NCBI RefSeq assembly: GCF_003633895.1
Contig: NZ_RBID01000002.1
Span: 42,024 to 106,023 of the forward strand
DNA: 64,000 nt
Reading direction: 5' to 3'
From: Vogesella indigofera
GTDB lineage: Bacteria > Pseudomonadota > Gammaproteobacteria > Burkholderiales > Chromobacteriaceae
Positions within the stretch are counted from its first letter, which is position 1. Every line of letters begins with the position of its first letter. Of the stretch, positions 1 through 64,000 are shown one piece after another. A program made the position numbers and the translations under genes. Below the pieces are notes generated by a model. That model was not told the DNA's origin and did no database searches. It saw only the letters and a program-made list of their open reading frames with translations.

Positions 1-20
1 GCGGACAAGGCATCAAAAAC

Positions 21-54
21 ATTGCGGCCAACCTTGGACAAGGTTGGCCGCAAT
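21..54 (-). terminator. Inverted pair of the 12-mer forming a terminator hairpin
   Basis: Two perfect copies of the uptake-like word face each other: 24-35 reads GCGGCCAACCTT and 40-51 reads AAGGTTGGCCGC. The full arms are 15 bases (21-35 and 40-54) around a GGAC loop. On the minus strand the hairpin is followed by a five-T run (from A16-A12 on plus), so it should terminate the glycosyltransferase operon that ends at 91. This pairing of uptake words as terminators is typical of Neisseria and Haemophilus. Confidence 0.85.
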
Positions 55-90
55 CACAACAACTCAACGTTTTCAGAAACGACTCGGTCG

Positions 91-1137
91 CTACTCTTCC
101 CCAGCCGCCTGTGGCAGCAAGTCATCGATTGCATCCACAACAGCCGGCACAGGAATATGGGCAACCTGCCAGTCCTGTTCGGAACCGGAGGTCAGCACCC
201 GGTGCGGCACCTGCCACGGATACCAATGCTTGGTCTTTTTATCGAGATGCTCGAACAAGCCAACCACGCTGGCCCCGCTCCCTGCCGCGAGATGCAGACC
301 GCCGCCATCCGAACACACCGCCAGATCGGCACAAGAAAATGCTGCCATCAACTCCTTGACCGTCCGGGTGGGATAAAACACCAAACGCTCGTGCTCCGGG
401 AACTGGCTGCGAATGTAATCCGCTTTCTCATCATCCCCCGGATGACGAGGATCATCGGCGGCGCCTGGCGCCCACAACAACAGGAAATCCACGTCCCGCG
501 ACAAGCAGGTACGGATCACCTCGCAAAAATGCTCGACTGCCCAGACCCGGCTGTTCTCGCGGGCACTGATGTGCAAGGCGATAACCGGGCGCTGCCTGGT
601 GGAAAAACGTCGGGCCAAGACATCAGGCACCACAACAGCAGGCAAATTCAGCCTGCCAGGAGCTTGAGTCACACCAAGCGGTAACAAAAGTTCGGCAAGA
701 CACTCTACTTCATGACGGAATACATGATCCCGCGTGAAGGGGATCGGGTAGTCCACGATGCCATCATAGTCTGTCCCCTCCGACACAAAACTGATCACAT
801 GTTTCGGTCTGGCGGCCTTTGCCAGACGTACGGCATTCTTGGGATAACCCGAGCCGGCCACAATCGCGTAATCAAAATGCTCGCGCCGCAACGCAAGGTA
901 GGTCATCAGCTTGCGCCAGATTACCCGCACAACCGAATCCCCCGCTCCGCGGTGCTTCAGTTTGGTATAGAAGTACACGCCATCCAGCAGCGGGTGCCCA
1001 TCCAGCACGTCCTTGTTGTAGTCATTGACCAGTGCATAGATTGCTGCTTGCGGATATTTTTCACGCAGAGCTGCTATCAATGGCGTGGTACAAACCAGAT
1101 CGCCAATATTGTCACGGCGTATCACCAAAATCTTCAT
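91..1137 (-). CDS. Glycosyltransferase family 9 (heptosyltransferase-like)
   Basis: A 348-residue GT-B enzyme of the lipopolysaccharide heptosyltransferase family (GT9), expected to transfer a sugar from a nucleotide donor to the lipopolysaccharide core on the inner face of the cytoplasmic membrane. It begins MKILVIRRDNIGDLVCTTPL, the usual GT9 N-terminal nucleotide-binding start, and has the C-terminal donor-site segment CSDGGGLHLAAGSG near residue 275. A longer open frame exists upstream, but the ATG at 1137 matches the family start and overlaps the upstream ligase gene stop by four bases (ATGA), showing translational coupling. It is the last gene of the core operon. Which sugar it adds cannot be told from the sequence. 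Confidence 0.88.
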   Translation of the reverse strand: MKILVIRRDNIGDLVCTTPLIAALREKYPQAAIYALVNDYNKDVLDGHPLLDGVYFYTKLKHRGAGDSVVRVIWRKLMTYLALRREHFDYAIVAGSGYPKNAVRLAKAARPKHVISFVSEGTDYDGIVDYPIPFTRDHVFRHEVECLAELLLPLGVTQAPGRLNLPAVVVPDVLARRFSTRQRPVIALHISARENSRVWAVEHFCEVIRTCLSRDVDFLLLWAPGAADDPRHPGDDEKADYIRSQFPEHERLVFYPTRTVKELMAAFSCADLAVCSDGGGLHLAAGSGASVVGLFEHLDKKTKHWYPWQVPHRVLTSGSEQDWQVAHIPVPAVVDAIDDLLPQAAGEE

Positions 1138-2426
1138 GCCAGTTTTCCCGAAGAAGAGCCGGAACGGAGCACCACCTGCGACAGCAGCATGCCTGCCAGC
1201 ATCATCAGTAACACCGCATTTGCCCACATGCCATTGGCAAACCCCACCAGCAAGAAGGCCGGGATGATGACCAACAGACTGCTGGCAACCGGATGGCGTA
1301 CCGTCTGCCGCCAAACTTGACGAAATGCCAGCCACAGTATCGCCAACAGGAATGACAGGTACACCAGCAAACCCAACAAGCCGGTTTCCAGCGCCACCTG
1401 AAAGTACAGACTGTGAGGGTTGGCTTTGCCATACGGATATGCTCGTCCAGTGAAATATAAATAGGCAGAACGATTTCGTGGGTGAGTTCCAGCCTGCAGA
1501 TACTTCAGTAACTGCTCATGCCGTGCCAGCAGTGCCAGCTTGCGCCAGCCGGGCCCATAACCAAGTACCGGCTGCTGGCGGATCAGAAAGTCGGTCGCAA
1601 CCCAGATACCCTGGCGTTCCAGCAGAGCCGGATCCTGTTGGTAAGTGTCACTACGGAATGTGGAAGCATAGCGCTGCCACAGTTCAGGCTTGGCAGCAAA
1701 TAGCCCTGCCGCTGAGATCACGCACCCGAGCAGCAATAGCAGGCTCTTACGCCACGAGCCGTTAAGCAGCAGCAACAACAGCAGGCTGGCGACGATGACC
1801 AACAGTGGTGTCCGGCTCTGGTGCAACACCAGGTTCAGCATTTCCACACCCCACATCACCACCAGCAGCACGCGCCAACGGCGCGACAGCCAGTCCTGCC
1901 CATATAGCAACAACACCGAAGTCAATGACAGATAGAACACCGCATCCATCGCATAGCCGCGCCGGTACGGTGCCAGCCAAGCCAGATCAAGGCCGTAATA
2001 AGCCAGCACCAATAACGAGCGCAGGGCAAAGCCCAGCACAAAGCCCAGCAGAATGATGCGAACCTGCTGCTCGCGACGGATAAAGCTGCACGCCACCAGA
2101 AATACCAGCAACGGCTTCAGGTGGTCCTTCTTGAACTCGTTGAGGTTGTTGGCCAGCCAGTCGCCATTGAGCAGCAGCGAGACGACAAACACCAGTACCA
2201 GCAGCATAAACAGGCGGAATATCCCACTACGCCACGGCAGAGTTGGCCGCACGCACAGCAGCCAGCCAGTCCAAAGGATGACAGCCATGAAAAAAGAGAC
2301 ATTCATGAGGCCGGTCAGCGCAGTCGAGGCCGAGGCAAAACAGAACAGAGCAATCAGGAAGAACAGCGGTTTCTCCAGCAGCGCCCCGTAGCGCGCCAGA
2401 GAGGAAGAAGGGCGAGTATCAGTCAT
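1134..2426 (-). CDS. waaL: O-antigen ligase family membrane protein
   Basis: A 430-residue polytopic membrane protein with about eleven hydrophobic segments, matching the Wzy_C/O-antigen ligase family in size and layout. The large periplasmic loop lies around residues 250-340 and carries the conserved run RQGIWVATDFLIRQQPVLGYGPG and then NPHSLYFQVALETG, with the His typical of ligases. It would transfer undecaprenyl-linked polysaccharide to lipid A-core in the periplasm. It sits between two GT9 genes and overlaps both (8 bases upstream, 4 downstream). Wzy polymerases share the domain, but the position inside a core cluster favours a ligase. A 9-base match to the repeated word lies at 2242-2250. 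Confidence 0.8.
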   Translation of the reverse strand: MTDTRPSSSLARYGALLEKPLFFLIALFCFASASTALTGLMNVSFFMAVILWTGWLLCVRPTLPWRSGIFRLFMLLVLVFVVSLLLNGDWLANNLNEFKKDHLKPLLVFLVACSFIRREQQVRIILLGFVLGFALRSLLVLAYYGLDLAWLAPYRRGYAMDAVFYLSLTSVLLLYGQDWLSRRWRVLLVVMWGVEMLNLVLHQSRTPLLVIVASLLLLLLLNGSWRKSLLLLLGCVISAAGLFAAKPELWQRYASTFRSDTYQQDPALLERQGIWVATDFLIRQQPVLGYGPGWRKLALLARHEQLLKYLQAGTHPRNRSAYLYFTGRAYPYGKANPHSLYFQVALETGLLGLLVYLSFLLAILWLAFRQVWRQTVRHPVASSLLVIIPAFLLVGFANGMWANAVLLMMLAGMLLSQVVLRSGSSSGKLA

Positions 2427-3528
2427 TCAGGGCTTCTTTCGCTGCCGCCAGGATGTCCCCAACCGCAACAGTGCGGATACAGGCTCGATCACCCGTCTTG
2501 CAGGTATAAGGGGCGTTGAATACAAAGGCACACGGATAGCAGGGTGGCTGTTTCGACACGAAACGTACTTGCGGCCCCAGCGGTCGCTGCTCGCGAAAAT
2601 CCACCGGCCCGACGATCACGACCATAGGCACGTCGAAGGTATCCGCCAGATAGGTCAGACCGGAGTCGACGCCGATGAACAGCTTCAAGCGCTGCATCAG
2701 CGCCGGCAGCTCGTCCAGCTGGAAGGCGCCGGCGGCATTGATCACGCGTTCGGCGCCCTTCACGCGACCCACCACGGCAGCAGCACAGGGGCCGTCTTCC
2801 GGGCCGCCGATCAGCACCACCTGTCCCGGATAATCCTGCAACAGCCGCGTCACCAGCGCCGCCAGCAAGTCCTCGCCCAGCTCCTTCAGTTTGTTGGCGC
2901 TGGAGATCGCCAGTCCGATGGCGGAATGGTCAGGGGTAACACCCAGCCGGTCACACACGGTTTCGCCGCTGACGGCGATGGCCATTTTCTTGCGCAGGCC
3001 CATGGCGATGCCCTGCTGCTGCAACAGGCGCTGCTTGGTAGCCAGTACCAGTTCGCCCGGGCGATGCTGTTCGGTCAGGTCGATACAGTGGCGCAGCGCG
3101 GCCAGCGTGCGGCCAACCTTGGTCGGCATGATGGACAGCGTGCGCGGCACACCGGACCAGATCAGCCCGCACAGTATCGGTAGCGACGGTGACAGGTTGA
3201 CCGCCAGGTCGTAGCGCCCGCCAGCAATCAGCTGCGCCAGCCGCCATTTCCCCGCCCAGCCGCGCCAGGAGTCGGAGCGGATGGCGATGCAGTGGTCGAC
3301 CTCGCTCAGGCCGGCAATGATCTTGCCGGTGACCGGCGCGTGCAGCACGGTGAGTTGCGCGTCGGGATAGTGCTGCCGCAGCGCCAGGATCACCGGCGTG
3401 GCACACAGCATGTCGCCGATCTTGGCAGTCTGCACCAGCAGGATGCGCTCGATCTTGCCCCGGCGCTGCAAGCGCTTGGCCAGCCACCACCACGGCGCCA
3501 GCAGATAGGTCAGCAGCACGTAGATCAT
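2419..3528 (-). CDS. Glycosyltransferase family 9 (heptosyltransferase-like)
   Basis: A 369-residue GT9 enzyme. A short hydrophobic N-terminal stretch (MIYVLLTYLLAPWWWLAKRL) precedes the nucleotide-binding start RILLVQTAKIGDMLCATPV. The donor-site region GVDSGLTYLADTFDVPMVVIVGP is intact, and the C-terminus has the cysteine-rich segment PPCYPCAF and CKTGDRACI seen in a subset of lipopolysaccharide heptosyltransferases. It overlaps its upstream neighbour by four bases and its downstream neighbour by eight. The perfect word at 3109-3120 encodes KVGR here. The exact acceptor sugar is unknown. Confidence 0.87.
   Translation of the reverse strand: MIYVLLTYLLAPWWWLAKRLQRRGKIERILLVQTAKIGDMLCATPVILALRQHYPDAQLTVLHAPVTGKIIAGLSEVDHCIAIRSDSWRGWAGKWRLAQLIAGGRYDLAVNLSPSLPILCGLIWSGVPRTLSIMPTKVGRTLAALRHCIDLTEQHRPGELVLATKQRLLQQQGIAMGLRKKMAIAVSGETVCDRLGVTPDHSAIGLAISSANKLKELGEDLLAALVTRLLQDYPGQVVLIGGPEDGPCAAAVVGRVKGAERVINAAGAFQLDELPALMQRLKLFIGVDSGLTYLADTFDVPMVVIVGPVDFREQRPLGPQVRFVSKQPPCYPCAFVFNAPYTCKTGDRACIRTVAVGDILAAAKEALND
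3109..3120 (-). repeat. Perfect 12-mer in a GT9 gene
   Basis: AAGGTTGGCCGC on minus, encoding TKVGRT. Confidence 0.9.
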
Positions 3529-4736
3529 GGTTTGCGCGCCGCCTCCGCCAGAATGGCCTCGGTACCGGCCACGTAGCGGGCGATGGTGTACTGCGCCTTG
3601 ACCCGCACCTCCCCGGCCTGCCCCATGCGCTGACGCAGGCCGGCATCGGCCACCAGTTTAGCCAGCGCCTCGGCCAGCGCCGCGCTGTCGCCATACGGTA
3701 CCAGCAGGCCGCTGTCGCCATCGGCGACCAGCTCCTGCGAGCCAACCACGCGTGAGGCCACTACCGGCTTGGCCAGCAGCATCGCCTCCAGCAGCACCCG
3801 CGGCAGGCCCTCGCTTTGCGACACCAGCACGCAGACGTCCATCGCCGCGGTATAGGCCAGCGGCTGCGGCTGGAAGCCGGCAAACACCACCTGCCCGGCA
3901 ATGCCGAGGCTTGCGGCCAACCTTTCCAGTTCGGCGCGCTGCGGGCCGTCGCCGACCAACAGCAGGCGCACCGGCAGCTGGCGCCGCACCAGTTCGGCCG
4001 TCGCCTGCAGCAAGAAGCGCAGCCCCTTGCGTTCCACCAGTTGCCCGACCGCACCCAGCACGATTTCGTGCTCGCGACCTACCAGCAACGTCCCCCGCAC
4101 TGCAGCGCCATCCGGCAAGGTCTGCGCCGGGTCGATGCCGTTGAGCACCGCCACGCACTTGTCCGGCTGCACGCCGTGACGAACCAGTGCCCCGACCACG
4201 CCGTTGGAGACACCGATCACCTTGCTGGCCACCCGGTTGACGATGGCGGCATCGGCGGCATCCATCAGCGGCTCGATGCGGCAATGCTGCACTACCGGCA
4301 CGCCGCTCTGTTCGGCCGCCAGATAGCCTTCCAGGTTGGAACGCGGCTGGTTGTTCATGTACAGCAGGTCAAAGCGCTCGTCACGCAGCTGGCGCGCAAT
4401 CGCGGCGGCATTGGGCGCAATGCGCCAGGCGTGCTCGATGCGCTTGACCAGGGCCTGGCGCCAGGGCTTATGCCAGGCTAGCAGGCCACGCGCCAGTTCC
4501 TTGGCCAGCTTGGCCCACAGCGGCTGCTTGCGCTGCGGTAACAGCCGCAGCGGCATGCCGATAGCGGCCAGCTCGCGCGACAGCGTGCTCTGGCCCTTGC
4601 TGTAATCGCGGTAAAACAGGCAGGTGATGTCAAAACGCTCGCGATCGATGCGCTTGAGCAGCTCGAACAGGCTATTGGTCCCGCCGCCCCATTCATTGCC
4701 GGTATCCAGCAACAGGATTCTGGTTCGGGTTGTCAT
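3525..4736 (-). CDS. Glycosyltransferase family 4
   Basis: A 403-residue retaining GT-B glycosyltransferase. The N-terminal acceptor domain begins RILLLDTGNEWGGGTNSLFELL; the C-terminal GT4 domain has GQLVERKGLRFLLQA (about residue 235) and the donor-binding run SQSEGLPRVLLEAMLLAKPVVAS with the two glutamates of the EX7E motif. It should extend the lipopolysaccharide core in the cytoplasm. It is coupled to both neighbours by 4-base ATGA overlaps. A perfect copy of the repeated word at 3913-3924 encodes RLAA between the two domain halves. Confidence 0.88.
   Translation of the reverse strand: MTTRTRILLLDTGNEWGGGTNSLFELLKRIDRERFDITCLFYRDYSKGQSTLSRELAAIGMPLRLLPQRKQPLWAKLAKELARGLLAWHKPWRQALVKRIEHAWRIAPNAAAIARQLRDERFDLLYMNNQPRSNLEGYLAAEQSGVPVVQHCRIEPLMDAADAAIVNRVASKVIGVSNGVVGALVRHGVQPDKCVAVLNGIDPAQTLPDGAAVRGTLLVGREHEIVLGAVGQLVERKGLRFLLQATAELVRRQLPVRLLLVGDGPQRAELERLAASLGIAGQVVFAGFQPQPLAYTAAMDVCVLVSQSEGLPRVLLEAMLLAKPVVASRVVGSQELVADGDSGLLVPYGDSAALAEALAKLVADAGLRQRMGQAGEVRVKAQYTIARYVAGTEAILAEAARKP
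3913..3924 (-). repeat. Perfect 12-mer in a GT4 gene
   Basis: AAGGTTGGCCGC on minus, followed by AA, encoding ERLAAS. Confidence 0.9.
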
Positions 4737-5878
4737 TGAGAATTCTCCGGTTGCAACGACAACTGGTGCTCACAGGCGGCCAGCACTTCGTCAACCGTAA
4801 TGTTGTCCATGCACGGCGGCGCCGCATATCGGCAGCGTTTGCCGAGGCAGGGTTCGCAGGTGCGGTGTTTCTGGATCACGATATGGCGTTGCAGCTCGGT
4901 GGTCGGGCCGGAGCCGTGCCAGTGCGCGGCGGCAAACAGGCCGACGATCGGCGTGCCCACCGCAATCGCCATGTGCATGATGCCGGTGTCCGGCGTCACC
5001 AGACAGGCAAAACGCTGTACCAGCGCCGGCATCCGCGTCAGCGGCAACTGCCCTGCCGTCACCACCAGCCGCGCGTCGTTGACCGCGCCGGCAACGGCAT
5101 CGGCCAGCGCCCGCTCCTGTGGCGAGCCGGTCACCACGATGCGTAAGCTTGGGTTGGCCGCAAGCAGGCGCTGCGCCAGCTCGGCATAGCGCTCCGGCCG
5201 CCAGCGCCGGCTGGCGGTCGAGGCGCCTACCTGGAAACCGATCACCGGCTGCTGCGGGGTGATGCCGTATTGCTGTTGCAGCCAGCCAGCCACCGCATCG
5301 CGGTTCTGTGCCGATACCGGCAGGATCATGTGCTTGTCGCTGCCGTCTGCACCGGCCAGCGCGGCCACGGCCAGGCGCTGGTCAATGCCGTGGGTGAAAT
5401 CGCGCCAGTTGCTGACCTGCTGGTGATTGCTGAGCAAAAAACGGAAACGGCTGTTGTTGGGCAGCTTGAAGCGCCAGCGGGCACCGCTCAGATACGCCAG
5501 CGGCGTGGCCTGCGGCTCGTTGGCATGCAGAATGGCCACCAGATCGAAACGCTCGCGGCGCAGTGCCAGCGCCAGACGCACAAAACGGCGATAGCCGCCG
5601 TGGTAGTCGATCAGGTCGTCGATGTCGGGATTATCGGCAAACAGACCGTGATACGGCGCGTTGACCAGCAGCACGATGCGCGCCTGCGGGTAGCGCTGGC
5701 GCAGGCTGCGGATGGCCGGTGTGGATAACAGCGTGTCGCCGATGGCGGTGCAGGACATCACCAGGATGCGGCGGATGGCCACGGTACCCAGCTCGGCCGG
5801 GTCCGGCGCGCGGCGGTCGAAACGGCGGGCCAAGCCCAGCCCCCACGCCAGCAGGTTTTCACGGATGCGGGTGCCCAT
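4733..5878 (-). CDS. Glycosyltransferase family 9 (heptosyltransferase-like)
   Basis: A 381-residue GT9 enzyme with an N-terminal extension of about 35 residues before the core start RRILVMSCTAIGDTLLSTPAI. The second half contains GFQVGASTASRRWRPERYAELA and the donor-site sequence TPDTGIMHMAIAVGTPIVGLF. The C-terminus carries HRTCEPCLGKRCRYAAPPCMD, a CxxC-type cysteine cluster shared with the GT9 gene at 2419. Its start codon shares one base with the stop of the deacetylase gene downstream (TAATG). A 10-base match to the repeated word lies at 5152-5161. Confidence 0.87.
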   Translation of the reverse strand: MGTRIRENLLAWGLGLARRFDRRAPDPAELGTVAIRRILVMSCTAIGDTLLSTPAIRSLRQRYPQARIVLLVNAPYHGLFADNPDIDDLIDYHGGYRRFVRLALALRRERFDLVAILHANEPQATPLAYLSGARWRFKLPNNSRFRFLLSNHQQVSNWRDFTHGIDQRLAVAALAGADGSDKHMILPVSAQNRDAVAGWLQQQYGITPQQPVIGFQVGASTASRRWRPERYAELAQRLLAANPSLRIVVTGSPQERALADAVAGAVNDARLVVTAGQLPLTRMPALVQRFACLVTPDTGIMHMAIAVGTPIVGLFAAAHWHGSGPTTELQRHIVIQKHRTCEPCLGKRCRYAAPPCMDNITVDEVLAACEHQLSLQPENSQ

Positions 5879-6699
5879 TATTTGCCCCGCAACGCCAGAT
5901 AGGCGCGGCCCAGTAGCGGGCTGCGATACAGGCCGAGGCGGCGGCCAAACCAGCTGTCGCGGCGGTCCTTGGTCACGATGCGGCCGATGTGCCGTGGCGA
6001 GGTGGTGCGGGTGTTGAGCGTCTTGTCCACCGTGTACAGGTGACGGAAACCGGCGGCGTCGGCCACGGCCAGGTAGTCGTCGTCAAAATAGCCCTGCGGC
6101 CAGCACAGGTGATCGTTGACCGAACCCAGCCGCGCCTGCAGCGTGGCACGCGACTGTGCCAGATCGGCGGCCAGCCGTTCGCGCTTGTCTTCGCGACTGG
6201 CACACAGCTTGTCCCAGCGGGCATGGCTGTGGGTATGACTGTGAAACTCGAAGGTGCCGGCGGCACGCGCCGCCTCGATCTCGCTCCAGCGCATCATCAC
6301 CGCATCGTGGCGGCCGTCGGCCACCGCCTGCTTGCAGCCATTGTGATCAGGCGTGGCCGGCAAGGGTTGGCCACAGCCGTCGTGCGGACGCACCGCACCG
6401 TCACCGATCCAGCCGGTAATGGTGAACAGCGTGGCCTGCTGGCCGTAGCGCTGCAGCACGGGATGGGCGTAGACCCAGTTGTCGAGATAACCGTCGTCAA
6501 AGGTGACCAGCACACTTTTGTCGGGCAGCGGCCGGCCGGCCAGAAAACCGGCAAGGTCGTCGCAACGGATGGTGGTCCAGCCATTTTCCGCCAGCCAGCG
6601 CATATTGTGTTCGAAGGTCTGCGGCGAGACCGTCACCAGGCCGGGGCTGGGGCTGACGTGGTGGTACATCAGTACCGGAATGGCTTTGGCCTGTTTCAT
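5878..6699 (-). CDS. Polysaccharide deacetylase (NodB domain)
   Basis: A 273-residue carbohydrate esterase family 4 protein. It starts MKQAKAIPVLMYHHVS; the NodB signature VTFDDGYLDNW gives the catalytic Asp and metal-binding Asp, and FEFHSHTHSH supplies the metal-binding histidines. No signal peptide is seen, so it probably acts in the cytoplasm or at the inner membrane, removing N-acetyl groups from a core sugar or lipid-linked intermediate. Its place inside a run of core glycosyltransferases supports that. The ATG at 6699 overlaps the upstream GT4 stop (ATGA); the longer frame lacks support. Confidence 0.85.
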   Translation of the reverse strand: MKQAKAIPVLMYHHVSPSPGLVTVSPQTFEHNMRWLAENGWTTIRCDDLAGFLAGRPLPDKSVLVTFDDGYLDNWVYAHPVLQRYGQQATLFTITGWIGDGAVRPHDGCGQPLPATPDHNGCKQAVADGRHDAVMMRWSEIEAARAAGTFEFHSHTHSHARWDKLCASREDKRERLAADLAQSRATLQARLGSVNDHLCWPQGYFDDDYLAVADAAGFRHLYTVDKTLNTRTTSPRHIGRIVTKDRRDSWFGRRLGLYRSPLLGRAYLALRGK

Positions 6700-7796
6700 C
6701 CCTGCCCCCGTTGTGCCAGCAGGCGACGATACAGGTCCAGCATCGACTGGCACATGGTATCGACGTGGAACACCGACGACACCAGCTCGCGGCTGCGCCC
6801 CGCCATGCGCTGGCGCAGCGTGTCGTCGCCCAGCAGGCGGTTGACCGCTTCGGCCAGACTGGCGGCATCACCCGGTGCGATCAGCAGGCCGTTGTGACCG
6901 TCGCGGACCACTTCCGGCACGCCGTCGACATTGGTGCCCACCACCGGCAGGCCCATCGCCATCGCCTCGATATAGGAGGTGCCCAGCGCTTCCTGCTCGG
7001 TCGGCAGCAGGAACAGATCGCAGCCGGCCAGCACGTTGGCAATGTCGCGGCGCAGGCCGAGCAGGTGAATGCGTGCGGCCAAGCCTTTGGCCGCAATCAG
7101 CGTCTTGAGGTTGTCCATCTGCGCGCCGTCGCCGGCAAACACGAAATGGGTGTCCGGATGCGCGGCCAGAATGCGGTCGGCCGCCTCCACAATGAAACGG
7201 TGCCCCTTTTTCATGCGCAGGATGGCCACGGTGCCGATCACGCGGGCGTTGTCGGCAATCCCCAGTTCGGCGCGCAGCGTGGACGGCCCATCCAGTTGCA
7301 TCACCTGTGGGTCGATGCCGGTATACACGGTAGACACGCGCGACTCCAGCACGCCCTCGCTCATCAGGTAGCGGCGCACATGCTCGCTGACACTGACGAC
7401 ATGGTGCGGCAGCGTGGTGTAGGTGAAACGCGAGGTGATCGGCAGCGCCAGATGGCGGGTGCGCACCACCAGACGGCCGGCCAGCAGACCGGCCAGACCG
7501 CCGAGAATGCTGTCGCGGCCGCTGTGAGTGTTGACCACATCGGCCTGCACGCGACGGATGATGGCCGCCATACGCCACGCCGCCGGCAGATCGATGCCGT
7601 TGCGCATGCGGACTTCAAATACCTCGAAGCCGGCCTCGCACGCACGGGCGCCGAACTTGGCCTTGGGCTGGCACAGCAGGATCATGCGGTGGCCCAGCTT
7701 GCGCAGGCCGACCATCTCCTTGAAGGTACGGTGTTCCTGCCCGCCCCAGCCCAGCGATGATTCGGTATGGACGATGGTCAGCACCGGCTTAGTCAT
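6696..7796 (-). CDS. Glycosyltransferase family 4
   Basis: A 366-residue GT4 enzyme. It begins MTKPVLTIVHTESSLGWGGQEHR, a start typical of lipopolysaccharide core GT4 proteins; the donor domain has RMKKGHRFIVEAAD and PTEQEALGTSYIEAMAMGLPVVGT with the EX7E glutamates. The ATG at 7796 lies inside the end of msbA (8-base overlap), so the two are translationally coupled. The specific linkage made is not deducible. It lies next to the deacetylase gene and may produce the amino sugar which that enzyme modifies; that is inference. Confidence 0.87.
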   Translation of the reverse strand: MTKPVLTIVHTESSLGWGGQEHRTFKEMVGLRKLGHRMILLCQPKAKFGARACEAGFEVFEVRMRNGIDLPAAWRMAAIIRRVQADVVNTHSGRDSILGGLAGLLAGRLVVRTRHLALPITSRFTYTTLPHHVVSVSEHVRRYLMSEGVLESRVSTVYTGIDPQVMQLDGPSTLRAELGIADNARVIGTVAILRMKKGHRFIVEAADRILAAHPDTHFVFAGDGAQMDNLKTLIAAKGLAARIHLLGLRRDIANVLAGCDLFLLPTEQEALGTSYIEAMAMGLPVVGTNVDGVPEVVRDGHNGLLIAPGDAASLAEAVNRLLGDDTLRQRMAGRSRELVSSVFHVDTMCQSMLDLYRRLLAQRGQG

Positions 7797-9549
7797 GCGC
7801 GGGCTCCTTGAACTGCAGGCGGTGCAGGTTGGCGTACAGGCCATCCTGCGCGATCAGTGCGGCATGGTTGCCGACTTCGGCAATGCGCCCCTGGTGCATC
7901 ACCACGATGCGGTCGGCGTGCTCGATGGTGGACAGGCGGTGGGCGATCACCAGTGTGGTGCGGTTCTGCATCAGGTTCTCCAACGCCGCCTGTACCAGAC
8001 GCTCGGACTGGGTATCCAGCGCGCTGGTTGCCTCGTCCAGGATCAGGATCGGCGCGTTTTTCAGCAATGCGCGGGCAATCGCCAGCCGCTGGCGCTGGCC
8101 GCCGGACAGGCGCACACCGTTTTCGCCGATGATGGTGTCAAAGCCCTGCGGCATCGCCTCGATGAATTCCAGCGCGTTGGCGGCGCGGGCGGCGTCGACA
8201 ACCTGTTCGCGGCTGACTTCGCCGATGCGGCCATAGGCGATGTTGGCCGCCACGCTGTCGTTGAACAGCACCACGTCCTGGCTAACCAGCGCGATGTGCT
8301 GGCGCAGGCTGCCGAGGGCGATGTCGGTCAGAGGGATGCCGTCCAGCGTAATCTGTCCTGCCGACGGCTCGTAAAAGCGCGGGATCAGGCTAACCAGCGT
8401 GGTCTTGCCGCTACCACTGGAGCCGACCAGTGCCACCGTTTCACCCGGCTTGATGGCAAAGCGGATGTCCTGCAGTGCCGGACGCTCGGCATTGGGGTAG
8501 CTGAACTGCACATTGTCAAATGCCAGCTCGCCACGCGTGCCCTGCAGACGGCGGGTGCCGTTGTCCGGTTCGCCCTGCTCGTCGAGGAAGCCGAACACGC
8601 TTTCGGCGGCGGCAAGACCTTTCTGCAGCGACTGCGAAATACTGGTGATGCGCTTGACCGGTGCGAACAGCATCAGCATCGCGGTGAGGAAGGACATGAA
8701 GTCACCGGCGGTGAAACTGCCGCTGTGGGCACGCAGCGCGGCGAAATACAGGATCGCCGCCAGCGCGCAGGCGATGAACAGCTGGGTGACGCCGGTATTG
8801 GCCGACGAGGTGGCGCTTTGCTTGACGCCGTTGTGACGGATGGCTTCGGCCGTGCGCTGGAAGCGCTGCGCCTCGTAACCTTCGCCGCCATAAACCTTGA
8901 CCACGCGGTGGCAATCGATGGTTTCGCCCAGCACCTGGGTCAGCTGCGCGATGTTCTGCTGGTTCTGCCGCGACAGGCCGCGCAGGCGCTTGCTGACCAG
9001 GCGCACGCACAGCGACACCACCGGCAGTACCGCGAGGCAGATCAGCGTCAGCTGCCAGTCGGTATAGAACAGCAGGCCGAGCAGGCCGATGATGGTGATG
9101 CCGTCCTTGACGGTGACTGTGATCACGTTGAAACCGGCTTCGGTCACCAGATTGACGTCAAAGGCGATGCGCGACAGCAGCCGTCCGGACGGATGGTCGT
9201 CGTAGTAGTTCACCGGCAGGCGCACCAGCTTGGCAAACATCTCTTCGCGCAGCGTCTGCACCAGATGGCCGGTCAGCCAGCTGGTGGAGTATTCGTTGAT
9301 GTAGCTGGTCAGCCCACGCACCAGGAACAGGCCGACAATGGCGAGCGGTGCCCAGATCAGCGACGAGCCGTCCTTGTTGACGAAGCCGCCGTCGATCAGC
9401 GGTTTCATCAGCCGGGCAAACGCCGGCTCGGTGGCAGCGGCGATACTCATCGACAGCAGCGACACCATGAACACCTTCCAGTAAGGCTTCAGGTAGCCGA
9501 GCACCCGCTTGTAAAGCGCAAAACTGCTGACCGCAGAAGGAGTTGTCAT
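7789..9549 (-). CDS. msbA: Lipid A export ABC transporter MsbA
   Basis: A 586-residue half-transporter with an N-terminal six-helix exporter domain (about residues 20-310) and a C-terminal ATPase. Walker A GSSGSGKTT, signature LSGGQRQRLAIARAL, Walker B ILILDEATSALD and the switch histidine in VIAHRLST are all present. It flips lipid A-core across the inner membrane, which fits its place among core biosynthesis genes. The ATG at 9549 is preferred over a start four codons upstream. A 59-base gap upstream holds a TATAAT sequence, so it may have its own promoter. A 9-base match to the repeated word lies at 8242-8250. Confidence 0.93.
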   Translation of the reverse strand: MTTPSAVSSFALYKRVLGYLKPYWKVFMVSLLSMSIAAATEPAFARLMKPLIDGGFVNKDGSSLIWAPLAIVGLFLVRGLTSYINEYSTSWLTGHLVQTLREEMFAKLVRLPVNYYDDHPSGRLLSRIAFDVNLVTEAGFNVITVTVKDGITIIGLLGLLFYTDWQLTLICLAVLPVVSLCVRLVSKRLRGLSRQNQQNIAQLTQVLGETIDCHRVVKVYGGEGYEAQRFQRTAEAIRHNGVKQSATSSANTGVTQLFIACALAAILYFAALRAHSGSFTAGDFMSFLTAMLMLFAPVKRITSISQSLQKGLAAAESVFGFLDEQGEPDNGTRRLQGTRGELAFDNVQFSYPNAERPALQDIRFAIKPGETVALVGSSGSGKTTLVSLIPRFYEPSAGQITLDGIPLTDIALGSLRQHIALVSQDVVLFNDSVAANIAYGRIGEVSREQVVDAARAANALEFIEAMPQGFDTIIGENGVRLSGGQRQRLAIARALLKNAPILILDEATSALDTQSERLVQAALENLMQNRTTLVIAHRLSTIEHADRIVVMHQGRIAEVGNHAALIAQDGLYANLHRLQFKEPAHD

Positions 9550-9575
9550 GCGAAAAACCAACGATAAAACAGACG

Positions 9576-9606
9576 ATTATAAACCAGCCCGGCGCCAGCC
9601 GGGCCC
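9576..9606 (-). promoter_or_regulatory. Hairpin and TATAAT box upstream of msbA
   Basis: Between the WaaG-like gene and msbA the minus strand reads a GC hairpin (GCCCGGC, loop, GCCGGGC; plus 9588-9606) followed by TATAAT (plus 9576-9581), a perfect -10 hexamer. No convincing -35 box is seen at 17 bases. It could be a weak terminator followed by an internal promoter. Confidence 0.4.
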
Positions 9607-9608
9607 TG

Positions 9609-10730
9609 TCACAGCAAGCGCCGGTAGCAAGCCAGCAAACGGCCGGCCATCTGCTCCAGCGTGAGGTCGGCGGTACTGGCCCGCGCCGCCGCGGCCAAGC
9701 TTGGCCACTCGGCACGGCTGGCCAGCCATTGGCCGAGCTGCTGGCGCAGGGTGGCGCCGTCCAGCGCATCGGCCACCCAGCCGTTGTCGCCGTCGCGGAT
9801 CAGCTCGGCGGCACCGCACTGCTGCGTGGTGAACACCGGCAAACCGCAGGCCAGCGCTTCGACACAGACATTGGGAAACGGGTCATACAAGGTCGGCAGG
9901 ATGAAGGCGTCGGCCATACCGTAAAACGGCTTGACGTCGTTTTGCGCGCCGGCAAAACGTACACGCGACGCGATGCCCAGCGTTGCGGCCAACCTTTGGT
10001 ACTGCGCGGCGTGCTTGTCCTTGCCGACAATCAGCAGCTGCACCTCGGGGTGCGGCACGATGGCCTGCAGCGCACGCGCCACGCCCTTGCGCTCGAAACC
10101 GGAGCCAACGTACAGCAGCAACGGTGCCGCTGGCGGAATCTGCCACTGTGCACGCATCGTGGCACGGTGTTCGCGCAGCGACGGATGGAAAGCCGCGGTA
10201 TCGACGCCATTGTAAATCACGGCAAAACGCGCGTCCGGCAAGCCGAAGTAGTGCTGGATCTCGCGCTTCACCATCTGCGAATTGCAGATCACCGTTTTCA
10301 GGCGCGGATGCAGGAACATGCGCCGCTCCATCCACTGCACGTAGTGGTGGTAGGGATTCAGTTGCAAGGCAATGCGGCCCCAGCGCGACAGCACCCGGCG
10401 ACGCAGTTGCAGCCAGTGGCGGTGCACGCCGTCGCCGGCGCGGTAGATGTCGCAGCCGGCGATGCGCTCGTGCGACTGCACCAGCTCGAAGCCTTCGCGC
10501 TGCCAGATCCGGCGCGCGGCGCAGGCAAAGCCCCAGTCGCGCCAGACGCTGCCGAGATAGAAAGGGTTGGCCGCAATGGCGCGCACACCGGAAAGCGATT
10601 CCCACTTGCGCGCGATCAGGTTCACTTCCAGTCCACCCTGCGCCGACAGCGCCGACAGCGCACGGCTGACAAAACGCTCGGCGCCGCCGGCCGGATTGTA
10701 TTTCTGCCGCACGATCACCAGTCGCGTCAT
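9609..10730 (-). CDS. Glycosyltransferase family 4, WaaG-like
   Basis: A 373-residue GT4 enzyme resembling the first core glucosyltransferase of lipopolysaccharide synthesis (WaaG). The N-terminus MTRLVIVRQKYNPAGGAERFVSRAL has the GGAE loop; the C-terminal domain has YVGSGFERKGVARALQA and PTLYDPFPNVCVEALACGLPVF with the EX7E glutamates. The ATG at 10730 overlaps the waaQ stop by four bases. The perfect word at 9985-9996 encodes RLAA and a 10-base match lies at 10565-10574. WaaG is likely by family resemblance but not proven. Confidence 0.8.
   Translation of the reverse strand: MTRLVIVRQKYNPAGGAERFVSRALSALSAQGGLEVNLIARKWESLSGVRAIAANPFYLGSVWRDWGFACAARRIWQREGFELVQSHERIAGCDIYRAGDGVHRHWLQLRRRVLSRWGRIALQLNPYHHYVQWMERRMFLHPRLKTVICNSQMVKREIQHYFGLPDARFAVIYNGVDTAAFHPSLREHRATMRAQWQIPPAAPLLLYVGSGFERKGVARALQAIVPHPEVQLLIVGKDKHAAQYQRLAATLGIASRVRFAGAQNDVKPFYGMADAFILPTLYDPFPNVCVEALACGLPVFTTQQCGAAELIRDGDNGWVADALDGATLRQQLGQWLASRAEWPSLAAAARASTADLTLEQMAGRLLACYRRLL
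9985..9996 (-). repeat. Perfect 12-mer in the WaaG-like gene
   Basis: AAGGTTGGCCGC on minus, followed by AA, encoding QRLAAT. Confidence 0.9.
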
Positions 10731-11809
10731 GCGCCGACCTCGGCCATCAGGCTGTTGAAGGCTGCCAGTACCTGTGTTTCGGTGATCAGCTCCAGGCATT
10801 CGCTACGCTTGCCGCCGCCACAACCGTCCTTGCCACACGGGCGGCAGGGCAGCTCGGTGCGCAGCAGGCGGTGCGCCACCTGCCACGGCCCCCACTCGAT
10901 GTCGCCGGAGGGGCCGAACAGCGCCACGCACGGCGTCTGCATCGCCGCGGCGATGTGCATCGGCACCGAATCCATGCCGATGAAAGCCTGCGCGCCGTCG
11001 ATCAGCGCCGCCAGCTCCTTCAGGCTCAGCTGGCCGGCCAGCGAAGCCACCGGTTGCGACAGCCGGCCGGTGATATCGGCCAGCAGTGCCAGCTCCGCCG
11101 GATCCGGTGCCGCCGACAGCACCACCGTTTCGCCCTGCGCGCGCAACTGCTCGATCAATGCCGCCATGCGCGCGGCAGGCCAGGTTTTGAACAGCCAGCG
11201 CGAGGTCGGATGGATGACCAGATAACGGCCGCTGACACCCTGCGCCGCCAGTTTCTGGCGCACGCTCTGCTGGGCCGCTTCGCCCGCCACCAGCCGCAGC
11301 CGGCGCTCGTCGGCTGCCGGATAGATGCCGAGGCGGCGCAAGGCATCGAGGTGGATTTCGACGGTATGGCGGCGATTGCCGCTGATCACCGGGTAACGAT
11401 GGCTGAAACTGTTGGCAAAGAACTTGCCGAAATTGCCGCCCGGCGCCACCGCCCAGCGCGGCCGCAGCACGCGGCTCAGCCAGGCACCACGCTTGTGTTC
11501 GGTCAGCTGGATCACCAGATCGTAGTGGCGGGCTTTCAGCCCGGCTAGCAACTGCCACTCGGCGGCCAGCTGCCCACGCAGACCGAGCTTTTTCCACTGC
11601 CGGTCGATGGTGAACAGCTGCGACAGCGCCGGATGGCCGGACAGCATGTCGCGGGTGTCGTGATACACCAGCGCGTCGATCTCGGCATGCGGCGCGTGCG
11701 TCTTCAGCACCGACAGCACCGGTGACGACAACAGCACGTCGCCGTGGTGGCGCAGCTTGATGACAAGCACGCGGCGCACGGCGGACAGATCGATAGCGTC
11801 TTTGAGCAT
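10727..11809 (-). CDS. waaQ: Lipopolysaccharide heptosyltransferase III-like protein
   Basis: A 360-residue GT9 protein. After MLKDAIDLSAVRRVLVIKLRHHGDVLLSSPVL it has HPTSRWLFKTWPAARMAALIEQL and the donor-site run FIGMDSVPMHIAAAMQTPCVALFGPSG, both characteristic of the WaaQ/RfaQ subgroup, which adds the branch heptose to the inner core. The C-terminus has a CRPCGKDGCGGGKRSEC cysteine cluster. It is the first gene of the ten-gene core cluster. Its ATG lies directly after the T-run of the ptsI terminator, leaving no room for a normal leader and no evident Shine-Dalgarno sequence. Confidence 0.83.
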   Translation of the reverse strand: MLKDAIDLSAVRRVLVIKLRHHGDVLLSSPVLSVLKTHAPHAEIDALVYHDTRDMLSGHPALSQLFTIDRQWKKLGLRGQLAAEWQLLAGLKARHYDLVIQLTEHKRGAWLSRVLRPRWAVAPGGNFGKFFANSFSHRYPVISGNRRHTVEIHLDALRRLGIYPAADERRLRLVAGEAAQQSVRQKLAAQGVSGRYLVIHPTSRWLFKTWPAARMAALIEQLRAQGETVVLSAAPDPAELALLADITGRLSQPVASLAGQLSLKELAALIDGAQAFIGMDSVPMHIAAAMQTPCVALFGPSGDIEWGPWQVAHRLLRTELPCRPCGKDGCGGGKRSECLELITETQVLAAFNSLMAEVGA

Positions 11810-11812
11810 AGA

Positions 11813-11841
11813 AAAGAAAAAAGCCGGATCAGGCGTCCGGC
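11813..11841 (-). terminator. Rho-independent terminator overlapping the ptsI stop
   Basis: On the minus strand, GCCGGA, a 7-base loop and TCCGGC are followed by TTTTTTCTTTT. The stem begins inside the last codons of ptsI and the loop contains its stop codon. The T-run ends four bases before the waaQ start codon. Confidence 0.7.
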
Positions 11842-13568
11842 CCGGCATTCAGTTGTTGCAGAAGATCGGCGATTCTATCAGGGTCTTCGCTGCGAAGCAT
11901 GCGCGCGACGTGCGGTCCCACTTCATCGAGGTGGCTGGACAGTACCTGCTGCTTCACGTCCAGCAGGTTGGCCGGGTGCATCGAGAAGCGGCGCAAGCCC
12001 ATGCCCAGCAGCAACCGGGTCAGGCGCGCGTCGCCGGCCATCTCGCCGCACACCGATACCGGCACCCCGGCCTTGCTGGCGGTCTTGATGGTGTAGGAGA
12101 TCAGCTTCAGCACCGCCGGATGGATCGGATCGTACAGGTGGCTGACGGTGTCGTCGTTGCGGTCGATCGCCAGCGTGTACTGGATCAGGTCGTTGGTGCC
12201 GATGGAGAGGAAGTCGACATGCTTGATGAAGCTGCCCACCACCAGCGCCGCCGACGGGATCTCGATCATGGCGCCGACTTCCACCGCCTCGGCAAAGGCG
12301 ATGCCTTCGGCGCGCAGCTCGGCCTTGGCGTACTCCAGCTGAGTCAGCGACTGCTTCAGCTCGCCCAGGCTGTTGATCATCGGGAATAGGATGCGGATCT
12401 TGCCGAAGGCCGAGGCGCGCAGCAGTGCGCGCAGCTGGGCGCGGAACATCAGCGGCTCGGCCAGGCACAGGCGGATGCCGGTCAGCCCCAGCGCCGGGTT
12501 TTCCGCCAGCTGGTGATTGAGCCAGCGCGGACTCTTGTCGGCACCGAGGTCCATGGTGCGCACCGTCACCGGCGCGCCGCCGGTCAGCTCCGCCACCATG
12601 CGGTAGGCGTCGAACTGCTCGTCCTCCGACGGCAGGTTGTCGCGGCCGAGGAACAGGAATTCGCTGCGGAACAGGCCGACGCCGACGGCGCCGGCTTGCA
12701 GCACGTTGGCCGCATCCTGCGGCAGCTCGATATTGGCCAGCAGCTCGATCGGGGTGCCGTCCTCGGTGATGGCATCGGTATTGCGGATGCTGGACAGCTT
12801 GCGCCGCGCCTCGACGCAGGCCCGCTGCCGGCGGCGGTACTCGGCCAGCACCGTCGGTTCCGGGTTGATCAGCAGCACACCCTGCTGGCCGTCGACGATG
12901 ATCAGCTCGTCCTCGCGCACCAGCTCGCGCGCGTGGTGCAGCGCGATCACCGACGGCAGGTCGAGGCTGCGGCCGAGAATGGCGGTATGACTGGTGGCGC
13001 CGCCGACATCGGTAACGAAGGCGGCGACGTTGGAATCCTTGAAGTAGACCATGTCGGCCGGCGACAGGTCGTGCGCCACCAGGATGGCGTCGCCGTCCAG
13101 CCCTTCCGACAGCTGCAGCTCGGTGGTGTGACCGCCGAGGTTCTTGAACACCCGCTCCACCACCTGCAGCACGTCGTGCTTGCGTTCGCGCAGGTAGTCT
13201 TCCTCGATGGCGTCGAACTGCTCGATCAGGGTGTCGCACTGCTGTTTCAGCGCCCACTCCGCGTTGCAGCGCAGGCTGGCAATCAGTTCGCGCGGGTCGC
13301 GCGTCAGGGTCACGTCCGACAGCAGCATGATGTGCAGCGACAGGAACGCCCCCAGCTCGGCCGGGGCGTTCTCCGGGATGCTGCCCCACAGCATTTCCAG
13401 CTGTTTGCGCGTAGCCCGCACCGCCTGGTCGAAACGCTGCTGTTCTGCCGCGATTTCGTGGTCATCGATACTGTAATGCACCACGTCATCCATGCTTTGC
13501 GACAGCAAGTGGGCACGGCCGATGGCAATGCCGCCACCGATCGGTACCCCGTGCAAAACGATGCTCAT
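11829..13568 (-). CDS. ptsI: Phosphotransferase system enzyme I
   Basis: A 579-residue phosphoenolpyruvate-protein phosphotransferase that passes phosphate from PEP to HPr in the cytoplasm. It has the N-terminal HPr-binding domain, the phosphohistidine segment GGATSHTAILGR (His194), and a C-terminal PEP-binding barrel with LFRSEFLFLGR, the Mg ligands in FLSIGTNDLIQYTLAIDR and the active cysteine in VSVCGEMAGD. Length is normal for EI (about 575). It follows ptsH with a 45-base gap and ends in a terminator that overlaps its own stop. No sugar-specific EIIB or EIIC lies nearby. Confidence 0.96.
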   Translation of the reverse strand: MSIVLHGVPIGGGIAIGRAHLLSQSMDDVVHYSIDDHEIAAEQQRFDQAVRATRKQLEMLWGSIPENAPAELGAFLSLHIMLLSDVTLTRDPRELIASLRCNAEWALKQQCDTLIEQFDAIEEDYLRERKHDVLQVVERVFKNLGGHTTELQLSEGLDGDAILVAHDLSPADMVYFKDSNVAAFVTDVGGATSHTAILGRSLDLPSVIALHHARELVREDELIIVDGQQGVLLINPEPTVLAEYRRRQRACVEARRKLSSIRNTDAITEDGTPIELLANIELPQDAANVLQAGAVGVGLFRSEFLFLGRDNLPSEDEQFDAYRMVAELTGGAPVTVRTMDLGADKSPRWLNHQLAENPALGLTGIRLCLAEPLMFRAQLRALLRASAFGKIRILFPMINSLGELKQSLTQLEYAKAELRAEGIAFAEAVEVGAMIEIPSAALVVGSFIKHVDFLSIGTNDLIQYTLAIDRNDDTVSHLYDPIHPAVLKLISYTIKTASKAGVPVSVCGEMAGDARLTRLLLGMGLRRFSMHPANLLDVKQQVLSSHLDEVGPHVARMLRSEDPDRIADLLQQLNAGPDA

Positions 13569-13613
13569 GTTGCGCCCTCTCCCCTGTCCGGTACCTGTTC
13601 TTGTTGCGGGCGG

Positions 13614-13883
13614 TTATTCCGCCTCGTCAAAGCGGTTGTTGATCAGTTCGACCAAGGCCGCCATCGCGAGATCCTCGTCCTCGCCATTGGTTTCCAGCTC
13701 GATTTGCGAGCCTTTCGCTGCCGCCAGCATCATCACCCCCATGATGCTCTTACCGTTGACGCGGCGGCCGTTGCGCGCGATCCAGACTTCGGCCTTGAAA
13801 CGGCTGGCGGTCTGGGTGAACTTGCTGGAGGCGCGCGCGTGCAGGCCCAGCTTGTTGATGATCTCGATTTGCTGTGTTTTCAT
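13614..13883 (-). CDS. ptsH: Phosphocarrier protein HPr
   Basis: An 89-residue HPr. The start MKTQQIEIINKLGLHARASS places the phosphorylated histidine at residue 15, and NGKSIMGVMMLAA places the regulatory serine at residue 46, the site used by HPr kinase/phosphorylase. The ATG overlaps the stop of the upstream EIIA gene by four bases. A conserved Ser46 suggests that an HPrK exists elsewhere on the chromosome; it is not in this window. Confidence 0.95.
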   Translation of the reverse strand: MKTQQIEIINKLGLHARASSKFTQTASRFKAEVWIARNGRRVNGKSIMGVMMLAAAKGSQIELETNGEDEDLAMAALVELINNRFDEAE

Positions 13884-14278
13884 TCTTTTCCCTCGGGAAT
13901 GACGTAGTACACGCCTTCCAGTCCCCCTGTAATCGCCTTGCTGACCACCACCTCCAGCGGCTGCGCGCTGTAGCTCAGCGCGCGCACCAGCATCGGCAGG
14001 TTGACGCCGGCAACGACCTCCACCACGCCGCGCTGACGCAAGCGGCTGGCAATATTGCAAGGCGTCCCGCCGAGCATGTCGCTTAACACCAGCACGCCAC
14101 TGCCGTCATTGATCTTGTCGATCAATGCCTGCGCGTCCAGCAGCCGTGCGTCGGGATTGTCTTGTTTCTCGACGCCGAGGATGGCCAGATTGTCCGGCAC
14201 GCGCCCCAGCACGTGCCGTGCACAGTCGGCCAGGCACAAGCCCAGCTCGCCATGCGAAATGATCAGTACACCTACCAT
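13880..14278 (-). CDS. PTS EIIA component, mannose family
   Basis: A 132-residue EIIA-Man domain protein. MVGVLIISHGELG carries the phosphorylatable His9, and LSDMLGGTPCNIASR is the conserved family segment. It stands alone without EIIB, EIIC or EIID, and is coupled to ptsH by an ATGA overlap. In many Proteobacteria such EI-HPr-EIIA-Man sets have no transport role and act as a regulatory phosphorelay, which is the likely role here. Confidence 0.92.
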   Translation of the reverse strand: MVGVLIISHGELGLCLADCARHVLGRVPDNLAILGVEKQDNPDARLLDAQALIDKINDGSGVLVLSDMLGGTPCNIASRLRQRGVVEVVAGVNLPMLVRALSYSAQPLEVVVSKAITGGLEGVYYVIPEGKE

Positions 14279-14324
14279 GATTGTCTTGCTCCGGACGAGC
14301 CGGTATTGTCCTCGTTATGACGTG

Positions 14325-14345
14325 GTGACGGTACCGCGCCGTCAC
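14325..14345. terminator. Hairpin between cysG and the PTS operon
   Basis: GTGACGG, a 7-base loop and CCGTCAC form a 7-base perfect stem just downstream of the cysG stop. There is no T-run, so it is at best a weak terminator or a processing hairpin. Confidence 0.4.
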
Positions 14346-14355
14346 CGCCCTGGAT

Positions 14356-15771
14356 TCACTGCTGCGCGTCGGGAGTTACCGCCACTTCCTCGACGCTACG
14401 AAACCAGCCCAGCCGCGACGACAGCGCCACCACGTCGCCGACGATGATCAGCGCCGGCGAGGCGATGCCGCTCTGCGCGATCTTGGCCGGCAGGCTGGCC
14501 AGCGTGCCGACCACGGTACGCTGCTGCGCGGTGGTGGCACGGTGCACCACCGCCGCCGGCGTGGTCGCCGCCTTGCCGTGCGCGATGAAGGTGTCGCAGA
14601 TCTCGGCCGCCATCGCCAGCCCCATATATACCACCACCGTCTGATCCGGGCGCGTCAGTGCCGGCCAGTCTAGCTGAATGCTACCGTCTTTTTTATGACC
14701 TGTAACAAACACCACCGCCTGCGCGTGATCGCGGTGGGTCAGCGGGATGCCGGCGTAGGCGGCGGCACCACTGGCCGAGGTGATGCCGGGCACCACCTCG
14801 AACGGGATGCGGTGCTCGGCCAGCAGCTCGATTTCCTCGCCGCCACGGCCGAAGGTGAACGGATCGCCGCCCTTCAGCCGCAGCACGCGCTTGCCCTCTT
14901 GCGCTAGGCGCACCAGCAGGGTGTTGATCTCTTCCTGCGGCATGGTGTGGTTGGCGCGCTGCTTGCCGACGAAGATGCGTTCCGCATCGCGGCGTACCAG
15001 CTCCATCAGCTCCGGCGCCACCAGATTGTCGTACAGCACCACGTCGGCCTGCTGCATCAGGCGCAGGGCGCGGAAGGTGAGCAGGTCGGGGTTGCCGGGG
15101 CCGGCACCGACCAGGTACACCGCGCCGGACGGCGTGCTATCGCCTGCGGCCAACCTTTGCAGCAGGTCGGCCTCGGCGGCGCGCTCGTCGCCGTTCATCA
15201 CCTGCTCCGCCAGCGGCCCTTCCAGCACCGCCTCCCAGAACGCCCGCCGCTCCTCGACATTGCCGAAGCGCGCCTTGACCTGGTCGCGGAAACGCGCGGC
15301 AAACTGCGCCAGACGGCCGAAACCGGCCGGGATCAGGCTTTCCAGTCGCGCGCGGATCAGCCGCGCCAGCACCGGCACGCCGCCGCCGGTCGATACCGCG
15401 ATCACCAGCGGCGAGCGGTCGACGATCGCCGGCGTGATGTAGCTGGACAGCTCGGGGTCATCCACCACATTGACCGGAATGCCCAGCGCCTGCGCCGTCT
15501 GCGACACCAGGCGGTTGACCTCGCGCTCGTTGGTGGCGGCCACCACCAGCCGCTGGCCGCAGACCTGTGCCGGCTGGAAACAGGCGTCGATATGGCACAC
15601 CTCGCCGGCGGCCGCCATCGCGGCCAGCTCCGGCACCAGCTGCGGCGCCACCACCGTCAGCCGGGCGCCGGCCGATTGCAGCAGGCGCGCCTTGCGCACC
15701 GCCACCTCGCCGCCGCCGACCAGCAGGCACGGCTCGCCGGCAAGGCGCATGAAAATCGGAAAATACTCCAC
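14356..15771 (-). CDS. cysG: Siroheme synthase CysG
   Basis: A 471-residue trifunctional enzyme making siroheme for sulfite and nitrite reductases. The N-terminal half is the precorrin-2 dehydrogenase/ferrochelatase domain with the NAD site [16 protein letters not shown]; the C-terminal half is uroporphyrinogen-III methyltransferase with [15 protein letters not shown] and [17 protein letters not shown]. The GTG at 15771 is chosen because it follows AGGAG at good spacing and gives the family N-terminus ([10 protein letters not shown]); the longer ATG frame runs through the divergent gene's leader. A perfect copy of the word at 15146-15157 encodes RLAA in the linker between the halves. Confidence 0.94.
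15146..15157 (-). repeat. Perfect 12-mer in cysG
   Basis: AAGGTTGGCCGC on the minus strand, in the interdomain linker codons for QRLAAG. A place where sequence constraint is low. Confidence 0.9.
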
Positions 15772-15951
15772 GGAATGCTCCTGTAGCTGACCATGGCAGA
15801 ATACTCCAGCCGGCGCCGGTTGGCGATGCCCGCCCTCGGCACTACGCCCTGCAGCGGATATCACCGGCCATGGCATTCAGGTACTATGCTTCAAACATTA
15901 TTCCGGATTTGCCATTGCCCGCCGCGCGGCCATGGCTCGCAGGAGCACAAC

Positions 15952-17619
15952 GTGTTCGCCCAAGCCACTCTCGAAACCGTCCTCAGCGCGCTGCCGGCCG
16001 GTTACCTGCTGCTTGACCTGTCGCGACAGGTCGTCTTCGTCAGCGAGCGTTTCAGCATCGCCTGCCACGGCAACCCGCTGCCCACCGTCGGCAGCCCGCT
16101 GCCGGCCACGCTGCTGCCGCAAGCGGTGCAGCAGCGCCTTGATCAGCCCGACAACAAGGGACTGACGCTGCCGGCGCACGGCCTGCTGCTGGAGTGGCTG
16201 GTCACGCCGCTGCGCGACGGCTGGCTGATCAGCGTGCGCGAGGACCGTCATGCCTTCCGCACTCTGGTCGACAATTCACCGGACATCATCACCCGCTACG
16301 ACCTCGAGCTGCGCTGCCGCTTCATCAACAACACGCTGAGCAACTTCTCGCCGACACCGGCAGCGGAACACATCGGCCGCACGCTGGAAGAACGGCGCCT
16401 GCCCGCGCAGCTGAAGGATGCCATCCGCCACAATGCGCAGCAGGTGATCGCCAGCGGCAAGCCGCAGCGTTTCATCAGCGAGCTGAGCCTGCCGCAGCGG
16501 CTCTACGTGTTCGAGTCGAGGCTGCTGCCGGAGTTCGACGACGCCGGCCAGCTGCAGTCGCTGCTCAGCATCGACCGCGACATCAGCGAGCAGCACGCCA
16601 CCCGGCTGTGGGAAGCCGACGAGAACCGGCTGCTGGAGATGATTGCCAACGACCGGCCGCTGCAGGAAGTGATGGGCTGGACCTGCCAGATGATCGAGAA
16701 CCAGCTCAGTGGCGCGATGTGCAGCATCATGCTGCTGGACGAAGCCGGCGAACGGCTATACCTGGCGGCGGCGCCATCGCTGGCCAGCGAATACAAGGAG
16801 GCGATCGACGGCCTGCGCATTGGTGAAGGCATCGGCTCCTGCGGCACCGCCGCGCAGCGCGGCGAGATGGTGATCGTCAGCGACATCGCCAGCGATCCGC
16901 TGTGGCAGGACTACCGCGAGCTGGCCGCCGCTCACCGGCTGCACGCCTGCTGGTCGCTGCCCATCCTGGCGCAGGACGGCAAGGTGCTCGGCACCTTCGG
17001 CCTCTACCACGACCGCCCCTGCGCGCCGGATTCGCAAGCACTGGACATCGTGCGCCGCACCTCGCACCTGATGGCGATTGCCATCCAGCAGGAGCAGCGC
17101 GCCACCGCGCTGTACCGGCTGGCGACGCAGGACGGTCTGACCGGCCTTGCCAACCGCCGCCACTTCCTCGACCTCGCCTCGCAGCGTTTCAAGGAGGCGC
17201 GCTACCTCGGCAAGCCGTTCAGCCTGCTGATGATGGACATCGACCACTTCAAGCGCGTCAACGACGGCCACGGCCACGAGGGCGGCGACGTGGTGCTACA
17301 GGCCTTCGCCCAGTGCGTGAAGAGCACGCTGCGCGCCAGCGACCTGGTGTGCCGCATGGGCGGCGAGGAGTTTGCCGCCATCCTGCCCGATACCCCGGCC
17401 AGCGAGGCGCTGGTGGTGGCGAAACGGCTGCGCAACGCCATCGCCGCGCTGCCGATCGCGCATCAGGACCACACCATCCCGATCACGGTCAGCATCGGCG
17501 TCGCCTCGCTGTCGCCGGCCTGCCGCGAGCTGAGCGAGCTGATCCGCCACGCCGACCAGGCGCTGTACCAGGCCAAGGCCAAGGGCCGCAACCGCGTCTG
17601 CGTCGCCGAGTCGCTGTAA
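15952..17619 (+). CDS. Diguanylate cyclase with PAS and GAF sensor domains
   Basis: A 555-residue soluble protein predicted to make cyclic di-GMP. In order: a PAS-like N-terminal region (about 1-100), a PAS domain starting FRTLVDNSPDIITRYD (about 105-220), a GAF domain (about 235-370) and a GGDEF domain with the active-site variant GGEEF near residue 470. RASD five residues before it is an intact product-inhibition site. No EAL domain and no membrane segment. The GTG at 15952 is chosen because AGGAG lies six bases upstream; the longer frame overlaps the cysG leader. A MITE-like element begins on its TAA stop codon. Confidence 0.88.
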   Translation: MFAQATLETVLSALPAGYLLLDLSRQVVFVSERFSIACHGNPLPTVGSPLPATLLPQAVQQRLDQPDNKGLTLPAHGLLLEWLVTPLRDGWLISVREDRHAFRTLVDNSPDIITRYDLELRCRFINNTLSNFSPTPAAEHIGRTLEERRLPAQLKDAIRHNAQQVIASGKPQRFISELSLPQRLYVFESRLLPEFDDAGQLQSLLSIDRDISEQHATRLWEADENRLLEMIANDRPLQEVMGWTCQMIENQLSGAMCSIMLLDEAGERLYLAAAPSLASEYKEAIDGLRIGEGIGSCGTAAQRGEMVIVSDIASDPLWQDYRELAAAHRLHACWSLPILAQDGKVLGTFGLYHDRPCAPDSQALDIVRRTSHLMAIAIQQEQRATALYRLATQDGLTGLANRRHFLDLASQRFKEARYLGKPFSLLMMDIDHFKRVNDGHGHEGGDVVLQAFAQCVKSTLRASDLVCRMGGEEFAAILPDTPASEALVVAKRLRNAIAALPIAHQDHTIPITVSIGVASLSPACRELSELIRHADQALYQAKAKGRNRVCVAESL

Positions 17620-17767
17620 GCGCCTGTTCACGATCGGCTGCAACTGATCTCTACGGGGGCGATACTGGCTTAAAAACGGCTTCGGCATGCTTGTTTATAT
17701 CTGGATAAACGCCGCTTCCCCAGCCGTTTTCGCCTTGTCTCGCGCGAGCTCGTGAGCACGCGCTAAG
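17617..17767 (+). mobile_element. MITE-like repeat, copy A
   Basis: A 143-bp element (17621-17763) flanked by direct TAAG repeats at 17617-17620 and 17764-17767. Imperfect terminal inverted repeats CGCCTGTTCACGATC and GCGCGTGCTCACGAGC enclose an inner inverted repeat built on AAAACGGCT/AGCCGTTTT. The same core is found at 29914-30065 and, reversed, at 38145-38284. It encodes nothing. The left TAAG contains the stop codon of the preceding gene. Confidence 0.75.
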
Positions 17768-17779
17768 CGGCGCGATTGC

Positions 17780-17827
17780 AAAAAAGGTTGGCCGCAACAG
17801 CGTGCGCTGTTGCAGCCAACCTTTTGC
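17780..17827. terminator. Bidirectional terminator built from an inverted pair of the 12-mer
   Basis: A perfect AAGGTTGGCCGC at 17784-17795 pairs with an 11/12 copy at 17812-17823 (GCAGCCAACCTT). The arms AAAAGGTTGGCCGCAACAGCG and its complement have one mismatch, and A and T runs flank both sides, so it can terminate both the converging cyclase gene and polA. Confidence 0.82.
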
Positions 17828-17851
17828 CATACGGGGAAGACCTGCGCGCGT

Positions 17852-20647
17852 CTAGTGTGCGCTCTCCCAGCTGCTGCCGACGCCGACTTCCGCCAGCAGC
17901 GGCACCTTCAGCGCGGCGACGCCGGCCATCAGCTGCGGCAGTTTTTCCCGCACCAGCGCCAGTTCGCTTTCCGCCACTTCCAGCACCAGTTCATCGTGCA
18001 CCTGCATGATCAGTTTGCTCTGCAGCCGCTTGGCCAGCAGCCAGTCCTGCACCGCGATCATCGCCAGCTTGATCAGGTCGGCGGCGGTGCCCTGCATCGG
18101 CGCGTTGATCGCGGCACGCTCGGCACCGGCGCGACGTGCCTGGTTGGCGGCGCGGATCTCCGGCAGGTACAGGCGGCGGCCGAACACGGTCTCGACATAG
18201 CCCTGCTCGCGCGCCGCATCGCGCGTCTGCTGCATGTACTCGGCGACGCCGGGGTATTTGCGGAAGTAGCTGTCGATATACAGCTTGGCGGCGTCGCGGC
18301 TGATGTCCAGCTGCGAGGCAAGGCCGAATTCACCCATGCCGTAGATCAGGCCGAAGTTGATGGCCTTGGCGGCGCGGCGCTGCTCAGTGCTGACCTCCGC
18401 CAGCGGGGTGCTGAACACCTCGGCGGCGGTGGCCTTGTGGATGTCCTCGCCGCTGGCAAACGCCGCCAGCATGCCGGCGTCGCCGGACAGGTGCGCCATG
18501 ATGCGCAGCTCGATCTGCGAATAGTCGGCTGAAACGATCACGTGGCCGGGCGCGGCGATGAAGGCCTCGCGCACGCGGCGGCCCTCGGCGGTGCGCACCG
18601 GGATGTTCTGCAGGTTGGGGTCGGAGCTGGCGAGGCGCCCGGTAATCGCCACCGCCTGTGCATAAGTGGTGTGCACGCGGCCGGTCTGTGGATTGATCAG
18701 CGTCGGCAGTTTGTCGGTGTAGGTGGACTTCAGCTTGGCGAGGCCACGGTACTGCAGGATCAGCTTCGGCAGCGGGTGATCCAGTGCCAGTTTTTCCAGC
18801 ACTTCTTCGTCGGTGGAAAAGCCGCCGCTCGGCGTCTTGCGCACGCCCTTGGTGGCGATGCCGAGCTTGCCGAACAGGATTTCCTGCAGCTGCTTCGGCG
18901 AATTGAGGTTGAACGGCTGGCCGGCCTGCGCGTAGGCGGCCTGCTCCAGGCGCAGCATCTCGCTGCCCAGCTGGTGGCTCTGCGCCGCCAGCTGCTCGCG
19001 GTCGATCAGCACGCCGTTGCGCTCCATCGCGAACAACACCTCCGCCACCGGCAGCTCGATGTCGCGGTAGACCTCGGCCAGCTTGCCGCTCAGCAGCGGC
19101 GCGAAGTGCTGCGCCAGGCGCAGGGTGATGTCGGCGTCCTCGGCCGCGTAGTTGGCCGCAACCTCCACCGCCACCTCGGCAAAGCCGATCTGCTTGGCGC
19201 CCTTGCCACAGATTTCCTCGTAGCTGACCGTGGTTTCGTTCAGGTGACGGCGCGCCAGCTCGTCCATGCCGTGGCGTTCGTGGCTCTCGATCACGTAGGA
19301 GGCCAGCAGCGTGTCGTCGGCCACGCCGCGCAGGGTGATGCCGTGGTTGGCAAACACGTGGCGGTCGTACTTCAGGTTCTGCCCCAGCTTTTTCTTGCTA
19401 GCGTCCTCCAGCCACGGCTTGAGTTTGGCCAGCGTGGCGTCGAAGTCCAGCTGCTGCGGCGCGTCCGGGCCGCGGTGCGCCAGCGGCAGGTAGGCGGCCT
19501 GCCCCGCTGCCACCGAGAAGCTGATGCCGACCAGCCGCGCCTGCATCTGGTCGAGACTGGTGGTCTCGGTATCCAGCGACACCACCTCGGCCGCGGCCAA
19601 CCTTTGCAGCCACTCGTCCAGCTGCTCGCTACTGAGAATGGTGTCGTAGTGGCGTGCGATGGCGGCGGCAGCGGATTCGCTCGCGGCAACGGCATCCGGC
19701 ACCGCCGCGCTGTCGTCGCCGAACAGGTCGCCGCTGGTATGCAGCGCCGGCTGCGCCCGCGTTGCTACCGGCGTGGCGGTATCGGCCGCCGGCTCGCTGA
19801 CTTCGCGCAGGAAGGTACGGAAGCCGCAGGCGGCAAACAGCTCCGCCAGCCGCGCATTGTCCTTGCTGCCATGCAGCAGGCTGGCCATGCCCTGCGGCAT
19901 CTCGTCCGCCAGCGGCACGTCGCACTTGATGGTGATCAGCTCGCGCCCCTTGGGCAGCCACGCCAGCGCCGCGCGCAGGTTGTCGCCGACCTTGCCGCCG
20001 ACCTTGTCCGCCTGTGCGATGACCCCGGCCAGCGTGCCGTACTCTTCCAGCCATTTCACCGCCGTCTTCGGGCCGCACTTGTCGACGCCGGGCACGTTGT
20101 CGACCTTGTCGCCGATCAGCGTCAGGTAGTCGATGATCAGGCTCGGCGGCACGCCGAATTTCTCCTTCACCCCGGCCTCGTCCAGCAGCTCGTTGGTCAT
20201 GGTGTTGACCAGCGTCACCGCCGGCGTCACCAGCTGCGCCATGTCCTTGTCGCCGGTGGACACGATCACCCGCATGCCGGCGGCCTCCGCGGTACGGGCC
20301 AGGGTGCCGATCACGTCGTCGGCCTCCACCCCGTCCACCATCAGCAGCGGCCAGCCGCTGGCACGCACCACCTCGTGCACGGTGACGACCTGCGCGGCGA
20401 GGTCACTCGGCATCGACGGACGGTTGGCCTTGTACTCCGGGTACAGCTCGTCGCGGAAAGTCTTACCTTTAGCATCGAAAATGCAGGCGCTATAATCGAA
20501 CTGCACTTCCTTCTCCAGCCGGCGCAGCATGTTGACCATGCCGTAGATGGCACCGGTCGGATCGCCGGTGGGTGAGCGCAAGTCGGGCATCGCATGGAAG
20601 GCTCGGTACAAATAAGAAGAGCCGTCAATCAATAACAAGGTTTTCAT
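17852..20647 (-). CDS. polA: DNA polymerase I
   Basis: A 931-residue repair and Okazaki-fragment polymerase (E. coli enzyme 928). The N-terminal 5'-3' exonuclease (about 1-290) begins MKTLLLIDGSSYLYRAFHA; the 3'-5' exonuclease domain keeps its first metal-binding acid in LDTETTSL, so proofreading should be active; the polymerase domain has DYSQIELR (about 704), RAAKAINFGLIYGM and the catalytic MQVHDELVLE. Its start lies only 16 bases from the divergent LOG-family gene. Contains a perfect word at 19593-19604 (RLAA, at the exonuclease domain border) and a 9-base match at 19151-19159. Confidence 0.97.
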   Translation of the reverse strand: MKTLLLIDGSSYLYRAFHAMPDLRSPTGDPTGAIYGMVNMLRRLEKEVQFDYSACIFDAKGKTFRDELYPEYKANRPSMPSDLAAQVVTVHEVVRASGWPLLMVDGVEADDVIGTLARTAEAAGMRVIVSTGDKDMAQLVTPAVTLVNTMTNELLDEAGVKEKFGVPPSLIIDYLTLIGDKVDNVPGVDKCGPKTAVKWLEEYGTLAGVIAQADKVGGKVGDNLRAALAWLPKGRELITIKCDVPLADEMPQGMASLLHGSKDNARLAELFAACGFRTFLREVSEPAADTATPVATRAQPALHTSGDLFGDDSAAVPDAVAASESAAAAIARHYDTILSSEQLDEWLQRLAAAEVVSLDTETTSLDQMQARLVGISFSVAAGQAAYLPLAHRGPDAPQQLDFDATLAKLKPWLEDASKKKLGQNLKYDRHVFANHGITLRGVADDTLLASYVIESHERHGMDELARRHLNETTVSYEEICGKGAKQIGFAEVAVEVAANYAAEDADITLRLAQHFAPLLSGKLAEVYRDIELPVAEVLFAMERNGVLIDREQLAAQSHQLGSEMLRLEQAAYAQAGQPFNLNSPKQLQEILFGKLGIATKGVRKTPSGGFSTDEEVLEKLALDHPLPKLILQYRGLAKLKSTYTDKLPTLINPQTGRVHTTYAQAVAITGRLASSDPNLQNIPVRTAEGRRVREAFIAAPGHVIVSADYSQIELRIMAHLSGDAGMLAAFASGEDIHKATAAEVFSTPLAEVSTEQRRAAKAINFGLIYGMGEFGLASQLDISRDAAKLYIDSYFRKYPGVAEYMQQTRDAAREQGYVETVFGRRLYLPEIRAANQARRAGAERAAINAPMQGTAADLIKLAMIAVQDWLLAKRLQSKLIMQVHDELVLEVAESELALVREKLPQLMAGVAALKVPLLAEVGVGSSWESAH
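19593..19604 (-). repeat. Perfect 12-mer in polA
   Basis: AAGGTTGGCCGC on the minus strand, preceded by TGC as in the copies at 15146, 30569 and 33104, and encoding QRLAAA. Confidence 0.9.
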
Positions 20648-20663
20648 AAGAAAAGGGGCAGAT

Positions 20664-21392
20664 ATGAGCTTGTCCGATAAATTACCGCAAACCAGCGACC
20701 GCTACGCGATGATGCAGCGTTTCCGCTCGCGCGAAGCCTGGCATGTGATGAAAATTCTGTCGGAATTTGTTGAATCGGCAGAAGAACTGCAACAGATCAG
20801 TCCAGCTGTAAGTATTTTTGGCAGCGCACGGACGCCGCGCGATCATCGCTATTATAAGCTGACCGAGGACATTGCCCGCCTGTTATCCGACGCCGGCTTT
20901 GCGGTGATTTCCGGTGGTGGCCCCGGCATCATGGAGGCGGCCAACAAGGGCGCCTATTACGGCAACAGCCCGTCGGTCGGCCTCAACATCGTGCTGCCGC
21001 ACGAGCAGCGCCCCAACGAGTACCAGGACCTGAGCCTGAAGTTCGACCACTTCTTCAGCCGCAAGGTGATGTTCGTCAAACATGCACTGGCCTATGTGGT
21101 GATGCCCGGCGGCTTTGGTACACTGGACGAAATGTTCGAGGCGCTGACGCTGATCCAGACCGGCAAGACGCGCAAGATGCCGATCATCCTGTGTGGCGGC
21201 GAGTTCTGGAGCGGCCTGCTCGACTGGGTGCGCCAGCGCCTGATCGGCGACGGCCTGATCAACGCCGATGACCTCGACCTGCTGCAGCTGATCGACGACC
21301 CGCAGCAGATCGTGGAAACCATCTTCACCTTTTACGAAACCCGCGGCTTCGAGGCCCTGCCGGAAGAACGCGAACAGCTGCTCAATCTGTAA
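20664..21392 (+). CDS. LOG family protein (nucleotide 5'-monophosphate phosphoribohydrolase-like)
   Basis: A 242-residue Rossmann-fold protein of the LOG/TIGR00730 family. GGGPGIMEAANKGA and MPGGFGTLDEMFEAL are the two family signatures (nucleotide binding and catalytic PGGxGTxxE). Members cleave the N-glycosidic bond of nucleoside monophosphates; the older name lysine decarboxylase is wrong. The ATG at 20664 follows AAAAGGGGCAG. It is divergent from polA, with promoters that must overlap the neighbouring coding regions. Confidence 0.88.
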   Translation: MSLSDKLPQTSDRYAMMQRFRSREAWHVMKILSEFVESAEELQQISPAVSIFGSARTPRDHRYYKLTEDIARLLSDAGFAVISGGGPGIMEAANKGAYYGNSPSVGLNIVLPHEQRPNEYQDLSLKFDHFFSRKVMFVKHALAYVVMPGGFGTLDEMFEALTLIQTGKTRKMPIILCGGEFWSGLLDWVRQRLIGDGLINADDLDLLQLIDDPQQIVETIFTFYETRGFEALPEEREQLLNL

Positions 21393-21441
21393 TATTTGCC
21401 GACCGGCGCTGCCCGCCAGCGCCGACAACCAAGGAAACACC

Positions 21442-21753
21442 ATGTCCCGCCTGATTCTGGCCGTGCTGGCCGCCATCGCCCTGCCGGCGCTGGCCGATAC
21501 CCCCGCCGCGGTGCTGCCGCCACCGCCGACCATTGCCGCCGATGCCATGGCAGAGCCGGAAGTCCGCATCATCCAGGACGGCGACAACAGCATCGAGGAA
21601 TACCGTCTCAACGGTCGCCTCTACCTGCTGAAAGTGACGCCGAAAAACGCGCCACCGTACTACCTGCGTGACGACGAGGGTAACGGCCAGATGAAACGCA
21701 TCGACCCGTCGCAGCGCCTGGTGGTGCCGCAGTGGGTCCTGCTGACCTTCTGA
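21442..21753 (+). CDS. DUF2782 secreted protein
   Basis: A 103-residue protein with a cleavable signal peptide (MSRLILAVLAAIALPALADT) and a C-terminal DUF2782 domain (about 35-103, EVRIIQDGDNSIEEYRLNGRLY and YYLRDDEG). It is periplasmic by prediction and of unknown function. In Betaproteobacteria this family is commonly found directly before thrB, as here (9-base gap). Confidence 0.82.
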   Translation: MSRLILAVLAAIALPALADTPAAVLPPPPTIAADAMAEPEVRIIQDGDNSIEEYRLNGRLYLLKVTPKNAPPYYLRDDEGNGQMKRIDPSQRLVVPQWVLLTF

Positions 21754-21762
21754 GGAGCGGGC

Positions 21763-22701
21763 ATGTCGGTTTATACCTCGGTCTCGACCGCAGAGCTGGC
21801 ACAGTGGCTGCAGCGCTATGCGCTGGGCGAGCTGGTCGAGCTGAAAGGCATTGTGGCCGGTGTCACCAACACCAACTACTTTGTCACCACCACCCACGGC
21901 CGCTATGTACTGACGCTGTTCGAGGTGCTGCAGCTGGACGAGCTGCCCTACTTCCTGGAGCTGAAGAGCCACCTGGCGCGACACGGTGTTGCCTGTCCGG
22001 CGCCGATTGCCGACCACAACGACCAGTTTGCCTCGCTGCTGGCCGGCAAGCCGGCGTGCCTGGTCAGCTGCCTCGACGGCCACGACATCGAGCAGCCGAA
22101 CGCGGCGCAGTGCCACGCCATCGGCGAGATGCTGGCGCAGATGCACAAGGCCAGCAGCACCTTCCCGCGCCGCATGCACAACCCGCGCGGCCCGGAATGG
22201 TGGAGCCGCACCGCCACCTCGCTGTATCCGCAGCTGCCGGCCGCGGACGCCGCCAGCCTGCGCAGCGAAGTCGCGTTCCAGGACAGCCACCGCTTTGATT
22301 TCCTGCCGCAGGGGGTGATCCACGCCGACCTGTTCAAGGACAACGTGCTGATGGATGGCGACAAAATCGCCGGCTTCATCGACTTCTACTACGCCTGCAA
22401 CGACATCCTGCTGTACGACCTCGCCATCGCGCTCAACGACTGGGCGCGCGATGCACAGGGCGAGATCGATGCCGGGCTGGCGCGCGCCATCATTGCCGGC
22501 TACCAGAGCATCCGGCCGCTGACCGCAGAGGAACGCAAGGCATGGCCGGTGATGCTGCGCGCCGCGGCACTGCGTTTCTGGGTGTCGCGCCTGCTCGACT
22601 TCTACCGTCCGGCCAGCGGCGAAATGACCTACACCAAGGATCCCGGCGTGTTCCAGCGCCTGCTGGAAGCACACCGCACCCGCCAGGACTTCTGGCTGTA
22701 A
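21763..22701 (+). CDS. thrB: Homoserine kinase
   Basis: A 312-residue aminoglycoside-phosphotransferase-fold homoserine kinase (the type found in Pseudomonas and Betaproteobacteria, not the GHMP type). The Brenner motif region reads GVIHADLFKDNVLMDG and is followed by GFIDFYYACNDILLYDLA, giving the catalytic Asp, Asn and metal-binding Asp. It makes O-phosphohomoserine for threonine synthesis. It follows the DUF2782 gene and ends at a strong terminator. Confidence 0.94.
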   Translation: MSVYTSVSTAELAQWLQRYALGELVELKGIVAGVTNTNYFVTTTHGRYVLTLFEVLQLDELPYFLELKSHLARHGVACPAPIADHNDQFASLLAGKPACLVSCLDGHDIEQPNAAQCHAIGEMLAQMHKASSTFPRRMHNPRGPEWWSRTATSLYPQLPAADAASLRSEVAFQDSHRFDFLPQGVIHADLFKDNVLMDGDKIAGFIDFYYACNDILLYDLAIALNDWARDAQGEIDAGLARAIIAGYQSIRPLTAEERKAWPVMLRAAALRFWVSRLLDFYRPASGEMTYTKDPGVFQRLLEAHRTRQDFWL

Positions 22702-22763
22702 CGCGCGCCGCGCCAGGCCGGTGCCGGCAGCCGTCCCTGCCCGCGCCGGCCATCTGCCACCGC

Positions 22764-22789
22764 ACAGCCCGCCCACCGCGGGCTGTTTT
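22764..22789 (+). terminator. Rho-independent terminator after thrB
   Basis: ACAGCCCGC, loop CCACC, GCGGGCTGT, then TTTTG. A perfect nine-base stem separating thrB from the two-component operon. Confidence 0.85.
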
Positions 22790-22842
22790 GCCTACTGGCG
22801 GAATTGCGGTATAACCGGCCAGTCACCCCACAAGGATCTGCC

Positions 22843-23544
22843 ATGAACCAACGTCTGTTGCTGATCGAGGACGATCAGCGCCTGGCCGACCTCGTCAGCA
22901 GCTACCTGCGCAAGAACGGCTACGACATCCAGCACCATGCCCACGGCGACGGCGCTGCCGAACGCATCATCGAGATCATGCCCGACCTGGTGATTCTCGA
23001 CGTGATGCTGCCGGGCAAGGACGGCTTTGAAGTCTGCCGCGCGGTGCGCCACCGCTACCCGGGACGCATCCTGATGATGACCGCCCGCGACGAGGAGATC
23101 GACGAGATCCTCGGCCTGGAGCTGGGTGCCGACGACTATCTGGCCAAGCCGGTAGAGCCGCGCCGCCTGCTGGCGCGCATCCGCGCCCTGCTGCGCCGCA
23201 GCGACAGCGGCGGTGACGACAACGGCGACCAGGACAAGCTCGGCTTCGGCCGTTTCAGCATCTGTCAGAGCACGCGCGAGGCGGTGCTCAACGCGCAGTC
23301 GCTGGAGCTGACCACCGCCGAATTCGACCTGCTGTGGCTGCTGGCCAGCCACGCCGGCGAAATCCTGTCGCGCGACGACATCATGAACCAGCTGCGTGGC
23401 ATCGGCTTCGATGGCCTCGACCGCTCCATCGACGCCCGCATCTCGCGCCTGCGCAAGAAGCTGGACGACAACCCGGAAACACCGACCCGCATCAAGACCG
23501 TGCGCGGCAAGGGCTACCTGTTCTCGCGGAGCGACTGGGAGTGA
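22843..23544 (+). CDS. rstA: Response regulator, RstA-like (OmpR family)
   Basis: A 233-residue regulator. The receiver domain (1-115) has the acidic pair in LIEDDQRLADL, the phosphorylated Asp53 in LVILDVMLPG and the switch Lys in YLAKPVEPRRLLARI; the C-terminal winged helix ends IKTVRGKGYLFSRSDWE. The ATG at 22843 follows AAGGAT and gives the family start MNQRLLLIEDD. Its stop overlaps the kinase start. Confidence 0.9.
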   Translation: MNQRLLLIEDDQRLADLVSSYLRKNGYDIQHHAHGDGAAERIIEIMPDLVILDVMLPGKDGFEVCRAVRHRYPGRILMMTARDEEIDEILGLELGADDYLAKPVEPRRLLARIRALLRRSDSGGDDNGDQDKLGFGRFSICQSTREAVLNAQSLELTTAEFDLLWLLASHAGEILSRDDIMNQLRGIGFDGLDRSIDARISRLRKKLDDNPETPTRIKTVRGKGYLFSRSDWE

Positions 23545-24890
23545 GAGCGCCGCTGAGCATGGCGCGCATGTTCGCGCGCTACTTCGCGCAGACCATGCTG
23601 CTGCAGTTCGTGCTGCTGCTCGGCTTCGTGCTGCTGCTGATCGTGCTGTCCGCCAACAGCGAGCGCGAACGGCTGCAGAAGCAGATGGACGGCACCGTGC
23701 GCCTGATCCAGCGCGAGCTGCTGCGCCAGCCTCCGGCACGGCGCGACGCCAGCCTGCGCGAGCTGCAGCCGCTGTTCGCCTATCCGCTGGCGCTGGTCAG
23801 GCTGCCGCCAGCCAGCCTCGACGAAGAGGCGCGTGCGCGACTGGCCAGCGGCCAGAGCTGGCTCGACAGCAGCCAGCAGAACCTGTACGCACCGCTGCCC
23901 GGCACCAGCCAGCTGCTGGTGATCGGCCCGCTGGACAGCCAGGGCAGCGGCGGCGGCTGGCTGCACAGCGAGCTGGGCCTGTTCGTGCTGTGGTTCGCCT
24001 TCTTCGGCGTGCCGCTGGCGCTGCTGATCTACCTCAACCTGCGCCCGCACTGGCACGATCTGGCCGCGCTGCGCGACACCTCGCTGCGGCTGGCGGAGGG
24101 CGATCTCGGCGCACGGGCGCCGGCGGCGCGCAGCCCGCTGTTCTCGCCGCTGCAGCGCCAGCTCAACAGCATGGCGGAAAAGCTGGAAACGCAGATGGAG
24201 ACGCGGCAGGCGCTGGCGCACGCGATTGCCCACGAGCTGCGCACGCCGGTGGCACGGCTGCGCTTCGGGCTGACCATGATGGACGAGGCGGAATCCGACG
24301 ACGAACGCCGCGGCTACCGTGACGGCATGGAGCGCGACATGCAGGAGCTGGACGAGCTGATCAACGTCAGCCTCAGCTACTCCAAGCTCGACCGCGGCGA
24401 AGTGCCGCTGGAGTACGACACCATCGACCTGGAAGAGTGGTTCGAGGACCTGATCGAGCTGGTGCAGCCGTTGCGGCCAACCTTGCTGCAGCTGACGCTG
24501 GACTGCGCACGCGGCGAAGCCACCTTCGACCGCCGCCTGGTGTATGTCGCCACCCGCAACCTGCTGCTGAACGCCTTCAAGTACGCGCGGCAGCAGGTGT
24601 GCATGACGGTGGCGGTCGAACACGGCCAGCTGGTCATCACCGTCGACGACGACGGGCCGGGCATCCCGGAAAAGGAGCGCGAGCGCATCTTCGATCCGTT
24701 CCAGCGCCTCGACCGCTCGCGTGACCGCGCCACCGGCGGCTACGGCCTCGGCCTGTCCTTCGTGCGCCTGATCGCCCACCACCACGGCGGCAAGGCGTGG
24801 ATCGCCCAGTCGCCGCAAGGCGGCGCCCGCTTCGGGTTGACGCTGCCACTACACCCGGCCGGCGGCGCGCCGTCACAAAGCGTCACATAA
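23541..24890 (+). CDS. rstB: Sensor histidine kinase, RstB-like
   Basis: A 449-residue membrane kinase paired with the regulator upstream. Two membrane segments (about 17-40 and 155-175) enclose a periplasmic sensor of about 115 residues, followed by HAMP, the dimerisation helix with the phosphorylated His in AIAHELRTPVARLRFGL, and an ATPase domain with NLLLNAFKYA, DDDGPGIP and GGYGLGLSFV. The GTG at 23541 forms a GTGA overlap with rstA and has GGAG upstream; an ATG at 23559 is possible. A perfect word at 24473-24484 encodes LRPTL. Confidence 0.87.
   Translation: MRAPLSMARMFARYFAQTMLLQFVLLLGFVLLLIVLSANSERERLQKQMDGTVRLIQRELLRQPPARRDASLRELQPLFAYPLALVRLPPASLDEEARARLASGQSWLDSSQQNLYAPLPGTSQLLVIGPLDSQGSGGGWLHSELGLFVLWFAFFGVPLALLIYLNLRPHWHDLAALRDTSLRLAEGDLGARAPAARSPLFSPLQRQLNSMAEKLETQMETRQALAHAIAHELRTPVARLRFGLTMMDEAESDDERRGYRDGMERDMQELDELINVSLSYSKLDRGEVPLEYDTIDLEEWFEDLIELVQPLRPTLLQLTLDCARGEATFDRRLVYVATRNLLLNAFKYARQQVCMTVAVEHGQLVITVDDDGPGIPEKERERIFDPFQRLDRSRDRATGGYGLGLSFVRLIAHHHGGKAWIAQSPQGGARFGLTLPLHPAGGAPSQSVT
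24473..24484 (-). repeat. Perfect 12-mer in rstB
   Basis: GCGGCCAACCTT on plus, read in the frame giving LRPTL, one of two perfect copies in this frame (the other is at 27920). Confidence 0.9.
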
Positions 24891-24996
24891 ACGCACAGCA
24901 GCCACACAGTCGGCGTACGCAAGCGCCATAGTGTTGCGCGGCGGCGGCACGCAGAATGGACTCATCAACCTCACTCACCGTGAAACGGAGTCCATC

Positions 24997-25587
24997 ATGA
25001 AGAAACTGCTTGTCGCTACCCTGTTTGCCGCTACCGCCAGCACCGCCTTCGCCGCAGAAACCGGCAACTACGTGTTCGGTAATGTCGGCATCTCCGCCAA
25101 CCAGTGGACACTGAAAGACGGCGCCGCCAACCGCGCCGGCGTCAGCGACCGCAAGGTCAACGACGACGATGCCACCTCCGGCATGGTCGAGATCGGTGTC
25201 GGCCAGCGTATCAATGACAACTTCGCAGTCGAGGGCAGCTATCTGCGCCACGGCGACGCCACCGGCCTGAACGGTGCCGGCAGCCTGGACTACGACACTT
25301 TTCGTGTCGCTGCACTTGGCATCATCCCGGTAACCCAGCAGTTTGAAGTCTACGGCAAGGTGTCCGCCAACCACATCCGCAGCAAGTTCAACAGCGGCTC
25401 GGCCGCGCTGGCCAGCAGCAAGGACAGCAGCTTCGGCATGGGGCTGGGCGTGGGCGCCGCCTACCACCTCGACAAGAACCTGTCCGCCCGTGTCGAATAT
25501 GAAGGCATCGGCAATATCGGCCACAAAGACATCACCGATACCGCGCCGGTCGGCGCGCTGAAAGTCGGCCTGGGTTACCGCTTCTGA
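24997..25587 (+). CDS. Small outer-membrane beta-barrel protein
   Basis: A 196-residue protein with a signal peptide (MKKLLVATLFAATASTAFAAE) and an eight-strand OmpA/OmpX-like barrel of alternating residues ending in LKVGLGYRF, with the terminal Phe needed for barrel assembly. No C-terminal peptidoglycan-binding domain. The ATG at 24997 follows GGAG. It lies directly after rstAB and may be regulated by it, which is inference. A strong terminator follows. Confidence 0.82.
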   Translation: MKKLLVATLFAATASTAFAAETGNYVFGNVGISANQWTLKDGAANRAGVSDRKVNDDDATSGMVEIGVGQRINDNFAVEGSYLRHGDATGLNGAGSLDYDTFRVAALGIIPVTQQFEVYGKVSANHIRSKFNSGSAALASSKDSSFGMGLGVGAAYHLDKNLSARVEYEGIGNIGHKDITDTAPVGALKVGLGYRF

Positions 25588-25623
25588 TTTCCTGCTGTTC
25601 TGTATAGTCCTCGTGTGCATTTG

Positions 25624-25647
25624 CCCGCCTTCATGGCGGGTTTTTTT
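25624..25647 (+). terminator. Rho-independent terminator after the barrel gene
   Basis: CCCGCC, loop TTCAT, GGCGGG followed by seven T. A second perfect 8-base hairpin without a T-run (GTCGCCGC/GCGGCGAC, 25650-25676) follows at once. The rest of 25677-25815 holds only a 10-base match to the repeated word at 25727-25736. Confidence 0.9.
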
Positions 25648-25815
25648 ATGTCGCCGCCAGCATCGCTAGCGGCGACAAGGGAGCCCAGCCTGGCAGCCAG
25701 CCGCACCAGTCAAGCCGTGGCGCGCCGCGGCCAACCCTGGCACACACGGGGAATCACGACACGACCACCGACCCCGCGCGCTCACGGCGGGGCCGGTCGT
25801 AACCGTAATCCTGGC

Positions 25816-26574
25816 TCAGTGCTTGTGCGGGTAGATGTCGTAGCTGAAGTAGCGGCGCTCGATGCTGCGGTAGGTGCCGTCGGCCAGGATCGCCTTCAGC
25901 GCGGCGTTGACCTTGGCCAGCAACTCCTTGTTGCCCTTCTGGATGGCGATGCCGGAGCCCATGTAGTACTTCGGATCGTTGAACACCGGGCCGACGAAGG
26001 CGAAGCCCTTGCCGAACGGCGTCTTCAGGAAGTCGGCCTCGCCGATGGTGGCATCGACGTAGACGTAATCCAGGCGGCCACCCTTCAGGTCGAGGAAGGC
26101 GTCGGTGATCTTGCCGTAGCCCTTGATCTGCGCGCCGTTGCGGCCCCACTTCTCCGACGATTCCTTCATCTGGATCGCGCCGCGCAGCACGCCGATGCGC
26201 TTGCCCTTGAACCACTCACCGCTCACCGGCGTGCCTTCCTTGGCGATCAGCCGCCCCGGAATGTTGAAGTACATGTCGCTGAAGCTGACCACCTTGGCGC
26301 GGTCCGGCGAGATGTTCATCGAGGCAATTGCCAACTCGTACTTCTTCGCCTGCAGGCCAGGGATAATGCCGTCAAAGTCGTGCGCGCTCAGCTCGCACTC
26401 CGCCTTCATCTTGTCGCACAGTGCGCGGGCGATGTCGGCATCGAAGCCGACAATGCTGCCATCCGGGTTCTGCTTGGAAAACGGCGGGTAGCTGACATCG
26501 GTGGCGATGCGCAGCGGCTGCGCCTGGAGATGAAAGGCGGCAAACAGACAGCTCAGGGCAAGTATTTTTTTCAT
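25816..26574 (-). CDS. Amino acid ABC transporter substrate-binding protein
   Basis: A 252-residue periplasmic type II solute-binding protein of the basic/polar amino acid class (ArgT/HisJ-like). The signal peptide is MKKILALSCLFAAFHLQA; then LRIATDVSYPPFSKQNPDGSIVGFDADIARALC is the ligand-binding start, with the Arg-rich hinge ASMNISPDRAKVVSFSDMY. No permease or ATPase gene lies nearby, so it is an orphan binding protein. The exact ligand cannot be read. Confidence 0.88.
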   Translation of the reverse strand: MKKILALSCLFAAFHLQAQPLRIATDVSYPPFSKQNPDGSIVGFDADIARALCDKMKAECELSAHDFDGIIPGLQAKKYELAIASMNISPDRAKVVSFSDMYFNIPGRLIAKEGTPVSGEWFKGKRIGVLRGAIQMKESSEKWGRNGAQIKGYGKITDAFLDLKGGRLDYVYVDATIGEADFLKTPFGKGFAFVGPVFNDPKYYMGSGIAIQKGNKELLAKVNAALKAILADGTYRSIERRYFSYDIYPHKH

Positions 26575-28499
<1,925 letters not shown>

Positions 28500-28518
28500 G
28501 CCAGCAAAGGAACAACAC

Positions 28519-28920
28519 ATGCAATGCGAACTGTGCCACCAGGACGGTGGCGACATCCTGTACCGCGACGACAAGCTGCGGGTGATCCTGGTCGCCGACG
28601 CCGACTACCCGGCGTTCTGCCGCGTGATCTGGCACGCCCACGTCAAGGAAATGACCGATCTGGACCGCGTCGACCGCGCCCACGTGCTGGACTGGGTGCT
28701 ACGTACCGAGCAGGCGCTGCGCGAGGTGCTGAATCCGGACAAGATCAACCTCGCCAGCTTTGGCAATATGGTGCCGCACCTGCACTGGCACGTGATCCCG
28801 CGCTTTGCCGACGACAAGCACTTTCCCAATCCGCTATGGGGTGTGGTGATGCGCGACGGCGTGGCGCACGGCTCGCCAACGTTGGCCGCACAGCTGCGCC
28901 ATGCGCTGCAGGCCGGCTGA
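28519..28920 (+). CDS. HIT family nucleotide-binding protein
   Basis: A 133-residue histidine-triad hydrolase. HLHWHVIPRF (residues 87-91 are the triad) is intact, with CELCHQDGG at the N-terminus as a possible zinc pair. Members hydrolyse dinucleoside polyphosphates or aminoacyl-AMP. The ATG follows AAAGGAA. A 9-base match to the repeated word lies at 28881-28889. Confidence 0.9.
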   Translation: MQCELCHQDGGDILYRDDKLRVILVADADYPAFCRVIWHAHVKEMTDLDRVDRAHVLDWVLRTEQALREVLNPDKINLASFGNMVPHLHWHVIPRFADDKHFPNPLWGVVMRDGVAHGSPTLAAQLRHALQAG

Positions 28921-29000
28921 ATACCGCGGCGGCATTGCCACCATGGCAGGCGGGTGGTAAGGTGAACCGCGTTTAAGATTTCAAACAGGAACCACTTCCC

Positions 29001-29030
29001 AGCCGGTCTTGCCCGCCGCCCAGACCGGCT
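29001..29030. other. Hairpin upstream of the sulfurtransferase gene
   Basis: AGCCGGTCT and AGACCGGCT form a perfect nine-base stem around a 12-base loop, 40 bases before the sseA start. No T-run, so it may be a leader structure or weak terminator for the HIT gene. Confidence 0.4.
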
Positions 29031-29069
29031 CTGAAGCGGCTCCGTCAGCCACTGACCGAGGAGCGTTTG

Positions 29070-29912
29070 ATGTTTACTACCCTGATTTCCGCCAGCGAAC
29101 TGCAACAGCTGGGCAACCGCCACACCGTGCTGCTCGACTGCCGTTTCCGCCTTGATGACCCCGATTTCGGTCGCGCCGCCTACGACGAGGGCCACCTGCC
29201 CGGCGCGCACTACCTGCACCTGGACTACCACCTGTCCGGCCCCAAGAACGGCAGCAACGGCCGCCACCCGCTGCCGGACGGCCAGCGCCTGGCGGTCAGC
29301 CTCGGCGCACTGGGCATCAGCCCGGACACCCAGGTGGTGGCCTACGACGACGCCGGCGGCATGTATGCCGCCCGCGCCTGGTGGCTGCTGCGCTGGCTGG
29401 GCCACCAGGCGGTGGCAGTGCTCGATGGCGGCATCCAGGCGTGGCAGCAGGCCGGCGGCGAGCTGGACACCGGCACGCCGGAACGCGACGCCACCCGCTT
29501 CAGCATGGGCACGCCGCAGGAAAGCGCGGTGACGCTGGACGAGATTGCGGCCAACCTGTGCACGCCGCAGTACCAGCTGGTCGACGCCCGCGCGCCGGAC
29601 CGCTTTGCCGGCGAGAACGAGACGCTGGACCCGGTCGGCGGCCACATCCCCGGCGCCAAGAACCGCTTCTTCATGCACAACCTCGGCAGCGACGGCCGCT
29701 TCAAGCCGGCCGCGCAGCTGCGCAGCGAATGGCTGGCGCTGCTGGACGGCACCCCGGCCGGACAGGTGATCCTGTCCTGCGGCAGCGGCGTCACCGCCTG
29801 CCACAACAAGCTGGCGCTGGAATACGCCGGCCTCAGCGGTGCGCGGCTGTACGCCGGCTCGTGGAGCGAATGGTGCAGCGATCCGACACGGCCGGTGGCT
29901 ACCGGCGCCTGA
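29070..29912 (+). CDS. sseA: 3-mercaptopyruvate/thiosulfate sulfurtransferase
   Basis: A 280-residue tandem-rhodanese enzyme. The N-terminal inactive domain has YDEGHLPGAHYLHLD; the C-terminal domain has GGHIPGAKNRFF and the catalytic loop CGSGVTAC (Cys237), the CG[S/T]GV form associated with mercaptopyruvate as donor. The ATG at 29070 follows GAGGAG; a TTG one codon earlier is not needed. The word at 29547-29556 gives AANL. A MITE-like element begins on its TGA stop. Confidence 0.9.
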   Translation: MFTTLISASELQQLGNRHTVLLDCRFRLDDPDFGRAAYDEGHLPGAHYLHLDYHLSGPKNGSNGRHPLPDGQRLAVSLGALGISPDTQVVAYDDAGGMYAARAWWLLRWLGHQAVAVLDGGIQAWQQAGGELDTGTPERDATRFSMGTPQESAVTLDEIAANLCTPQYQLVDARAPDRFAGENETLDPVGGHIPGAKNRFFMHNLGSDGRFKPAAQLRSEWLALLDGTPAGQVILSCGSGVTACHNKLALEYAGLSGARLYAGSWSEWCSDPTRPVATGA

Positions 29913-30069
29913 GCACCTGTTCCATGTCTGCTGCGACTTGATCGCAAATGGGGCGATGCCGCGTTGAAAACGGCTTTGGCATGCTGGTTTAAATCCAGCT
30001 AACCGCCGCTTCCCCAGCCGTTTTCGCCTTGTCTCGCGTGAGCGTGCGAGACCTTGAACAGATTCTGAG
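29910..30069 (+). mobile_element. MITE-like repeat, copy B
   Basis: A 152-bp element (29914-30065) between direct TGAG repeats at 29910-29913 and 30066-30069. The right end (reverse complement) reads GAATCTGTTCAAGGTC and the left end CACCTGTTCCATGTC, matching the consensus GAACCTGTTCACGATC. The centre shares GCCGCTTCCCCAGCCGTTTT with copy A. The left TGAG contains the sseA stop codon. Confidence 0.75.
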
Positions 30070-30079
30070 CACGGCAACA

Positions 30080-30105
30080 AAAATCCCCGCTGCGGCGGGG
30101 ATTTT
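30080..30105. terminator. Bidirectional rho-independent terminator
   Basis: AAAATCCCCGC, loop TGCG, GCGGGGATTTT: an 11-base perfect stem with A and T ends that serves both the sseA side and the converging hydrolase gene. A 10-base match to the repeated word follows at 30114-30123. Confidence 0.88.
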
Positions 30106-30138
30106 CATTGCGAGGTTGGCCGCAAGGCGCGACCGTGC

Positions 30139-30735
30139 TCAGTCGAGGATCAGCTGCTGGATCAGGCGCTGACCGGCCTTCCAGTCGCCAAGGCGGCTGT
30201 TGCTGCCCATGTGGCCGCTGTTGCCGGCGCTGAGCAGCGGCACCTGCCAGCACGCCGCCAGCGCTTCCGCCTCCGTCCAGTCGCAGAACAGGTCGTCGCG
30301 GCTGGCCACCAGCCGCGCCGGCACCGGCAAGCGCAGTTCGCGCGGCGCGGCAAAGCCGGCAAAATCGGGCAGCGGCGCCCCCGGCGGCAGCTCGCCACTG
30401 GCGGCGGCGCGCTGCGGCGTGATCGGCAGCGCCGGCGGTGCCACCAGCAGCACGCCCTTCACCTTTTTCTGCTCCAGCAGGCTGGCCTGGCCCAGCCACT
30501 CCACCGTGGCGTGACAGCCGAGACTGTGCGCGGCGATTACCACCTTGCCTTCGCAGTCCGCCACTGTGGCGGCCAACCTTTGCACCCAGGCATCGCGCGT
30601 CGGGTACAGCCAGTCGTCCTGCTCCACCCGCCGCGCGAGCGGATACAGCACTTCCCAGTAGCTCTGCCAGTGACTGGCGCCGGAGTTGCCCCAGCCGGGG
30701 ACGGTAATCAGGAACACGTCGTCATCGTCCAGCAT
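30139..30735 (-). CDS. RBBP9/YdeN-type alpha/beta hydrolase
   Basis: A 198-residue serine hydrolase of the RBBP9/YdeN family. FLITVPGWGNSGASHWQSYWE is the family start, AAHSLGC supplies the nucleophile Ser71, LVASRDDLFCDW the acid and GNSGHMGSNSRLGDW the histidine. Substrate unknown. It is coupled to xthA (TGATG overlap of one base). The perfect word at 30569-30580 encodes RLAA. Confidence 0.88.
   Translation of the reverse strand: MLDDDDVFLITVPGWGNSGASHWQSYWEVLYPLARRVEQDDWLYPTRDAWVQRLAATVADCEGKVVIAAHSLGCHATVEWLGQASLLEQKKVKGVLLVAPPALPITPQRAAASGELPPGAPLPDFAGFAAPRELRLPVPARLVASRDDLFCDWTEAEALAACWQVPLLSAGNSGHMGSNSRLGDWKAGQRLIQQLILD
30569..30580 (-). repeat. Perfect 12-mer in the YdeN-type gene
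   Basis: AAGGTTGGCCGC on minus, preceded by TGCA, encoding QRLAAT. Confidence 0.9.
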
Positions 30736-31508
30736 CACTCACTCCTGTCGTAGTCCACCGTCAACGGTGCGTGGTCGGAGAACTTCTCGTCTTTATAGAC
30801 GCTGGCCGTGCGCGCCTGTGCCATCAGCGACGGCGTCACGATGTGGTAATCGATGCGCCAGCCGACATCCTTGGCGTAGGCCTGGCCGCGGTTGCTCCAC
30901 CAACTATAGCCCGGCGCCTCCGGATACAGGCGGCGCCACACGTCGCACCAGCCGTCGCCGAGCAGCTGCGTCATCCACGCGCGCTCTTCCGGCAGGAAGC
31001 CGGAGTTCTTGACGTTGCCCTTCCAGTTCTTGAGGTCGATCTCCTGGTGGGCGATGTTCCAGTCGCCGCAGATCACCACGTCGCGGCCCTGCGCGCGCAG
31101 CTGGTCGAGGTGCGGCTTGAACACCTCGAGGAAGCGGAATTTCACATCCTGGCGCTCGTCGCTGCTGGAGCCGGACGGCAGGTACAGCGAGATCACCGAC
31201 AGGTTGCCGGCATCGACCTGCAGATAGCGGCCTTCGGCGTCGATCCAGTCCACGCCGAGGCCGATGGTAACCGCGTCCGGCTGATGGCGGGTGTAGATGC
31301 CGACGCCGCTGTAGCCCTTCTTGTCGGCGTAATGAAAGTAGCCGGTCATGCCGTCCGGATTCTGCATCCGCGGCGACAGATCGCCGGCCTGCGCCTTCAG
31401 CTCCTGCACGCAGACAAAATCGGCGTGATGCCCGGCCAGCCAGTCAAAAAAACCCTTCTTGTCGGCAGAACGGATGCCGTTGAGGTTGGCGGAAACGATT
31501 CGAAGCAT
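30735..31508 (-). CDS. xthA: Exodeoxyribonuclease III (AP endonuclease)
   Basis: A 257-residue ExoIII-family repair nuclease. [31 protein letters not shown] (metal-binding Glu), [14 protein letters not shown] (catalytic Asp and Asn) and [12 protein letters not shown] (Asp-His) are present. It cuts abasic sites and removes 3' blocks. It is read with the hydrolase downstream and is divergent from pyrE. Confidence 0.94.
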
Positions 31509-31582
31509 GGGGTCTCCCGTGGTATCCTTGCCGGCAATTTTTCAGCCACGTCAAAGTGTTAATCATAAAGAGGTATATGGGA

Positions 31583-32227
31583 ATGAGCGATTTTCGTCAG
31601 GATTTTATTCGTTTTGCGCTGAGCAAGCAGGTATTGCGTTTTGGCGCATTCGTCACCAAAGCCGGACGCACCTCGCCGTACTTCTTCAACGCCGGCCTGT
31701 TCAATGATGGCGACAGCGTACTGCAGCTGTCGCGTTTTTATGCAAAATCCATCAGCAGCAGCGGTATGCAGTTTGACATGATTTTCGGGCCGGCCTACAA
31801 GGGCATCATCCTCGCCGCCGCCGCGTCGATGGCGCTGGCGGAACAGGGCCGCAACGTGCCGTTCGCCTACAACCGCAAGGAAGCCAAGGACCACGGCGAA
31901 GGCGGCAGCCTGGTCGGCGCGCCGCTCAAGGGTAAGGTACTGATCATCGACGACGTGATCTCCGCCGGCACCTCGGTGCGCGAATCGGTGCAGCTGATCC
32001 GTGCCGCCGGCGCCGAACCGGCCGGTGTCGCCATCGCGCTGGACCGCATGGAACGCGGCACTGGCGAGCTGTCGGCGGTGCAGGAGGTGGCCCGCGACTT
32101 CAACCTGCCGGTGGTGGCCATCGCCAACCTGCACGACCTGCTCGGCTTCCTCGAAGGCAGCCCGGAGCTGGCCGACAATCTTGAAGCGGTACGCGCCTAC
32201 CGCGCCCAGTACGGCGTCAGCGCCTGA
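31583..32227 (+). CDS. pyrE: Orotate phosphoribosyltransferase
   Basis: A 214-residue pyrimidine-synthesis enzyme. The PRPP-binding loop reads [17 protein letters not shown], and [12 protein letters not shown] and [13 protein letters not shown] are the orotate and flexible-loop segments. The ATG at 31583 is preferred because GAGG lies nearby and [13 protein letters not shown] is the family start; the frame is open a further nine codons upstream. Confidence 0.95.
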
Positions 32228-32228
32228 C

Positions 32229-32828
32229 ATGGCCCGCCGCGCCGTCCTGCTCTGCTGTCTCGTCACCGTGCCGGCCACGGCCGGCGGGCTATACAAGTGG
32301 CAGGACCAGCACGGCGCGGTGCACTACAGTGACCAGCGGCCAACGCAGGAACAGGCCGCCGGCGTCAGCCGCCTGAATCCGCAGGGCGTGCTGCTGGAAG
32401 CGGGCGAATCGGCGGCACAGCAGGCGGCCCGCCTCGCCGCCGCCGCCCAACAGAAACAGCAGCAGGCGCTGCGCCGCGAGCAGCAGCGCCAAGACCGGCT
32501 GCTGCGCGAGCGCTACGACAGCATGCGCGACATCGAGCGGCAACGTGACGCCGAGCTGCAACGGCTGCAGCCGGGTCTGCTGCAACTGCAACGCCAGCAA
32601 CAGCACGAGCGCCAGCATCTGGCCAGCCTGCAGGCCGAGGCGAACAGGCTGCAGCAGGTCGGCAAGCCGCTGCAGGGGCTGCCCAGCCAGATCGCGGTGC
32701 AGCAGCGTCTGCTCGATGGCACCAGCGCCCAGCTGCAATTGCGCAGCGGCGAGATCGAGGCGCTGCGTCTGAAGGCGGAACAGGACAGCCAGCGCCTGCG
32801 CCAGCTGCTCGGCGCCAGCGCGCCCTAA
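32229..32828 (+). CDS. DUF4124 secreted coiled-coil protein
   Basis: A 199-residue predicted periplasmic protein. A signal peptide (to about residue 18) is followed by a DUF4124 domain (LYKWQDQHGAVHYSDQRPT) and then a long Gln/Arg-rich coiled coil (about 60-195). Function unknown; DUF4124 proteins are common in Beta- and Gammaproteobacteria. It starts one base after the pyrE stop. A 9-base match to the repeated word (32336-32344) lies in the DUF4124 domain. Confidence 0.78.
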   Translation: MARRAVLLCCLVTVPATAGGLYKWQDQHGAVHYSDQRPTQEQAAGVSRLNPQGVLLEAGESAAQQAARLAAAAQQKQQQALRREQQRQDRLLRERYDSMRDIERQRDAELQRLQPGLLQLQRQQQHERQHLASLQAEANRLQQVGKPLQGLPSQIAVQQRLLDGTSAQLQLRSGEIEALRLKAEQDSQRLRQLLGASAP

Positions 32829-32949
32829 ACCGGCCCGGCGCGGCCAAGCACATCGCACCGCGTAGCCGAACCCTGGCGTATAGACACAGGCCGGACCGGG
32901 CGTACGGCAAGGCGGCGCAATGCCGGATCAGCGGTGTCGTGCGCGGCGC

Positions 32950-33276
32950 TTACTGCTGCGCCGCTTCCTTCTGCTGCCAGGCGTCCTTCAATACCTGCTG
33001 CGCCTGCTGCAGGCCGCTCTCCGCCGCCAGCAACTGGCTGTCGGCGTGCTGCAGCTGCAGATTGGCCTGCGCCAGCTGCTGCTGCGCCTGCTCCAGCCGC
33101 TGTGCGGCCAACCTTTGCTCCGCCTCCGCCTGCTGTTTCTGCCGCCGTGCGCCATCGAGGCGGCTGTCGGCGCTCTGGTACGCCATCTGCGCCGCCAGCA
33201 GTTGCTGATCCACCGTCTGCGCCTGCAGCGTTGCCGCCGCCAGCAGCAGCGCCAGTGCCATGGTCTTGCCTTTCAT
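32950..33276 (-). CDS. Small secreted coiled-coil protein
   Basis: A 108-residue protein: a signal peptide (MKGKTMALALLLAAATLQAQ) followed by an uninterrupted Gln/Ala-rich helical coiled coil to the end. The family is not recognised; it is similar in type to Lpp-like or YbgF-like periplasmic helices. It lies 34 bases after ampG on the same strand. The perfect word at 33104-33115 encodes RLAA and fits the heptad pattern. Confidence 0.65.
   Translation of the reverse strand: MKGKTMALALLLAAATLQAQTVDQQLLAAQMAYQSADSRLDGARRQKQQAEAEQRLAAQRLEQAQQQLAQANLQLQHADSQLLAAESGLQQAQQVLKDAWQQKEAAQQ
33104..33115 (-). repeat. Perfect 12-mer in the coiled-coil gene
   Basis: AAGGTTGGCCGC on minus, preceded by GCA, encoding QRLAAQ. 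Confidence 0.9.
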
Positions 33277-33310
33277 GTTTCGGACTCCTTGAATCGGTTT
33301 GCGGTGTGGC

Positions 33311-34903
33311 TCAATCGTCCGCCGGCAGCGCGCCGCGCGGCACGTCCAGCGCCTGGATGCGCTCGCGCAGATAGCACAGCATCATCAGTCCCGGCAGCGC
33401 CATCACCGTCGAGAACAGGAAGAACACCGGCCAGCCGACGCTTTCGGCCAGCACCCCGGACATCGGTCCGACCCAGACGCGGCCGATGGCGGAAAACGCC
33501 GACAGCAGCGCGAACTGGGTGGCGGTGAATTTCTGGTTGCACAGCGCCATCAGGAAGGCGACGAAGGCGGCGGTGCCCATGCCGGCGGTCAGGTTCTCGA
33601 TGCTGACCGCGAACAGCAGCAGATTGTCGACGGCGGTGGCCTCGTGCAGCGCCACCAGCCCCCAGTCGAACGGCGGCAGCCAGAAGCCGCCCCAGGCGCC
33701 CTTGCCCGACACCGCCACCAGCCAGAAGCCAAGGTTGGACAACAGCTGCAGCACGCCGAACAGCAGCAGCGAGCGGAACAGCCCCAGCTTCATCATCAGG
33801 GCGCCGCCGGCCAGCGCGCCGACGATGGTCAGCCAGATGCCGATCACCTTGTTGACCACGCCGATCTCGGCCTGGGCAAAGCCGACGCCCTTGAGCAAAA
33901 AGGTGGTGGTCAGCGCACCGGCAAAGGCGTCGCCCAGCTTGTAGAGGATGATCAGCGCCAGGAAGGCGCCGGCCGCCTCCATGCTGAAATAGTTGCCCAG
34001 CGAGCGGTTCAGCGTCTCGAAGCGCGCGCGCCGCGCCGCCCACCACGCCAGCGGAATGGTCACCGCCATGCCGATCAGCAGCGTCAGCAGGTCGACCCAT
34101 TTTTTCTGCTCCGGATTGACCGGCGGCACAAGGTTGGCCGCAGCCGGCGCCGCGTTGCCGAACAGCGGCGACAGCACGGCGTCGGCCAGCGGCGCGCCGA
34201 CGCGGGTGGTGAACTGGTAGCCGACCACCACCGCCAGCAGCACCGCGACAAAGCCTTTCAGGTCGTTGCGCGCGTTGCTGTGCGGCGCGACATTGCCGGC
34301 CGGCACCGGCGGCACCAGCAAGAGCGACACCAGCGCCGCCGCCAGCATCAGCCCCGCCATCAGCAGGTAGATGCCGTTCCAGTTCAGGCCGCTGCCGCTG
34401 ACCGGATCGGCCCACACCATCGCGATGCCGCCGGACAGGATCATCGCCAGCCGGTAGCCGAACACCCCCAGCGAGGAGCCGAGGCCGCGTTCCTGCGGCG
34501 CCAGCACGTCGGTGCGGTAGGCGTCGATCACCACGTCCTGCGACGCCGACAAAAAGGACAGCAGCACTGCCAGCAGCGCAAACGCCTGGATGCCGTGCGC
34601 CGGCGAGGTCCGGGACATCAGCGCCAGCGTGGCGGCGATGCCCAGCTGCGACAACACCAGCCAGCCGCGGCGGCGCCCCAGCAGCGGCGGCTCGAAGCGA
34701 TCCATCAGCGGTGCCCACAGGAACTTGAAGGTGTACGGCAGCCCGACCAGGCTCAGAAAGCCGATGGTGGCGATGTCGAGGCCGTCCACAGTCAGCCACG
34801 CCTGCATCGCGGTGCCGGACAGCGCCAGCGGCAGGCCACTGGCAAAACCCAGCACCCCGATCATGACCATGCGCCACGCGCCGCTCTTGCGAAAATCAGC
34901 CAT
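33311..34903 (-). CDS. ampG: AmpG-type muropeptide permease (MFS)
   Basis: A 530-residue inner-membrane transporter of the AmpG family, which imports GlcNAc-anhydroMurNAc peptides for cell-wall recycling. The family signatures VLGFASGLPLALSG, LPYTFKFLWAPLMDR and LSFLSASQDVVIDAYRTD are clear in the first 150 residues; twelve to fourteen membrane segments follow. The loop around residue 250-265 contains the perfect word (34130-34141) encoding AANL. Start ATG at 34903. Confidence 0.9.
   Translation of the reverse strand: MADFRKSGAWRMVMIGVLGFASGLPLALSGTAMQAWLTVDGLDIATIGFLSLVGLPYTFKFLWAPLMDRFEPPLLGRRRGWLVLSQLGIAATLALMSRTSPAHGIQAFALLAVLLSFLSASQDVVIDAYRTDVLAPQERGLGSSLGVFGYRLAMILSGGIAMVWADPVSGSGLNWNGIYLLMAGLMLAAALVSLLLVPPVPAGNVAPHSNARNDLKGFVAVLLAVVVGYQFTTRVGAPLADAVLSPLFGNAAPAAANLVPPVNPEQKKWVDLLTLLIGMAVTIPLAWWAARRARFETLNRSLGNYFSMEAAGAFLALIILYKLGDAFAGALTTTFLLKGVGFAQAEIGVVNKVIGIWLTIVGALAGGALMMKLGLFRSLLLFGVLQLLSNLGFWLVAVSGKGAWGGFWLPPFDWGLVALHEATAVDNLLLFAVSIENLTAGMGTAAFVAFLMALCNQKFTATQFALLSAFSAIGRVWVGPMSGVLAESVGWPVFFLFSTVMALPGLMMLCYLRERIQALDVPRGALPADD
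34130..34141 (+). repeat. Perfect 12-mer in ampG
   Basis: AAGGTTGGCCGC on plus, opposite to the gene, so the coding strand reads GCGGCCAACCTT and encodes AAANLV in a loop. Confidence 0.9.
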
Positions 34904-34988
34904 CTACTCGTTCCTGTCCCTGCAAAATAAAAAGAGCGCGGATCACGCGCCCTGAAGCCGCCGGGGCCGGGCCCCGGCCAGCACTGCG

Positions 34989-35585
34989 TCAGCCGCGGCC
35001 GACCCGGTAAAACGCCAGGCTGCCGCGCAGATTGGGCAGGAAGCTCACCCGCCGGCCGTGCGCCATCACCACCCGCTCCAGCACGCGGATGTGGTTCTTG
35101 GCGCACAGGTTCTCGAAGTCGCCCAGCATGCACCAGTGGATGTTGGGGGTGTTGTACCACTGGTAGGGCATGTCGTCGGACACCGGCATGTGGCCCTGCA
35201 TGATCTGCCAGCGGTTCTGCCAGTAGCCGAAGTTGGGGAAGGTGACGATCGCCTCGCGGCCAACCCTGAGCATCTCCAGCAGGATCTCTTCGGTGTGCTG
35301 CATCGCCTGGATGGTCTGCGACAGCACCACGTGCTCGAAACGCTGGTCCTCGAATTCGGCGAGGCCGGCCTCGAGGTCGCCCTGGATGGCGTTGACGCCG
35401 GCCTTGACGCAGCTGACCACGTTATTGACGTCGAAATCGACGCCGTAGCCGTTGACCTGCTTGTGCTGCTGCAGCCAGGCCAGCAGTTCGCCCTCGCCGC
35501 AACCGAGGTCCAGTACGCGGCTGGCCGGGGCCACCCAGTCGGCGATCAGCTGCAGGTCTGGGCGCAATGTTGTCAGTGTCGTCAT
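34989..35585 (-). CDS. metW: Methionine biosynthesis protein MetW
   Basis: A 198-residue SAM-dependent methyltransferase-fold protein. [16 protein letters not shown] is the cofactor motif; [17 protein letters not shown] and [13 protein letters not shown] are MetW signatures. It acts with MetX; its start overlaps the metX stop by four bases. A 10-base match to the repeated word lies at 35256-35265. Confidence 0.93.
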
Positions 35586-36724
35586 GCGTTCACCTCCGCC
35601 GCTACCCGATCCAGATAAGCCTGCATCAGGTCGACATAGGGTTGGTCGGTCATCAGGAAGGCGTCGTGGCCGTGCACCGATTCGATCTCGCCGTAGCAGA
35701 CGCGCTTGCCGGCGGCGATCAGCGCCTTCACCGTCTCGCGCGAGCGTTCCGGCGAGAAGCGCCAGTCGCTGGTGAAGCTGGCCACCAGGAAGCTGGCCGT
35801 CGCCTTTTTCAGCGCCGCCACCAGGTCGCCGCCGTAGTCCTTGGCCGGGTCGAAGTAGTCCAGCGCCTTGGTCATCAGCAGATAGGTGTTGGCGTCGAAG
35901 TAGTCGGAGAACTTGTCGCCCTGGTAGCGCAGGTAGCTCTCGATCTCGAACTCGACGTCGTAGCCGAACTGGTATTCGCCGGAGCGCAGCATGCGGCCGA
36001 ATTTCTCGCCCATGCCGTCATCGGACAGGTAAGTGATGTGGCCCAGCATGCGCGCCAGGCGCAGGCCGCGGCGCGGGATGGTGCCGTGGGCGTAGAAATC
36101 GCCGCCGAGGAAATCGGGATCGGTAATGATCGCCTGCCGCGCCACGTCGTTGAAGGCGATGTTCTGCGCCGACAGCTTCGGCGCCGAGGCGATCACCAGC
36201 GCGTGGGCAATGCGTTCCGGGTAGTCGATGCTCCACTGCAGCGCCTGCATGCCGCCGAGGCTGCCGCCGATCACCGCCGCCCAGCGGTCGATGCCGAGGC
36301 GGTCGGCGAGGCGCGCCTGCGCGGTGACCCAGTCCGGCACCGTCACCACCGGAAAGCGCGAGCCCCAGGGTTGGCCGCAATCAGGATCGATGCTGGACGG
36401 GCCGCTGCTGCCGTGGCAGCCGCCAAGGTTGTTGACCCCGACCACGAAGAAGCGGTTGGTGTCGATGGGCTTGCCGGGGCCGACCATGTTGTCCCACCAG
36501 CCGGCGGCCTTGTCGTCGGCGCTGTAGCGGCCGGCAACGTGGTGATGGCCGGACAGCGCGTGGCAGATCAGAATGCCATTGCTGCGCGCGGCATTCAGCG
36601 TGCCGTAGGTTTCAAAAGTCAGGCGATACGACGCCAGCACATGGCCGCTGTTGAGCGGCAGCGGCGTGGCAAAATCCGCGTGCTGCGGCGTGACGATGCC
36701 GACGGATGACGAAAGATTGGACAT
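35582..36724 (-). CDS. metX: Homoserine O-acyltransferase MetX
   Basis: A 380-residue alpha/beta-hydrolase-fold enzyme that acylates homoserine in methionine synthesis. [30 protein letters not shown], the nucleophile elbow [13 protein letters not shown] and the C-terminal [10 protein letters not shown] are present. Whether it uses acetyl- or succinyl-CoA cannot be fixed by eye. The ATG at 36724 gives the family N-terminus; a much longer open frame upstream is not coding. A 10-base match to the repeated word lies at 36369-36378. Confidence 0.93.
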
Positions 36725-36743
36725 AACTGCCTCTTGTAATCGG

Positions 36744-36784
36744 CGGCGGGGGCAGGAATGGCGGCCTTTTCGGCTCTGCCCGCC
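36744..36784 (-). promoter_or_regulatory. Structured leader of metX
   Basis: On the minus strand, just before the metX Shine-Dalgarno AAGAGGCAG, GCGGGCAG and CTGCCCCCGC form a GC stem with a two-base bulge and a smaller inner AGCC/GGCC stem. It could be an attenuator or regulatory leader; it does not match a riboswitch that I recognise. Confidence 0.3.
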
Positions 36785-36898
36785 CCCGTTCAAGGCTGCT
36801 CCTGAGCAAGGACAGAGCTTAGCTTGCCGACGCACGCTTGCACAGGCCTGCCAACGCCGCCAATAATCATTCCCTGCAAATTTTCGCGGTTTTTCGCC

Positions 36899-37078
36899 AT
36901 GATCGGTCGCCTGTTCCGGCTTGCCCTGCTGTTTGTCGCCGCTTTCCTGCTGATCCGCTGGCTGTTCAGCCGCGAACAGCGCCAGACCGTCCGCGAGTTC
37001 ATCCGCACCCTCGCCATCGCGCTGCTGGGCAGCTCGCTGCTGTTCCTGCTGCTGAATCTGGCCGGCGTGCGGCTGTAG
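36899..37078 (+). CDS. Small two-helix membrane protein
   Basis: A 59-residue protein with two hydrophobic helices (about 5-24 and 38-58) joined by a charged loop [14 protein letters not shown]. No family recognised. The ATG at 36899 has no clear Shine-Dalgarno sequence. The composition is typical of a real small inner-membrane protein, but it may be a chance frame. Confidence 0.5.
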
Positions 37079-37162
37079 TCGACAGCCTTGATCCCGCTCA
37101 CTCCGCCTCGGCGGCCAAGGCGCTAGACTGCCGGCTTTTCTGCCGACGAGCCCTGGCTGCGC

Positions 37163-38083
37163 ATGGACCTGACCCGCCACCTTCATACCTTCGGCCACTA
37201 CCTGAAGACCCGTTTCGGGGAAAAGGTGCACAAGCTGTCGCTGGCCGGCGACTTCACCTGTCCCAACCGCGACGGCACGCTGGACCGCGGCGGCTGCACC
37301 TTCTGCAACGTGAAAAGCTTCGGCCGCGAAGGCGGTACGCTGTCCATCGCCGAGCAGATCGTCCGCGAGAAGCACAAGACCGACCGCGCCCGCCGTTATC
37401 TGGCCTACTTCCAGGCCTATACCAGCACCTACGCCGAGGTGGCCACGCTCAAGACGCTGTACGACGAGGCGGCGGCACAGACCGATGTGGTCGGCCTGTG
37501 CGTCGGCACCCGCCCCGACTGCGTGCCGGATGCCGCGCTCGACCTGCTTGCCGGCTACCAGCAGCGCGGCTACGAAGTCTGGCTGGAGCTGGGTCTGCAG
37601 ACCGCCCACGACGCCACCCAGGCGCTGATCCGGCGCGGCCACGGCCTCGCCGACTACCGCGACGCGGTGCAGCGCGCACACCAGCGCGGGCTGAAGGTCT
37701 GCACCCACCTGATCGCCGGCCTGCCCGGCGAGGGCGACGAGCAGGTACGCCAGACGCTGGCCACGGTGCTGGACATCGGCGTGGAAGGCCTCAAGCTGCA
37801 CCCGCTGATGATCGTGCACGGTAGCCGCATGGCGGCACAGTACCGCCGCGGCGAGATCGCCCCGCTGACGCAAGCGCACTACGCCGCGCTGGCGGCCGAG
37901 CTGATCCGCCACACCCCGCCCGAGGTGGTCTACCACCGCGTGTCCGCCACCGCGCAGGCGCCGACGCTGATCGCCCCGGACTGGTGCGGCCCGCGCTGGC
38001 CGGCGCTGCAGGCGATTGCCGCCGCGCTGGCCGCCGGCGGGCCGCAGGGCAGCGCGCTCGGCCGCCCGTGGATGGCGGGGTAA
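37163..38083 (+). CDS. TIGR01212 family radical SAM protein (YhcC-like)
   Basis: A 306-residue radical SAM protein. The Fe-S cluster cysteines lie in [21 protein letters not shown], with the wider spacing typical of the YhcC/TIGR01212 group; [10 protein letters not shown] and [16 protein letters not shown] are further family motifs. Function unproven; proposed roles involve RNA modification or redox. A MITE-like repeat separates it from msrP. Confidence 0.88.
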
Positions 38084-38140
38084 ACCGCCGCGCGCAACTG
38101 TTTTTGCCGGCGGCTGTCAGATCAGGCGGAATGCCACGAC

Positions 38141-38288
38141 TAAGGAACGTGTTTACGATCTCGCGAGCTAGAGCGAGACAAGGCGAAAACGGCTGAGGAA
38201 GCGGAGTTTACAAGTAGTAAATGAGCATTCCGAAGCCGTTTTTAACGCGGTATCGCCGAAGCGCAGCAGATCGTGAACAGGTTCTAAG
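38141..38288 (-). mobile_element. MITE-like repeat, copy C
   Basis: A 140-bp element (38145-38284), reversed relative to copies A and B, flanked by direct TAAG repeats at 38141-38144 and 38285-38288. This is the best-preserved copy: ends GAACGTGTTTACGATCTCG and (reverse complement) GAACCTGTTCACGATCTGC, with the inner pair AAAACGGCT/AGCCGTTTT. It ends 30 bases before the msrP start codon. Confidence 0.8.
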
Positions 38289-38314
38289 GCATGTTCCCCC
38301 ACGAGATCACCACT

Positions 38315-39226
<912 letters not shown>

Positions 39227-39227
39227 C

Positions 39228-39881
39228 ATGGCCGACAGCACCATCCTCGCCAAGCCGCTGGCCCTGCACTGGCAACAGCCCGGCCCGCGCCTGTTCTCCG
39301 CCATCAAGGGGCTGCTGTTCCTGGTCTGCCTGCTGCCGCTGGCGCAGCTGCTGTGGCACACGCTGGCAGGCCAGGCGGTCAACCCGATCGAGGACCTGAC
39401 CCGTGGCCTCGGCACCTGGACGCTGCGCTTCTTGCTGCTCACGCTGTGCGTATCGCCCTTGCGCGCGCTGGGCGCCCCTGGCTGGCTGCTGCGCCTGCGC
39501 CGCATGCTGGGGCTGTACGCGTTCTTCTACGCCTGCCTGCACCTGCTGACCTATCTGTGGCTGGACCAGTTCTTCGACTGGGCCGCCATCGTGCGCGACA
39601 TCGTCAAGCGGCCGTTCATCACCGTCGGCATGCTCGCCTTCGGGCTGCTGCTGCCGCTGGCGATCACCTCCAGCGACGGCTGGATCCGCCGCCTGAAGCG
39701 CAACTGGGGCAAGCTGCACCGCCTGGTCTACGTCATCGCGCCGCTGGGGGTGCTGCACTACCTGTGGCTGGTGAAGCGCGACCTCCAGTCGCCGCTGATC
39801 TATGCCGCCATTCTCGCCGTGCTGCTGCTGTGGCGAGTATGGCGATACTTGCGGCCAACGTTGGCCGCACGGGTAAAATAG
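39228..39881 (+). CDS. msrQ: Heme-binding membrane subunit MsrQ
   Basis: A 217-residue ferric-reductase-like b-type cytochrome with six membrane helices, the electron donor to MsrP. Candidate heme histidines lie in FYACLHLLTYLW and LHRLVYVIAPLGVLHYLW. Length is normal. The end of the gene carries an 18-base palindrome made of two overlapping inverted cores of the repeated word (39851-39868), encoding LRPTLAA. Confidence 0.92.
   Translation: MADSTILAKPLALHWQQPGPRLFSAIKGLLFLVCLLPLAQLLWHTLAGQAVNPIEDLTRGLGTWTLRFLLLTLCVSPLRALGAPGWLLRLRRMLGLYAFFYACLHLLTYLWLDQFFDWAAIVRDIVKRPFITVGMLAFGLLLPLAITSSDGWIRRLKRNWGKLHRLVYVIAPLGVLHYLWLVKRDLQSPLIYAAILAVLLLWRVWRYLRPTLAARVK
39851..39868. repeat. Perfect palindrome of two inverted core words in msrQ
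   Basis: GCGGCCAAC directly joined to GTTGGCCGC inside the last codons of msrQ. The self-complementary arrangement could act as an overlapping terminator stem, though without a T-run. Confidence 0.75.
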
Positions 39882-39908
39882 CCGGCGTCTTGCACTGGAC
39901 TCCGCATC

Positions 39909-40394
39909 ATGTCGAAAGAGAAAGCCCCGGTCACCCAGGCCATCCGCCTGCTGCGCCAGCATCAGGTCAGCTACAGCGAACACCTGTACAAGTACGAGGA
40001 AAAAGGCGGCACCCGCGTCTCGGCGCGCGAGCTGGGTGTCGACGAGCACTGCGTGATCAAGACCCTGATCATGGAAGACGAGCACAAGAAGCCGCTGATC
40101 GTGCTGATGCACGGCGACCGCGAGGTCGGCACCGGCATGCTGGCCAAGCAGGCCGGCGTCAAGAAGATCAGCCCCTGCGACGCCAAGACCGCCGACAAGC
40201 ACAGCGGCTACCAGGTCGGCGGCACCAGCCCGTTCGGCACTCGCGCCAGCATGCCGGTGTACATGGAAGCCAGCATCGCCGCGCTGGACAAGATCTACAT
40301 CAACGGCGGCAAGCGCGGCTTCCTGCTCGGCCTGTCGCCACAGGAGGTGATCCGCGTGCTGCAGCCGGTGCTGGTGCAGGCCGCCGCCAGCTGA
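39909..40394 (+). CDS. ybaK: Cys-tRNA(Pro) deacylase YbaK
   Basis: A 161-residue trans-editing protein that clears mischarged Cys-tRNA(Pro). KTLIMEDEHKKPLIVLMHGDREV, the catalytic-lysine region and the GGTSPFGTR loop match the YbaK/EbsC family. A weak hairpin (GCGAGCGG/CCGCTCTCGC, about 40396-40415) follows. Confidence 0.9.
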   Translation: MSKEKAPVTQAIRLLRQHQVSYSEHLYKYEEKGGTRVSARELGVDEHCVIKTLIMEDEHKKPLIVLMHGDREVGTGMLAKQAGVKKISPCDAKTADKHSGYQVGGTSPFGTRASMPVYMEASIAALDKIYINGGKRGFLLGLSPQEVIRVLQPVLVQAAAS

Positions 40395-40536
40395 GCGAGC
40401 GGCTCCCGCTCTCGCGCGCCAGCGTCAGAGCAGCCGGCATTGGCCAACAACGCGCCGTGGCTATTGATATCAATGCGCCCGTTTTGACCGATGCCCACGC
40501 CGGATCACGCCGGCGCAGCGGCTCGCGGTGCGCTGC

Positions 40537-41739
40537 TTACGCCGCGCAGCTGACGCGACGGCGGTAGGCGCTGCGCAGCAGGAAGCCGACCAGCAGCAGG
40601 CCGCTCATGGTCAGCGCCAGCGACAGCGTCGACGTCCACACCAGCGGCGCGATCACCCCGGCGATCAGGCTGGAGAACATGGTCTGGGTGAAGCCCTGCA
40701 TCGACGACACCGTGCCGCGCAGGTGCGGGAACTGGTCCATCAGCACGATGGTGATCGACGGCGCCGACAGCGACATCCCGGTCGAATACAGCGCCAGCGG
40801 CGGCACACTGCTCCACACCGACGGCGGCAGCAGCCACGCCGACAGCACGTTGAGCGCCGCGGCGCCGAACATCAGGCCGTAGCCCAGCGACACCAGCTGC
40901 CGCGCATTGCGCCGCCCGGCCAGCCGCCCGGACAGGAAGGCGCCGAGCATGATGCCCCCCACCGCCGGGCCGAACATCCAGATGAACTGGTCGTGGCCCA
41001 GCCCCAGATGCTGCATCACGAACACCGGCGCCGACGGGATATAGAGGAAGAAGCCGGCGAAGTTGAACGACACCGCCAGCGCCAGCAGCTGGAATTCGCG
41101 CTTGCGGCCAACCTCCAGATAGTTGCGTGCCAGCTGCCGCCAGGCGAACGGCGGGCGCACCTCGCGCGCCAGCGTCTCCGGCAGGCTGCGCCAGCAGGCG
41201 GCAAACAGCAGCAGCCCCAGCAGCGCCATGAACACGAAAATCGAGCGCCAGCCGAAACTGCCGAACAGCAGGCCGCCGACCACCGGCGCAATCGCCGGCG
41301 ACACCGAGAACAGCATCGTCACCTGCGACATCATGCGTTGCGCGTCGTGGCCGTGGAAACGGTCGCGGATGATGGCGCGGCCGACCACCAAGCCGGCACC
41401 GCCGCACAGCCCCTGCATGCCGCGGAACAGCAGCAGCGTCGACAGGTCGCTGGCCATCGCGCAGCCGACCGAGGCGATGGCAAAGCACAGGCACGACACC
41501 AGGATCACCGGCCGCCGCCCGACGCTGTCGGAAATGGCGCCATGCCACAGCATCATCAGCGCGTAGCAGAACAGGTACACCGACAGCGCCTGCTGCATCT
41601 GCAGCGGCGAGGCGGACAGCGCCACGCCGATGTCGGCCATCGCCGGCAGGAAGGTGTCGATGGAGAACGGGCCGAGGGTGGCCAGTGCGGCAAGCAGCAG
41701 GGCCAGCACCGCGTGGCGCTGGCGGGAGGATTCGGGCAT
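40537..41739 (-). CDS. Bcr/CflA family multidrug efflux MFS transporter
   Basis: A 400-residue inner-membrane drug/proton antiporter with twelve helices. FSIDTFLPAMADIG, GAISDSVGRRPVILVSC (MFS motif A) and RGMQGLCGGAGLVVGRAIIRDR are Bcr/CflA signatures. The ATG at 41739 (MPESSRQRHAVLALLL) matches the usual start. The substrate is unknown. A 10-base match to the repeated word lies at 41104-41113. It is divergent from the ArsC-like gene. Confidence 0.9.
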   Translation of the reverse strand: MPESSRQRHAVLALLLAALATLGPFSIDTFLPAMADIGVALSASPLQMQQALSVYLFCYALMMLWHGAISDSVGRRPVILVSCLCFAIASVGCAMASDLSTLLLFRGMQGLCGGAGLVVGRAIIRDRFHGHDAQRMMSQVTMLFSVSPAIAPVVGGLLFGSFGWRSIFVFMALLGLLLFAACWRSLPETLAREVRPPFAWRQLARNYLEVGRKREFQLLALAVSFNFAGFFLYIPSAPVFVMQHLGLGHDQFIWMFGPAVGGIMLGAFLSGRLAGRRNARQLVSLGYGLMFGAAALNVLSAWLLPPSVWSSVPPLALYSTGMSLSAPSITIVLMDQFPHLRGTVSSMQGFTQTMFSSLIAGVIAPLVWTSTLSLALTMSGLLLVGFLLRSAYRRRVSCAA

Positions 41740-41852
41740 AGTCGGCAAAGAACGGGCTAGGAAATATAATCGGCACCGTAGCACGCCACGGCGGCACTGA
41801 CGAACAACAGTGTGTTCAAGAACTCCCAAGACATAGCAGAAAGTAGCGACTC

Positions 41853-42197
41853 ATGATCCGTTTTTATCACAACCCGCGCTGCTCGAAATCCAGAGAAGCA
41901 TTAAAACTGTTACAGGAGCGCTCCGCCCCGCTCGAGATCGTGGAATACCTGAAGACCCCGCCCGGCATCGAGGAGCTGCAGCAGCTGTGCCAGGCGCTGG
42001 GCGTCAGCCCACGCCAGATGATGCGCAGCAAGGAGGACGATTACGTCCGCCTGCACCTGGACGACGTGTCACTGGAAGACAAGCACCTGCTGCAGGCGAT
42101 CCACACCCATCCGCAGCTGCTGGAGCGCCCGATCGCGCTGCTCGGCGACCGCGCCGTGATCGGCCGGCCGCCGGAACAGGTGCTGTCGCTGCTGTAA
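41853..42197 (+). CDS. ArsC/Spx-family arsenate reductase-like protein
   Basis: A 114-residue thioredoxin-fold protein of the glutaredoxin-dependent ArsC family. It begins MIRFYHNPRCSKSREALKLL with the catalytic Cys10, ends with RPIALLGDRAVIGRPPEQVL, and has the usual length. No arsR or arsenite pump lies nearby, so it is probably the widespread YfgD-type paralogue and may not act on arsenate. Confidence 0.85.
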   Translation: MIRFYHNPRCSKSREALKLLQERSAPLEIVEYLKTPPGIEELQQLCQALGVSPRQMMRSKEDDYVRLHLDDVSLEDKHLLQAIHTHPQLLERPIALLGDRAVIGRPPEQVLSLL

Positions 42198-42217
42198 CGG
42201 CACCGCCCCGCAAAACG

Positions 42218-42243
42218 ACAAGGCCAGCAGACGCTGGCCTTGT
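42218..42243. terminator. Bidirectional hairpin terminator
   Basis: ACAAGGCCAGC, loop AGAC, GCTGGCCTTGT: an 11-base perfect stem between the converging ArsC-like and PBP1A genes, with TTTTG on the minus side. Confidence 0.8.
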
Positions 42244-42266
42244 TGTCTTGCTGCTGCGGCCAACGT

Positions 42267-44630
42267 TCAGAACAGCAGTTCCTTCACGTTTTCCACCGCG
42301 TCGCCCGCCGGCGCCGCTTCCTCGGCCGGCGCCGTCTCGTCCGGCGTCACATTGCCGCTACCCGGCACCGTGCCGCGGTTGTTGATGCTCAGCTGCGGAT
42401 TGGTACGCTGGAACTCTTCCATATAGTACTCGTCGTTGCCACGCAGCGCGGCGCCCGGCCGCACCACGATGCCCGGTGGCGGCGGCAGCTCGATGTCCGG
42501 CACGCCCTTCAGCGCATTGTTCATGTAGTTGATCCAGATCGGCAGCGCCGCGGTGCCGCCGTAGCCGTAACGGCCCAGGCTGCGCGGCTGGTCGAAGCCG
42601 ACCCAGGTCACCGCCACCAGCGACGGGGTGAAACCGGCAAACCAGGCATCGCGGAAGTTGTTGGTGGTGCCGGTCTTGCCGGAGATGTCGCCGCGCCCCA
42701 GCGCGGTGGCGCGGTTGGCGGTGCCGTAGCGCACCACGTCCTTCAGCATGTTGCTGACGATGTAGGCATTGCGCGGATCGATCGCCTGTGCCGCGTTGCG
42801 CCCCGCCACCGCCGGCTCGGTGCGCGCCAGCAGGCGGCCGCCGGCATCCTCGATGCGGTCGATGAAGTAGGCGCGGGTGCGGTAGCCGCCGTTGGCGAAC
42901 ACGGCGTAGCCTTCCGCCATCTGCAGCGGCGAGGCCTGGCCGGCGCCCAGCGCCATGGTCAGGTAGGCCGGGATATTCTTCGACTCGAAGCCGAAGCGCT
43001 GCACGTACTGCTGGCCGAAGTCGGTGCCGATCGACATCAGGATGCGGATCGACACCAGGTTTTTCGACAGCGCCAGTGCACGGCGCATCGTGATCATGCC
43101 GGCATATTTGCCGTCATCGTTCTTCGGGTCCCAGCTTTGGCCGCCGATGGTCTGCGGATCGACCGTGATCGGCGCGTCGTTGATCATGGTCGACGGCGTG
43201 AAACCGCGGTCGAGCGCGGCGGAGTAGACGAAGGGCTTGAAGGTGGAGCCCGGCTGGCGCATGGCCTGGGTCACGTGGTTGAAGCTGCTGCGGTTGAAAT
43301 CGAAGCCACCGACCAGCGAGCGGATCGCGCCATTGGCCGGATCCATCGCCACGAAGGCGCCCTCCACCGTCGGCATCTGCACGATGCTGACGTTATTGCC
43401 CTGCTCCACGATGCGGATCACCGCGCCACGGCGAATACGCTGCACCGGGGTCACCCGTTCCGACAGCGCACTACGGGCGAAGGTCAGGCCACGGCCGCGG
43501 ATCTGCAGCTTGCGGCCGCCACGCAGATAAGCGGTCACCGCCGACGGCGAGGCCGACAGCACCACGCCCGGCTGCATATTGCCGCTGTCGCGCACCGCGG
43601 CCAGCGTTTCATCCAGCGTTTCCTCAACATCGGCGTCTTCCACCTTGCTGAGGTCGACAAACGACTCCGGGCCGCGGTACGGCTGGCGGCTGTCGTAGTC
43701 CATCAGGCCGGCACGCAGCGCGTCAAATGCCCACTGCTGGTGGCGACTGTCGATTGTGGTAAAAACGCGAAACCCTTCGGTGTAGGCACCGTCCTTGTAA
43801 CGCTCGTACATCGCCTGGCGCACCATTTCCGCCACGTACTGTGCCGGCAGCGAGGTGTCCGGATTGGCAATGGCAAGGCGCAACGGCTCGCTTCTGGCCG
43901 CCTCGTACTGCTCGGCGGTGATGTAGCGCAGCTCATGCATACGACGTAAAACATAGGCTTGGCGTAATTTTGCCCGCTCTGGATTGACAACGGGATTGTA
44001 GCTGGACGGCGCCTTCGGCAGACCGGCCAGCATCGCCATCTCCGCCACGCTCAGGCTTTGCAGCGGGCGCCCGAAATAGGTTTGCGCCGCGGCGGAGAAG
44101 CCATAGGCACGCTGCCCCAGATAGATTTGATTGAAATAGAGCTCGAGAATCTGGTCTTTCGATAAAGTGTGCTCAATCTTGAACGCGAGCAGCGCTTCAT
44201 TGAATTTGCGGGTAAAGGTTTTCTCGCTGGACAGGAAGAAGTTTTTGGCCACCTGCATGGTGATCGTGCTTGCACCGGAATGCGTGCGACCGGATACTAT
44301 GTTGCCGACTGCGGCACGCATTACGCCAATGTAATCAATGCCGCCATGCTGGTAGAAACGCTCATCTTCCGCCGACAAAACCGCCTGTTTCATCAACTGT
44401 GGCACATCGCCGATTTTGGTAAAAGAACGCCGTTCCTCGCCAAATTCACCGATTAATACCTTGTCCTGGGTATAGACGCGCAACGGGATTTTCGGACGGT
44501 AATCGGTCAGGACATCCAGGCTCGGCAGGCGCGGATAGGTCACCAGAATGGCGATCACGGCCAGGCCCAGCACCAGGATGGTCAGGCCGGCAATAATGCC
44601 GGCGGTCACGGAAAGAATGCGTGGCAACAT
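42267..44630 (-). CDS. mrcA: Penicillin-binding protein 1A
   Basis: A 787-residue bifunctional peptidoglycan synthase anchored by one N-terminal helix (about 5-31). The glycosyltransferase domain has the catalytic Glu88 in LSAEDERFYQHGG; the transpeptidase domain has the nucleophile in PGSTFKP, then SKN and KTGTTN. The C-terminal tail is Ala/Glu/Pro rich. The ATG at 44630 gives MLPRILSVTAGIIAG. It is divergent from pilM, an arrangement conserved in many Proteobacteria. The stop codon lies beside a 9-base word match at 42257-42265. Confidence 0.95.
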   Translation of the reverse strand: MLPRILSVTAGIIAGLTILVLGLAVIAILVTYPRLPSLDVLTDYRPKIPLRVYTQDKVLIGEFGEERRSFTKIGDVPQLMKQAVLSAEDERFYQHGGIDYIGVMRAAVGNIVSGRTHSGASTITMQVAKNFFLSSEKTFTRKFNEALLAFKIEHTLSKDQILELYFNQIYLGQRAYGFSAAAQTYFGRPLQSLSVAEMAMLAGLPKAPSSYNPVVNPERAKLRQAYVLRRMHELRYITAEQYEAARSEPLRLAIANPDTSLPAQYVAEMVRQAMYERYKDGAYTEGFRVFTTIDSRHQQWAFDALRAGLMDYDSRQPYRGPESFVDLSKVEDADVEETLDETLAAVRDSGNMQPGVVLSASPSAVTAYLRGGRKLQIRGRGLTFARSALSERVTPVQRIRRGAVIRIVEQGNNVSIVQMPTVEGAFVAMDPANGAIRSLVGGFDFNRSSFNHVTQAMRQPGSTFKPFVYSAALDRGFTPSTMINDAPITVDPQTIGGQSWDPKNDDGKYAGMITMRRALALSKNLVSIRILMSIGTDFGQQYVQRFGFESKNIPAYLTMALGAGQASPLQMAEGYAVFANGGYRTRAYFIDRIEDAGGRLLARTEPAVAGRNAAQAIDPRNAYIVSNMLKDVVRYGTANRATALGRGDISGKTGTTNNFRDAWFAGFTPSLVAVTWVGFDQPRSLGRYGYGGTAALPIWINYMNNALKGVPDIELPPPPGIVVRPGAALRGNDEYYMEEFQRTNPQLSINNRGTVPGSGNVTPDETAPAEEAAPAGDAVENVKELLF

Positions 44631-44821
44631 AAGTGGGTAGTGAAGCTCTTGCCTTTCAGAAGGATGGCGCATTATACCTTTTTCAGATAGCGACGATACG
44701 TAACGGCGCCTCAGCCGGTCATCGCAGCCGCGCCGCGGATGACCACCAGCCGATCAATGGCCACAAGACCGGAGGTTGGCCGCGCCCAGTCAGCAGTCAC
44801 GACAGGCGCGGCTTGAAAACG

Positions 44822-45943
44822 ATGTTTGACAAGAAACCCTCACTGGATGTTTCCAGACTGAAAAAAGCCTTGGCGCCGCTGCTGAGCACCACCGAGCACG
44901 GTCTGCTCGGCATGGACATCAGCTCCAGCGCCATCAAGCTGGTCGAGCTCAGTAGCGCAGGCCGCGGCCCGCAGCTGGAGCGCTACGTCGTCGAGCACCT
45001 GCCCAAGGACGCGGTGGTGGAAGGCAATATCCAGAACATGGAAGCCGTCGCCGAGGCCATCCGCCACGCCCGCCGCCATCTCGGCTCGTCCTGCAAGCGG
45101 GTGGCCATCGCCCTGCCCACCGCGATGGCGATCTACAAGAAAATCCTGGTGCCGGCGGCGCAGAACCCCGACGACCTGGCCATGCTGGTGGAAACCGAAT
45201 CCAACCAGTACATCCCGTTCCCGCTGGACGAGGTCAACCTCGACTACCAGGTGCTCGGCCCGTCCGCCAACAGCGGCAATGACCTCGACGTGATGATCTG
45301 CGCCGCGCGCAAGGAAAAAGTCGAGGAACGCGTGGCGGTGGCCGAAATGGCGGGACTGAAGGTCGATGTGGTCGACATTGATGCCTTCGCCATGCTAACC
45401 GCCTTCGAGCAGCTGCAGCAGCAGCTGCCGGACCAGGGCATCAACCAGACCTTCGCCCTGTTCGACATCGGCGCCACCGCCATCCACTGCTCGGTGATCC
45501 GCAACGGCCAGCAGCTGTACTACCGCGAACAGGCCTTCGGCGGCAGCCAGCTCACCCGCGACATCCAGCGCCGCTACGGCTACAGCCACGAAGAGTCGGA
45601 ACACGGCAAGCGCACCATGATGCTGCCGGAAGGCTACGAAAACGAGCTGCTGCGACCGTTCGTCGACTCGCTGGCACAGGAGATCCAGCGCGCACTGCAG
45701 TTTTTCTACACCAGCGTCAGCGTCTCCCAGTACCTGCGGGTCGACTACATCCTGCTCGCCGGCGGCTCCAGCATGCTGGCCGGACTGGACGATGCCGTGC
45801 TTGGCCGTACCCAGATCAGCACCATGATCGCCAACCCGTTTACCACCATGACGCATTCCTCGCATGTCGAGCTGAAAAACCTGCTGCTGGATGCGCCATC
45901 GTTACTGGTCGCGTGCGGACTGGCCCTGCGGAGATTCGACTGA
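44822..45943 (+). CDS. pilM: Type IV pilus inner-membrane platform protein PilM
   Basis: A 373-residue actin-like ATP-binding cytoplasmic protein that docks on the PilN tail. LLGMDISSSAIKLVEL, LFDIGATAIHCSVIRNG and YILLAGGSSMLAGLDD are the phosphate- and adenosine-binding segments. The first gene of the pilMNOPQ operon; a 10-base match to the repeated word (44774-44783) lies in its leader. The ATG at 44822 is chosen over the longer open frame that crosses the mrcA promoter region. Confidence 0.95.
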   Translation: MFDKKPSLDVSRLKKALAPLLSTTEHGLLGMDISSSAIKLVELSSAGRGPQLERYVVEHLPKDAVVEGNIQNMEAVAEAIRHARRHLGSSCKRVAIALPTAMAIYKKILVPAAQNPDDLAMLVETESNQYIPFPLDEVNLDYQVLGPSANSGNDLDVMICAARKEKVEERVAVAEMAGLKVDVVDIDAFAMLTAFEQLQQQLPDQGINQTFALFDIGATAIHCSVIRNGQQLYYREQAFGGSQLTRDIQRRYGYSHEESEHGKRTMMLPEGYENELLRPFVDSLAQEIQRALQFFYTSVSVSQYLRVDYILLAGGSSMLAGLDDAVLGRTQISTMIANPFTTMTHSSHVELKNLLLDAPSLLVACGLALRRFD

Positions 45944-45946
45944 ACC

Positions 45947-46537
45947 ATGATCCGGATCAACCTGCTCCCCCACCGCGAACTGAAAAAGGCGGCCCACCGC
46001 AAGCGCTTCCAGAACATGCTGGCCGCGGCGCTCCTCACCGGGCTGGGGCTGTCCTATGCCGGCTACAGCTGGCTGGACAGCACCCTCAGCGAACAGCAGC
46101 GCCGCAACCAGCAGCTGGAGCAGGCCATTGCCCAGCTTGACCAGCAGTTGAGCAATATCGAAAACCTGCGACAGCAGCGCATGGCCCTGCTATCGCGCAA
46201 GGAACTGGTTGAACAGCTGCAGAATAGCCGCACCGAAGCCACCCGGATTTTTGACCACTTGATCAAAACCCTGCCGGAAGGGGTATTCATCAAGAGTTTC
46301 AAACAGACCGGCACCACCATCGCACTGAGCGGCACTTCCTTGTCCAGCGCCCGCGTTTCGGCCCTGATGCGCAACCTGGAGCAGTCCGAGGTGTTTAGCG
46401 CGCCGATCCTGATCGAGGTCAGTTCCACGCTGGTCGACAATGTGCGCGCCAATGACTTCAGCCTCAGTCTCTCTCTCCGGACACCGGCGACCAGTGCCAG
46501 CCAACCCGTGCAGGCCGTACCAGGGGCAACGCCATGA
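45947..46537 (+). CDS. pilN: Type IV pilus assembly protein PilN
   Basis: A 196-residue bitopic protein. MIRINLLPHRELKK is the cytoplasmic PilM-binding motif, followed by a membrane helix (about 22-44), a coiled coil and a periplasmic ferredoxin-like domain. It forms the alignment complex with PilO and PilP. Overlaps pilO by four bases. Confidence 0.94.
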   Translation: MIRINLLPHRELKKAAHRKRFQNMLAAALLTGLGLSYAGYSWLDSTLSEQQRRNQQLEQAIAQLDQQLSNIENLRQQRMALLSRKELVEQLQNSRTEATRIFDHLIKTLPEGVFIKSFKQTGTTIALSGTSLSSARVSALMRNLEQSEVFSAPILIEVSSTLVDNVRANDFSLSLSLRTPATSASQPVQAVPGATP

Positions 46538-47148
46538 CAATGGATGAATTCCGTCAACTCGACCTCAAAAACCTGCCGGATTTGCCACTCGGACCGCAGA
46601 TCAGCAGTCTGGTCGTCATGATTGCCGCCATCCTGGGGCTGGCCTACTACTTTGTGTTTGCCGACCTGCAGGACCAGATCGAGCGCCAGCAAGCCAAAGA
46701 AGTCCAGCTGAAGGAAAGCTTCCTCGACAAGAAGCGCCAGGTTGCCAATTTGGCCGCACTGGAAAACCAGCTGAAGGAGATCGAATCGTCTTTTGGTGCC
46801 CTACTCAAGCAGCTGCCAACCAAGGCGGAAATGCCTGCCCTGCTCACCGAAATCAACCAGGCCGGGGTTGGCCGCGGCCTGCTGTTCGAGCTGTTCCGCC
46901 CTGGCAGCGAAACCAAGGCGGCACAAATCGCCACCCTGCCGATCCAGATTCGCCTCAGCGGCAGCTATGGCGAGCTGGCGACCTTCGTCAATGACGTGGC
47001 GCAGCTGTCACGCATCGTGACCATCGGCGACATTACCCTGAGTCCGAACGGCGGCGCCAAGGAAGACCGCCTGCAGCTGCAGGCCACCGCCAAAACCTAT
47101 CGTGCCCTGGAGGCCAGCGAACAGACGGCCAAGGCCGGTAAACCATGA
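46534..47148 (+). CDS. pilO: Type IV pilus assembly protein PilO
   Basis: A 204-residue bitopic partner of PilN: a cytoplasmic stretch, a membrane helix (about 24-46), a coiled coil and a periplasmic domain containing QAGVGRGLLFELFRPG. The VGR there comes from a 10-base match to the repeated word (46866-46875). Overlaps pilP by four bases. Confidence 0.93.
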   Translation: MTMDEFRQLDLKNLPDLPLGPQISSLVVMIAAILGLAYYFVFADLQDQIERQQAKEVQLKESFLDKKRQVANLAALENQLKEIESSFGALLKQLPTKAEMPALLTEINQAGVGRGLLFELFRPGSETKAAQIATLPIQIRLSGSYGELATFVNDVAQLSRIVTIGDITLSPNGGAKEDRLQLQATAKTYRALEASEQTAKAGKP

Positions 47149-47681
47149 TGAAAACAGCCCGCCAACGTCTCGTCATCATCCTGCCCTGCCTGCTGCTACT
47201 GAGCGCCTGCGGCGCCGAGCCGGAAAGCATCGATCAATGGATGCAACACGCCGGCAAGGATCTGCATGGCAAGGTCGAGCCCTTGCCACCGCTGCAGCCC
47301 TATGAGCCTTACCAGTTTCAAAGCGCCCAGCTGGGCTCGCCGTTTGATCCGGCACGGCTGCAGCTGGCGCGCAACAAGGTCAAGGGGCTGTTCAACAACA
47401 ACCGGCCACGCGAGGTACTGGAAAACTACGAGCTGAGCCAGCTCAAGCTGACCGGCACCCTACGCATCAACAAACAGTATTTCGGCCTGATCCAGACGCC
47501 CGACAACGGCATATACCGCGTGCGGCCCGGCAGTTTTGTCGGCCCCAACTTTGGCATCGTACGCAAAGTCAGCGAGACCGAAGTGGTACTGGAAGAAACC
47601 GTGGAAAACATCAATGGGGAGTGGGTACAACAAGAAAACACGTTGTACCTGCTACAGCAGGAACAAGGGGCAAAACCATGA
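47145..47681 (+). CDS. pilP: Type IV pilus lipoprotein PilP
   Basis: A 178-residue lipoprotein that links the inner-membrane PilNO complex to the PilQ secretin. The lipobox is LLSACGAEP; an unstructured Pro-rich linker leads to the small beta domain LKLTGTLRINKQYFGLIQTPDNGIY. Overlaps pilQ by four bases. Confidence 0.93.
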   Translation: MMKTARQRLVIILPCLLLLSACGAEPESIDQWMQHAGKDLHGKVEPLPPLQPYEPYQFQSAQLGSPFDPARLQLARNKVKGLFNNNRPREVLENYELSQLKLTGTLRINKQYFGLIQTPDNGIYRVRPGSFVGPNFGIVRKVSETEVVLEETVENINGEWVQQENTLYLLQQEQGAKP

Positions 47682-49819
47682 ACAAGCATTACCTGAAAAC
47701 ACTGGCCAGCAGCCTGCTCCTGGCCGGCCTCTCCCCGGCCCTGCTCGCCGCCAATGCCATCACCGCCATCGACCTCGTCAACAACAGCCAGAACGAACCG
47801 GTGCTGGCCATCAGTTTTGCCGCGGCGCCAACCACGCCGGCCAGCTTTTCCATCATCAACCCGCCGCGCATCGCCTTCGACTTCAAGGACACCAGGAACC
47901 AGACCGGCAAGAACCTGCTGCCCTTCAACAGCGAGCTGCTCAATGCCGCCACCATCGTCGAAAGCAGCGACCGCACGCGGCTGGTGCTCAATCTCAACAA
48001 GAGCAGCGCACACAGCACCCGCATTGACGGCAAGCAGTTGCTGGTGAGCTTCAACGCCGCCGACAAGCCGCTCGCCGCCGACAGCAGCCCGCTTGCCAGT
48101 CCCGCTGCGGCCAACCTTGGCATGGCCCGCCAGGTGGCCAATGTCGACTTCCGCCGCGGCAGCAAAGGCGAGGCGCGCATCATCGTCGACCTGCCGACCA
48201 GCAACAGCCCGGTGGACATCAAGCGCGAAGGCAACAACCTGATCGTGGACCTGGCCGGCATCAAGCTGCCGCGCCACCTCGAGCGGCGTCTGGATGTCAC
48301 CGACTTTGCCACCCCGAGCAGCCGCGTCGATGCCGTCAACCAGAACAGCGGCAGCCGCATTGCCATCCAGTCCGGCGGCAACTGGGAATACTCCTCCTAC
48401 CAGACCGAACGCCAGCTGGTGGTCGAGATTCGTGCCGTATCGCAGGAAGAGGCCGAGGCCAACCTGCTGGCACAGGGCAAGACCAATTACAAAGGGCAAC
48501 GCCTGTCGCTCAACTTCCAGACCGTCGACGTGCGCTCGCTGCTGCAGGTCATCGCCGAGTTCACCGGCCTGAACATCATCACCAGCGACAGCGTGACCGG
48601 CAGCCTCAGCCTGCGCCTCAATGACGTCCCCTGGGACCAGGCACTGGACCTGATCCTGACCCAGAAAAACCTGGAAAAACGCCAGGTCGGCAACGTCATC
48701 CGCATCGCGCCGCGCAGCGAGCTGGTCAGCATCGAACGCCAGATCGCCGAAGCCAACCGCATCAAGAAGACATCGGAACCGTTCATCACCGAGACCTTCA
48801 CCATCCGCTATCGTGCCGCCGAAGAAATCAAGGAAGCGATCAAGGATCTGGGTCGGTTTAGCCAAGTGGCGGAAACAGAAAGGGAAAGCAACAACAACGA
48901 GACTAGCGCCAACTCCCGCTCCGCCACCACTGTCAACAACGCCCTGACGCTGATGGCAGACAGCCGCTCCAACCGCCTGATTGCCCGCGCCGGCGTGTCA
49001 ATGATCGAGGAAGTGCGCAAGGTCATCGAGATTCTGGACGTGCCGCTACGCCAGGTATTGATCGAGGCGCGCATTGTCGAGGCCAAGGACAACTTCCAGC
49101 GCGATCTGGGCGTACGCCTTGGCGTCACTAAAGTCGGTGGCGACACTGCCATCGGCAACTGGAATGGAGAAGAAGGCTCAGGCATGCCCATTCCAGGCAC
49201 CGGCAGTGTGCTTGGAGCACCCTCGGTATGGAACCCCAACATTGACCTGCCTGCCGGCCTTGCTGGCGCAAGCATCGGCGCCATTTTCAAGAACGCCAGC
49301 ACCCTGATTGGCCTCGAACTGTCCGCAATGCAGGCCGAGGACAAGGGCAAGGTGGTGTCCAGCCCGCGCATCCTGACCGCGGACCGCACCAAGGCGACCA
49401 TCACCGAAGGTACCGAAATTCCCTACCAGTCCATCGACGACAATGGCAAGTCGACCACTACCTTCAAGAAAGCCAACCTGAGCTTGTCGGTGACGCCCCA
49501 GGTCACGCCGGAAGACGACATCATCATGGAACTCAACATCACCAAGGACACACCGAATACCAAACTGTCGCTCGATGCCGGCCCGGCCATCGACAACAAG
49601 ACTGTCGACACCCAGGTGCGCGTCGAAAATGGCGGTACCGTCGTGATTGGCGGCATTTATGTACAGGAAGAAAACAATGTCGAAAACAAAGTGCCGTTAC
49701 TGGCCGACATCCCGTTGCTTGGCGTTCTGTTCCGCAATAAGTCCGTCACCAACAACCGCCGCGAACTACTGATTTTCATCACGCCGCGGATTGTCGAAAA
49801 CGAACTGATTGCCCGCTAA
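47678..49819 (+). CDS. pilQ: Type IV pilus secretin PilQ
   Basis: A 713-residue outer-membrane secretin through which pili, and in competent Neisseriales also incoming DNA, pass. After the signal peptide there are two AMIN peptidoglycan-binding domains (about 27-120 and 150-260), the STN/NolW periplasmic ring domains and the secretin core with ILDVPLRQVLIEARIVEA, GKVVSSPRILT and VPLLADIPLLG. The perfect word at 48107-48118 sits in the linker between the AMIN domains (AAANLG). The ATG at 47678 overlaps pilP. Confidence 0.96.
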   Translation: MNKHYLKTLASSLLLAGLSPALLAANAITAIDLVNNSQNEPVLAISFAAAPTTPASFSIINPPRIAFDFKDTRNQTGKNLLPFNSELLNAATIVESSDRTRLVLNLNKSSAHSTRIDGKQLLVSFNAADKPLAADSSPLASPAAANLGMARQVANVDFRRGSKGEARIIVDLPTSNSPVDIKREGNNLIVDLAGIKLPRHLERRLDVTDFATPSSRVDAVNQNSGSRIAIQSGGNWEYSSYQTERQLVVEIRAVSQEEAEANLLAQGKTNYKGQRLSLNFQTVDVRSLLQVIAEFTGLNIITSDSVTGSLSLRLNDVPWDQALDLILTQKNLEKRQVGNVIRIAPRSELVSIERQIAEANRIKKTSEPFITETFTIRYRAAEEIKEAIKDLGRFSQVAETERESNNNETSANSRSATTVNNALTLMADSRSNRLIARAGVSMIEEVRKVIEILDVPLRQVLIEARIVEAKDNFQRDLGVRLGVTKVGGDTAIGNWNGEEGSGMPIPGTGSVLGAPSVWNPNIDLPAGLAGASIGAIFKNASTLIGLELSAMQAEDKGKVVSSPRILTADRTKATITEGTEIPYQSIDDNGKSTTTFKKANLSLSVTPQVTPEDDIIMELNITKDTPNTKLSLDAGPAIDNKTVDTQVRVENGGTVVIGGIYVQEENNVENKVPLLADIPLLGVLFRNKSVTNNRRELLIFITPRIVENELIAR
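48107..48118 (-). repeat. Perfect 12-mer in pilQ
   Basis: GCGGCCAACCTT on plus, encoding AANLG in the inter-AMIN linker. Confidence 0.9.
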
Positions 49820-49862
49820 GGGCAGGCGACAGCGTGCCAACACTTCCTTTACAATGCTGGGC

Positions 49863-50402
49863 ATGAAACTGGCAGGCAATATCTTTCTGGTCGGCTTGAT
49901 GGGTGCCGGCAAAACCACGGTTGGCCGCACCCTTGCCCGCCACACCGGCAAACAATTTTTCGACTCGGATCACGAAATCGAAAAACGCACCGGTGTTCGC
50001 ATCACCACCATCTTCGACATCGAGGGTGAGCAGCGCTTTCGCGAACGGGAACGCGACACCATTGCCGAGCTGTGCGCGATGGACAACATCGTGCTGGCCA
50101 CCGGTGGCGGCGCCATTCTGGCACCGGAAAACCGGCTGGCGCTGCGCAGTCACGGCACCGTGATCTATCTGCGCGCCCAGATCGACGACATTCTGGCCCG
50201 CACCCTGCACGACAAGAGCCGCCCGCTACTGCAGACCGGCAATCCGCGCGCCAAGCTGGAAGAGCTGTTTGCCCAGCGCGACCCGCTGTATCGAGAAGTG
50301 GCCGACCTGACCATCGACACCTCCCATCAAAACGTTAACGTGCTGATTGCCCGCCTGGAACAGCAGTTGGCCGAGATTCTGACCTGCCAAAAGTCCAACT
50401 GA
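49863..50402 (+). CDS. aroK: Shikimate kinase
   Basis: A 179-residue shikimate-pathway kinase. The P-loop GLMGAGKT (11-18) is followed by [12 protein letters not shown] and [10 protein letters not shown], the shikimate-binding motifs. The start at 49863 (MKLAGN) is preferred; an ATG three codons earlier is possible. A 10-base match to the repeated word (49919-49928) overlaps the codons after the P-loop (VGRT). It follows pilQ, as in Neisseria and Pseudomonas. Confidence 0.93.
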
Positions 50403-50404
50403 CC

Positions 50405-51496
50405 ATGAAAACGCTCGATCTTGTTCTTCCCGATACCCGTTACCCCATTCACATCGGTCAGCAGCTACTCGGCAAGGTCGAGCTGATTACCCCCCACCTC
50501 AAGCAAGCACGCGTGGCCATCGTCACCAACACCACAGTGGCGGCGCTGTATCTTGAGCCACTGCTGCGCAGCCTGGAGCAGGCCGGCATCAGCTGCCTGC
50601 CGGTGGTGCTGCCGGACGGGGAGGACTTCAAGACCTGGGACACCCTGAACCAGATTTTTGACGCACTGCTGTCGCACCGCTGCGAGCGCAGCACCACGCT
50701 GATCGCACTGGGTGGCGGCGTCATTGGCGACATGACCGGTTTTGCTGCCGCCTGTTACCAGCGCGGCGTACCCTTCATCCAGATTCCGACCACCCTGCTG
50801 GCACAGGTCGACTCTTCCGTCGGCGGCAAGACCGCGATCAATCATCCGCAAGGCAAGAACATGATTGGTGCGTTCTACCAACCGCAAGCGGTGATTGCCG
50901 ACATGGACTTGCTGGACACGCTGCCGGAACGCGAACTGTCGGCAGGCCTGGCCGAGATCATCAAATACGGTCTGTTGGGCGACGAGCAGTTTCTGGGCTG
51001 GCTGGAACAGAACATGTCCTCACTACGCAAGCGCAACAAGCAGGCGCTGGCCTATGCGGTGGAACACTCCTGCAAGATGAAGGCCGATATCGTGGCGCAA
51101 GACGAGAAAGAACAGGGCATGCGCGCCCTGCTCAACCTTGGCCACACCTTTGGCCACGCCATCGAGGCCGGCCTTGGCTTCGGTACCTGGCTGCACGGTG
51201 AAGCCGTCGGTGCCGGCATGCTGCTGGCGGCTGAAGCGTCACGGCAACTGGGCTGGCTGGATCAAGCGCAGGTCTCGCGGGTGGAGGCGGTACTGCAGCA
51301 GGCCGGCTTGCCGACCATCGCACCGGCACTGGGCACCGCGCGCTGGATCGAACTGATGGGCCATGACAAAAAAGTGGAAGGCGGCGAGATCCGTTTCGTG
51401 CTACTGCAGTCGCTGGGCCATGCTGTTGTCGCAAAGCTGCCTGCCGCAATCCTGGAGCAGACCCTGAACAGCCGTTTTGTCGGCAGCGCCCCGTAA
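50405..51496 (+). CDS. aroB: 3-dehydroquinate synthase
   Basis: A 363-residue NAD- and metal-dependent enzyme that forms dehydroquinate. [50 protein letters not shown] and the zinc-binding [14 protein letters not shown] are intact. Starts two bases after aroK. Confidence 0.96.
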
Positions 51497-51574
51497 ATAC
51501 CACTACGCATTTCTACGAATTGCCGCGGCCGGTAGCGCACTGCAAAATGGTTGCTCCAATGAGGAGAGATCACC

Positions 51575-51964
51575 ATGCTGCGCCTACTTGCCGATGTCGC
51601 CAAAGCCTTTGATACCGTTGCCGACATTGCCCATCCGGGCGAGCTGATGCACCAGTTGCGCTTCGTGCCGCCACGGCAGCGCGGCATCGACCCGGTCGGC
51701 GAAGCCGAGGTGTATCTCACCTACCAGCGCTACAAACGGGCACGACAAGTGCTGCGTCACACCATCCGGACCGAGCCGGACAACCTGCCGGCGCACATCC
51801 TGCTGCTGCACACCTACTTCCTGCTGGAAAGCAGCCACGACTACTGCCAGCTGGCCGCAACACTGCAGGCCAAACTGGCGCATCGCCCGGAGTGGGCGCA
51901 CATCTGCCACGTTGGCCGCAGCCTGGCGCCGGACTATCCGCTGTTCCAGCAGCACACCCACTGA
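51575..51964 (+). CDS. Small TPR-like protein (FimV C-terminal type)
   Basis: A 129-residue predicted cytoplasmic protein. The middle part (EAEVYLTYQRYKRARQVLRHTIRTEPDNLPAHILLLHTYFLL) reads as two TPR-like helix pairs and resembles the C-terminal domain of FimV, a pilus-associated protein; identity is inferred from that pattern only. The ATG follows GAGGAG. A 9-base match to the repeated word lies at 51911-51919. Confidence 0.6.
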   Translation: MLRLLADVAKAFDTVADIAHPGELMHQLRFVPPRQRGIDPVGEAEVYLTYQRYKRARQVLRHTIRTEPDNLPAHILLLHTYFLLESSHDYCQLAATLQAKLAHRPEWAHICHVGRSLAPDYPLFQQHTH

Positions 51965-52133
51965 GCCGCCTTGCTGTAGCACGCACAGAGCAGGTGGCAA
52001 ACACCTATACATCCCGCCAATCCAGTCCCAGCCTGTCCGCCGCGCGATGGCCGCAAGCTGTGGCCAGGCGCCCATCGCCGATTCACCATCACGTCTCCCC
52101 ACCCGGTAGCGAGCCACAGCCACTTGTTGCGAC

Positions 52134-52562
52134 CTAGTGCACCAGCTCGCACTGCTCCACGCCGTCCCGCCGAATGCAACGCTTGATGATCCCGGTTTGC
52201 GTCAGGGAAATCACCTCCGTTTCGTCCGCCACTTGCAAGCGCGTGGCACGCAGCACGTAGTAACCGTCGTCGGTGTTGCGTGGCAAGGAGCCGAATGCCA
52301 GCTGGTACTGCGCCACCCCGCCGGGTGGCGAAAGCGAGACCGGCAACGCCGGCCAGCGTGTCGGCGTCAGCTTGTAGCTGCCGTGGCGATGGTAAAACTC
52401 TTCCAGAAAGATCGCATTTTCCTGCAGCAGGGCGATCGCCTGCGCCCGCTGGCTGCGCTGCACATAGCCCTGATACGCCGGCAAGGCTGCCGCCGACAGG
52501 ATGCCGAGCAATGCCAGCACCAACAGCAGCTCAAGCAGGGTGAAGCCGCGCCGCGCTAGCAT
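52134..52562 (-). CDS. Type IV pilin-like protein (minor pilin or ComP-like)
   Basis: A 142-residue prepilin. The class III leader MLARRG is cleaved before FTLLELLLVLALLGILSA, with Glu at mature position 5. The globular part is short and ends KRCIRRDGVEQCELVH, a two-cysteine disulfide region next to an Arg-rich turn. Size and layout resemble minor pilins such as PilE paralogues and Neisseria ComP, the uptake-sequence receptor; the assignment to ComP is inference. It overlaps the FimT-like gene upstream by seven bases. Confidence 0.82.
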   Translation of the reverse strand: MLARRGFTLLELLLVLALLGILSAAALPAYQGYVQRSQRAQAIALLQENAIFLEEFYHRHGSYKLTPTRWPALPVSLSPPGGVAQYQLAFGSLPRNTDDGYYVLRATRLQVADETEVISLTQTGIIKRCIRRDGVEQCELVH

Positions 52563-52990
52563 GGCAGCGCGCGGATGCGCATCGGCACCGATACCAGCAG
52601 CTGCGGCGCCACCGGCGTAGCTTTCAGCGGCAGCACCTGCAACGCCTCCTTGGAGTCGTAGAGCGCCAGCCGGCCACCCGCCCGATCCTGGAACAACAGC
52701 ACGCCCTCACTCCAGTGTCGCTCACCGGCACTAAGCGGCGGATTGGCAAAACAGCCCTGCGGATCCTGATTCAGCTTCATGTTGACGGCACAGACATACA
52801 CCGGCCGCTGCCGCAGCAGGGCATCGTTCCTGGCGCGCAACAGCAGCACGTTCAGGCGGCTGATATAAGCCTGCAGCACCCGGTCCCGCACCATGCCGCT
52901 CCACGCCGGGATGGCAAACGACAGCACAATGCCGCCGAGCAGCAGCGTCATCAACAGTTGCAACAGTGAAAAGCCATCAACCCGCGACAT
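52556..52990 (-). CDS. FimT/GspH-like pseudopilin
   Basis: A 144-residue prepilin of the GspH/FimT family: leader MSRVDG, then FSLLQLLMTLLLGGIVLSFAIP. The helix after it (YISRLNVLLLRARNDALLRQRPVYVC) is the family hallmark. Unusually, mature position 5 is Gln in place of the near-invariant Glu. The C-terminus ends VPMRIRALPC; in DNA-binding FimT proteins of Gammaproteobacteria an RxR at this place contacts DNA. It is followed by the pilin-like gene. Confidence 0.82.
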   Translation of the reverse strand: MSRVDGFSLLQLLMTLLLGGIVLSFAIPAWSGMVRDRVLQAYISRLNVLLLRARNDALLRQRPVYVCAVNMKLNQDPQGCFANPPLSAGERHWSEGVLLFQDRAGGRLALYDSKEALQVLPLKATPVAPQLLVSVPMRIRALPC

Positions 52991-53023
52991 GTCTGTTCCC
53001 TCCTCGGCTAATCCTCAACAAAT

Positions 53024-53058
53024 AATGCCATATGATTTTTAATTGGCATTAAAAATCA
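53024..53058. promoter_or_regulatory. AT-rich overlapping inverted repeats
   Basis: TGATTTTTAAT-TGGC-ATTAAAAATCA (53033-53058) is a perfect 11-base inverted repeat. It overlaps a second, mutually exclusive one, AATGCCA...TGGCATT (53024-53050). The site lies 34-68 bases upstream of the FimT-like gene, between it and gabT, in a GC-rich chromosome. Likely a regulator site or alternative RNA hairpin. Confidence 0.5.
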
Positions 53059-53077
53059 GGAGGAGGTATTGCAACAA

Positions 53078-53088
53078 GTTGGCCGCAA
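53078..53088 (+). repeat. Core word match between the pilin-like genes and gabT
   Basis: GTTGGCCGCAA preceded by CAA, so 11 of 12 bases of the full word match (one G missing). Confidence 0.6.
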
Positions 53089-53219
53089 TGTGGCGCGCGG
53101 CGTCACTCCGCCTTCCGCCAGGCGCGATTGGTAATTTTGCGACGACACATGTTTAACTTATCGATCACCCGTAGCTTTTTACTAAACACCAGCTTAGAAT
53201 GAGTCAATACTCTAGCCAG

Positions 53220-53243
53220 TGCTGGGCGAGCTCATCTCCAGCA
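53220..53243 (+). other. Leader hairpin upstream of gabT
   Basis: TGCTGG and CCAGCA pair across 12 bases, 32 bases before the gabT start codon, whose Shine-Dalgarno is AAAGGAG. Nothing else is evident in 53089-53219. Confidence 0.35.
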
Positions 53244-53274
53244 GATAAGGCAGGGCCGTCTAAAGGAGAAATTC

Positions 53275-54540
53275 ATGAGTCCGCAAGAACTGATGCAGCG
53301 TAAAGCCAATGCCACCCCGCGCGGCGTGGGGGTAATGTGTTCCTTCTTTGCCGAGCGCGCGAAGAACGCCGAGATCTGGGACACCGAAGGCAAGCGCTAC
53401 ATCGACTTCGCCGGCGGCATCGGCGTACTCAATACCGGCCACCTGCATGACAAGGTGCAAGCGGCCGTTGCCGAACAGCTGAACAAGTTCAGCCACACCT
53501 GCTACCAGGTGGTGCCTTACGAGCTGTATATCGAGCTGGCAGAAAAACTGAATGCGATGACCCCTGGCAGCCACGCCAAGAAAACCGCGTTCTACACCAC
53601 CGGTGCCGAAGCAGTGGAAAACGCGGTGAAGATTGCCCGCGCCGCCACCGGCCGTCCTGGCATCATCGCCTTCGGCGGCGGCTTCCACGGCCGTACGCTG
53701 ATGGGCATGGCACTGACCGGCAAGGTCGCGCCGTACAAGATCGGTTTCGGCCCGTTCCCGTCCGACGTGTACCACGGCGTGTTCCCGAATGAACTGCACG
53801 GCGTGTCGGTAGCCGACTCCATCGCCAGCATCGAGAAACTGTTCAAGTACGACATCGAAGCCAGCCGCGTGGCGGCCATCATCTTCGAACCGGTACAGGG
53901 CGAAGGCGGCTTCTATTCCGCGCCGGCCGAGTGGGTGCGTGAAATCCGCCGCATCTGTGACCAGCACGGCATCCTGATGATCGCCGACGAAGTGCAGGCC
54001 GGCTTTGCCCGTACCGGCAAGTTTTTCGCCATGGACCACTACGACGTCGCCCCGGATCTGACCACGCTGGCGAAATCGCTGGCTGGCGGCTTCCCGCTGT
54101 CCGCCGTGGTCGGCAAGGCCGAGATCATGGACGCACCGGCACCGGGCGGCCTCGGCGGCACCTACGCCGGCAGCCCGCTGGCCCTGGCCGCGGCCAAGGC
54201 GGTGATCGACGCCATCCAGGAAGAAAAACTGCTGGAACGCGCCAACAAGCTGGGCAGCCAGCTGAAGGAAGTGCTGAACGGACTGAAGGCCGACATCCCG
54301 CAGATCGCCGATGTACGCGGCCTCGGCGCGATGATCGCGGTGGAATTCAACAAGGCTGGCAGTCACGAGCCGGATGCTGACTTCACCAAGAAGGTACAGA
54401 CCAAGGCACTGGAAGCCGGCCTGATCCTGCTGACTTGCGGCGTATACGGTAACGTGGTGCGCTTCCTGTTCCCGCTGACCATCGAAGACGCTATCTTCGA
54501 TGAAGCGCTGCAGAAACTGGTTGCCGCCATCAAGGCCTGA
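53275..54540 (+). CDS. gabT: 4-aminobutyrate aminotransferase
   Basis: A 421-residue class III PLP aminotransferase that moves the amino group of GABA to 2-oxoglutarate. FYTTGAEAVENAVKIAR, GGGFHGRTLMGMALTG, IADEVQAGFARTG and the PLP lysine in LAKSLAGGFPLSAV are intact. It forms a GABA-degradation pair with gabD downstream, separated by a word-pair hairpin. Confidence 0.95.
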   Translation: MSPQELMQRKANATPRGVGVMCSFFAERAKNAEIWDTEGKRYIDFAGGIGVLNTGHLHDKVQAAVAEQLNKFSHTCYQVVPYELYIELAEKLNAMTPGSHAKKTAFYTTGAEAVENAVKIARAATGRPGIIAFGGGFHGRTLMGMALTGKVAPYKIGFGPFPSDVYHGVFPNELHGVSVADSIASIEKLFKYDIEASRVAAIIFEPVQGEGGFYSAPAEWVREIRRICDQHGILMIADEVQAGFARTGKFFAMDHYDVAPDLTTLAKSLAGGFPLSAVVGKAEIMDAPAPGGLGGTYAGSPLALAAAKAVIDAIQEEKLLERANKLGSQLKEVLNGLKADIPQIADVRGLGAMIAVEFNKAGSHEPDADFTKKVQTKALEAGLILLTCGVYGNVVRFLFPLTIEDAIFDEALQKLVAAIKA

Positions 54541-54560
54541 TCGCACTCGTTGAAATAGCC

Positions 54561-54595
54561 TGCGGCCAACCTTGCGACACGCAACGTTGGCCGCA
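54561..54595. terminator. Inverted pair of the 12-mer between gabT and gabD
   Basis: A perfect GCGGCCAACCTT (54562-54573) faces GTTGGCCGC (54586-54594). Arms TGCGGCCAAC/GTTGGCCGCA continue through TTGCG/CGCAA, giving a 15-pair stem with a single C-C mismatch and an ACA loop. There is no T-run, so it may attenuate or shield mRNA ends rather than fully terminate. Confidence 0.75.
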
Positions 54596-54617
54596 TCGCC
54601 TACAAGGACACCACACC

Positions 54618-56078
54618 ATGCTGAACCTGAAAGACCCATCGCTGCTGCGCCAGCAGTGCTACATCAACGGCGAGTGGCTGGATGCCGACAACGGCCAGAC
54701 CATCGCGGTAAGCAACCCGGCCACCGGCGAGACCATCGCCCACGTGCCGAAAATGGGCCGTGCCGAAGCCGAACGTGCCGTCGCCGGCGCCGCCGAAGCC
54801 TTCAAGAGCTGGAAGAAGAAATCGGCCAAGGAACGCGCCACCATCCTGCGCAAGTGGTTCGACCTGATGATGGCCAACCAGGACGACCTGGCGGTGATCC
54901 TGACCTCGGAACAGGGCAAGCCGCTGGCGGAAGCCAAGGGCGAAATCGCCTACGGCGCCAGCTACATCGAGTGGTATGCCGAAGAAGCCAAGCGCATCTA
55001 CGGCGACACCATTCCGTCCACCGGCGCCGACAAGCGCATCCTGGTAACCAAGGAGCCGATCGGCGTTACCGCCGCGATCACCCCGTGGAACTTCCCCAAT
55101 GCGATGATCACCCGCAAGGCCGCCCCGGCACTGGCCGCCGGCTGCCCGATGGTGGTACGCCCGGCCAGCCAGACCCCGCTGTCGGCACTGGCCATCGCCG
55201 TGCTGGCCGAGCGTGCCGGCATTCCGGCTGGCGTGTTCTCGGTACTGACCGGCGGCTCCACCGAAATCGGCGGCGTGCTCACCGGCAGCGACACGGTGAA
55301 GAAATTCTCCTTCACCGGCTCCACCGAGGTTGGCCGCAAGCTGATCAGCCAGTGTGCCGAGACCGTGAAAAAGGTGTCGATGGAACTGGGCGGCAACGCG
55401 CCGTTCATCGTGTTTGACGATGCCGATCTCGACGCCGCCGTCGAGGGCGCGATGATCTCCAAGTACCGCAATGCCGGCCAGACCTGCGTCTGCGCCAACC
55501 GCATTCTGGTCCAGGACGGTGTCTACGATGCCTTCGCCGAGAAATTCGCCGCCGCAGTGGCCAAACTCAACGTCGGTAACGGCCTGGAGGCCGGCATCAC
55601 CCAGGGCCCGATGATCGACCAGAACGCGGTGACCAAGGTGGAAGAGCACATCGCCGACGCGCTGGCCAAGGGCGGCACGCTGGTGACCGGCGGCAAGCGC
55701 CATGCGCTGGGTCACAGCTTCTTCGAACCGACAGTGATCACCGGCGTGACACCGGCGATGAAGGTCGCCAGGGAAGAGACCTTCGGCCCGCTGGCACCGG
55801 TGTTCCGCTTCAAGACCGAAGCCGAGGCGATCCAGATGGCCAACGACACCGAGTTCGGCCTGGCGTCCTACTTCTACGCCCGCGACATCGGCCGCATCTT
55901 CCGCGTGTCCGAAGGCCTGGAATACGGCATGGTTGCCGTCAACAGCGGCATCCTGTCCAACGAGGCGGCACCGTTCGGCGGTGTGAAGCAGTCCGGCCTC
56001 GGCCGCGAAGGCTCCAAGTACGGCATCGAAGACTACCTCGAGATCAAGTACGTGCTGCTGGGCGGTATCGACCAGTAA
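54618..56078 (+). CDS. gabD: Succinate-semialdehyde dehydrogenase (NADP)
   Basis: A 486-residue aldehyde dehydrogenase that oxidises succinate semialdehyde from GABA. ITPWNFPNAMITRK, FTGSTEVGRKL, the catalytic Glu in MELGGNAPFIVFDDAD and Cys in NAGQTCVCANRI are present. A 10-base match to the repeated word (55328-55337) encodes the conserved EVGRK. A strong terminator follows. Confidence 0.95.
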   Translation: MLNLKDPSLLRQQCYINGEWLDADNGQTIAVSNPATGETIAHVPKMGRAEAERAVAGAAEAFKSWKKKSAKERATILRKWFDLMMANQDDLAVILTSEQGKPLAEAKGEIAYGASYIEWYAEEAKRIYGDTIPSTGADKRILVTKEPIGVTAAITPWNFPNAMITRKAAPALAAGCPMVVRPASQTPLSALAIAVLAERAGIPAGVFSVLTGGSTEIGGVLTGSDTVKKFSFTGSTEVGRKLISQCAETVKKVSMELGGNAPFIVFDDADLDAAVEGAMISKYRNAGQTCVCANRILVQDGVYDAFAEKFAAAVAKLNVGNGLEAGITQGPMIDQNAVTKVEEHIADALAKGGTLVTGGKRHALGHSFFEPTVITGVTPAMKVAREETFGPLAPVFRFKTEAEAIQMANDTEFGLASYFYARDIGRIFRVSEGLEYGMVAVNSGILSNEAAPFGGVKQSGLGREGSKYGIEDYLEIKYVLLGGIDQ

Positions 56079-56119
56079 GACGCAAACGGGCTGGCCGCTT
56101 GTGGCCAACCTTGTGCATA

Positions 56120-56150
56120 ACAAAGCCGGTGTCCATGACACCGGCTTTGT
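56120..56150. terminator. Bidirectional terminator between gabD and the second cyclase gene
   Basis: ACAAAGCCGGTGT, loop CCATG, ACACCGGCTTTGT: a perfect stem of at least 12 bases between converging genes. A degenerate word (GTGGCCAACCTT, 56101-56112) lies just before it. Confidence 0.85.
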
Positions 56151-56182
56151 CATTGGTGCGCCGCAAACCCGCGGCGCCGGTG

Positions 56183-58543
56183 TCAGAGCTTGCCGGCGTG
56201 CAGTACCAGACAGTTGCGGCCACGCTGCTTGGCCTGGTAGCAGGCGTCGTCGGCACGGGACAGTACCGGCTGCGCCCGCTCGTCCTGCGGCTGGATCATG
56301 GTCACGCCGATGCTGGCGCTGATGCGGAACGCGCGCTCGCCCAGATAGACGATGTGGGCGTCGATCGCCTGCAGCAGCTCGCGCAGCATGCGCTCGGCGA
56401 CTTCCAGCTCGCAGTGGCACAGCAGGATGGCGAACTCGTCGCCGCCGAGGCGGGCGACGATGTCGCTGCTGCGCACCTGCTGCTGCATGATGCGCGCCAC
56501 ATCCTGCAACAGCAGGTCGCCGCCCTGCTGGCCGGCGCTGTCGTTGACCGCCTTGAAATGATCGAGATCGATCATCGCCAGCACGTGCGGCTGGTAGTGC
56601 ACGCGGTTGTCGTCGAGCACCTCGCCCAGCGCGGCAAGGAAACCGCGACGGTTGCGCAATCCGGTCAGCACGTCGTGGCTGGCCTCCCAGCGCTGCTGCT
56701 GCATGCGCTGCTGCCGTTCGCCGTCGTCGCGCAGCACCACCACCTTGTAGCCCTGCAGCGCGCCGCTGCCGGCCATCACCGACAGCGTCAGCAGCACCGG
56801 CTGCACCCGCATGTCGCGGCTGAGCAGATCCAGCGCCAGCGTCTTGCCGGCGGCATCGCGCTCGATGTCGCGCAGCGGCACCGCCAGTCCGGTCTCCGGG
56901 CTGACCAGATTCATGAACACGCCCAGCAGGCGGCCAAGCACGTCCGAGGCCGGCACCCCGAACAGCGCCAGCGCCGGCGGGTTGGCGTATTCCACCTCGT
57001 CCATGCGGTTGGTCAGCACCACCGCGTCGCTGATCGAGCCCAGCAGCAGCAGGCTGCGCTCACGCTCGGCCTGCAGGTGGCCGCGCGCCTCCTCGCGGGC
57101 GCTGACATCGCTGACCAGGCCGAGGAAGCGGCGTTCACCGCCGCTGGCGGCCAGCTCGCTGAAGCGCAGCTCCACCATCACCCGGCAGCCGTCGCGATGC
57201 CGCAGCCGGCACAGCAACTCGAAGCCGCTGCCGGTGGCCAGCAATTGCTGCCACTGTCCGGCCACCTGCGGCAGGCTGTCGGGGTGGATCTCGTCCAGCC
57301 AGTGACGGCCGAGCCAGTTGCCGATCTCCGCCGCCGGCAAGCCGGCGACACGCATGCTGGCCGGATTGAGCGATTGCAGGCGCGCCTGCGCATCCACCAC
57401 CAGCACCCCCATCGGCGACACCTCGTTCAGGGTGCTGAACAGCGCGTCGCGCGCGGCGAGCTGCTGCTCGCAGTCGGCGCGGCGACGGCAGGCGGCCGCG
57501 ACCTCGTGCGCGATGCGCTGCAGCTCGCGGCAGCCCAGCGCCGCTGTCGTGGCGTAGGGGTCACGCTGCAGCACCGTGAGCTGGTTCTGCAACCGGCCCA
57601 GCGGCCGCAGCAGGCGGCGCATGCCCCACCACGCCAGCGGCAACGACAGCAGCAGCGCGACCAGCAGCAGCAACAGGTAGTGGCCACCCAGCACGCGCGC
57701 CGGCTGCATTACCTCGTGCAGCGGCAGCACCACCCCGAGCAGCCACGGCACATTGCGCAGCCGCTGGTAGACCTGCAGCGCCGGCACGCCATGGCTGTCG
57801 CCCACCGCGGCCTGGCCAGCGGCGCCGCCGAGGGCACGCTGCAGCAACGGGTCGGCCGTCGCCACCGGCATGCTGTCGCCGGCATCGGCGTGCAGGATGG
57901 CGAGCTGGCTGCGTACACTATGGATGGTCAGGAAACCGCCCTGCCCGATAGCGATGTTTTTCAGTTCGCCGAAGAACTCCGGCGAATACAATTCCAGGCT
58001 GCCGCCGAGCACCCCGGCAAGCTGGCCCTCGGCGCTGAACACCGGCGCGGTGAACACGATCACGGTGCGCTTCAGCCCGCCACTCATCGGCACCGGCTCC
58101 GATACCTGCGGCCGCAGGGAGTCGCGGGTGGCGCGGAAGTAGTCCTGATCGGCGACATTGAGACCGAGCCGTCCCGGCAACCCCGGGTAGTCGGCGATGA
58201 CATTGCCCTTGCGGTCGTACAGCAGCACGCTGCTGAACATGCCCTTCAGATAGCGGAAGCGGGCAATCAGCTCTGCGCCCTGCTGCTCGAACTGCTCTGG
58301 CGCCAGCTGCAGGTTGGCCGCAGCCTGCTCCAGCAGCACCTGCCGCGTGCGCACGCGGTCGTCGACATCGGCGGCCAACCTTGCGGCCAAGGCTTCCAGG
58401 CTGCGCGCCTGCACCTCGCGTAGCGCGCTGCGGCTCTGCACATAGGCGCTGCCGCCGGCCAGCAGCAGCAGCAGCGCCAGGAACAGGCCGCCCAGCACCA
58501 GCAGGCGCAGGCGCAGCGTCGACAACAGCACACTCTTGAACAT
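56183..58543 (-). CDS. Membrane diguanylate cyclase with periplasmic sensor and PAS domains
   Basis: A 786-residue protein. An N-terminal helix (about 12-32) and a second near residue 300 enclose a dCache-like periplasmic sensor of about 265 residues; two PAS domains (about 375-500 and 505-625) and a GGDEF domain with intact GGDEF near residue 700 follow. RSSD five residues upstream is a complete inhibition site. No EAL domain. The word occurs near the N-terminus at 58371-58382 (perfect) and 58312-58321 (10-base). Confidence 0.9.
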   Translation of the reverse strand: MFKSVLLSTLRLRLLVLGGLFLALLLLLAGGSAYVQSRSALREVQARSLEALAARLAADVDDRVRTRQVLLEQAAANLQLAPEQFEQQGAELIARFRYLKGMFSSVLLYDRKGNVIADYPGLPGRLGLNVADQDYFRATRDSLRPQVSEPVPMSGGLKRTVIVFTAPVFSAEGQLAGVLGGSLELYSPEFFGELKNIAIGQGGFLTIHSVRSQLAILHADAGDSMPVATADPLLQRALGGAAGQAAVGDSHGVPALQVYQRLRNVPWLLGVVLPLHEVMQPARVLGGHYLLLLLVALLLSLPLAWWGMRRLLRPLGRLQNQLTVLQRDPYATTAALGCRELQRIAHEVAAACRRRADCEQQLAARDALFSTLNEVSPMGVLVVDAQARLQSLNPASMRVAGLPAAEIGNWLGRHWLDEIHPDSLPQVAGQWQQLLATGSGFELLCRLRHRDGCRVMVELRFSELAASGGERRFLGLVSDVSAREEARGHLQAERERSLLLLGSISDAVVLTNRMDEVEYANPPALALFGVPASDVLGRLLGVFMNLVSPETGLAVPLRDIERDAAGKTLALDLLSRDMRVQPVLLTLSVMAGSGALQGYKVVVLRDDGERQQRMQQQRWEASHDVLTGLRNRRGFLAALGEVLDDNRVHYQPHVLAMIDLDHFKAVNDSAGQQGGDLLLQDVARIMQQQVRSSDIVARLGGDEFAILLCHCELEVAERMLRELLQAIDAHIVYLGERAFRISASIGVTMIQPQDERAQPVLSRADDACYQAKQRGRNCLVLHAGKL
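58371..58394 (-). repeat. Tandem 12-mer (one perfect, one degenerate)
   Basis: GCGGCCAACCTT is followed at once by GCGGCCAAGGCT on plus, giving the coding run ALAARLAADV in the periplasmic helix after the first membrane segment. Confidence 0.8.
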
Positions 58544-58597
58544 GACCCGGCTCGATACCCCTCGGCAACGGTTGGCGATGACAGGCGGCGGTGCCGC

Positions 58598-60031
58598 TCA
58601 ATGCAGCTTCGGCGCGTGCTCGGTGACCGGAATCCCGGCCTGCTGCAGGCAGGACTGCAGGTCCTGCCACACCAGACTGCGATCCGGGCTCAGGTCCGGC
58701 GTCAGCAGCCACGGCGTATGGGCCAGCAGCTGCTGCGAGCCGCCCAGCAGGCGCACATCGTAGGCCTGGTGTTCCGGCTGGTATTCCGCCTCGGCGTGCA
58801 GCCCGTCAGGCAGTTCACTGCCGGAGAGCACCGCCATGGTCAGCGCGAAACGCTTGCGGTTGTAGGCGGCGGTACCGGCGGCCAGCGCCTCCCACCACGG
58901 CAGCGGCATGAACAGCTCGGCCTCGCCGTACACCATTTCCGCCGATAGCGCCTGCTGCACCAGCGGCATGGTGGCGTCCAGCGCCTCGCGCGCGTGGCGA
59001 CGCACCTGCGCCAGCGGCAACTTGCCACGCTCGACGATGAAAGGCAGCCACGCCAGCACCAGCTGCGGCTCGTTGACGGTGGAGGCGGCCTCGAAACTGG
59101 CGCGCGAGGCGGCGACGTCGTGCAGCGCCAGGTCGCAACCGGCGTCCATGGTCGGCGCCAGATGCACCAGCGACTGGCAGCTGCGCTCGGCCAGGCTGTC
59201 GACGGTGAAGATGGTCGGCGACATCCACAGGATGGTTTCCGGCGCCAGCGTCAGCGCCTCGGCCAGCTGCGGCTCCACCTGCTCCAGCAACGGGAAGTGC
59301 CACCACACCCCGCCCTGCGCCCGCGAGAACACCACCGGGAACGCCCACAGCTCGTAGGAGGCGACATTGCCGTCCGGCCGCATCACCTCGGGAAAGGCGA
59401 TGGTGTCGTGGGCGCAATCCAGCAGCAGCTTGCGCGCCGGCGGCTCGGTCTGCAGCGCCAGCTGCGACTCGGTAAACACCGCCTGGTCGCCACCGGACAG
59501 CGCCTGCTGTACCAGCGCCGCCAGCTGGATGCGCTTCACCGGGTTCTGCACCGCGTCGCGGCTGAGAGCGACCAGCTCGGCAATACGTGCCTGCCGCTCC
59601 GCCGGCGGCAGCGGCTCGGTCGGCACCAGGCGGAAATCACGCTCCTTCGGTGCCACCTCGCGGTCGATATAGGCTTTCTGCAGTCGCTGGTAGACCTGCA
59701 TCGCCTCGTCGCAGATCTTCTGCAATTGCGCGGCGGTCGGGATCTCGCCCCAGAAGTTGAAATCGAACAGGCGGAAACCGGAGTTGGTGACGTAGTGCGT
59801 CAGGTGATGGCTTTCGTCGTACAGCACCACGCTGCGAAAGCCGTCCTGGTCGCGACCGTCAAACGGCGTCAGGTCCATGCCCACCAGACGACAGACGAAC
59901 ACCGGTTCCTGGGTATGAATCACGTATTCGTAAGGCTCCAGCCCCTTCTCTTCGACGGCATCACCAAAGATGAAACGGCTGGGAATGAATGGATCGCCCT
60001 TGATCGGGACATTGCGCGGATGGGATTTCAT
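58598..60031 (-). CDS. Conserved-looking protein of unknown function
   Basis: A 477-residue protein not recognised. It begins MKSHPRNVPIKGDPFIPSRF, has no signal peptide or membrane helix, and is rich in Trp, Phe and acidic residues (LWAFPVVFSRAQGGVWWHFPLLEQ). The composition and intact length indicate a real gene. It lies between the cyclase gene and the GNAT gene on the same strand with short gaps (54 and 73 bases). Confidence 0.7.
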   Translation of the reverse strand: MKSHPRNVPIKGDPFIPSRFIFGDAVEEKGLEPYEYVIHTQEPVFVCRLVGMDLTPFDGRDQDGFRSVVLYDESHHLTHYVTNSGFRLFDFNFWGEIPTAAQLQKICDEAMQVYQRLQKAYIDREVAPKERDFRLVPTEPLPPAERQARIAELVALSRDAVQNPVKRIQLAALVQQALSGGDQAVFTESQLALQTEPPARKLLLDCAHDTIAFPEVMRPDGNVASYELWAFPVVFSRAQGGVWWHFPLLEQVEPQLAEALTLAPETILWMSPTIFTVDSLAERSCQSLVHLAPTMDAGCDLALHDVAASRASFEAASTVNEPQLVLAWLPFIVERGKLPLAQVRRHAREALDATMPLVQQALSAEMVYGEAELFMPLPWWEALAAGTAAYNRKRFALTMAVLSGSELPDGLHAEAEYQPEHQAYDVRLLGGSQQLLAHTPWLLTPDLSPDRSLVWQDLQSCLQQAGIPVTEHAPKLH

Positions 60032-60104
60032 GCGTCTGGCGTCGATACTGCCTTGTAAAACCGCCGATTTTACTCCGACGCCAGAAGCATAGCTAACAGT
60101 TAGG

Positions 60105-61271
60105 CTAATTTAGTGCCAGCTGGTAACGCTGGAACACCACATCGCGCTGCCAGCCCATGCTGGCGTACAGCGCCTGCGCCGCGGCATTGTCGACGGCGGT
60201 CACCAGATCCAGCCTGACCACGCCCTGCGTCGCGGCCACGCTGGCCGCCGCCTGCAACAGCGCCCGCCCCGCGCCGCTGCGCCGTGCGTGCTCGGCCACA
60301 TACAGGTCGTTCAGCAACCACACCGGCGCCGCCGAAACCGAACTGAACAGCGGACAAAGCTGGGTGAAGCCCAGCAATTCACCGGCGCGCTGGTACACCA
60401 GAATGGTGGTATCGCCCTGCAGCAGCCGCTGGCGGATGAAGTCATGCGAGGTGGCGGCATCGTCGTGACGGCCGTAGAACTGGCGATAGCCGTCGAACAG
60501 CACCGCCAGCTGCGGCAGATCGGCCAGCGTGGCCAGCCGCACGCCGTCCTGCTGCGTCTGCGCGGCCAGGCTGCGGCGGCACTCGTCCAGGCTGCGGCGC
60601 TGGCGGCCGTCGGCGTCGAAGTTGGCCGCATCCAGCCACGCTTCCAGCACGGCACGATTGGCCGGCCACTCGCTGTCCAGCAGGCTGAACCAGGCGGTGT
60701 CGCGGTTCAGCCCCCAGTTCACCCGCGCCTGACGGAAGATGCCCTCGAAGGTAAAGCCCAGCCGCGGCGCGGCGCGCATCGACGGCGCGTTCAGCGTATT
60801 GCACTTCCATTCGTAGCGACGGTAGCCCCAGTCGAACGCCTGCCGCATCAGCAGGTACATCGCCTCGGTGGCCGCCACGCTACGCTGCAGCAGCGGCGAG
60901 TAACGCAGCCAGCCGATTTCGATCACCCCGCCCGCCGCGTCGATGCGCAGGTAGCTGCAGCTGCCGATCGCCTGGCCGCTGGCCTGATCGACGATGGCGA
61001 AGAACAGCGGGTCGCGGCTGTCTTCCATCATGCCGAACCAGCTGCCCCAGTCGGCATCGCTTTGCGGGCGCGGCATCAGGTAGGCCCAGTCGCGGCCGTC
61101 CACATCCAACTCCAGCGCCGCGCGCAGCCCGGCACCGTGCTGCTGGTGGCTGAACGGCTCCACGCGGCAACTGCGCCCCTGCAGGGTGACGCGCTGCGGC
61201 GGGGTGGCACCCTGCCAGTTGTCCACCGTCACGCCCAGCGCGCGGCCGTACTGATCGTATTGCATGTCCAT
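60105..61271 (-). CDS. Tandem GNAT acetyltransferase
   Basis: A 388-residue fusion of two GNAT domains. The N-terminal half (about 35-215) is RimJ/RimL-like: AIGSCSYLRID, EIGWLRYSPLLQ and ALNAPSMRAAPRLGFTFEGIFRQ patterns. The C-terminal half (about 250-388) has LNDLYVAEHARRSGAGRALLQAA, the acetyl-CoA loop, and ALYASMGWQRDVVF. The ATG at 61271 follows GGAGG, which lies in the last codons of the rhodanese gene. Substrates unknown. A 9-base word match lies at 60621-60629. Confidence 0.85.
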   Translation of the reverse strand: MDMQYDQYGRALGVTVDNWQGATPPQRVTLQGRSCRVEPFSHQQHGAGLRAALELDVDGRDWAYLMPRPQSDADWGSWFGMMEDSRDPLFFAIVDQASGQAIGSCSYLRIDAAGGVIEIGWLRYSPLLQRSVAATEAMYLLMRQAFDWGYRRYEWKCNTLNAPSMRAAPRLGFTFEGIFRQARVNWGLNRDTAWFSLLDSEWPANRAVLEAWLDAANFDADGRQRRSLDECRRSLAAQTQQDGVRLATLADLPQLAVLFDGYRQFYGRHDDAATSHDFIRQRLLQGDTTILVYQRAGELLGFTQLCPLFSSVSAAPVWLLNDLYVAEHARRSGAGRALLQAAASVAATQGVVRLDLVTAVDNAAAQALYASMGWQRDVVFQRYQLALN

Positions 61272-61273
61272 GT

Positions 61274-61675
61274 TCAACCTCCGCAGCCGCAATCGGCGGC
61301 CGTGTTGATATCGCAGCTGGCACCGCCAGCCACCGTGGGGTAGCCGTCACGCTTCCACCAGTCCAGCCCGCCCTGCAACTCCTTCACCGTAAAGCCCAGC
61401 TCGGCCAGCTTCAGCGCGGTCTTGGTGGAGGCATTGCAGCCGATGCCGTCGCAGAAGGTCACCAGCAGCACATCACGCGGCAGCTGCGCGGTGCTTTCTG
61501 CCGTGATGCCGCGATGCGGCAGGTTGATGGCGCCGGGCAGGGTTTCGGCGGCATAGGCCGCCGGCGAGCGGCCATCCACCAGCAGCAGCGCCTTGCCCTG
61601 CTTCTGCCGCTCCGCCACATCCCAGCTGTCGATCTCGTACGCCAGTTTGGCCTGGTAAAACGCGATTTGATCCAT
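61274..61675 (-). CDS. Rhodanese-like domain protein
   Basis: A 133-residue single-domain rhodanese. LLVDGRSPAAYAAETLPGAINLPH and VTFCDGIGCNASTKTA give the catalytic Cys75 with a second Cys80 in the loop. The C-terminus ends in a small Cys cluster (SCDINTAADCGCGG). It may handle sulfane sulfur or act as a regulator. The ATG at 61675 follows GGAGCGG. Two bases separate it from the GNAT gene. Confidence 0.85.
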   Translation of the reverse strand: MDQIAFYQAKLAYEIDSWDVAERQKQGKALLLVDGRSPAAYAAETLPGAINLPHRGITAESTAQLPRDVLLVTFCDGIGCNASTKTALKLAELGFTVKELQGGLDWWKRDGYPTVAGGASCDINTAADCGCGG

Positions 61676-61770
61676 TCTGTTTCCGCTCCGTTGGTATCCC
61701 GACCACTTCATGGTAAAAACATTCACGGCCCCGTCCAAGGGCCAGTTTATGACGGCGAAGGGGAACCACT

Positions 61771-63234
61771 TTGCAAGCAGCATGGATCAGCGAGGCGCTG
61801 GCCGCCAGCCTGGAGCGGCACAGCAAGGAAGGGCTGTCACGACAGCTGATGCGGCTGCTGCGACAGTGGATCAGCGACGGGCGCCTGGCCGGCGACACGC
61901 TGCTACCGGCCAGTCGCGAGCTGGCGGCCAGCCTCAAGGTTGGCCGCAACACGGTGCTGAACGCCTATGAACAGCTGCAGGCAGAAGGCTACCTGAGCAC
62001 GCGCCACGGGGCCGGCACCTATGTCACCGACCTGTTCTGCCAGCGGCAGCAGACGCCACTGCCGGCACGACGCCTGCCCCTGGGACTGTCGGCGCGCGGC
62101 GCCAGCCTGTTCGCCAGCTGCCGCCTGCCACAGGGGCTGAGCGGTGCCTTCGCCCCGGGGGTGCCGGAGATCCGCCAGTTCCCGCATCACTGCTGGCAGC
62201 AGCTGCTGTCGCGCCACCAGCGGCAAGCTCATCCGGCCATGCTCAACTACACCGCCGACGGCGGCCTGCCGGCACTGCGCGAGGTACTGGCGGAGTACCT
62301 GCAGCTGTCGCGTTCGGTGCGCTGCCGGCCGGAACAGATCCTGATCACCCACGGCGCGCAGCAAGGGCTGGAACTGACAGCCCGGATGCTGGCCGACCCT
62401 GGCGACATCGCCTGGGTGGAAGAGCCCGGCTATGCTGGCGCCCATGCCGCGTTCCGCGGCGCCGGCCTGACGCTGCTGCCGGCACCGGTCGACGCCGAAG
62501 GTCTGGCGCCGCAGCTAGTCGCCGATCCGCGCCCGCCACGCCTGATCTACACCACACCGTCGCACCAGTATCCGTCCGGGGTGGTGATGAGCCTGTCGCG
62601 GCGACTGACCCTGCTGCAGCACGCCGAACAGGCACAGGCCTGGATCATAGAGGACGACTACGACAGCGAATTCCGCTACCGCTCGCAACCGCTGCCGGCG
62701 CTGCAGGGCATGGCACCGGACGAGCGGGTGATCTACGTCGGCACCTTCAGCAAGGTAATGTACCCCAGCCTGCGCATTGGCTATCTGGTGGTGCCGGATG
62801 CGTTGATCGACGCCTTTCGCAGCGCCAATGCCCGCCTGTACCGGGAAGGGCAGTATCCGGTGCAGGCGGCGCTGGCCGACTTTATCGCCGCCGGACACTT
62901 CGCCCGCCACGTGCGCCGCATGCGCGAACTGTATCGTGAGAGGCAACAGCTACTGCGCCAGGCACTGGCCGACTCCGCTGCCGAGCGGCTGGCTTTGTCG
63001 CCCGGCGAAGCCGGCATGCACCTGGTGGCCAGCCTGCCAGCCGGCGTGCAGGAGCAGGCACTGAGTCAGGCTGCCGCGACACAGGGCGTCTGGCTGCGGC
63101 CACTGGCGCACCACTATCTGGCGACGCCGCAGCAGCAAGGCCTGGTACTGGGCTACGCCGGCGTCGACCAGCAGGCGATCCGGCATGGCACACAGGTACT
63201 GGCCAGCCTGCTTCAGGAACAAGGGAAAAAATGA
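61771..63234 (+). CDS. MocR/PdxR-family transcriptional regulator
   Basis: A 487-residue GntR-type winged helix (about 20-90) fused to an aminotransferase-like PLP domain (about 125-480). ASRELAASLKVGRNTVLNAYEQL is the recognition helix region, and YVGTFSKVMYPSLRIGY places the PLP lysine at residue 328. A TTG start at 61771 is used because AAGGGG lies seven bases upstream and no ATG precedes the HTH. The perfect word at 61936-61947 encodes KVGR within the HTH. Probably controls the divergent rhodanese-GNAT pair. Confidence 0.9.
   Translation: MQAAWISEALAASLERHSKEGLSRQLMRLLRQWISDGRLAGDTLLPASRELAASLKVGRNTVLNAYEQLQAEGYLSTRHGAGTYVTDLFCQRQQTPLPARRLPLGLSARGASLFASCRLPQGLSGAFAPGVPEIRQFPHHCWQQLLSRHQRQAHPAMLNYTADGGLPALREVLAEYLQLSRSVRCRPEQILITHGAQQGLELTARMLADPGDIAWVEEPGYAGAHAAFRGAGLTLLPAPVDAEGLAPQLVADPRPPRLIYTTPSHQYPSGVVMSLSRRLTLLQHAEQAQAWIIEDDYDSEFRYRSQPLPALQGMAPDERVIYVGTFSKVMYPSLRIGYLVVPDALIDAFRSANARLYREGQYPVQAALADFIAAGHFARHVRRMRELYRERQQLLRQALADSAAERLALSPGEAGMHLVASLPAGVQEQALSQAAATQGVWLRPLAHHYLATPQQQGLVLGYAGVDQQAIRHGTQVLASLLQEQGKK
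61936..61947 (+). repeat. Perfect 12-mer in the mocR-type gene
   Basis: AAGGTTGGCCGC on plus, encoding KVGR in the DNA-binding helix. Confidence 0.9.
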
Positions 63235-63734
63235 TGAACAAGCCGCCACTTCTGGTCAGCGCCTGCCTGCTGGGACAACCGGTACGGTATGACGGCCACG
63301 GCAAGGCCATGCCATCACCGCTGCTATTCGAATTGGCCCGTCGCTATCAGCTGCTCAGCATCTGCCCGGAGTGCCAGGGCGGCTTGCCGACGCCACGTCC
63401 AGCGGCCGAAATCAGTGGCGGTGACGGTGGTGACGGTGGTGACGTACTCGACGGCCGCGCCCGCGTTATCACACAGACAGGGCAGGATGTCAGCCGCGCC
63501 TTCATCGACGGCGCGCGACAGGCTCTCGACAGCGCCATCCGCCACGGCTGCCGGCAGGCACTGCTCAAGGCCAATAGCCCGTCCTGCGGCAACCGGCAGA
63601 TCCATAGCGGCCGCTTCGACCAACAGTTACAGCCCGGCAGCGGCGTGACGGCTGCCCTGCTGCAAGGGCACGGCATTAGCGTATTCAATGAGAACGAGAT
63701 GGACAGGCTGCTGCTCACCAAGCCGCAACCATAG
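63231..63734 (+). CDS. DUF523 family protein
   Basis: A 167-residue protein of the DUF523 family: VSACLLGQPVRYDGHGK, ICPECQGGLPTPRPAAEI and LLKANSPSCGNRQIHSG contain the conserved cysteines (a probable metal or cluster site). Function unknown. The start overlaps the mocR-type stop (ATGA). Residues 63-71 are a GGDGGDGGD run from a 9-base tandem repeat at 63421-63444. Confidence 0.87.
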   Translation: MMNKPPLLVSACLLGQPVRYDGHGKAMPSPLLFELARRYQLLSICPECQGGLPTPRPAAEISGGDGGDGGDVLDGRARVITQTGQDVSRAFIDGARQALDSAIRHGCRQALLKANSPSCGNRQIHSGRFDQQLQPGSGVTAALLQGHGISVFNENEMDRLLLTKPQP

Positions 63735-64000
63735 CGGCCGACAAGCGCGGCCTGGCTCCCTGCCGGCCGCGGCGGTGTGACACCCCGTTAACAGCAGGTG
63801 ATCACCGTGCAGACGAATAACTACCACCCCAAGCGGAAGCCGTGCAGGGCTTGGCAGCCAGATAAAGCGCATCACGGGGAATGGCAATCGGATAGAAGCT
63901 GCGGGCCACAAGGTTGGCCGCAGCGGCGTTGTGCAGGCCGCGGCCACGCACCTCGCGGGCGACCCCGTTGGATCAGCGGCGGGGCGAGATGGGGAATTGA
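63735..64000. other. Window end without a recognised gene
   Basis: 266 bases with no convincing coding region on either strand. A perfect AAGGTTGGCCGC lies at 63910-63921. A minus-strand gene end cannot be excluded because the window stops here. Confidence 0.5.
63910..63921 (+). repeat. Perfect 12-mer in the terminal noncoding stretch
   Basis: AAGGTTGGCCGC preceded by AC and followed by AGC. Confidence 0.85.

Follow-up and report, generated by a model that had tools for sequence, protein, structure and literature searches.

The window analysed here, a stretch of 64,000 nucleotides from Vogesella indigofera, carries many copies of a 12-base word, AAGGTTGGCCGC, together with the genes pilP and pilQ and a pair of adjoining pilin-like genes (Table 1). 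For pilQ, the position of the ATG start was worked out from the open reading frame. The competence genes looked at are all present, namely those for PilP, PilQ, ComEC, DprA and a ComP-like pilin.

Table 1. Word copies and genes discussed in the text, with positions in the window.
Feature	Position	Strand	Basis or remark
AAGGTTGGCCGC, inverted pair with 40-51	24..35	-	exact match
AAGGTTGGCCGC, second arm of inverted pair with 24-35	40..51	+	exact match
AAGGTTGGCCGC	3109..3120	-	exact match
AAGGTTGGCCGC	3913..3924	-	exact match
AAGGTTGGCCGC	9985..9996	-	exact match
AAGGTTGGCCGC	15146..15157	-	exact match
AAGGTTGGCCGC	17784..17795	+	exact match
AAGGTTGGCCGC	19593..19604	-	exact match
AAGGTTGGCCGC	24473..24484	-	exact match
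AAGGTTGGCCGC	27920..27931	-	exact match
Variant AACGTTGGCCGC	28878..28889	+	context of GTTGGCCGC matches
AAGGTTGGCCGC	30569..30580	-	exact match
AAGGTTGGCCGC	33104..33115	-	exact match
AAGGTTGGCCGC	34130..34141	+	exact match
Palindrome GCGGCCAACGTTGGCCGC, two variant copies, head-to-head, overlapping	39851..39868	.	
Variant AACGTTGGCCGC	42256..42267	-	context of GTTGGCCGC matches
pilP	47145..47681	+	PF04351
pilQ secretin, predicted to pass pili and DNA through the outer membrane	47678..49819	+	PF00263, PF11741
AAGGTTGGCCGC, within pilQ	48107..48118	-	exact match
142-aa ComP-like minor type IV pilin, predicted word receptor	52134..52562	-	PF16732, fold
FimT/GspH-like pseudopilin, adjoins ComP-like gene, globular part basic (pI 10)	52556..52990	-	
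AAGGTTGGCCGC, first arm of inverted pair	54562..54573	-	exact match
Variant AACGTTGGCCGC, second arm of pair with 54562-54573	54583..54594	+	
AAGGTTGGCCGC	58371..58382	-	exact match
AAGGTTGGCCGC	61936..61947	+	exact match
AAGGTTGGCCGC	63910..63921	+	exact match

Abundance and form of the word

The word occurs in 18 exact copies in the window, 5 forward and 13 reverse, against an expectation of 0.02; in 100 shuffles of the window the mean was 0.02 and the maximum 1. A preliminary description of this DNA had listed these 18 copies, put the expectation at about 0.02 per 64 kb and noted a final A in 15 of the 18, and an exact search bears out all three points. The 14 further sites that it assigned to a 10-base core are recovered as well: GGTTGGCCGC has 32 sites, the 18 perfect copies and the same 14 (shuffle mean 0.52). 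It had also claimed 13 additional sites with a shorter match; such sites do exist but number 14, and the total for GTTGGCCGC is 46.

The whole V. indigofera genome holds 1,050 perfect copies, 535 forward and 515 reverse, while the reversed word, used as a control in the same count, is absent (0 copies). Besides such whole-genome pattern counts, k-mer statistics were based on 464 kb, consisting of positions 1-400,000 of contig C1 and the window. Among the commonest 12-mers ranked there, AGGTTGGCCGCA has the highest Markov z-score (120 found versus 1.5 expected). The word is thus very over-represented genome-wide on both strands, as is characteristic of a DNA uptake sequence (DUS).

These 464 kb yield the consensus (C/a)AA(G/c)GTTGGCCGCA(a), and past about 15 positions conservation is slight or absent. 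About 14 bases make up the working unit, (C)AA(G/C)GTTGGCCGCA(A), in which GTTGGCCGC is rigid and the ends are softer. A second form, AACGTTGGCCGC, is found 56 times in the 464 kb and 477 times genome-wide; like the dialects of sister genera, it does not figure in the preliminary description.

Placement, pairing and strand

Copies of the word gather behind genes: in gaps between genes, 24 lie in convergent and 2 in divergent ones. Close neighbours are inverted in 26 of 26 pairs, and inverted pairs are found behind genes, as with the DUS of Neisseriaceae, where they are tied to terminators. A run of at least four T adjoins the stem in 8 of the 26 pairs, and the pair at the start of the window forms a stem of 15 pairs, after which the minus strand reads GTTTTTG. 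Some inverted pairs behind genes probably double as transcription terminators.

Could the word be nothing but a signal for termination or for mRNA 3' ends, spread through transcription and with no role in uptake? The enrichment behind genes and the pairs with adjoining T runs would fit. However, of 113 perfect copies, 48 lie within genes, in both orientations, and of the 169 copies of AASGTTGGCCGC in the 464 kb, 117 stand outside close pairs. Taken together, terminator-like sites are no more frequent in 20 kb of the window than in its shuffles (13 versus 12), and a stem requires complementarity only, not one fixed word with genus-specific dialects. This explanation is therefore very unlikely. 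A dispersed selfish repeat, REP-like or an insertion target, would also produce scattered copies and inverted pairs, but the near or complete lack of conserved sequence around the word, its presence inside genes and the clean dialects between genera leave that proposal with hardly any credibility.

The copies are better conserved than their own flanks and are scarce in low-GC blocks. Orientation along the replichores was judged with the GC-skew strand as a proxy; the preliminary description had named strand polarity as the mark of a Chi-like or segregation motif. With the fuller pattern, no significant polarity was seen in any of the six Vogesella genomes sampled: the counts on the G-rich and C-rich strands are 113 and 101 in the species' own sequence, and 30/35, 24/27, 18/12, 14/7 and 12/10 in five others. 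This counts against a role in chromosome maintenance of the Chi or KOPS kind, as do the inverted pairs and the scarcity in low-GC blocks. Chi and KOPS words are also typically shorter than the 12-14 bases seen here. Such a motif would indeed be abundant, short and genus-specific, and AAGGTTGGCCGC alone leans mildly to the G-rich strand (57 versus 38 in C1, 13 versus 5 in the window), but taken together this alternative is extremely improbable.

Dialects in related genera

All 13 Vogesella genomes examined carry between 485 and 1,050 copies of AAGGTTGGCCGC, compared with 0-9 in 48 other genomes. Relatives of the species have the word or near variants of it in hundreds of copies or more. A dialect, AGGTTGGCCGAA, is found in Gulbenkiania and four further genera, and another, AGGTTGGCCGAG, in Crenobacter; the word is shared across a clade, and its dialects follow the genera. 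Judged by one pattern, 23 of 37 genomes of the family are loaded and 14 unloaded, 24 of the family genomes having been searched with AGGTTGGCCGAA only. One genus (g6) has one loaded and nine apparently unloaded genomes. Samples of 40 kb from g6 (G030), g7, g8 and g9 showed no other word of conspicuous abundance; a tandem repeat came top in the sample of g10, whose tags were found by pattern only. Part of the family appears to have the same system, as the dialects AGGTTGGCCGCA, ...GAA and ...GAG; the remaining genera either lost it or have always been without it. In current taxonomy, Vogesella and Gulbenkiania are placed in the Chromobacteriaceae, and Crenobacter belongs to the same GTDB family group here and to the Neisseriaceae at NCBI.

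How do these words compare with known uptake sequences? The uptake signal sequences of Pasteurellaceae are present in high copy number and in both orientations. The Vogesella word resembles them in these respects and would do so in its presumed function, although word and clade are unrelated. The closer parallel is with the Neisseriaceae, in which eight dialects have been described, all with CTG at +6 to +8 (Frye et al. 2013, PMC3630211); the same study saw no obvious DUS in Chromobacterium, Pseudogulbenkiania, Lutiella and Laribacter. Like these DUS, the word is a 12-mer with a very high copy number on both strands and with dialects by genus, and the AAG and AAC forms in Vogesella recall Simonsiella, in which one genome has two dialects with overlapping dyads (PMC3630211). 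With the words in register, the Vogesella and GAA forms share the base of at least one known dialect at 10 of 12 positions. The sister dialect AGGTTGGCCGAA is more Neisseria-like, matching mucDUS and simDUS at 9 of 12 positions. At +10, where an A marks the CTG-core dialects, Vogesella and the GAA genera have A and Crenobacter has G. In contrast to Neisseriaceae DUS, there is a G at +5 and the dialects found here read CCG at +6 to +8; the absence of a CTG core, already remarked upon in the preliminary description, is real. The words are best read as DUS of a group of dialects in which CCG takes the place of the essential CTG common to the eight described ones. In the literature searched, these words are not described as uptake sequences. 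Enrichment, occurrence in both orientations, clade sharing and absence of polarity, all computable tests, support the idea put forward in the preliminary description that the word may serve in uptake.

A ComP-like pilin as the predicted reader

It is highly probable that AAGGTTGGCCGC is a DUS; the ComP-like pilin of Table 1 is predicted to bind it on type IV pili, so that DNA of the cell's own kind would be preferred. In this scheme, the pilus would bind a tagged fragment, with the minor pilin as the predicted reader of the word, and retract through PilQ; ComEC would let a single strand into the cell for recombination by DprA and RecA. Such a preference for tagged fragments would lead recombination to maintain and disseminate the tag. 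That would account for its build-up in the genome and also for its rarity in low-GC blocks, which are possibly foreign.

The pilin, which the preliminary description had not mentioned, has both the family score and the fold of ComP. It scores 46 bits against PF16732 (ComP_DUS; cut-off 27.3), its globular part matches the ComP structures 2nba, 2m3k and 5hz7, and 5hz7 is the best fold match of its structure model (pLDDT 89.6). Like ComP of N. meningitidis and N. subflava (5hz7, 2m3k, 2nba; PMC4906244), its best structural match, it is a minor pilin, and it shares with Neisseria ComP the stretch L.ENA.F.E.FY...G..K.T.T.WP.LP, although identity is 21-31% in fold alignments. Neisseria ComP has a DD region with four cysteines in two disulfides. 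By contrast, the Vogesella-type pilin has two C-terminal cysteines with a short loop, as do 21 of 21 ComP-like sequences, and thus lacks such a region; a third cysteine, in the globular part, is found in 2 of the 21.

Which other proteins might read the word? The FimT/GspH-like neighbour or another minor pilin is an unlikely but not negligible candidate. The globular part of the FimT-like protein is basic (charge about +7, pI 9.8-10.0), the globular domain of some ComP-like pilins from loaded genera is acidic, and FimT-mediated DNA uptake was reported in 2022 (PMC8897410). Against this, the FimT-like protein is 35 residues shorter here than in a sister species, yet the word is abundant; no second pilin is present among the pilin-motif ORFs at four loaded loci outside Vogesella (L093, L096, L100, L103); and both sequence and fold relate the ComP-like pilin to a proven DUS receptor. 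A Pfam profile search assigned this FimT-like copy to no family, and the longer sister protein scores 17.8 bits, below the GspH cut-off of 21. A second PF16732 pilin, on contig C5, was set aside as a receptor: by sequence it matches PilE/PilA structures and not ComP, and it adjoins other pilin-like ORFs, read as a minor-pilin cluster. The net charge of the ComP-like pilin does not track the presence of the word. A receptor code based on single residues (K in G.[YF]K; NTD.G) seemed plausible at first but does not hold in genomes G017 and G021.

The models found of how a pilin may read its 12-base word are based on proteins of Neisseria, Bergeriella, Kingella and Eikenella sharing one CTG core (PMC12061091); for Neisseria, pilin and DNA word have been co-folded in that work. 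It seems rather likely that DUS-guided uptake is older and wider than the CTG-core Neisseriaceae, and that the CCG dialects of Vogesella, Gulbenkiania, Crenobacter and kin are read by ComP pilins without a DD region. If so, the CTG core, supposedly universal, and the reading head with two disulfides would belong to a single branch. A second, diverged series of words and receptors would tell essential features from inherited ones and permit receptor swaps between dialects. Natural competence would be predicted in genera for which no report of it was found, and the word might mark gene-exchange barriers and foreign DNA in these genomes. The genera would then serve as natural experiments on the joint change of word and receptor, g6 with its single loaded species among them. 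In a tree of the ComP-like pilins, loaded and unloaded rows require three changes, several forks are open and bootstrap values have not settled, so the tree does not decide between gain and loss; Vogesella falls together on a long, well supported branch.

Abundance and form of the word

The 12-base word AGGTTGGCCGCA is best read as a putative DNA uptake sequence (DUS) of Vogesella, a function that is inferred throughout. All 18 perfect copies counted by eye in the preliminary description are present in the window where they were placed, and together with 14 further sites they make up 32 matches to the 10-base core GGTTGGCCGC. The count for GTTGGCCGC needs correction: its 46 window sites include 14, not 13, beyond those of GGTTGGCCGC. 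The proposed genome-wide enrichment is borne out by 1,050 copies in the whole genome (3,618,773 bases, 20 contigs), 535 forward and 515 reverse; the reversed control word has none. Of the commonest 12-mers ranked in 464 kb of the genome's own sequence (positions 1-400,000 of contig C1 plus the window), the word has the top Markov z-score, with 120 copies observed and 1.5 expected. At a word length of 14, its score is matched in this sample by some rarer, unrelated repeats.

The per-position consensus reads (C/a)AA(G/c)GTTGGCCGCA(a), with little or no signal in the flanks. Positions 4-12 are near-invariant: their 27 single changes occur in 0-2 copies each, against 102. A second form, AACGTTGGCCGC, accompanies the main word (56 copies in 464 kb, 477 in the genome). 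Each of the 13 genomes of the genus carries it, at 118-477 copies, compared with 0-7 in 24 other genomes searched. The same 464 kb contain unrelated dispersed repeats, namely TTTTCGCCTTGTCT (n=9), CTCACGCGAGACAA (n=6) and TCTAGCTCGCGAGA (n=5).

Genomic setting of the copies

Genes were called with a purpose-written caller. Among 113 perfect copies, 61 are intergenic, 48 lie within genes and 4 on an edge (binomial p 1e-16). As 81% of the sequence was called coding, this count sets an upper limit on the intergenic share. The intergenic copies fall in convergent (24 copies; 10.3 kb of gap bases), codirectional (32; 55.7 kb) and divergent gaps (2; 20.8 kb), with 3 unplaced at sequence ends. This placement is like that of DUS at terminators, as reported in the available text of PMC3630211, and unlike that of promoter operators.

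Neighbouring copies with starts at most 45 bases apart form 26 pairs: 8 head-to-head, 9 tail-to-tail and 9 overlapping, the last forming the palindrome GCGGCCAACGTTGGCCGC, and none direct. A run of at least four T adjoins the stem in 8 of the 26, all among the 17 non-overlapping pairs, compared with 4% at random positions. In the window, the copies at 24 and 40 pair into a stem of 15 pairs followed by GTTTTTG. As a class, terminator-like sites are not enriched over shuffles (13 versus 12 in 20 kb of the window).

Are the sites conserved? When three relatives were aligned to the window, the 23 AASGTTGGCCGC sites were fully conserved in 19 of 22, 17 of 20 and 15 of 20 alignable cases, compared with 50, 43 and 37% of adjacent 12-mers (site excess p 0.0004, 0.0001 and 0.0006). 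No strand polarity was seen: ASGTTGGCCGCA sites divide 113/101 by GC skew in the genome itself, and no significant bias was found for them in samples of five other genomes. Counted alone, AAGGTTGGCCGC (57 forward and 38 reverse on C1; 5 and 13 in the window) leans mildly to the G-rich strand, a tendency that is gone in the fuller ASGTTGGCCGCA count.

Sites are scarce in four 20-kb blocks of C1 with a GC content of 0.56-0.60, which make up 20% of the length and contain 8 of 146 sites (p 6e-7, a generous value because the blocks were chosen after the site table was known). From composition only, we infer that these blocks are foreign; they are possibly horizontally acquired islands. They overlap several of the largest gaps in the gene calls.

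Dialects in the family and likeness to known DUS

Family here means GTDB family f1; NCBI places Vogesella and Gulbenkiania in Chromobacteriaceae and Crenobacter in Neisseriaceae. Sharing across a clade, as had been anticipated, was found: all 13 Vogesella genomes carry 485-1,050 copies of the word and the remaining 48 of 61 genomes 0-9. The genus was assigned by a PilQ scan of named genomes: V. margarita, V. fluminis and V. alkaliphila were among the matches listed, and their dialect counts are the same as those of G003, G012 and G005. Identical counts likewise mark G015 as Crenobacter luteus and G016 as Gulbenkiania mobilis. In 40-kb samples, the top word is AGGTTGGCCGAA(G/C) in genera g2, g3 and Gulbenkiania, and A(G/C)GTTGGCCGAG(C) in Crenobacter's genus, g4; samples of g7, g8, g9 and one g6 genome (G030) gave no related top word. 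The pattern ASGTTGGCCGMR, which spans the sampled dialects, divides 37 family genomes into 23 with 123-1,780 copies and 14 with 4-33; in 24 genomes from other families of the order it has 0-20. The rich genomes are the 13 of Vogesella, all those of g2 (3), g3 (2), g4 (2), Gulbenkiania (1) and g10 (1), and one of four in g6; the least loaded (G029, 123 copies) is 84% complete. The Vogesella word is best read as one of a group of CCG-core dialects in its family.

AGGTTGGCCGAA alone was searched in 61 family genomes, 24 of them for this dialect only. It has no copies in the window's genome, 0-6 in other Vogesella, 0-2 in each of 19 g7, 6 g8 and 4 g9 genomes, and 417 in the g6 genome G017 versus 0-5 in nine other g6 genomes. 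By ASGTTGGCCGMR, G017 has 521 copies and three congeners (G025, G030, G034) 10-15. This contrast between one loaded species and its congeners is a within-genus gain or loss. A genome of Crenobacter's genus, whose own form ends GAG, has eight AGGTTGGCCGAA copies on a single strand within 7 kb, including two pairs 42 bases apart; the cluster is either a repeat gene or imported DNA. With a pattern spanning CTG and CCG cores, searched across the order in 399 genomes, of which 13 belong to this family, only G231 is conspicuous outside the family (893 copies). The next highest there, with 65, belongs to the same family, f44, presumably Neisseriaceae.

Are these words related to the known DUS? In its available text, PMC3630211 describes eight dialects that share CTG at +6 to +8 and A at +10, states that core changes nearly abolish transformation, and reports no obvious DUS in Laribacter, Lutiella, Pseudogulbenkiania and Chromobacterium. 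The CTG core is indeed absent from the Vogesella word, which has CCG in its place, in register. Seven known dialects were compared in register, wadDUS being left out. AGGTTGGCCGAA is identical to mucDUS and simDUS at 9 of 12 positions (permutation p 0.0035 in register and 0.02 when shifts and strands are allowed); the Vogesella and Crenobacter forms reach 8 of 12 (p 0.017 and 0.014 in register; 0.14 and 0.11 with shifts and strands). Bases seen in some known dialect occupy 10, 10 and 9 of 12 positions in AGGTTGGCCGAA, Vogesella and Crenobacter forms, respectively (p 0.0017, 0.0017 and 0.007). This in-register likeness suggests, short of proof, a common origin with the known DUS, in which the core would have changed from CTG to CCG.

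In the literature searched, which covers few subscription papers, these words were not found described as uptake sequences. Papers containing the words concern other subjects by title, save PMC3868556, where the sole match in the available text lies within a cloning primer. That paper and PMC12061091, PMC7371117 and PMC10715097 deal, in the text available, with CTG dialects or Neisseriaceae.

Pilin genes

The ComP-like pilin encoded in the same window is the predicted reader of the word. With 70 bits, a PilE-like minor pilin outscores the ComP-like protein (46 bits) on Pfam ComP_DUS, a family that is above cut-off in 55 of 61 genomes; the domain name therefore overcalls DUS receptors.

Locations of pilin genes, low-GC blocks and the AGGTTGGCCGAA cluster
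Feature	Location	Strand	Length
ComP-like minor pilin	window 52134-52562	minus	
FimT/GspH-like gene by comP	window 52556-52990		144 residues
FimT/GspH-like gene, sister species	L083 1923-2459	minus	179 residues
PilE-like minor pilin	G000 C5 200979-201236 (L077 10877-11296)		
Low-GC, tag-poor blocks	G000 C1 40000-80000 (L023-L024)		
Low-GC, tag-poor blocks	G000 C1 360000-400000 (L039-L040)		
AGGTTGGCCGAA cluster, Crenobacter's genus	G024 C1 1158709-1165804		

The FimT/GspH-like protein is shorter in the window than in the sister species. Two QLLVSVP repeats flank the 35 absent residues, which makes an in-frame deletion between direct repeats likely.
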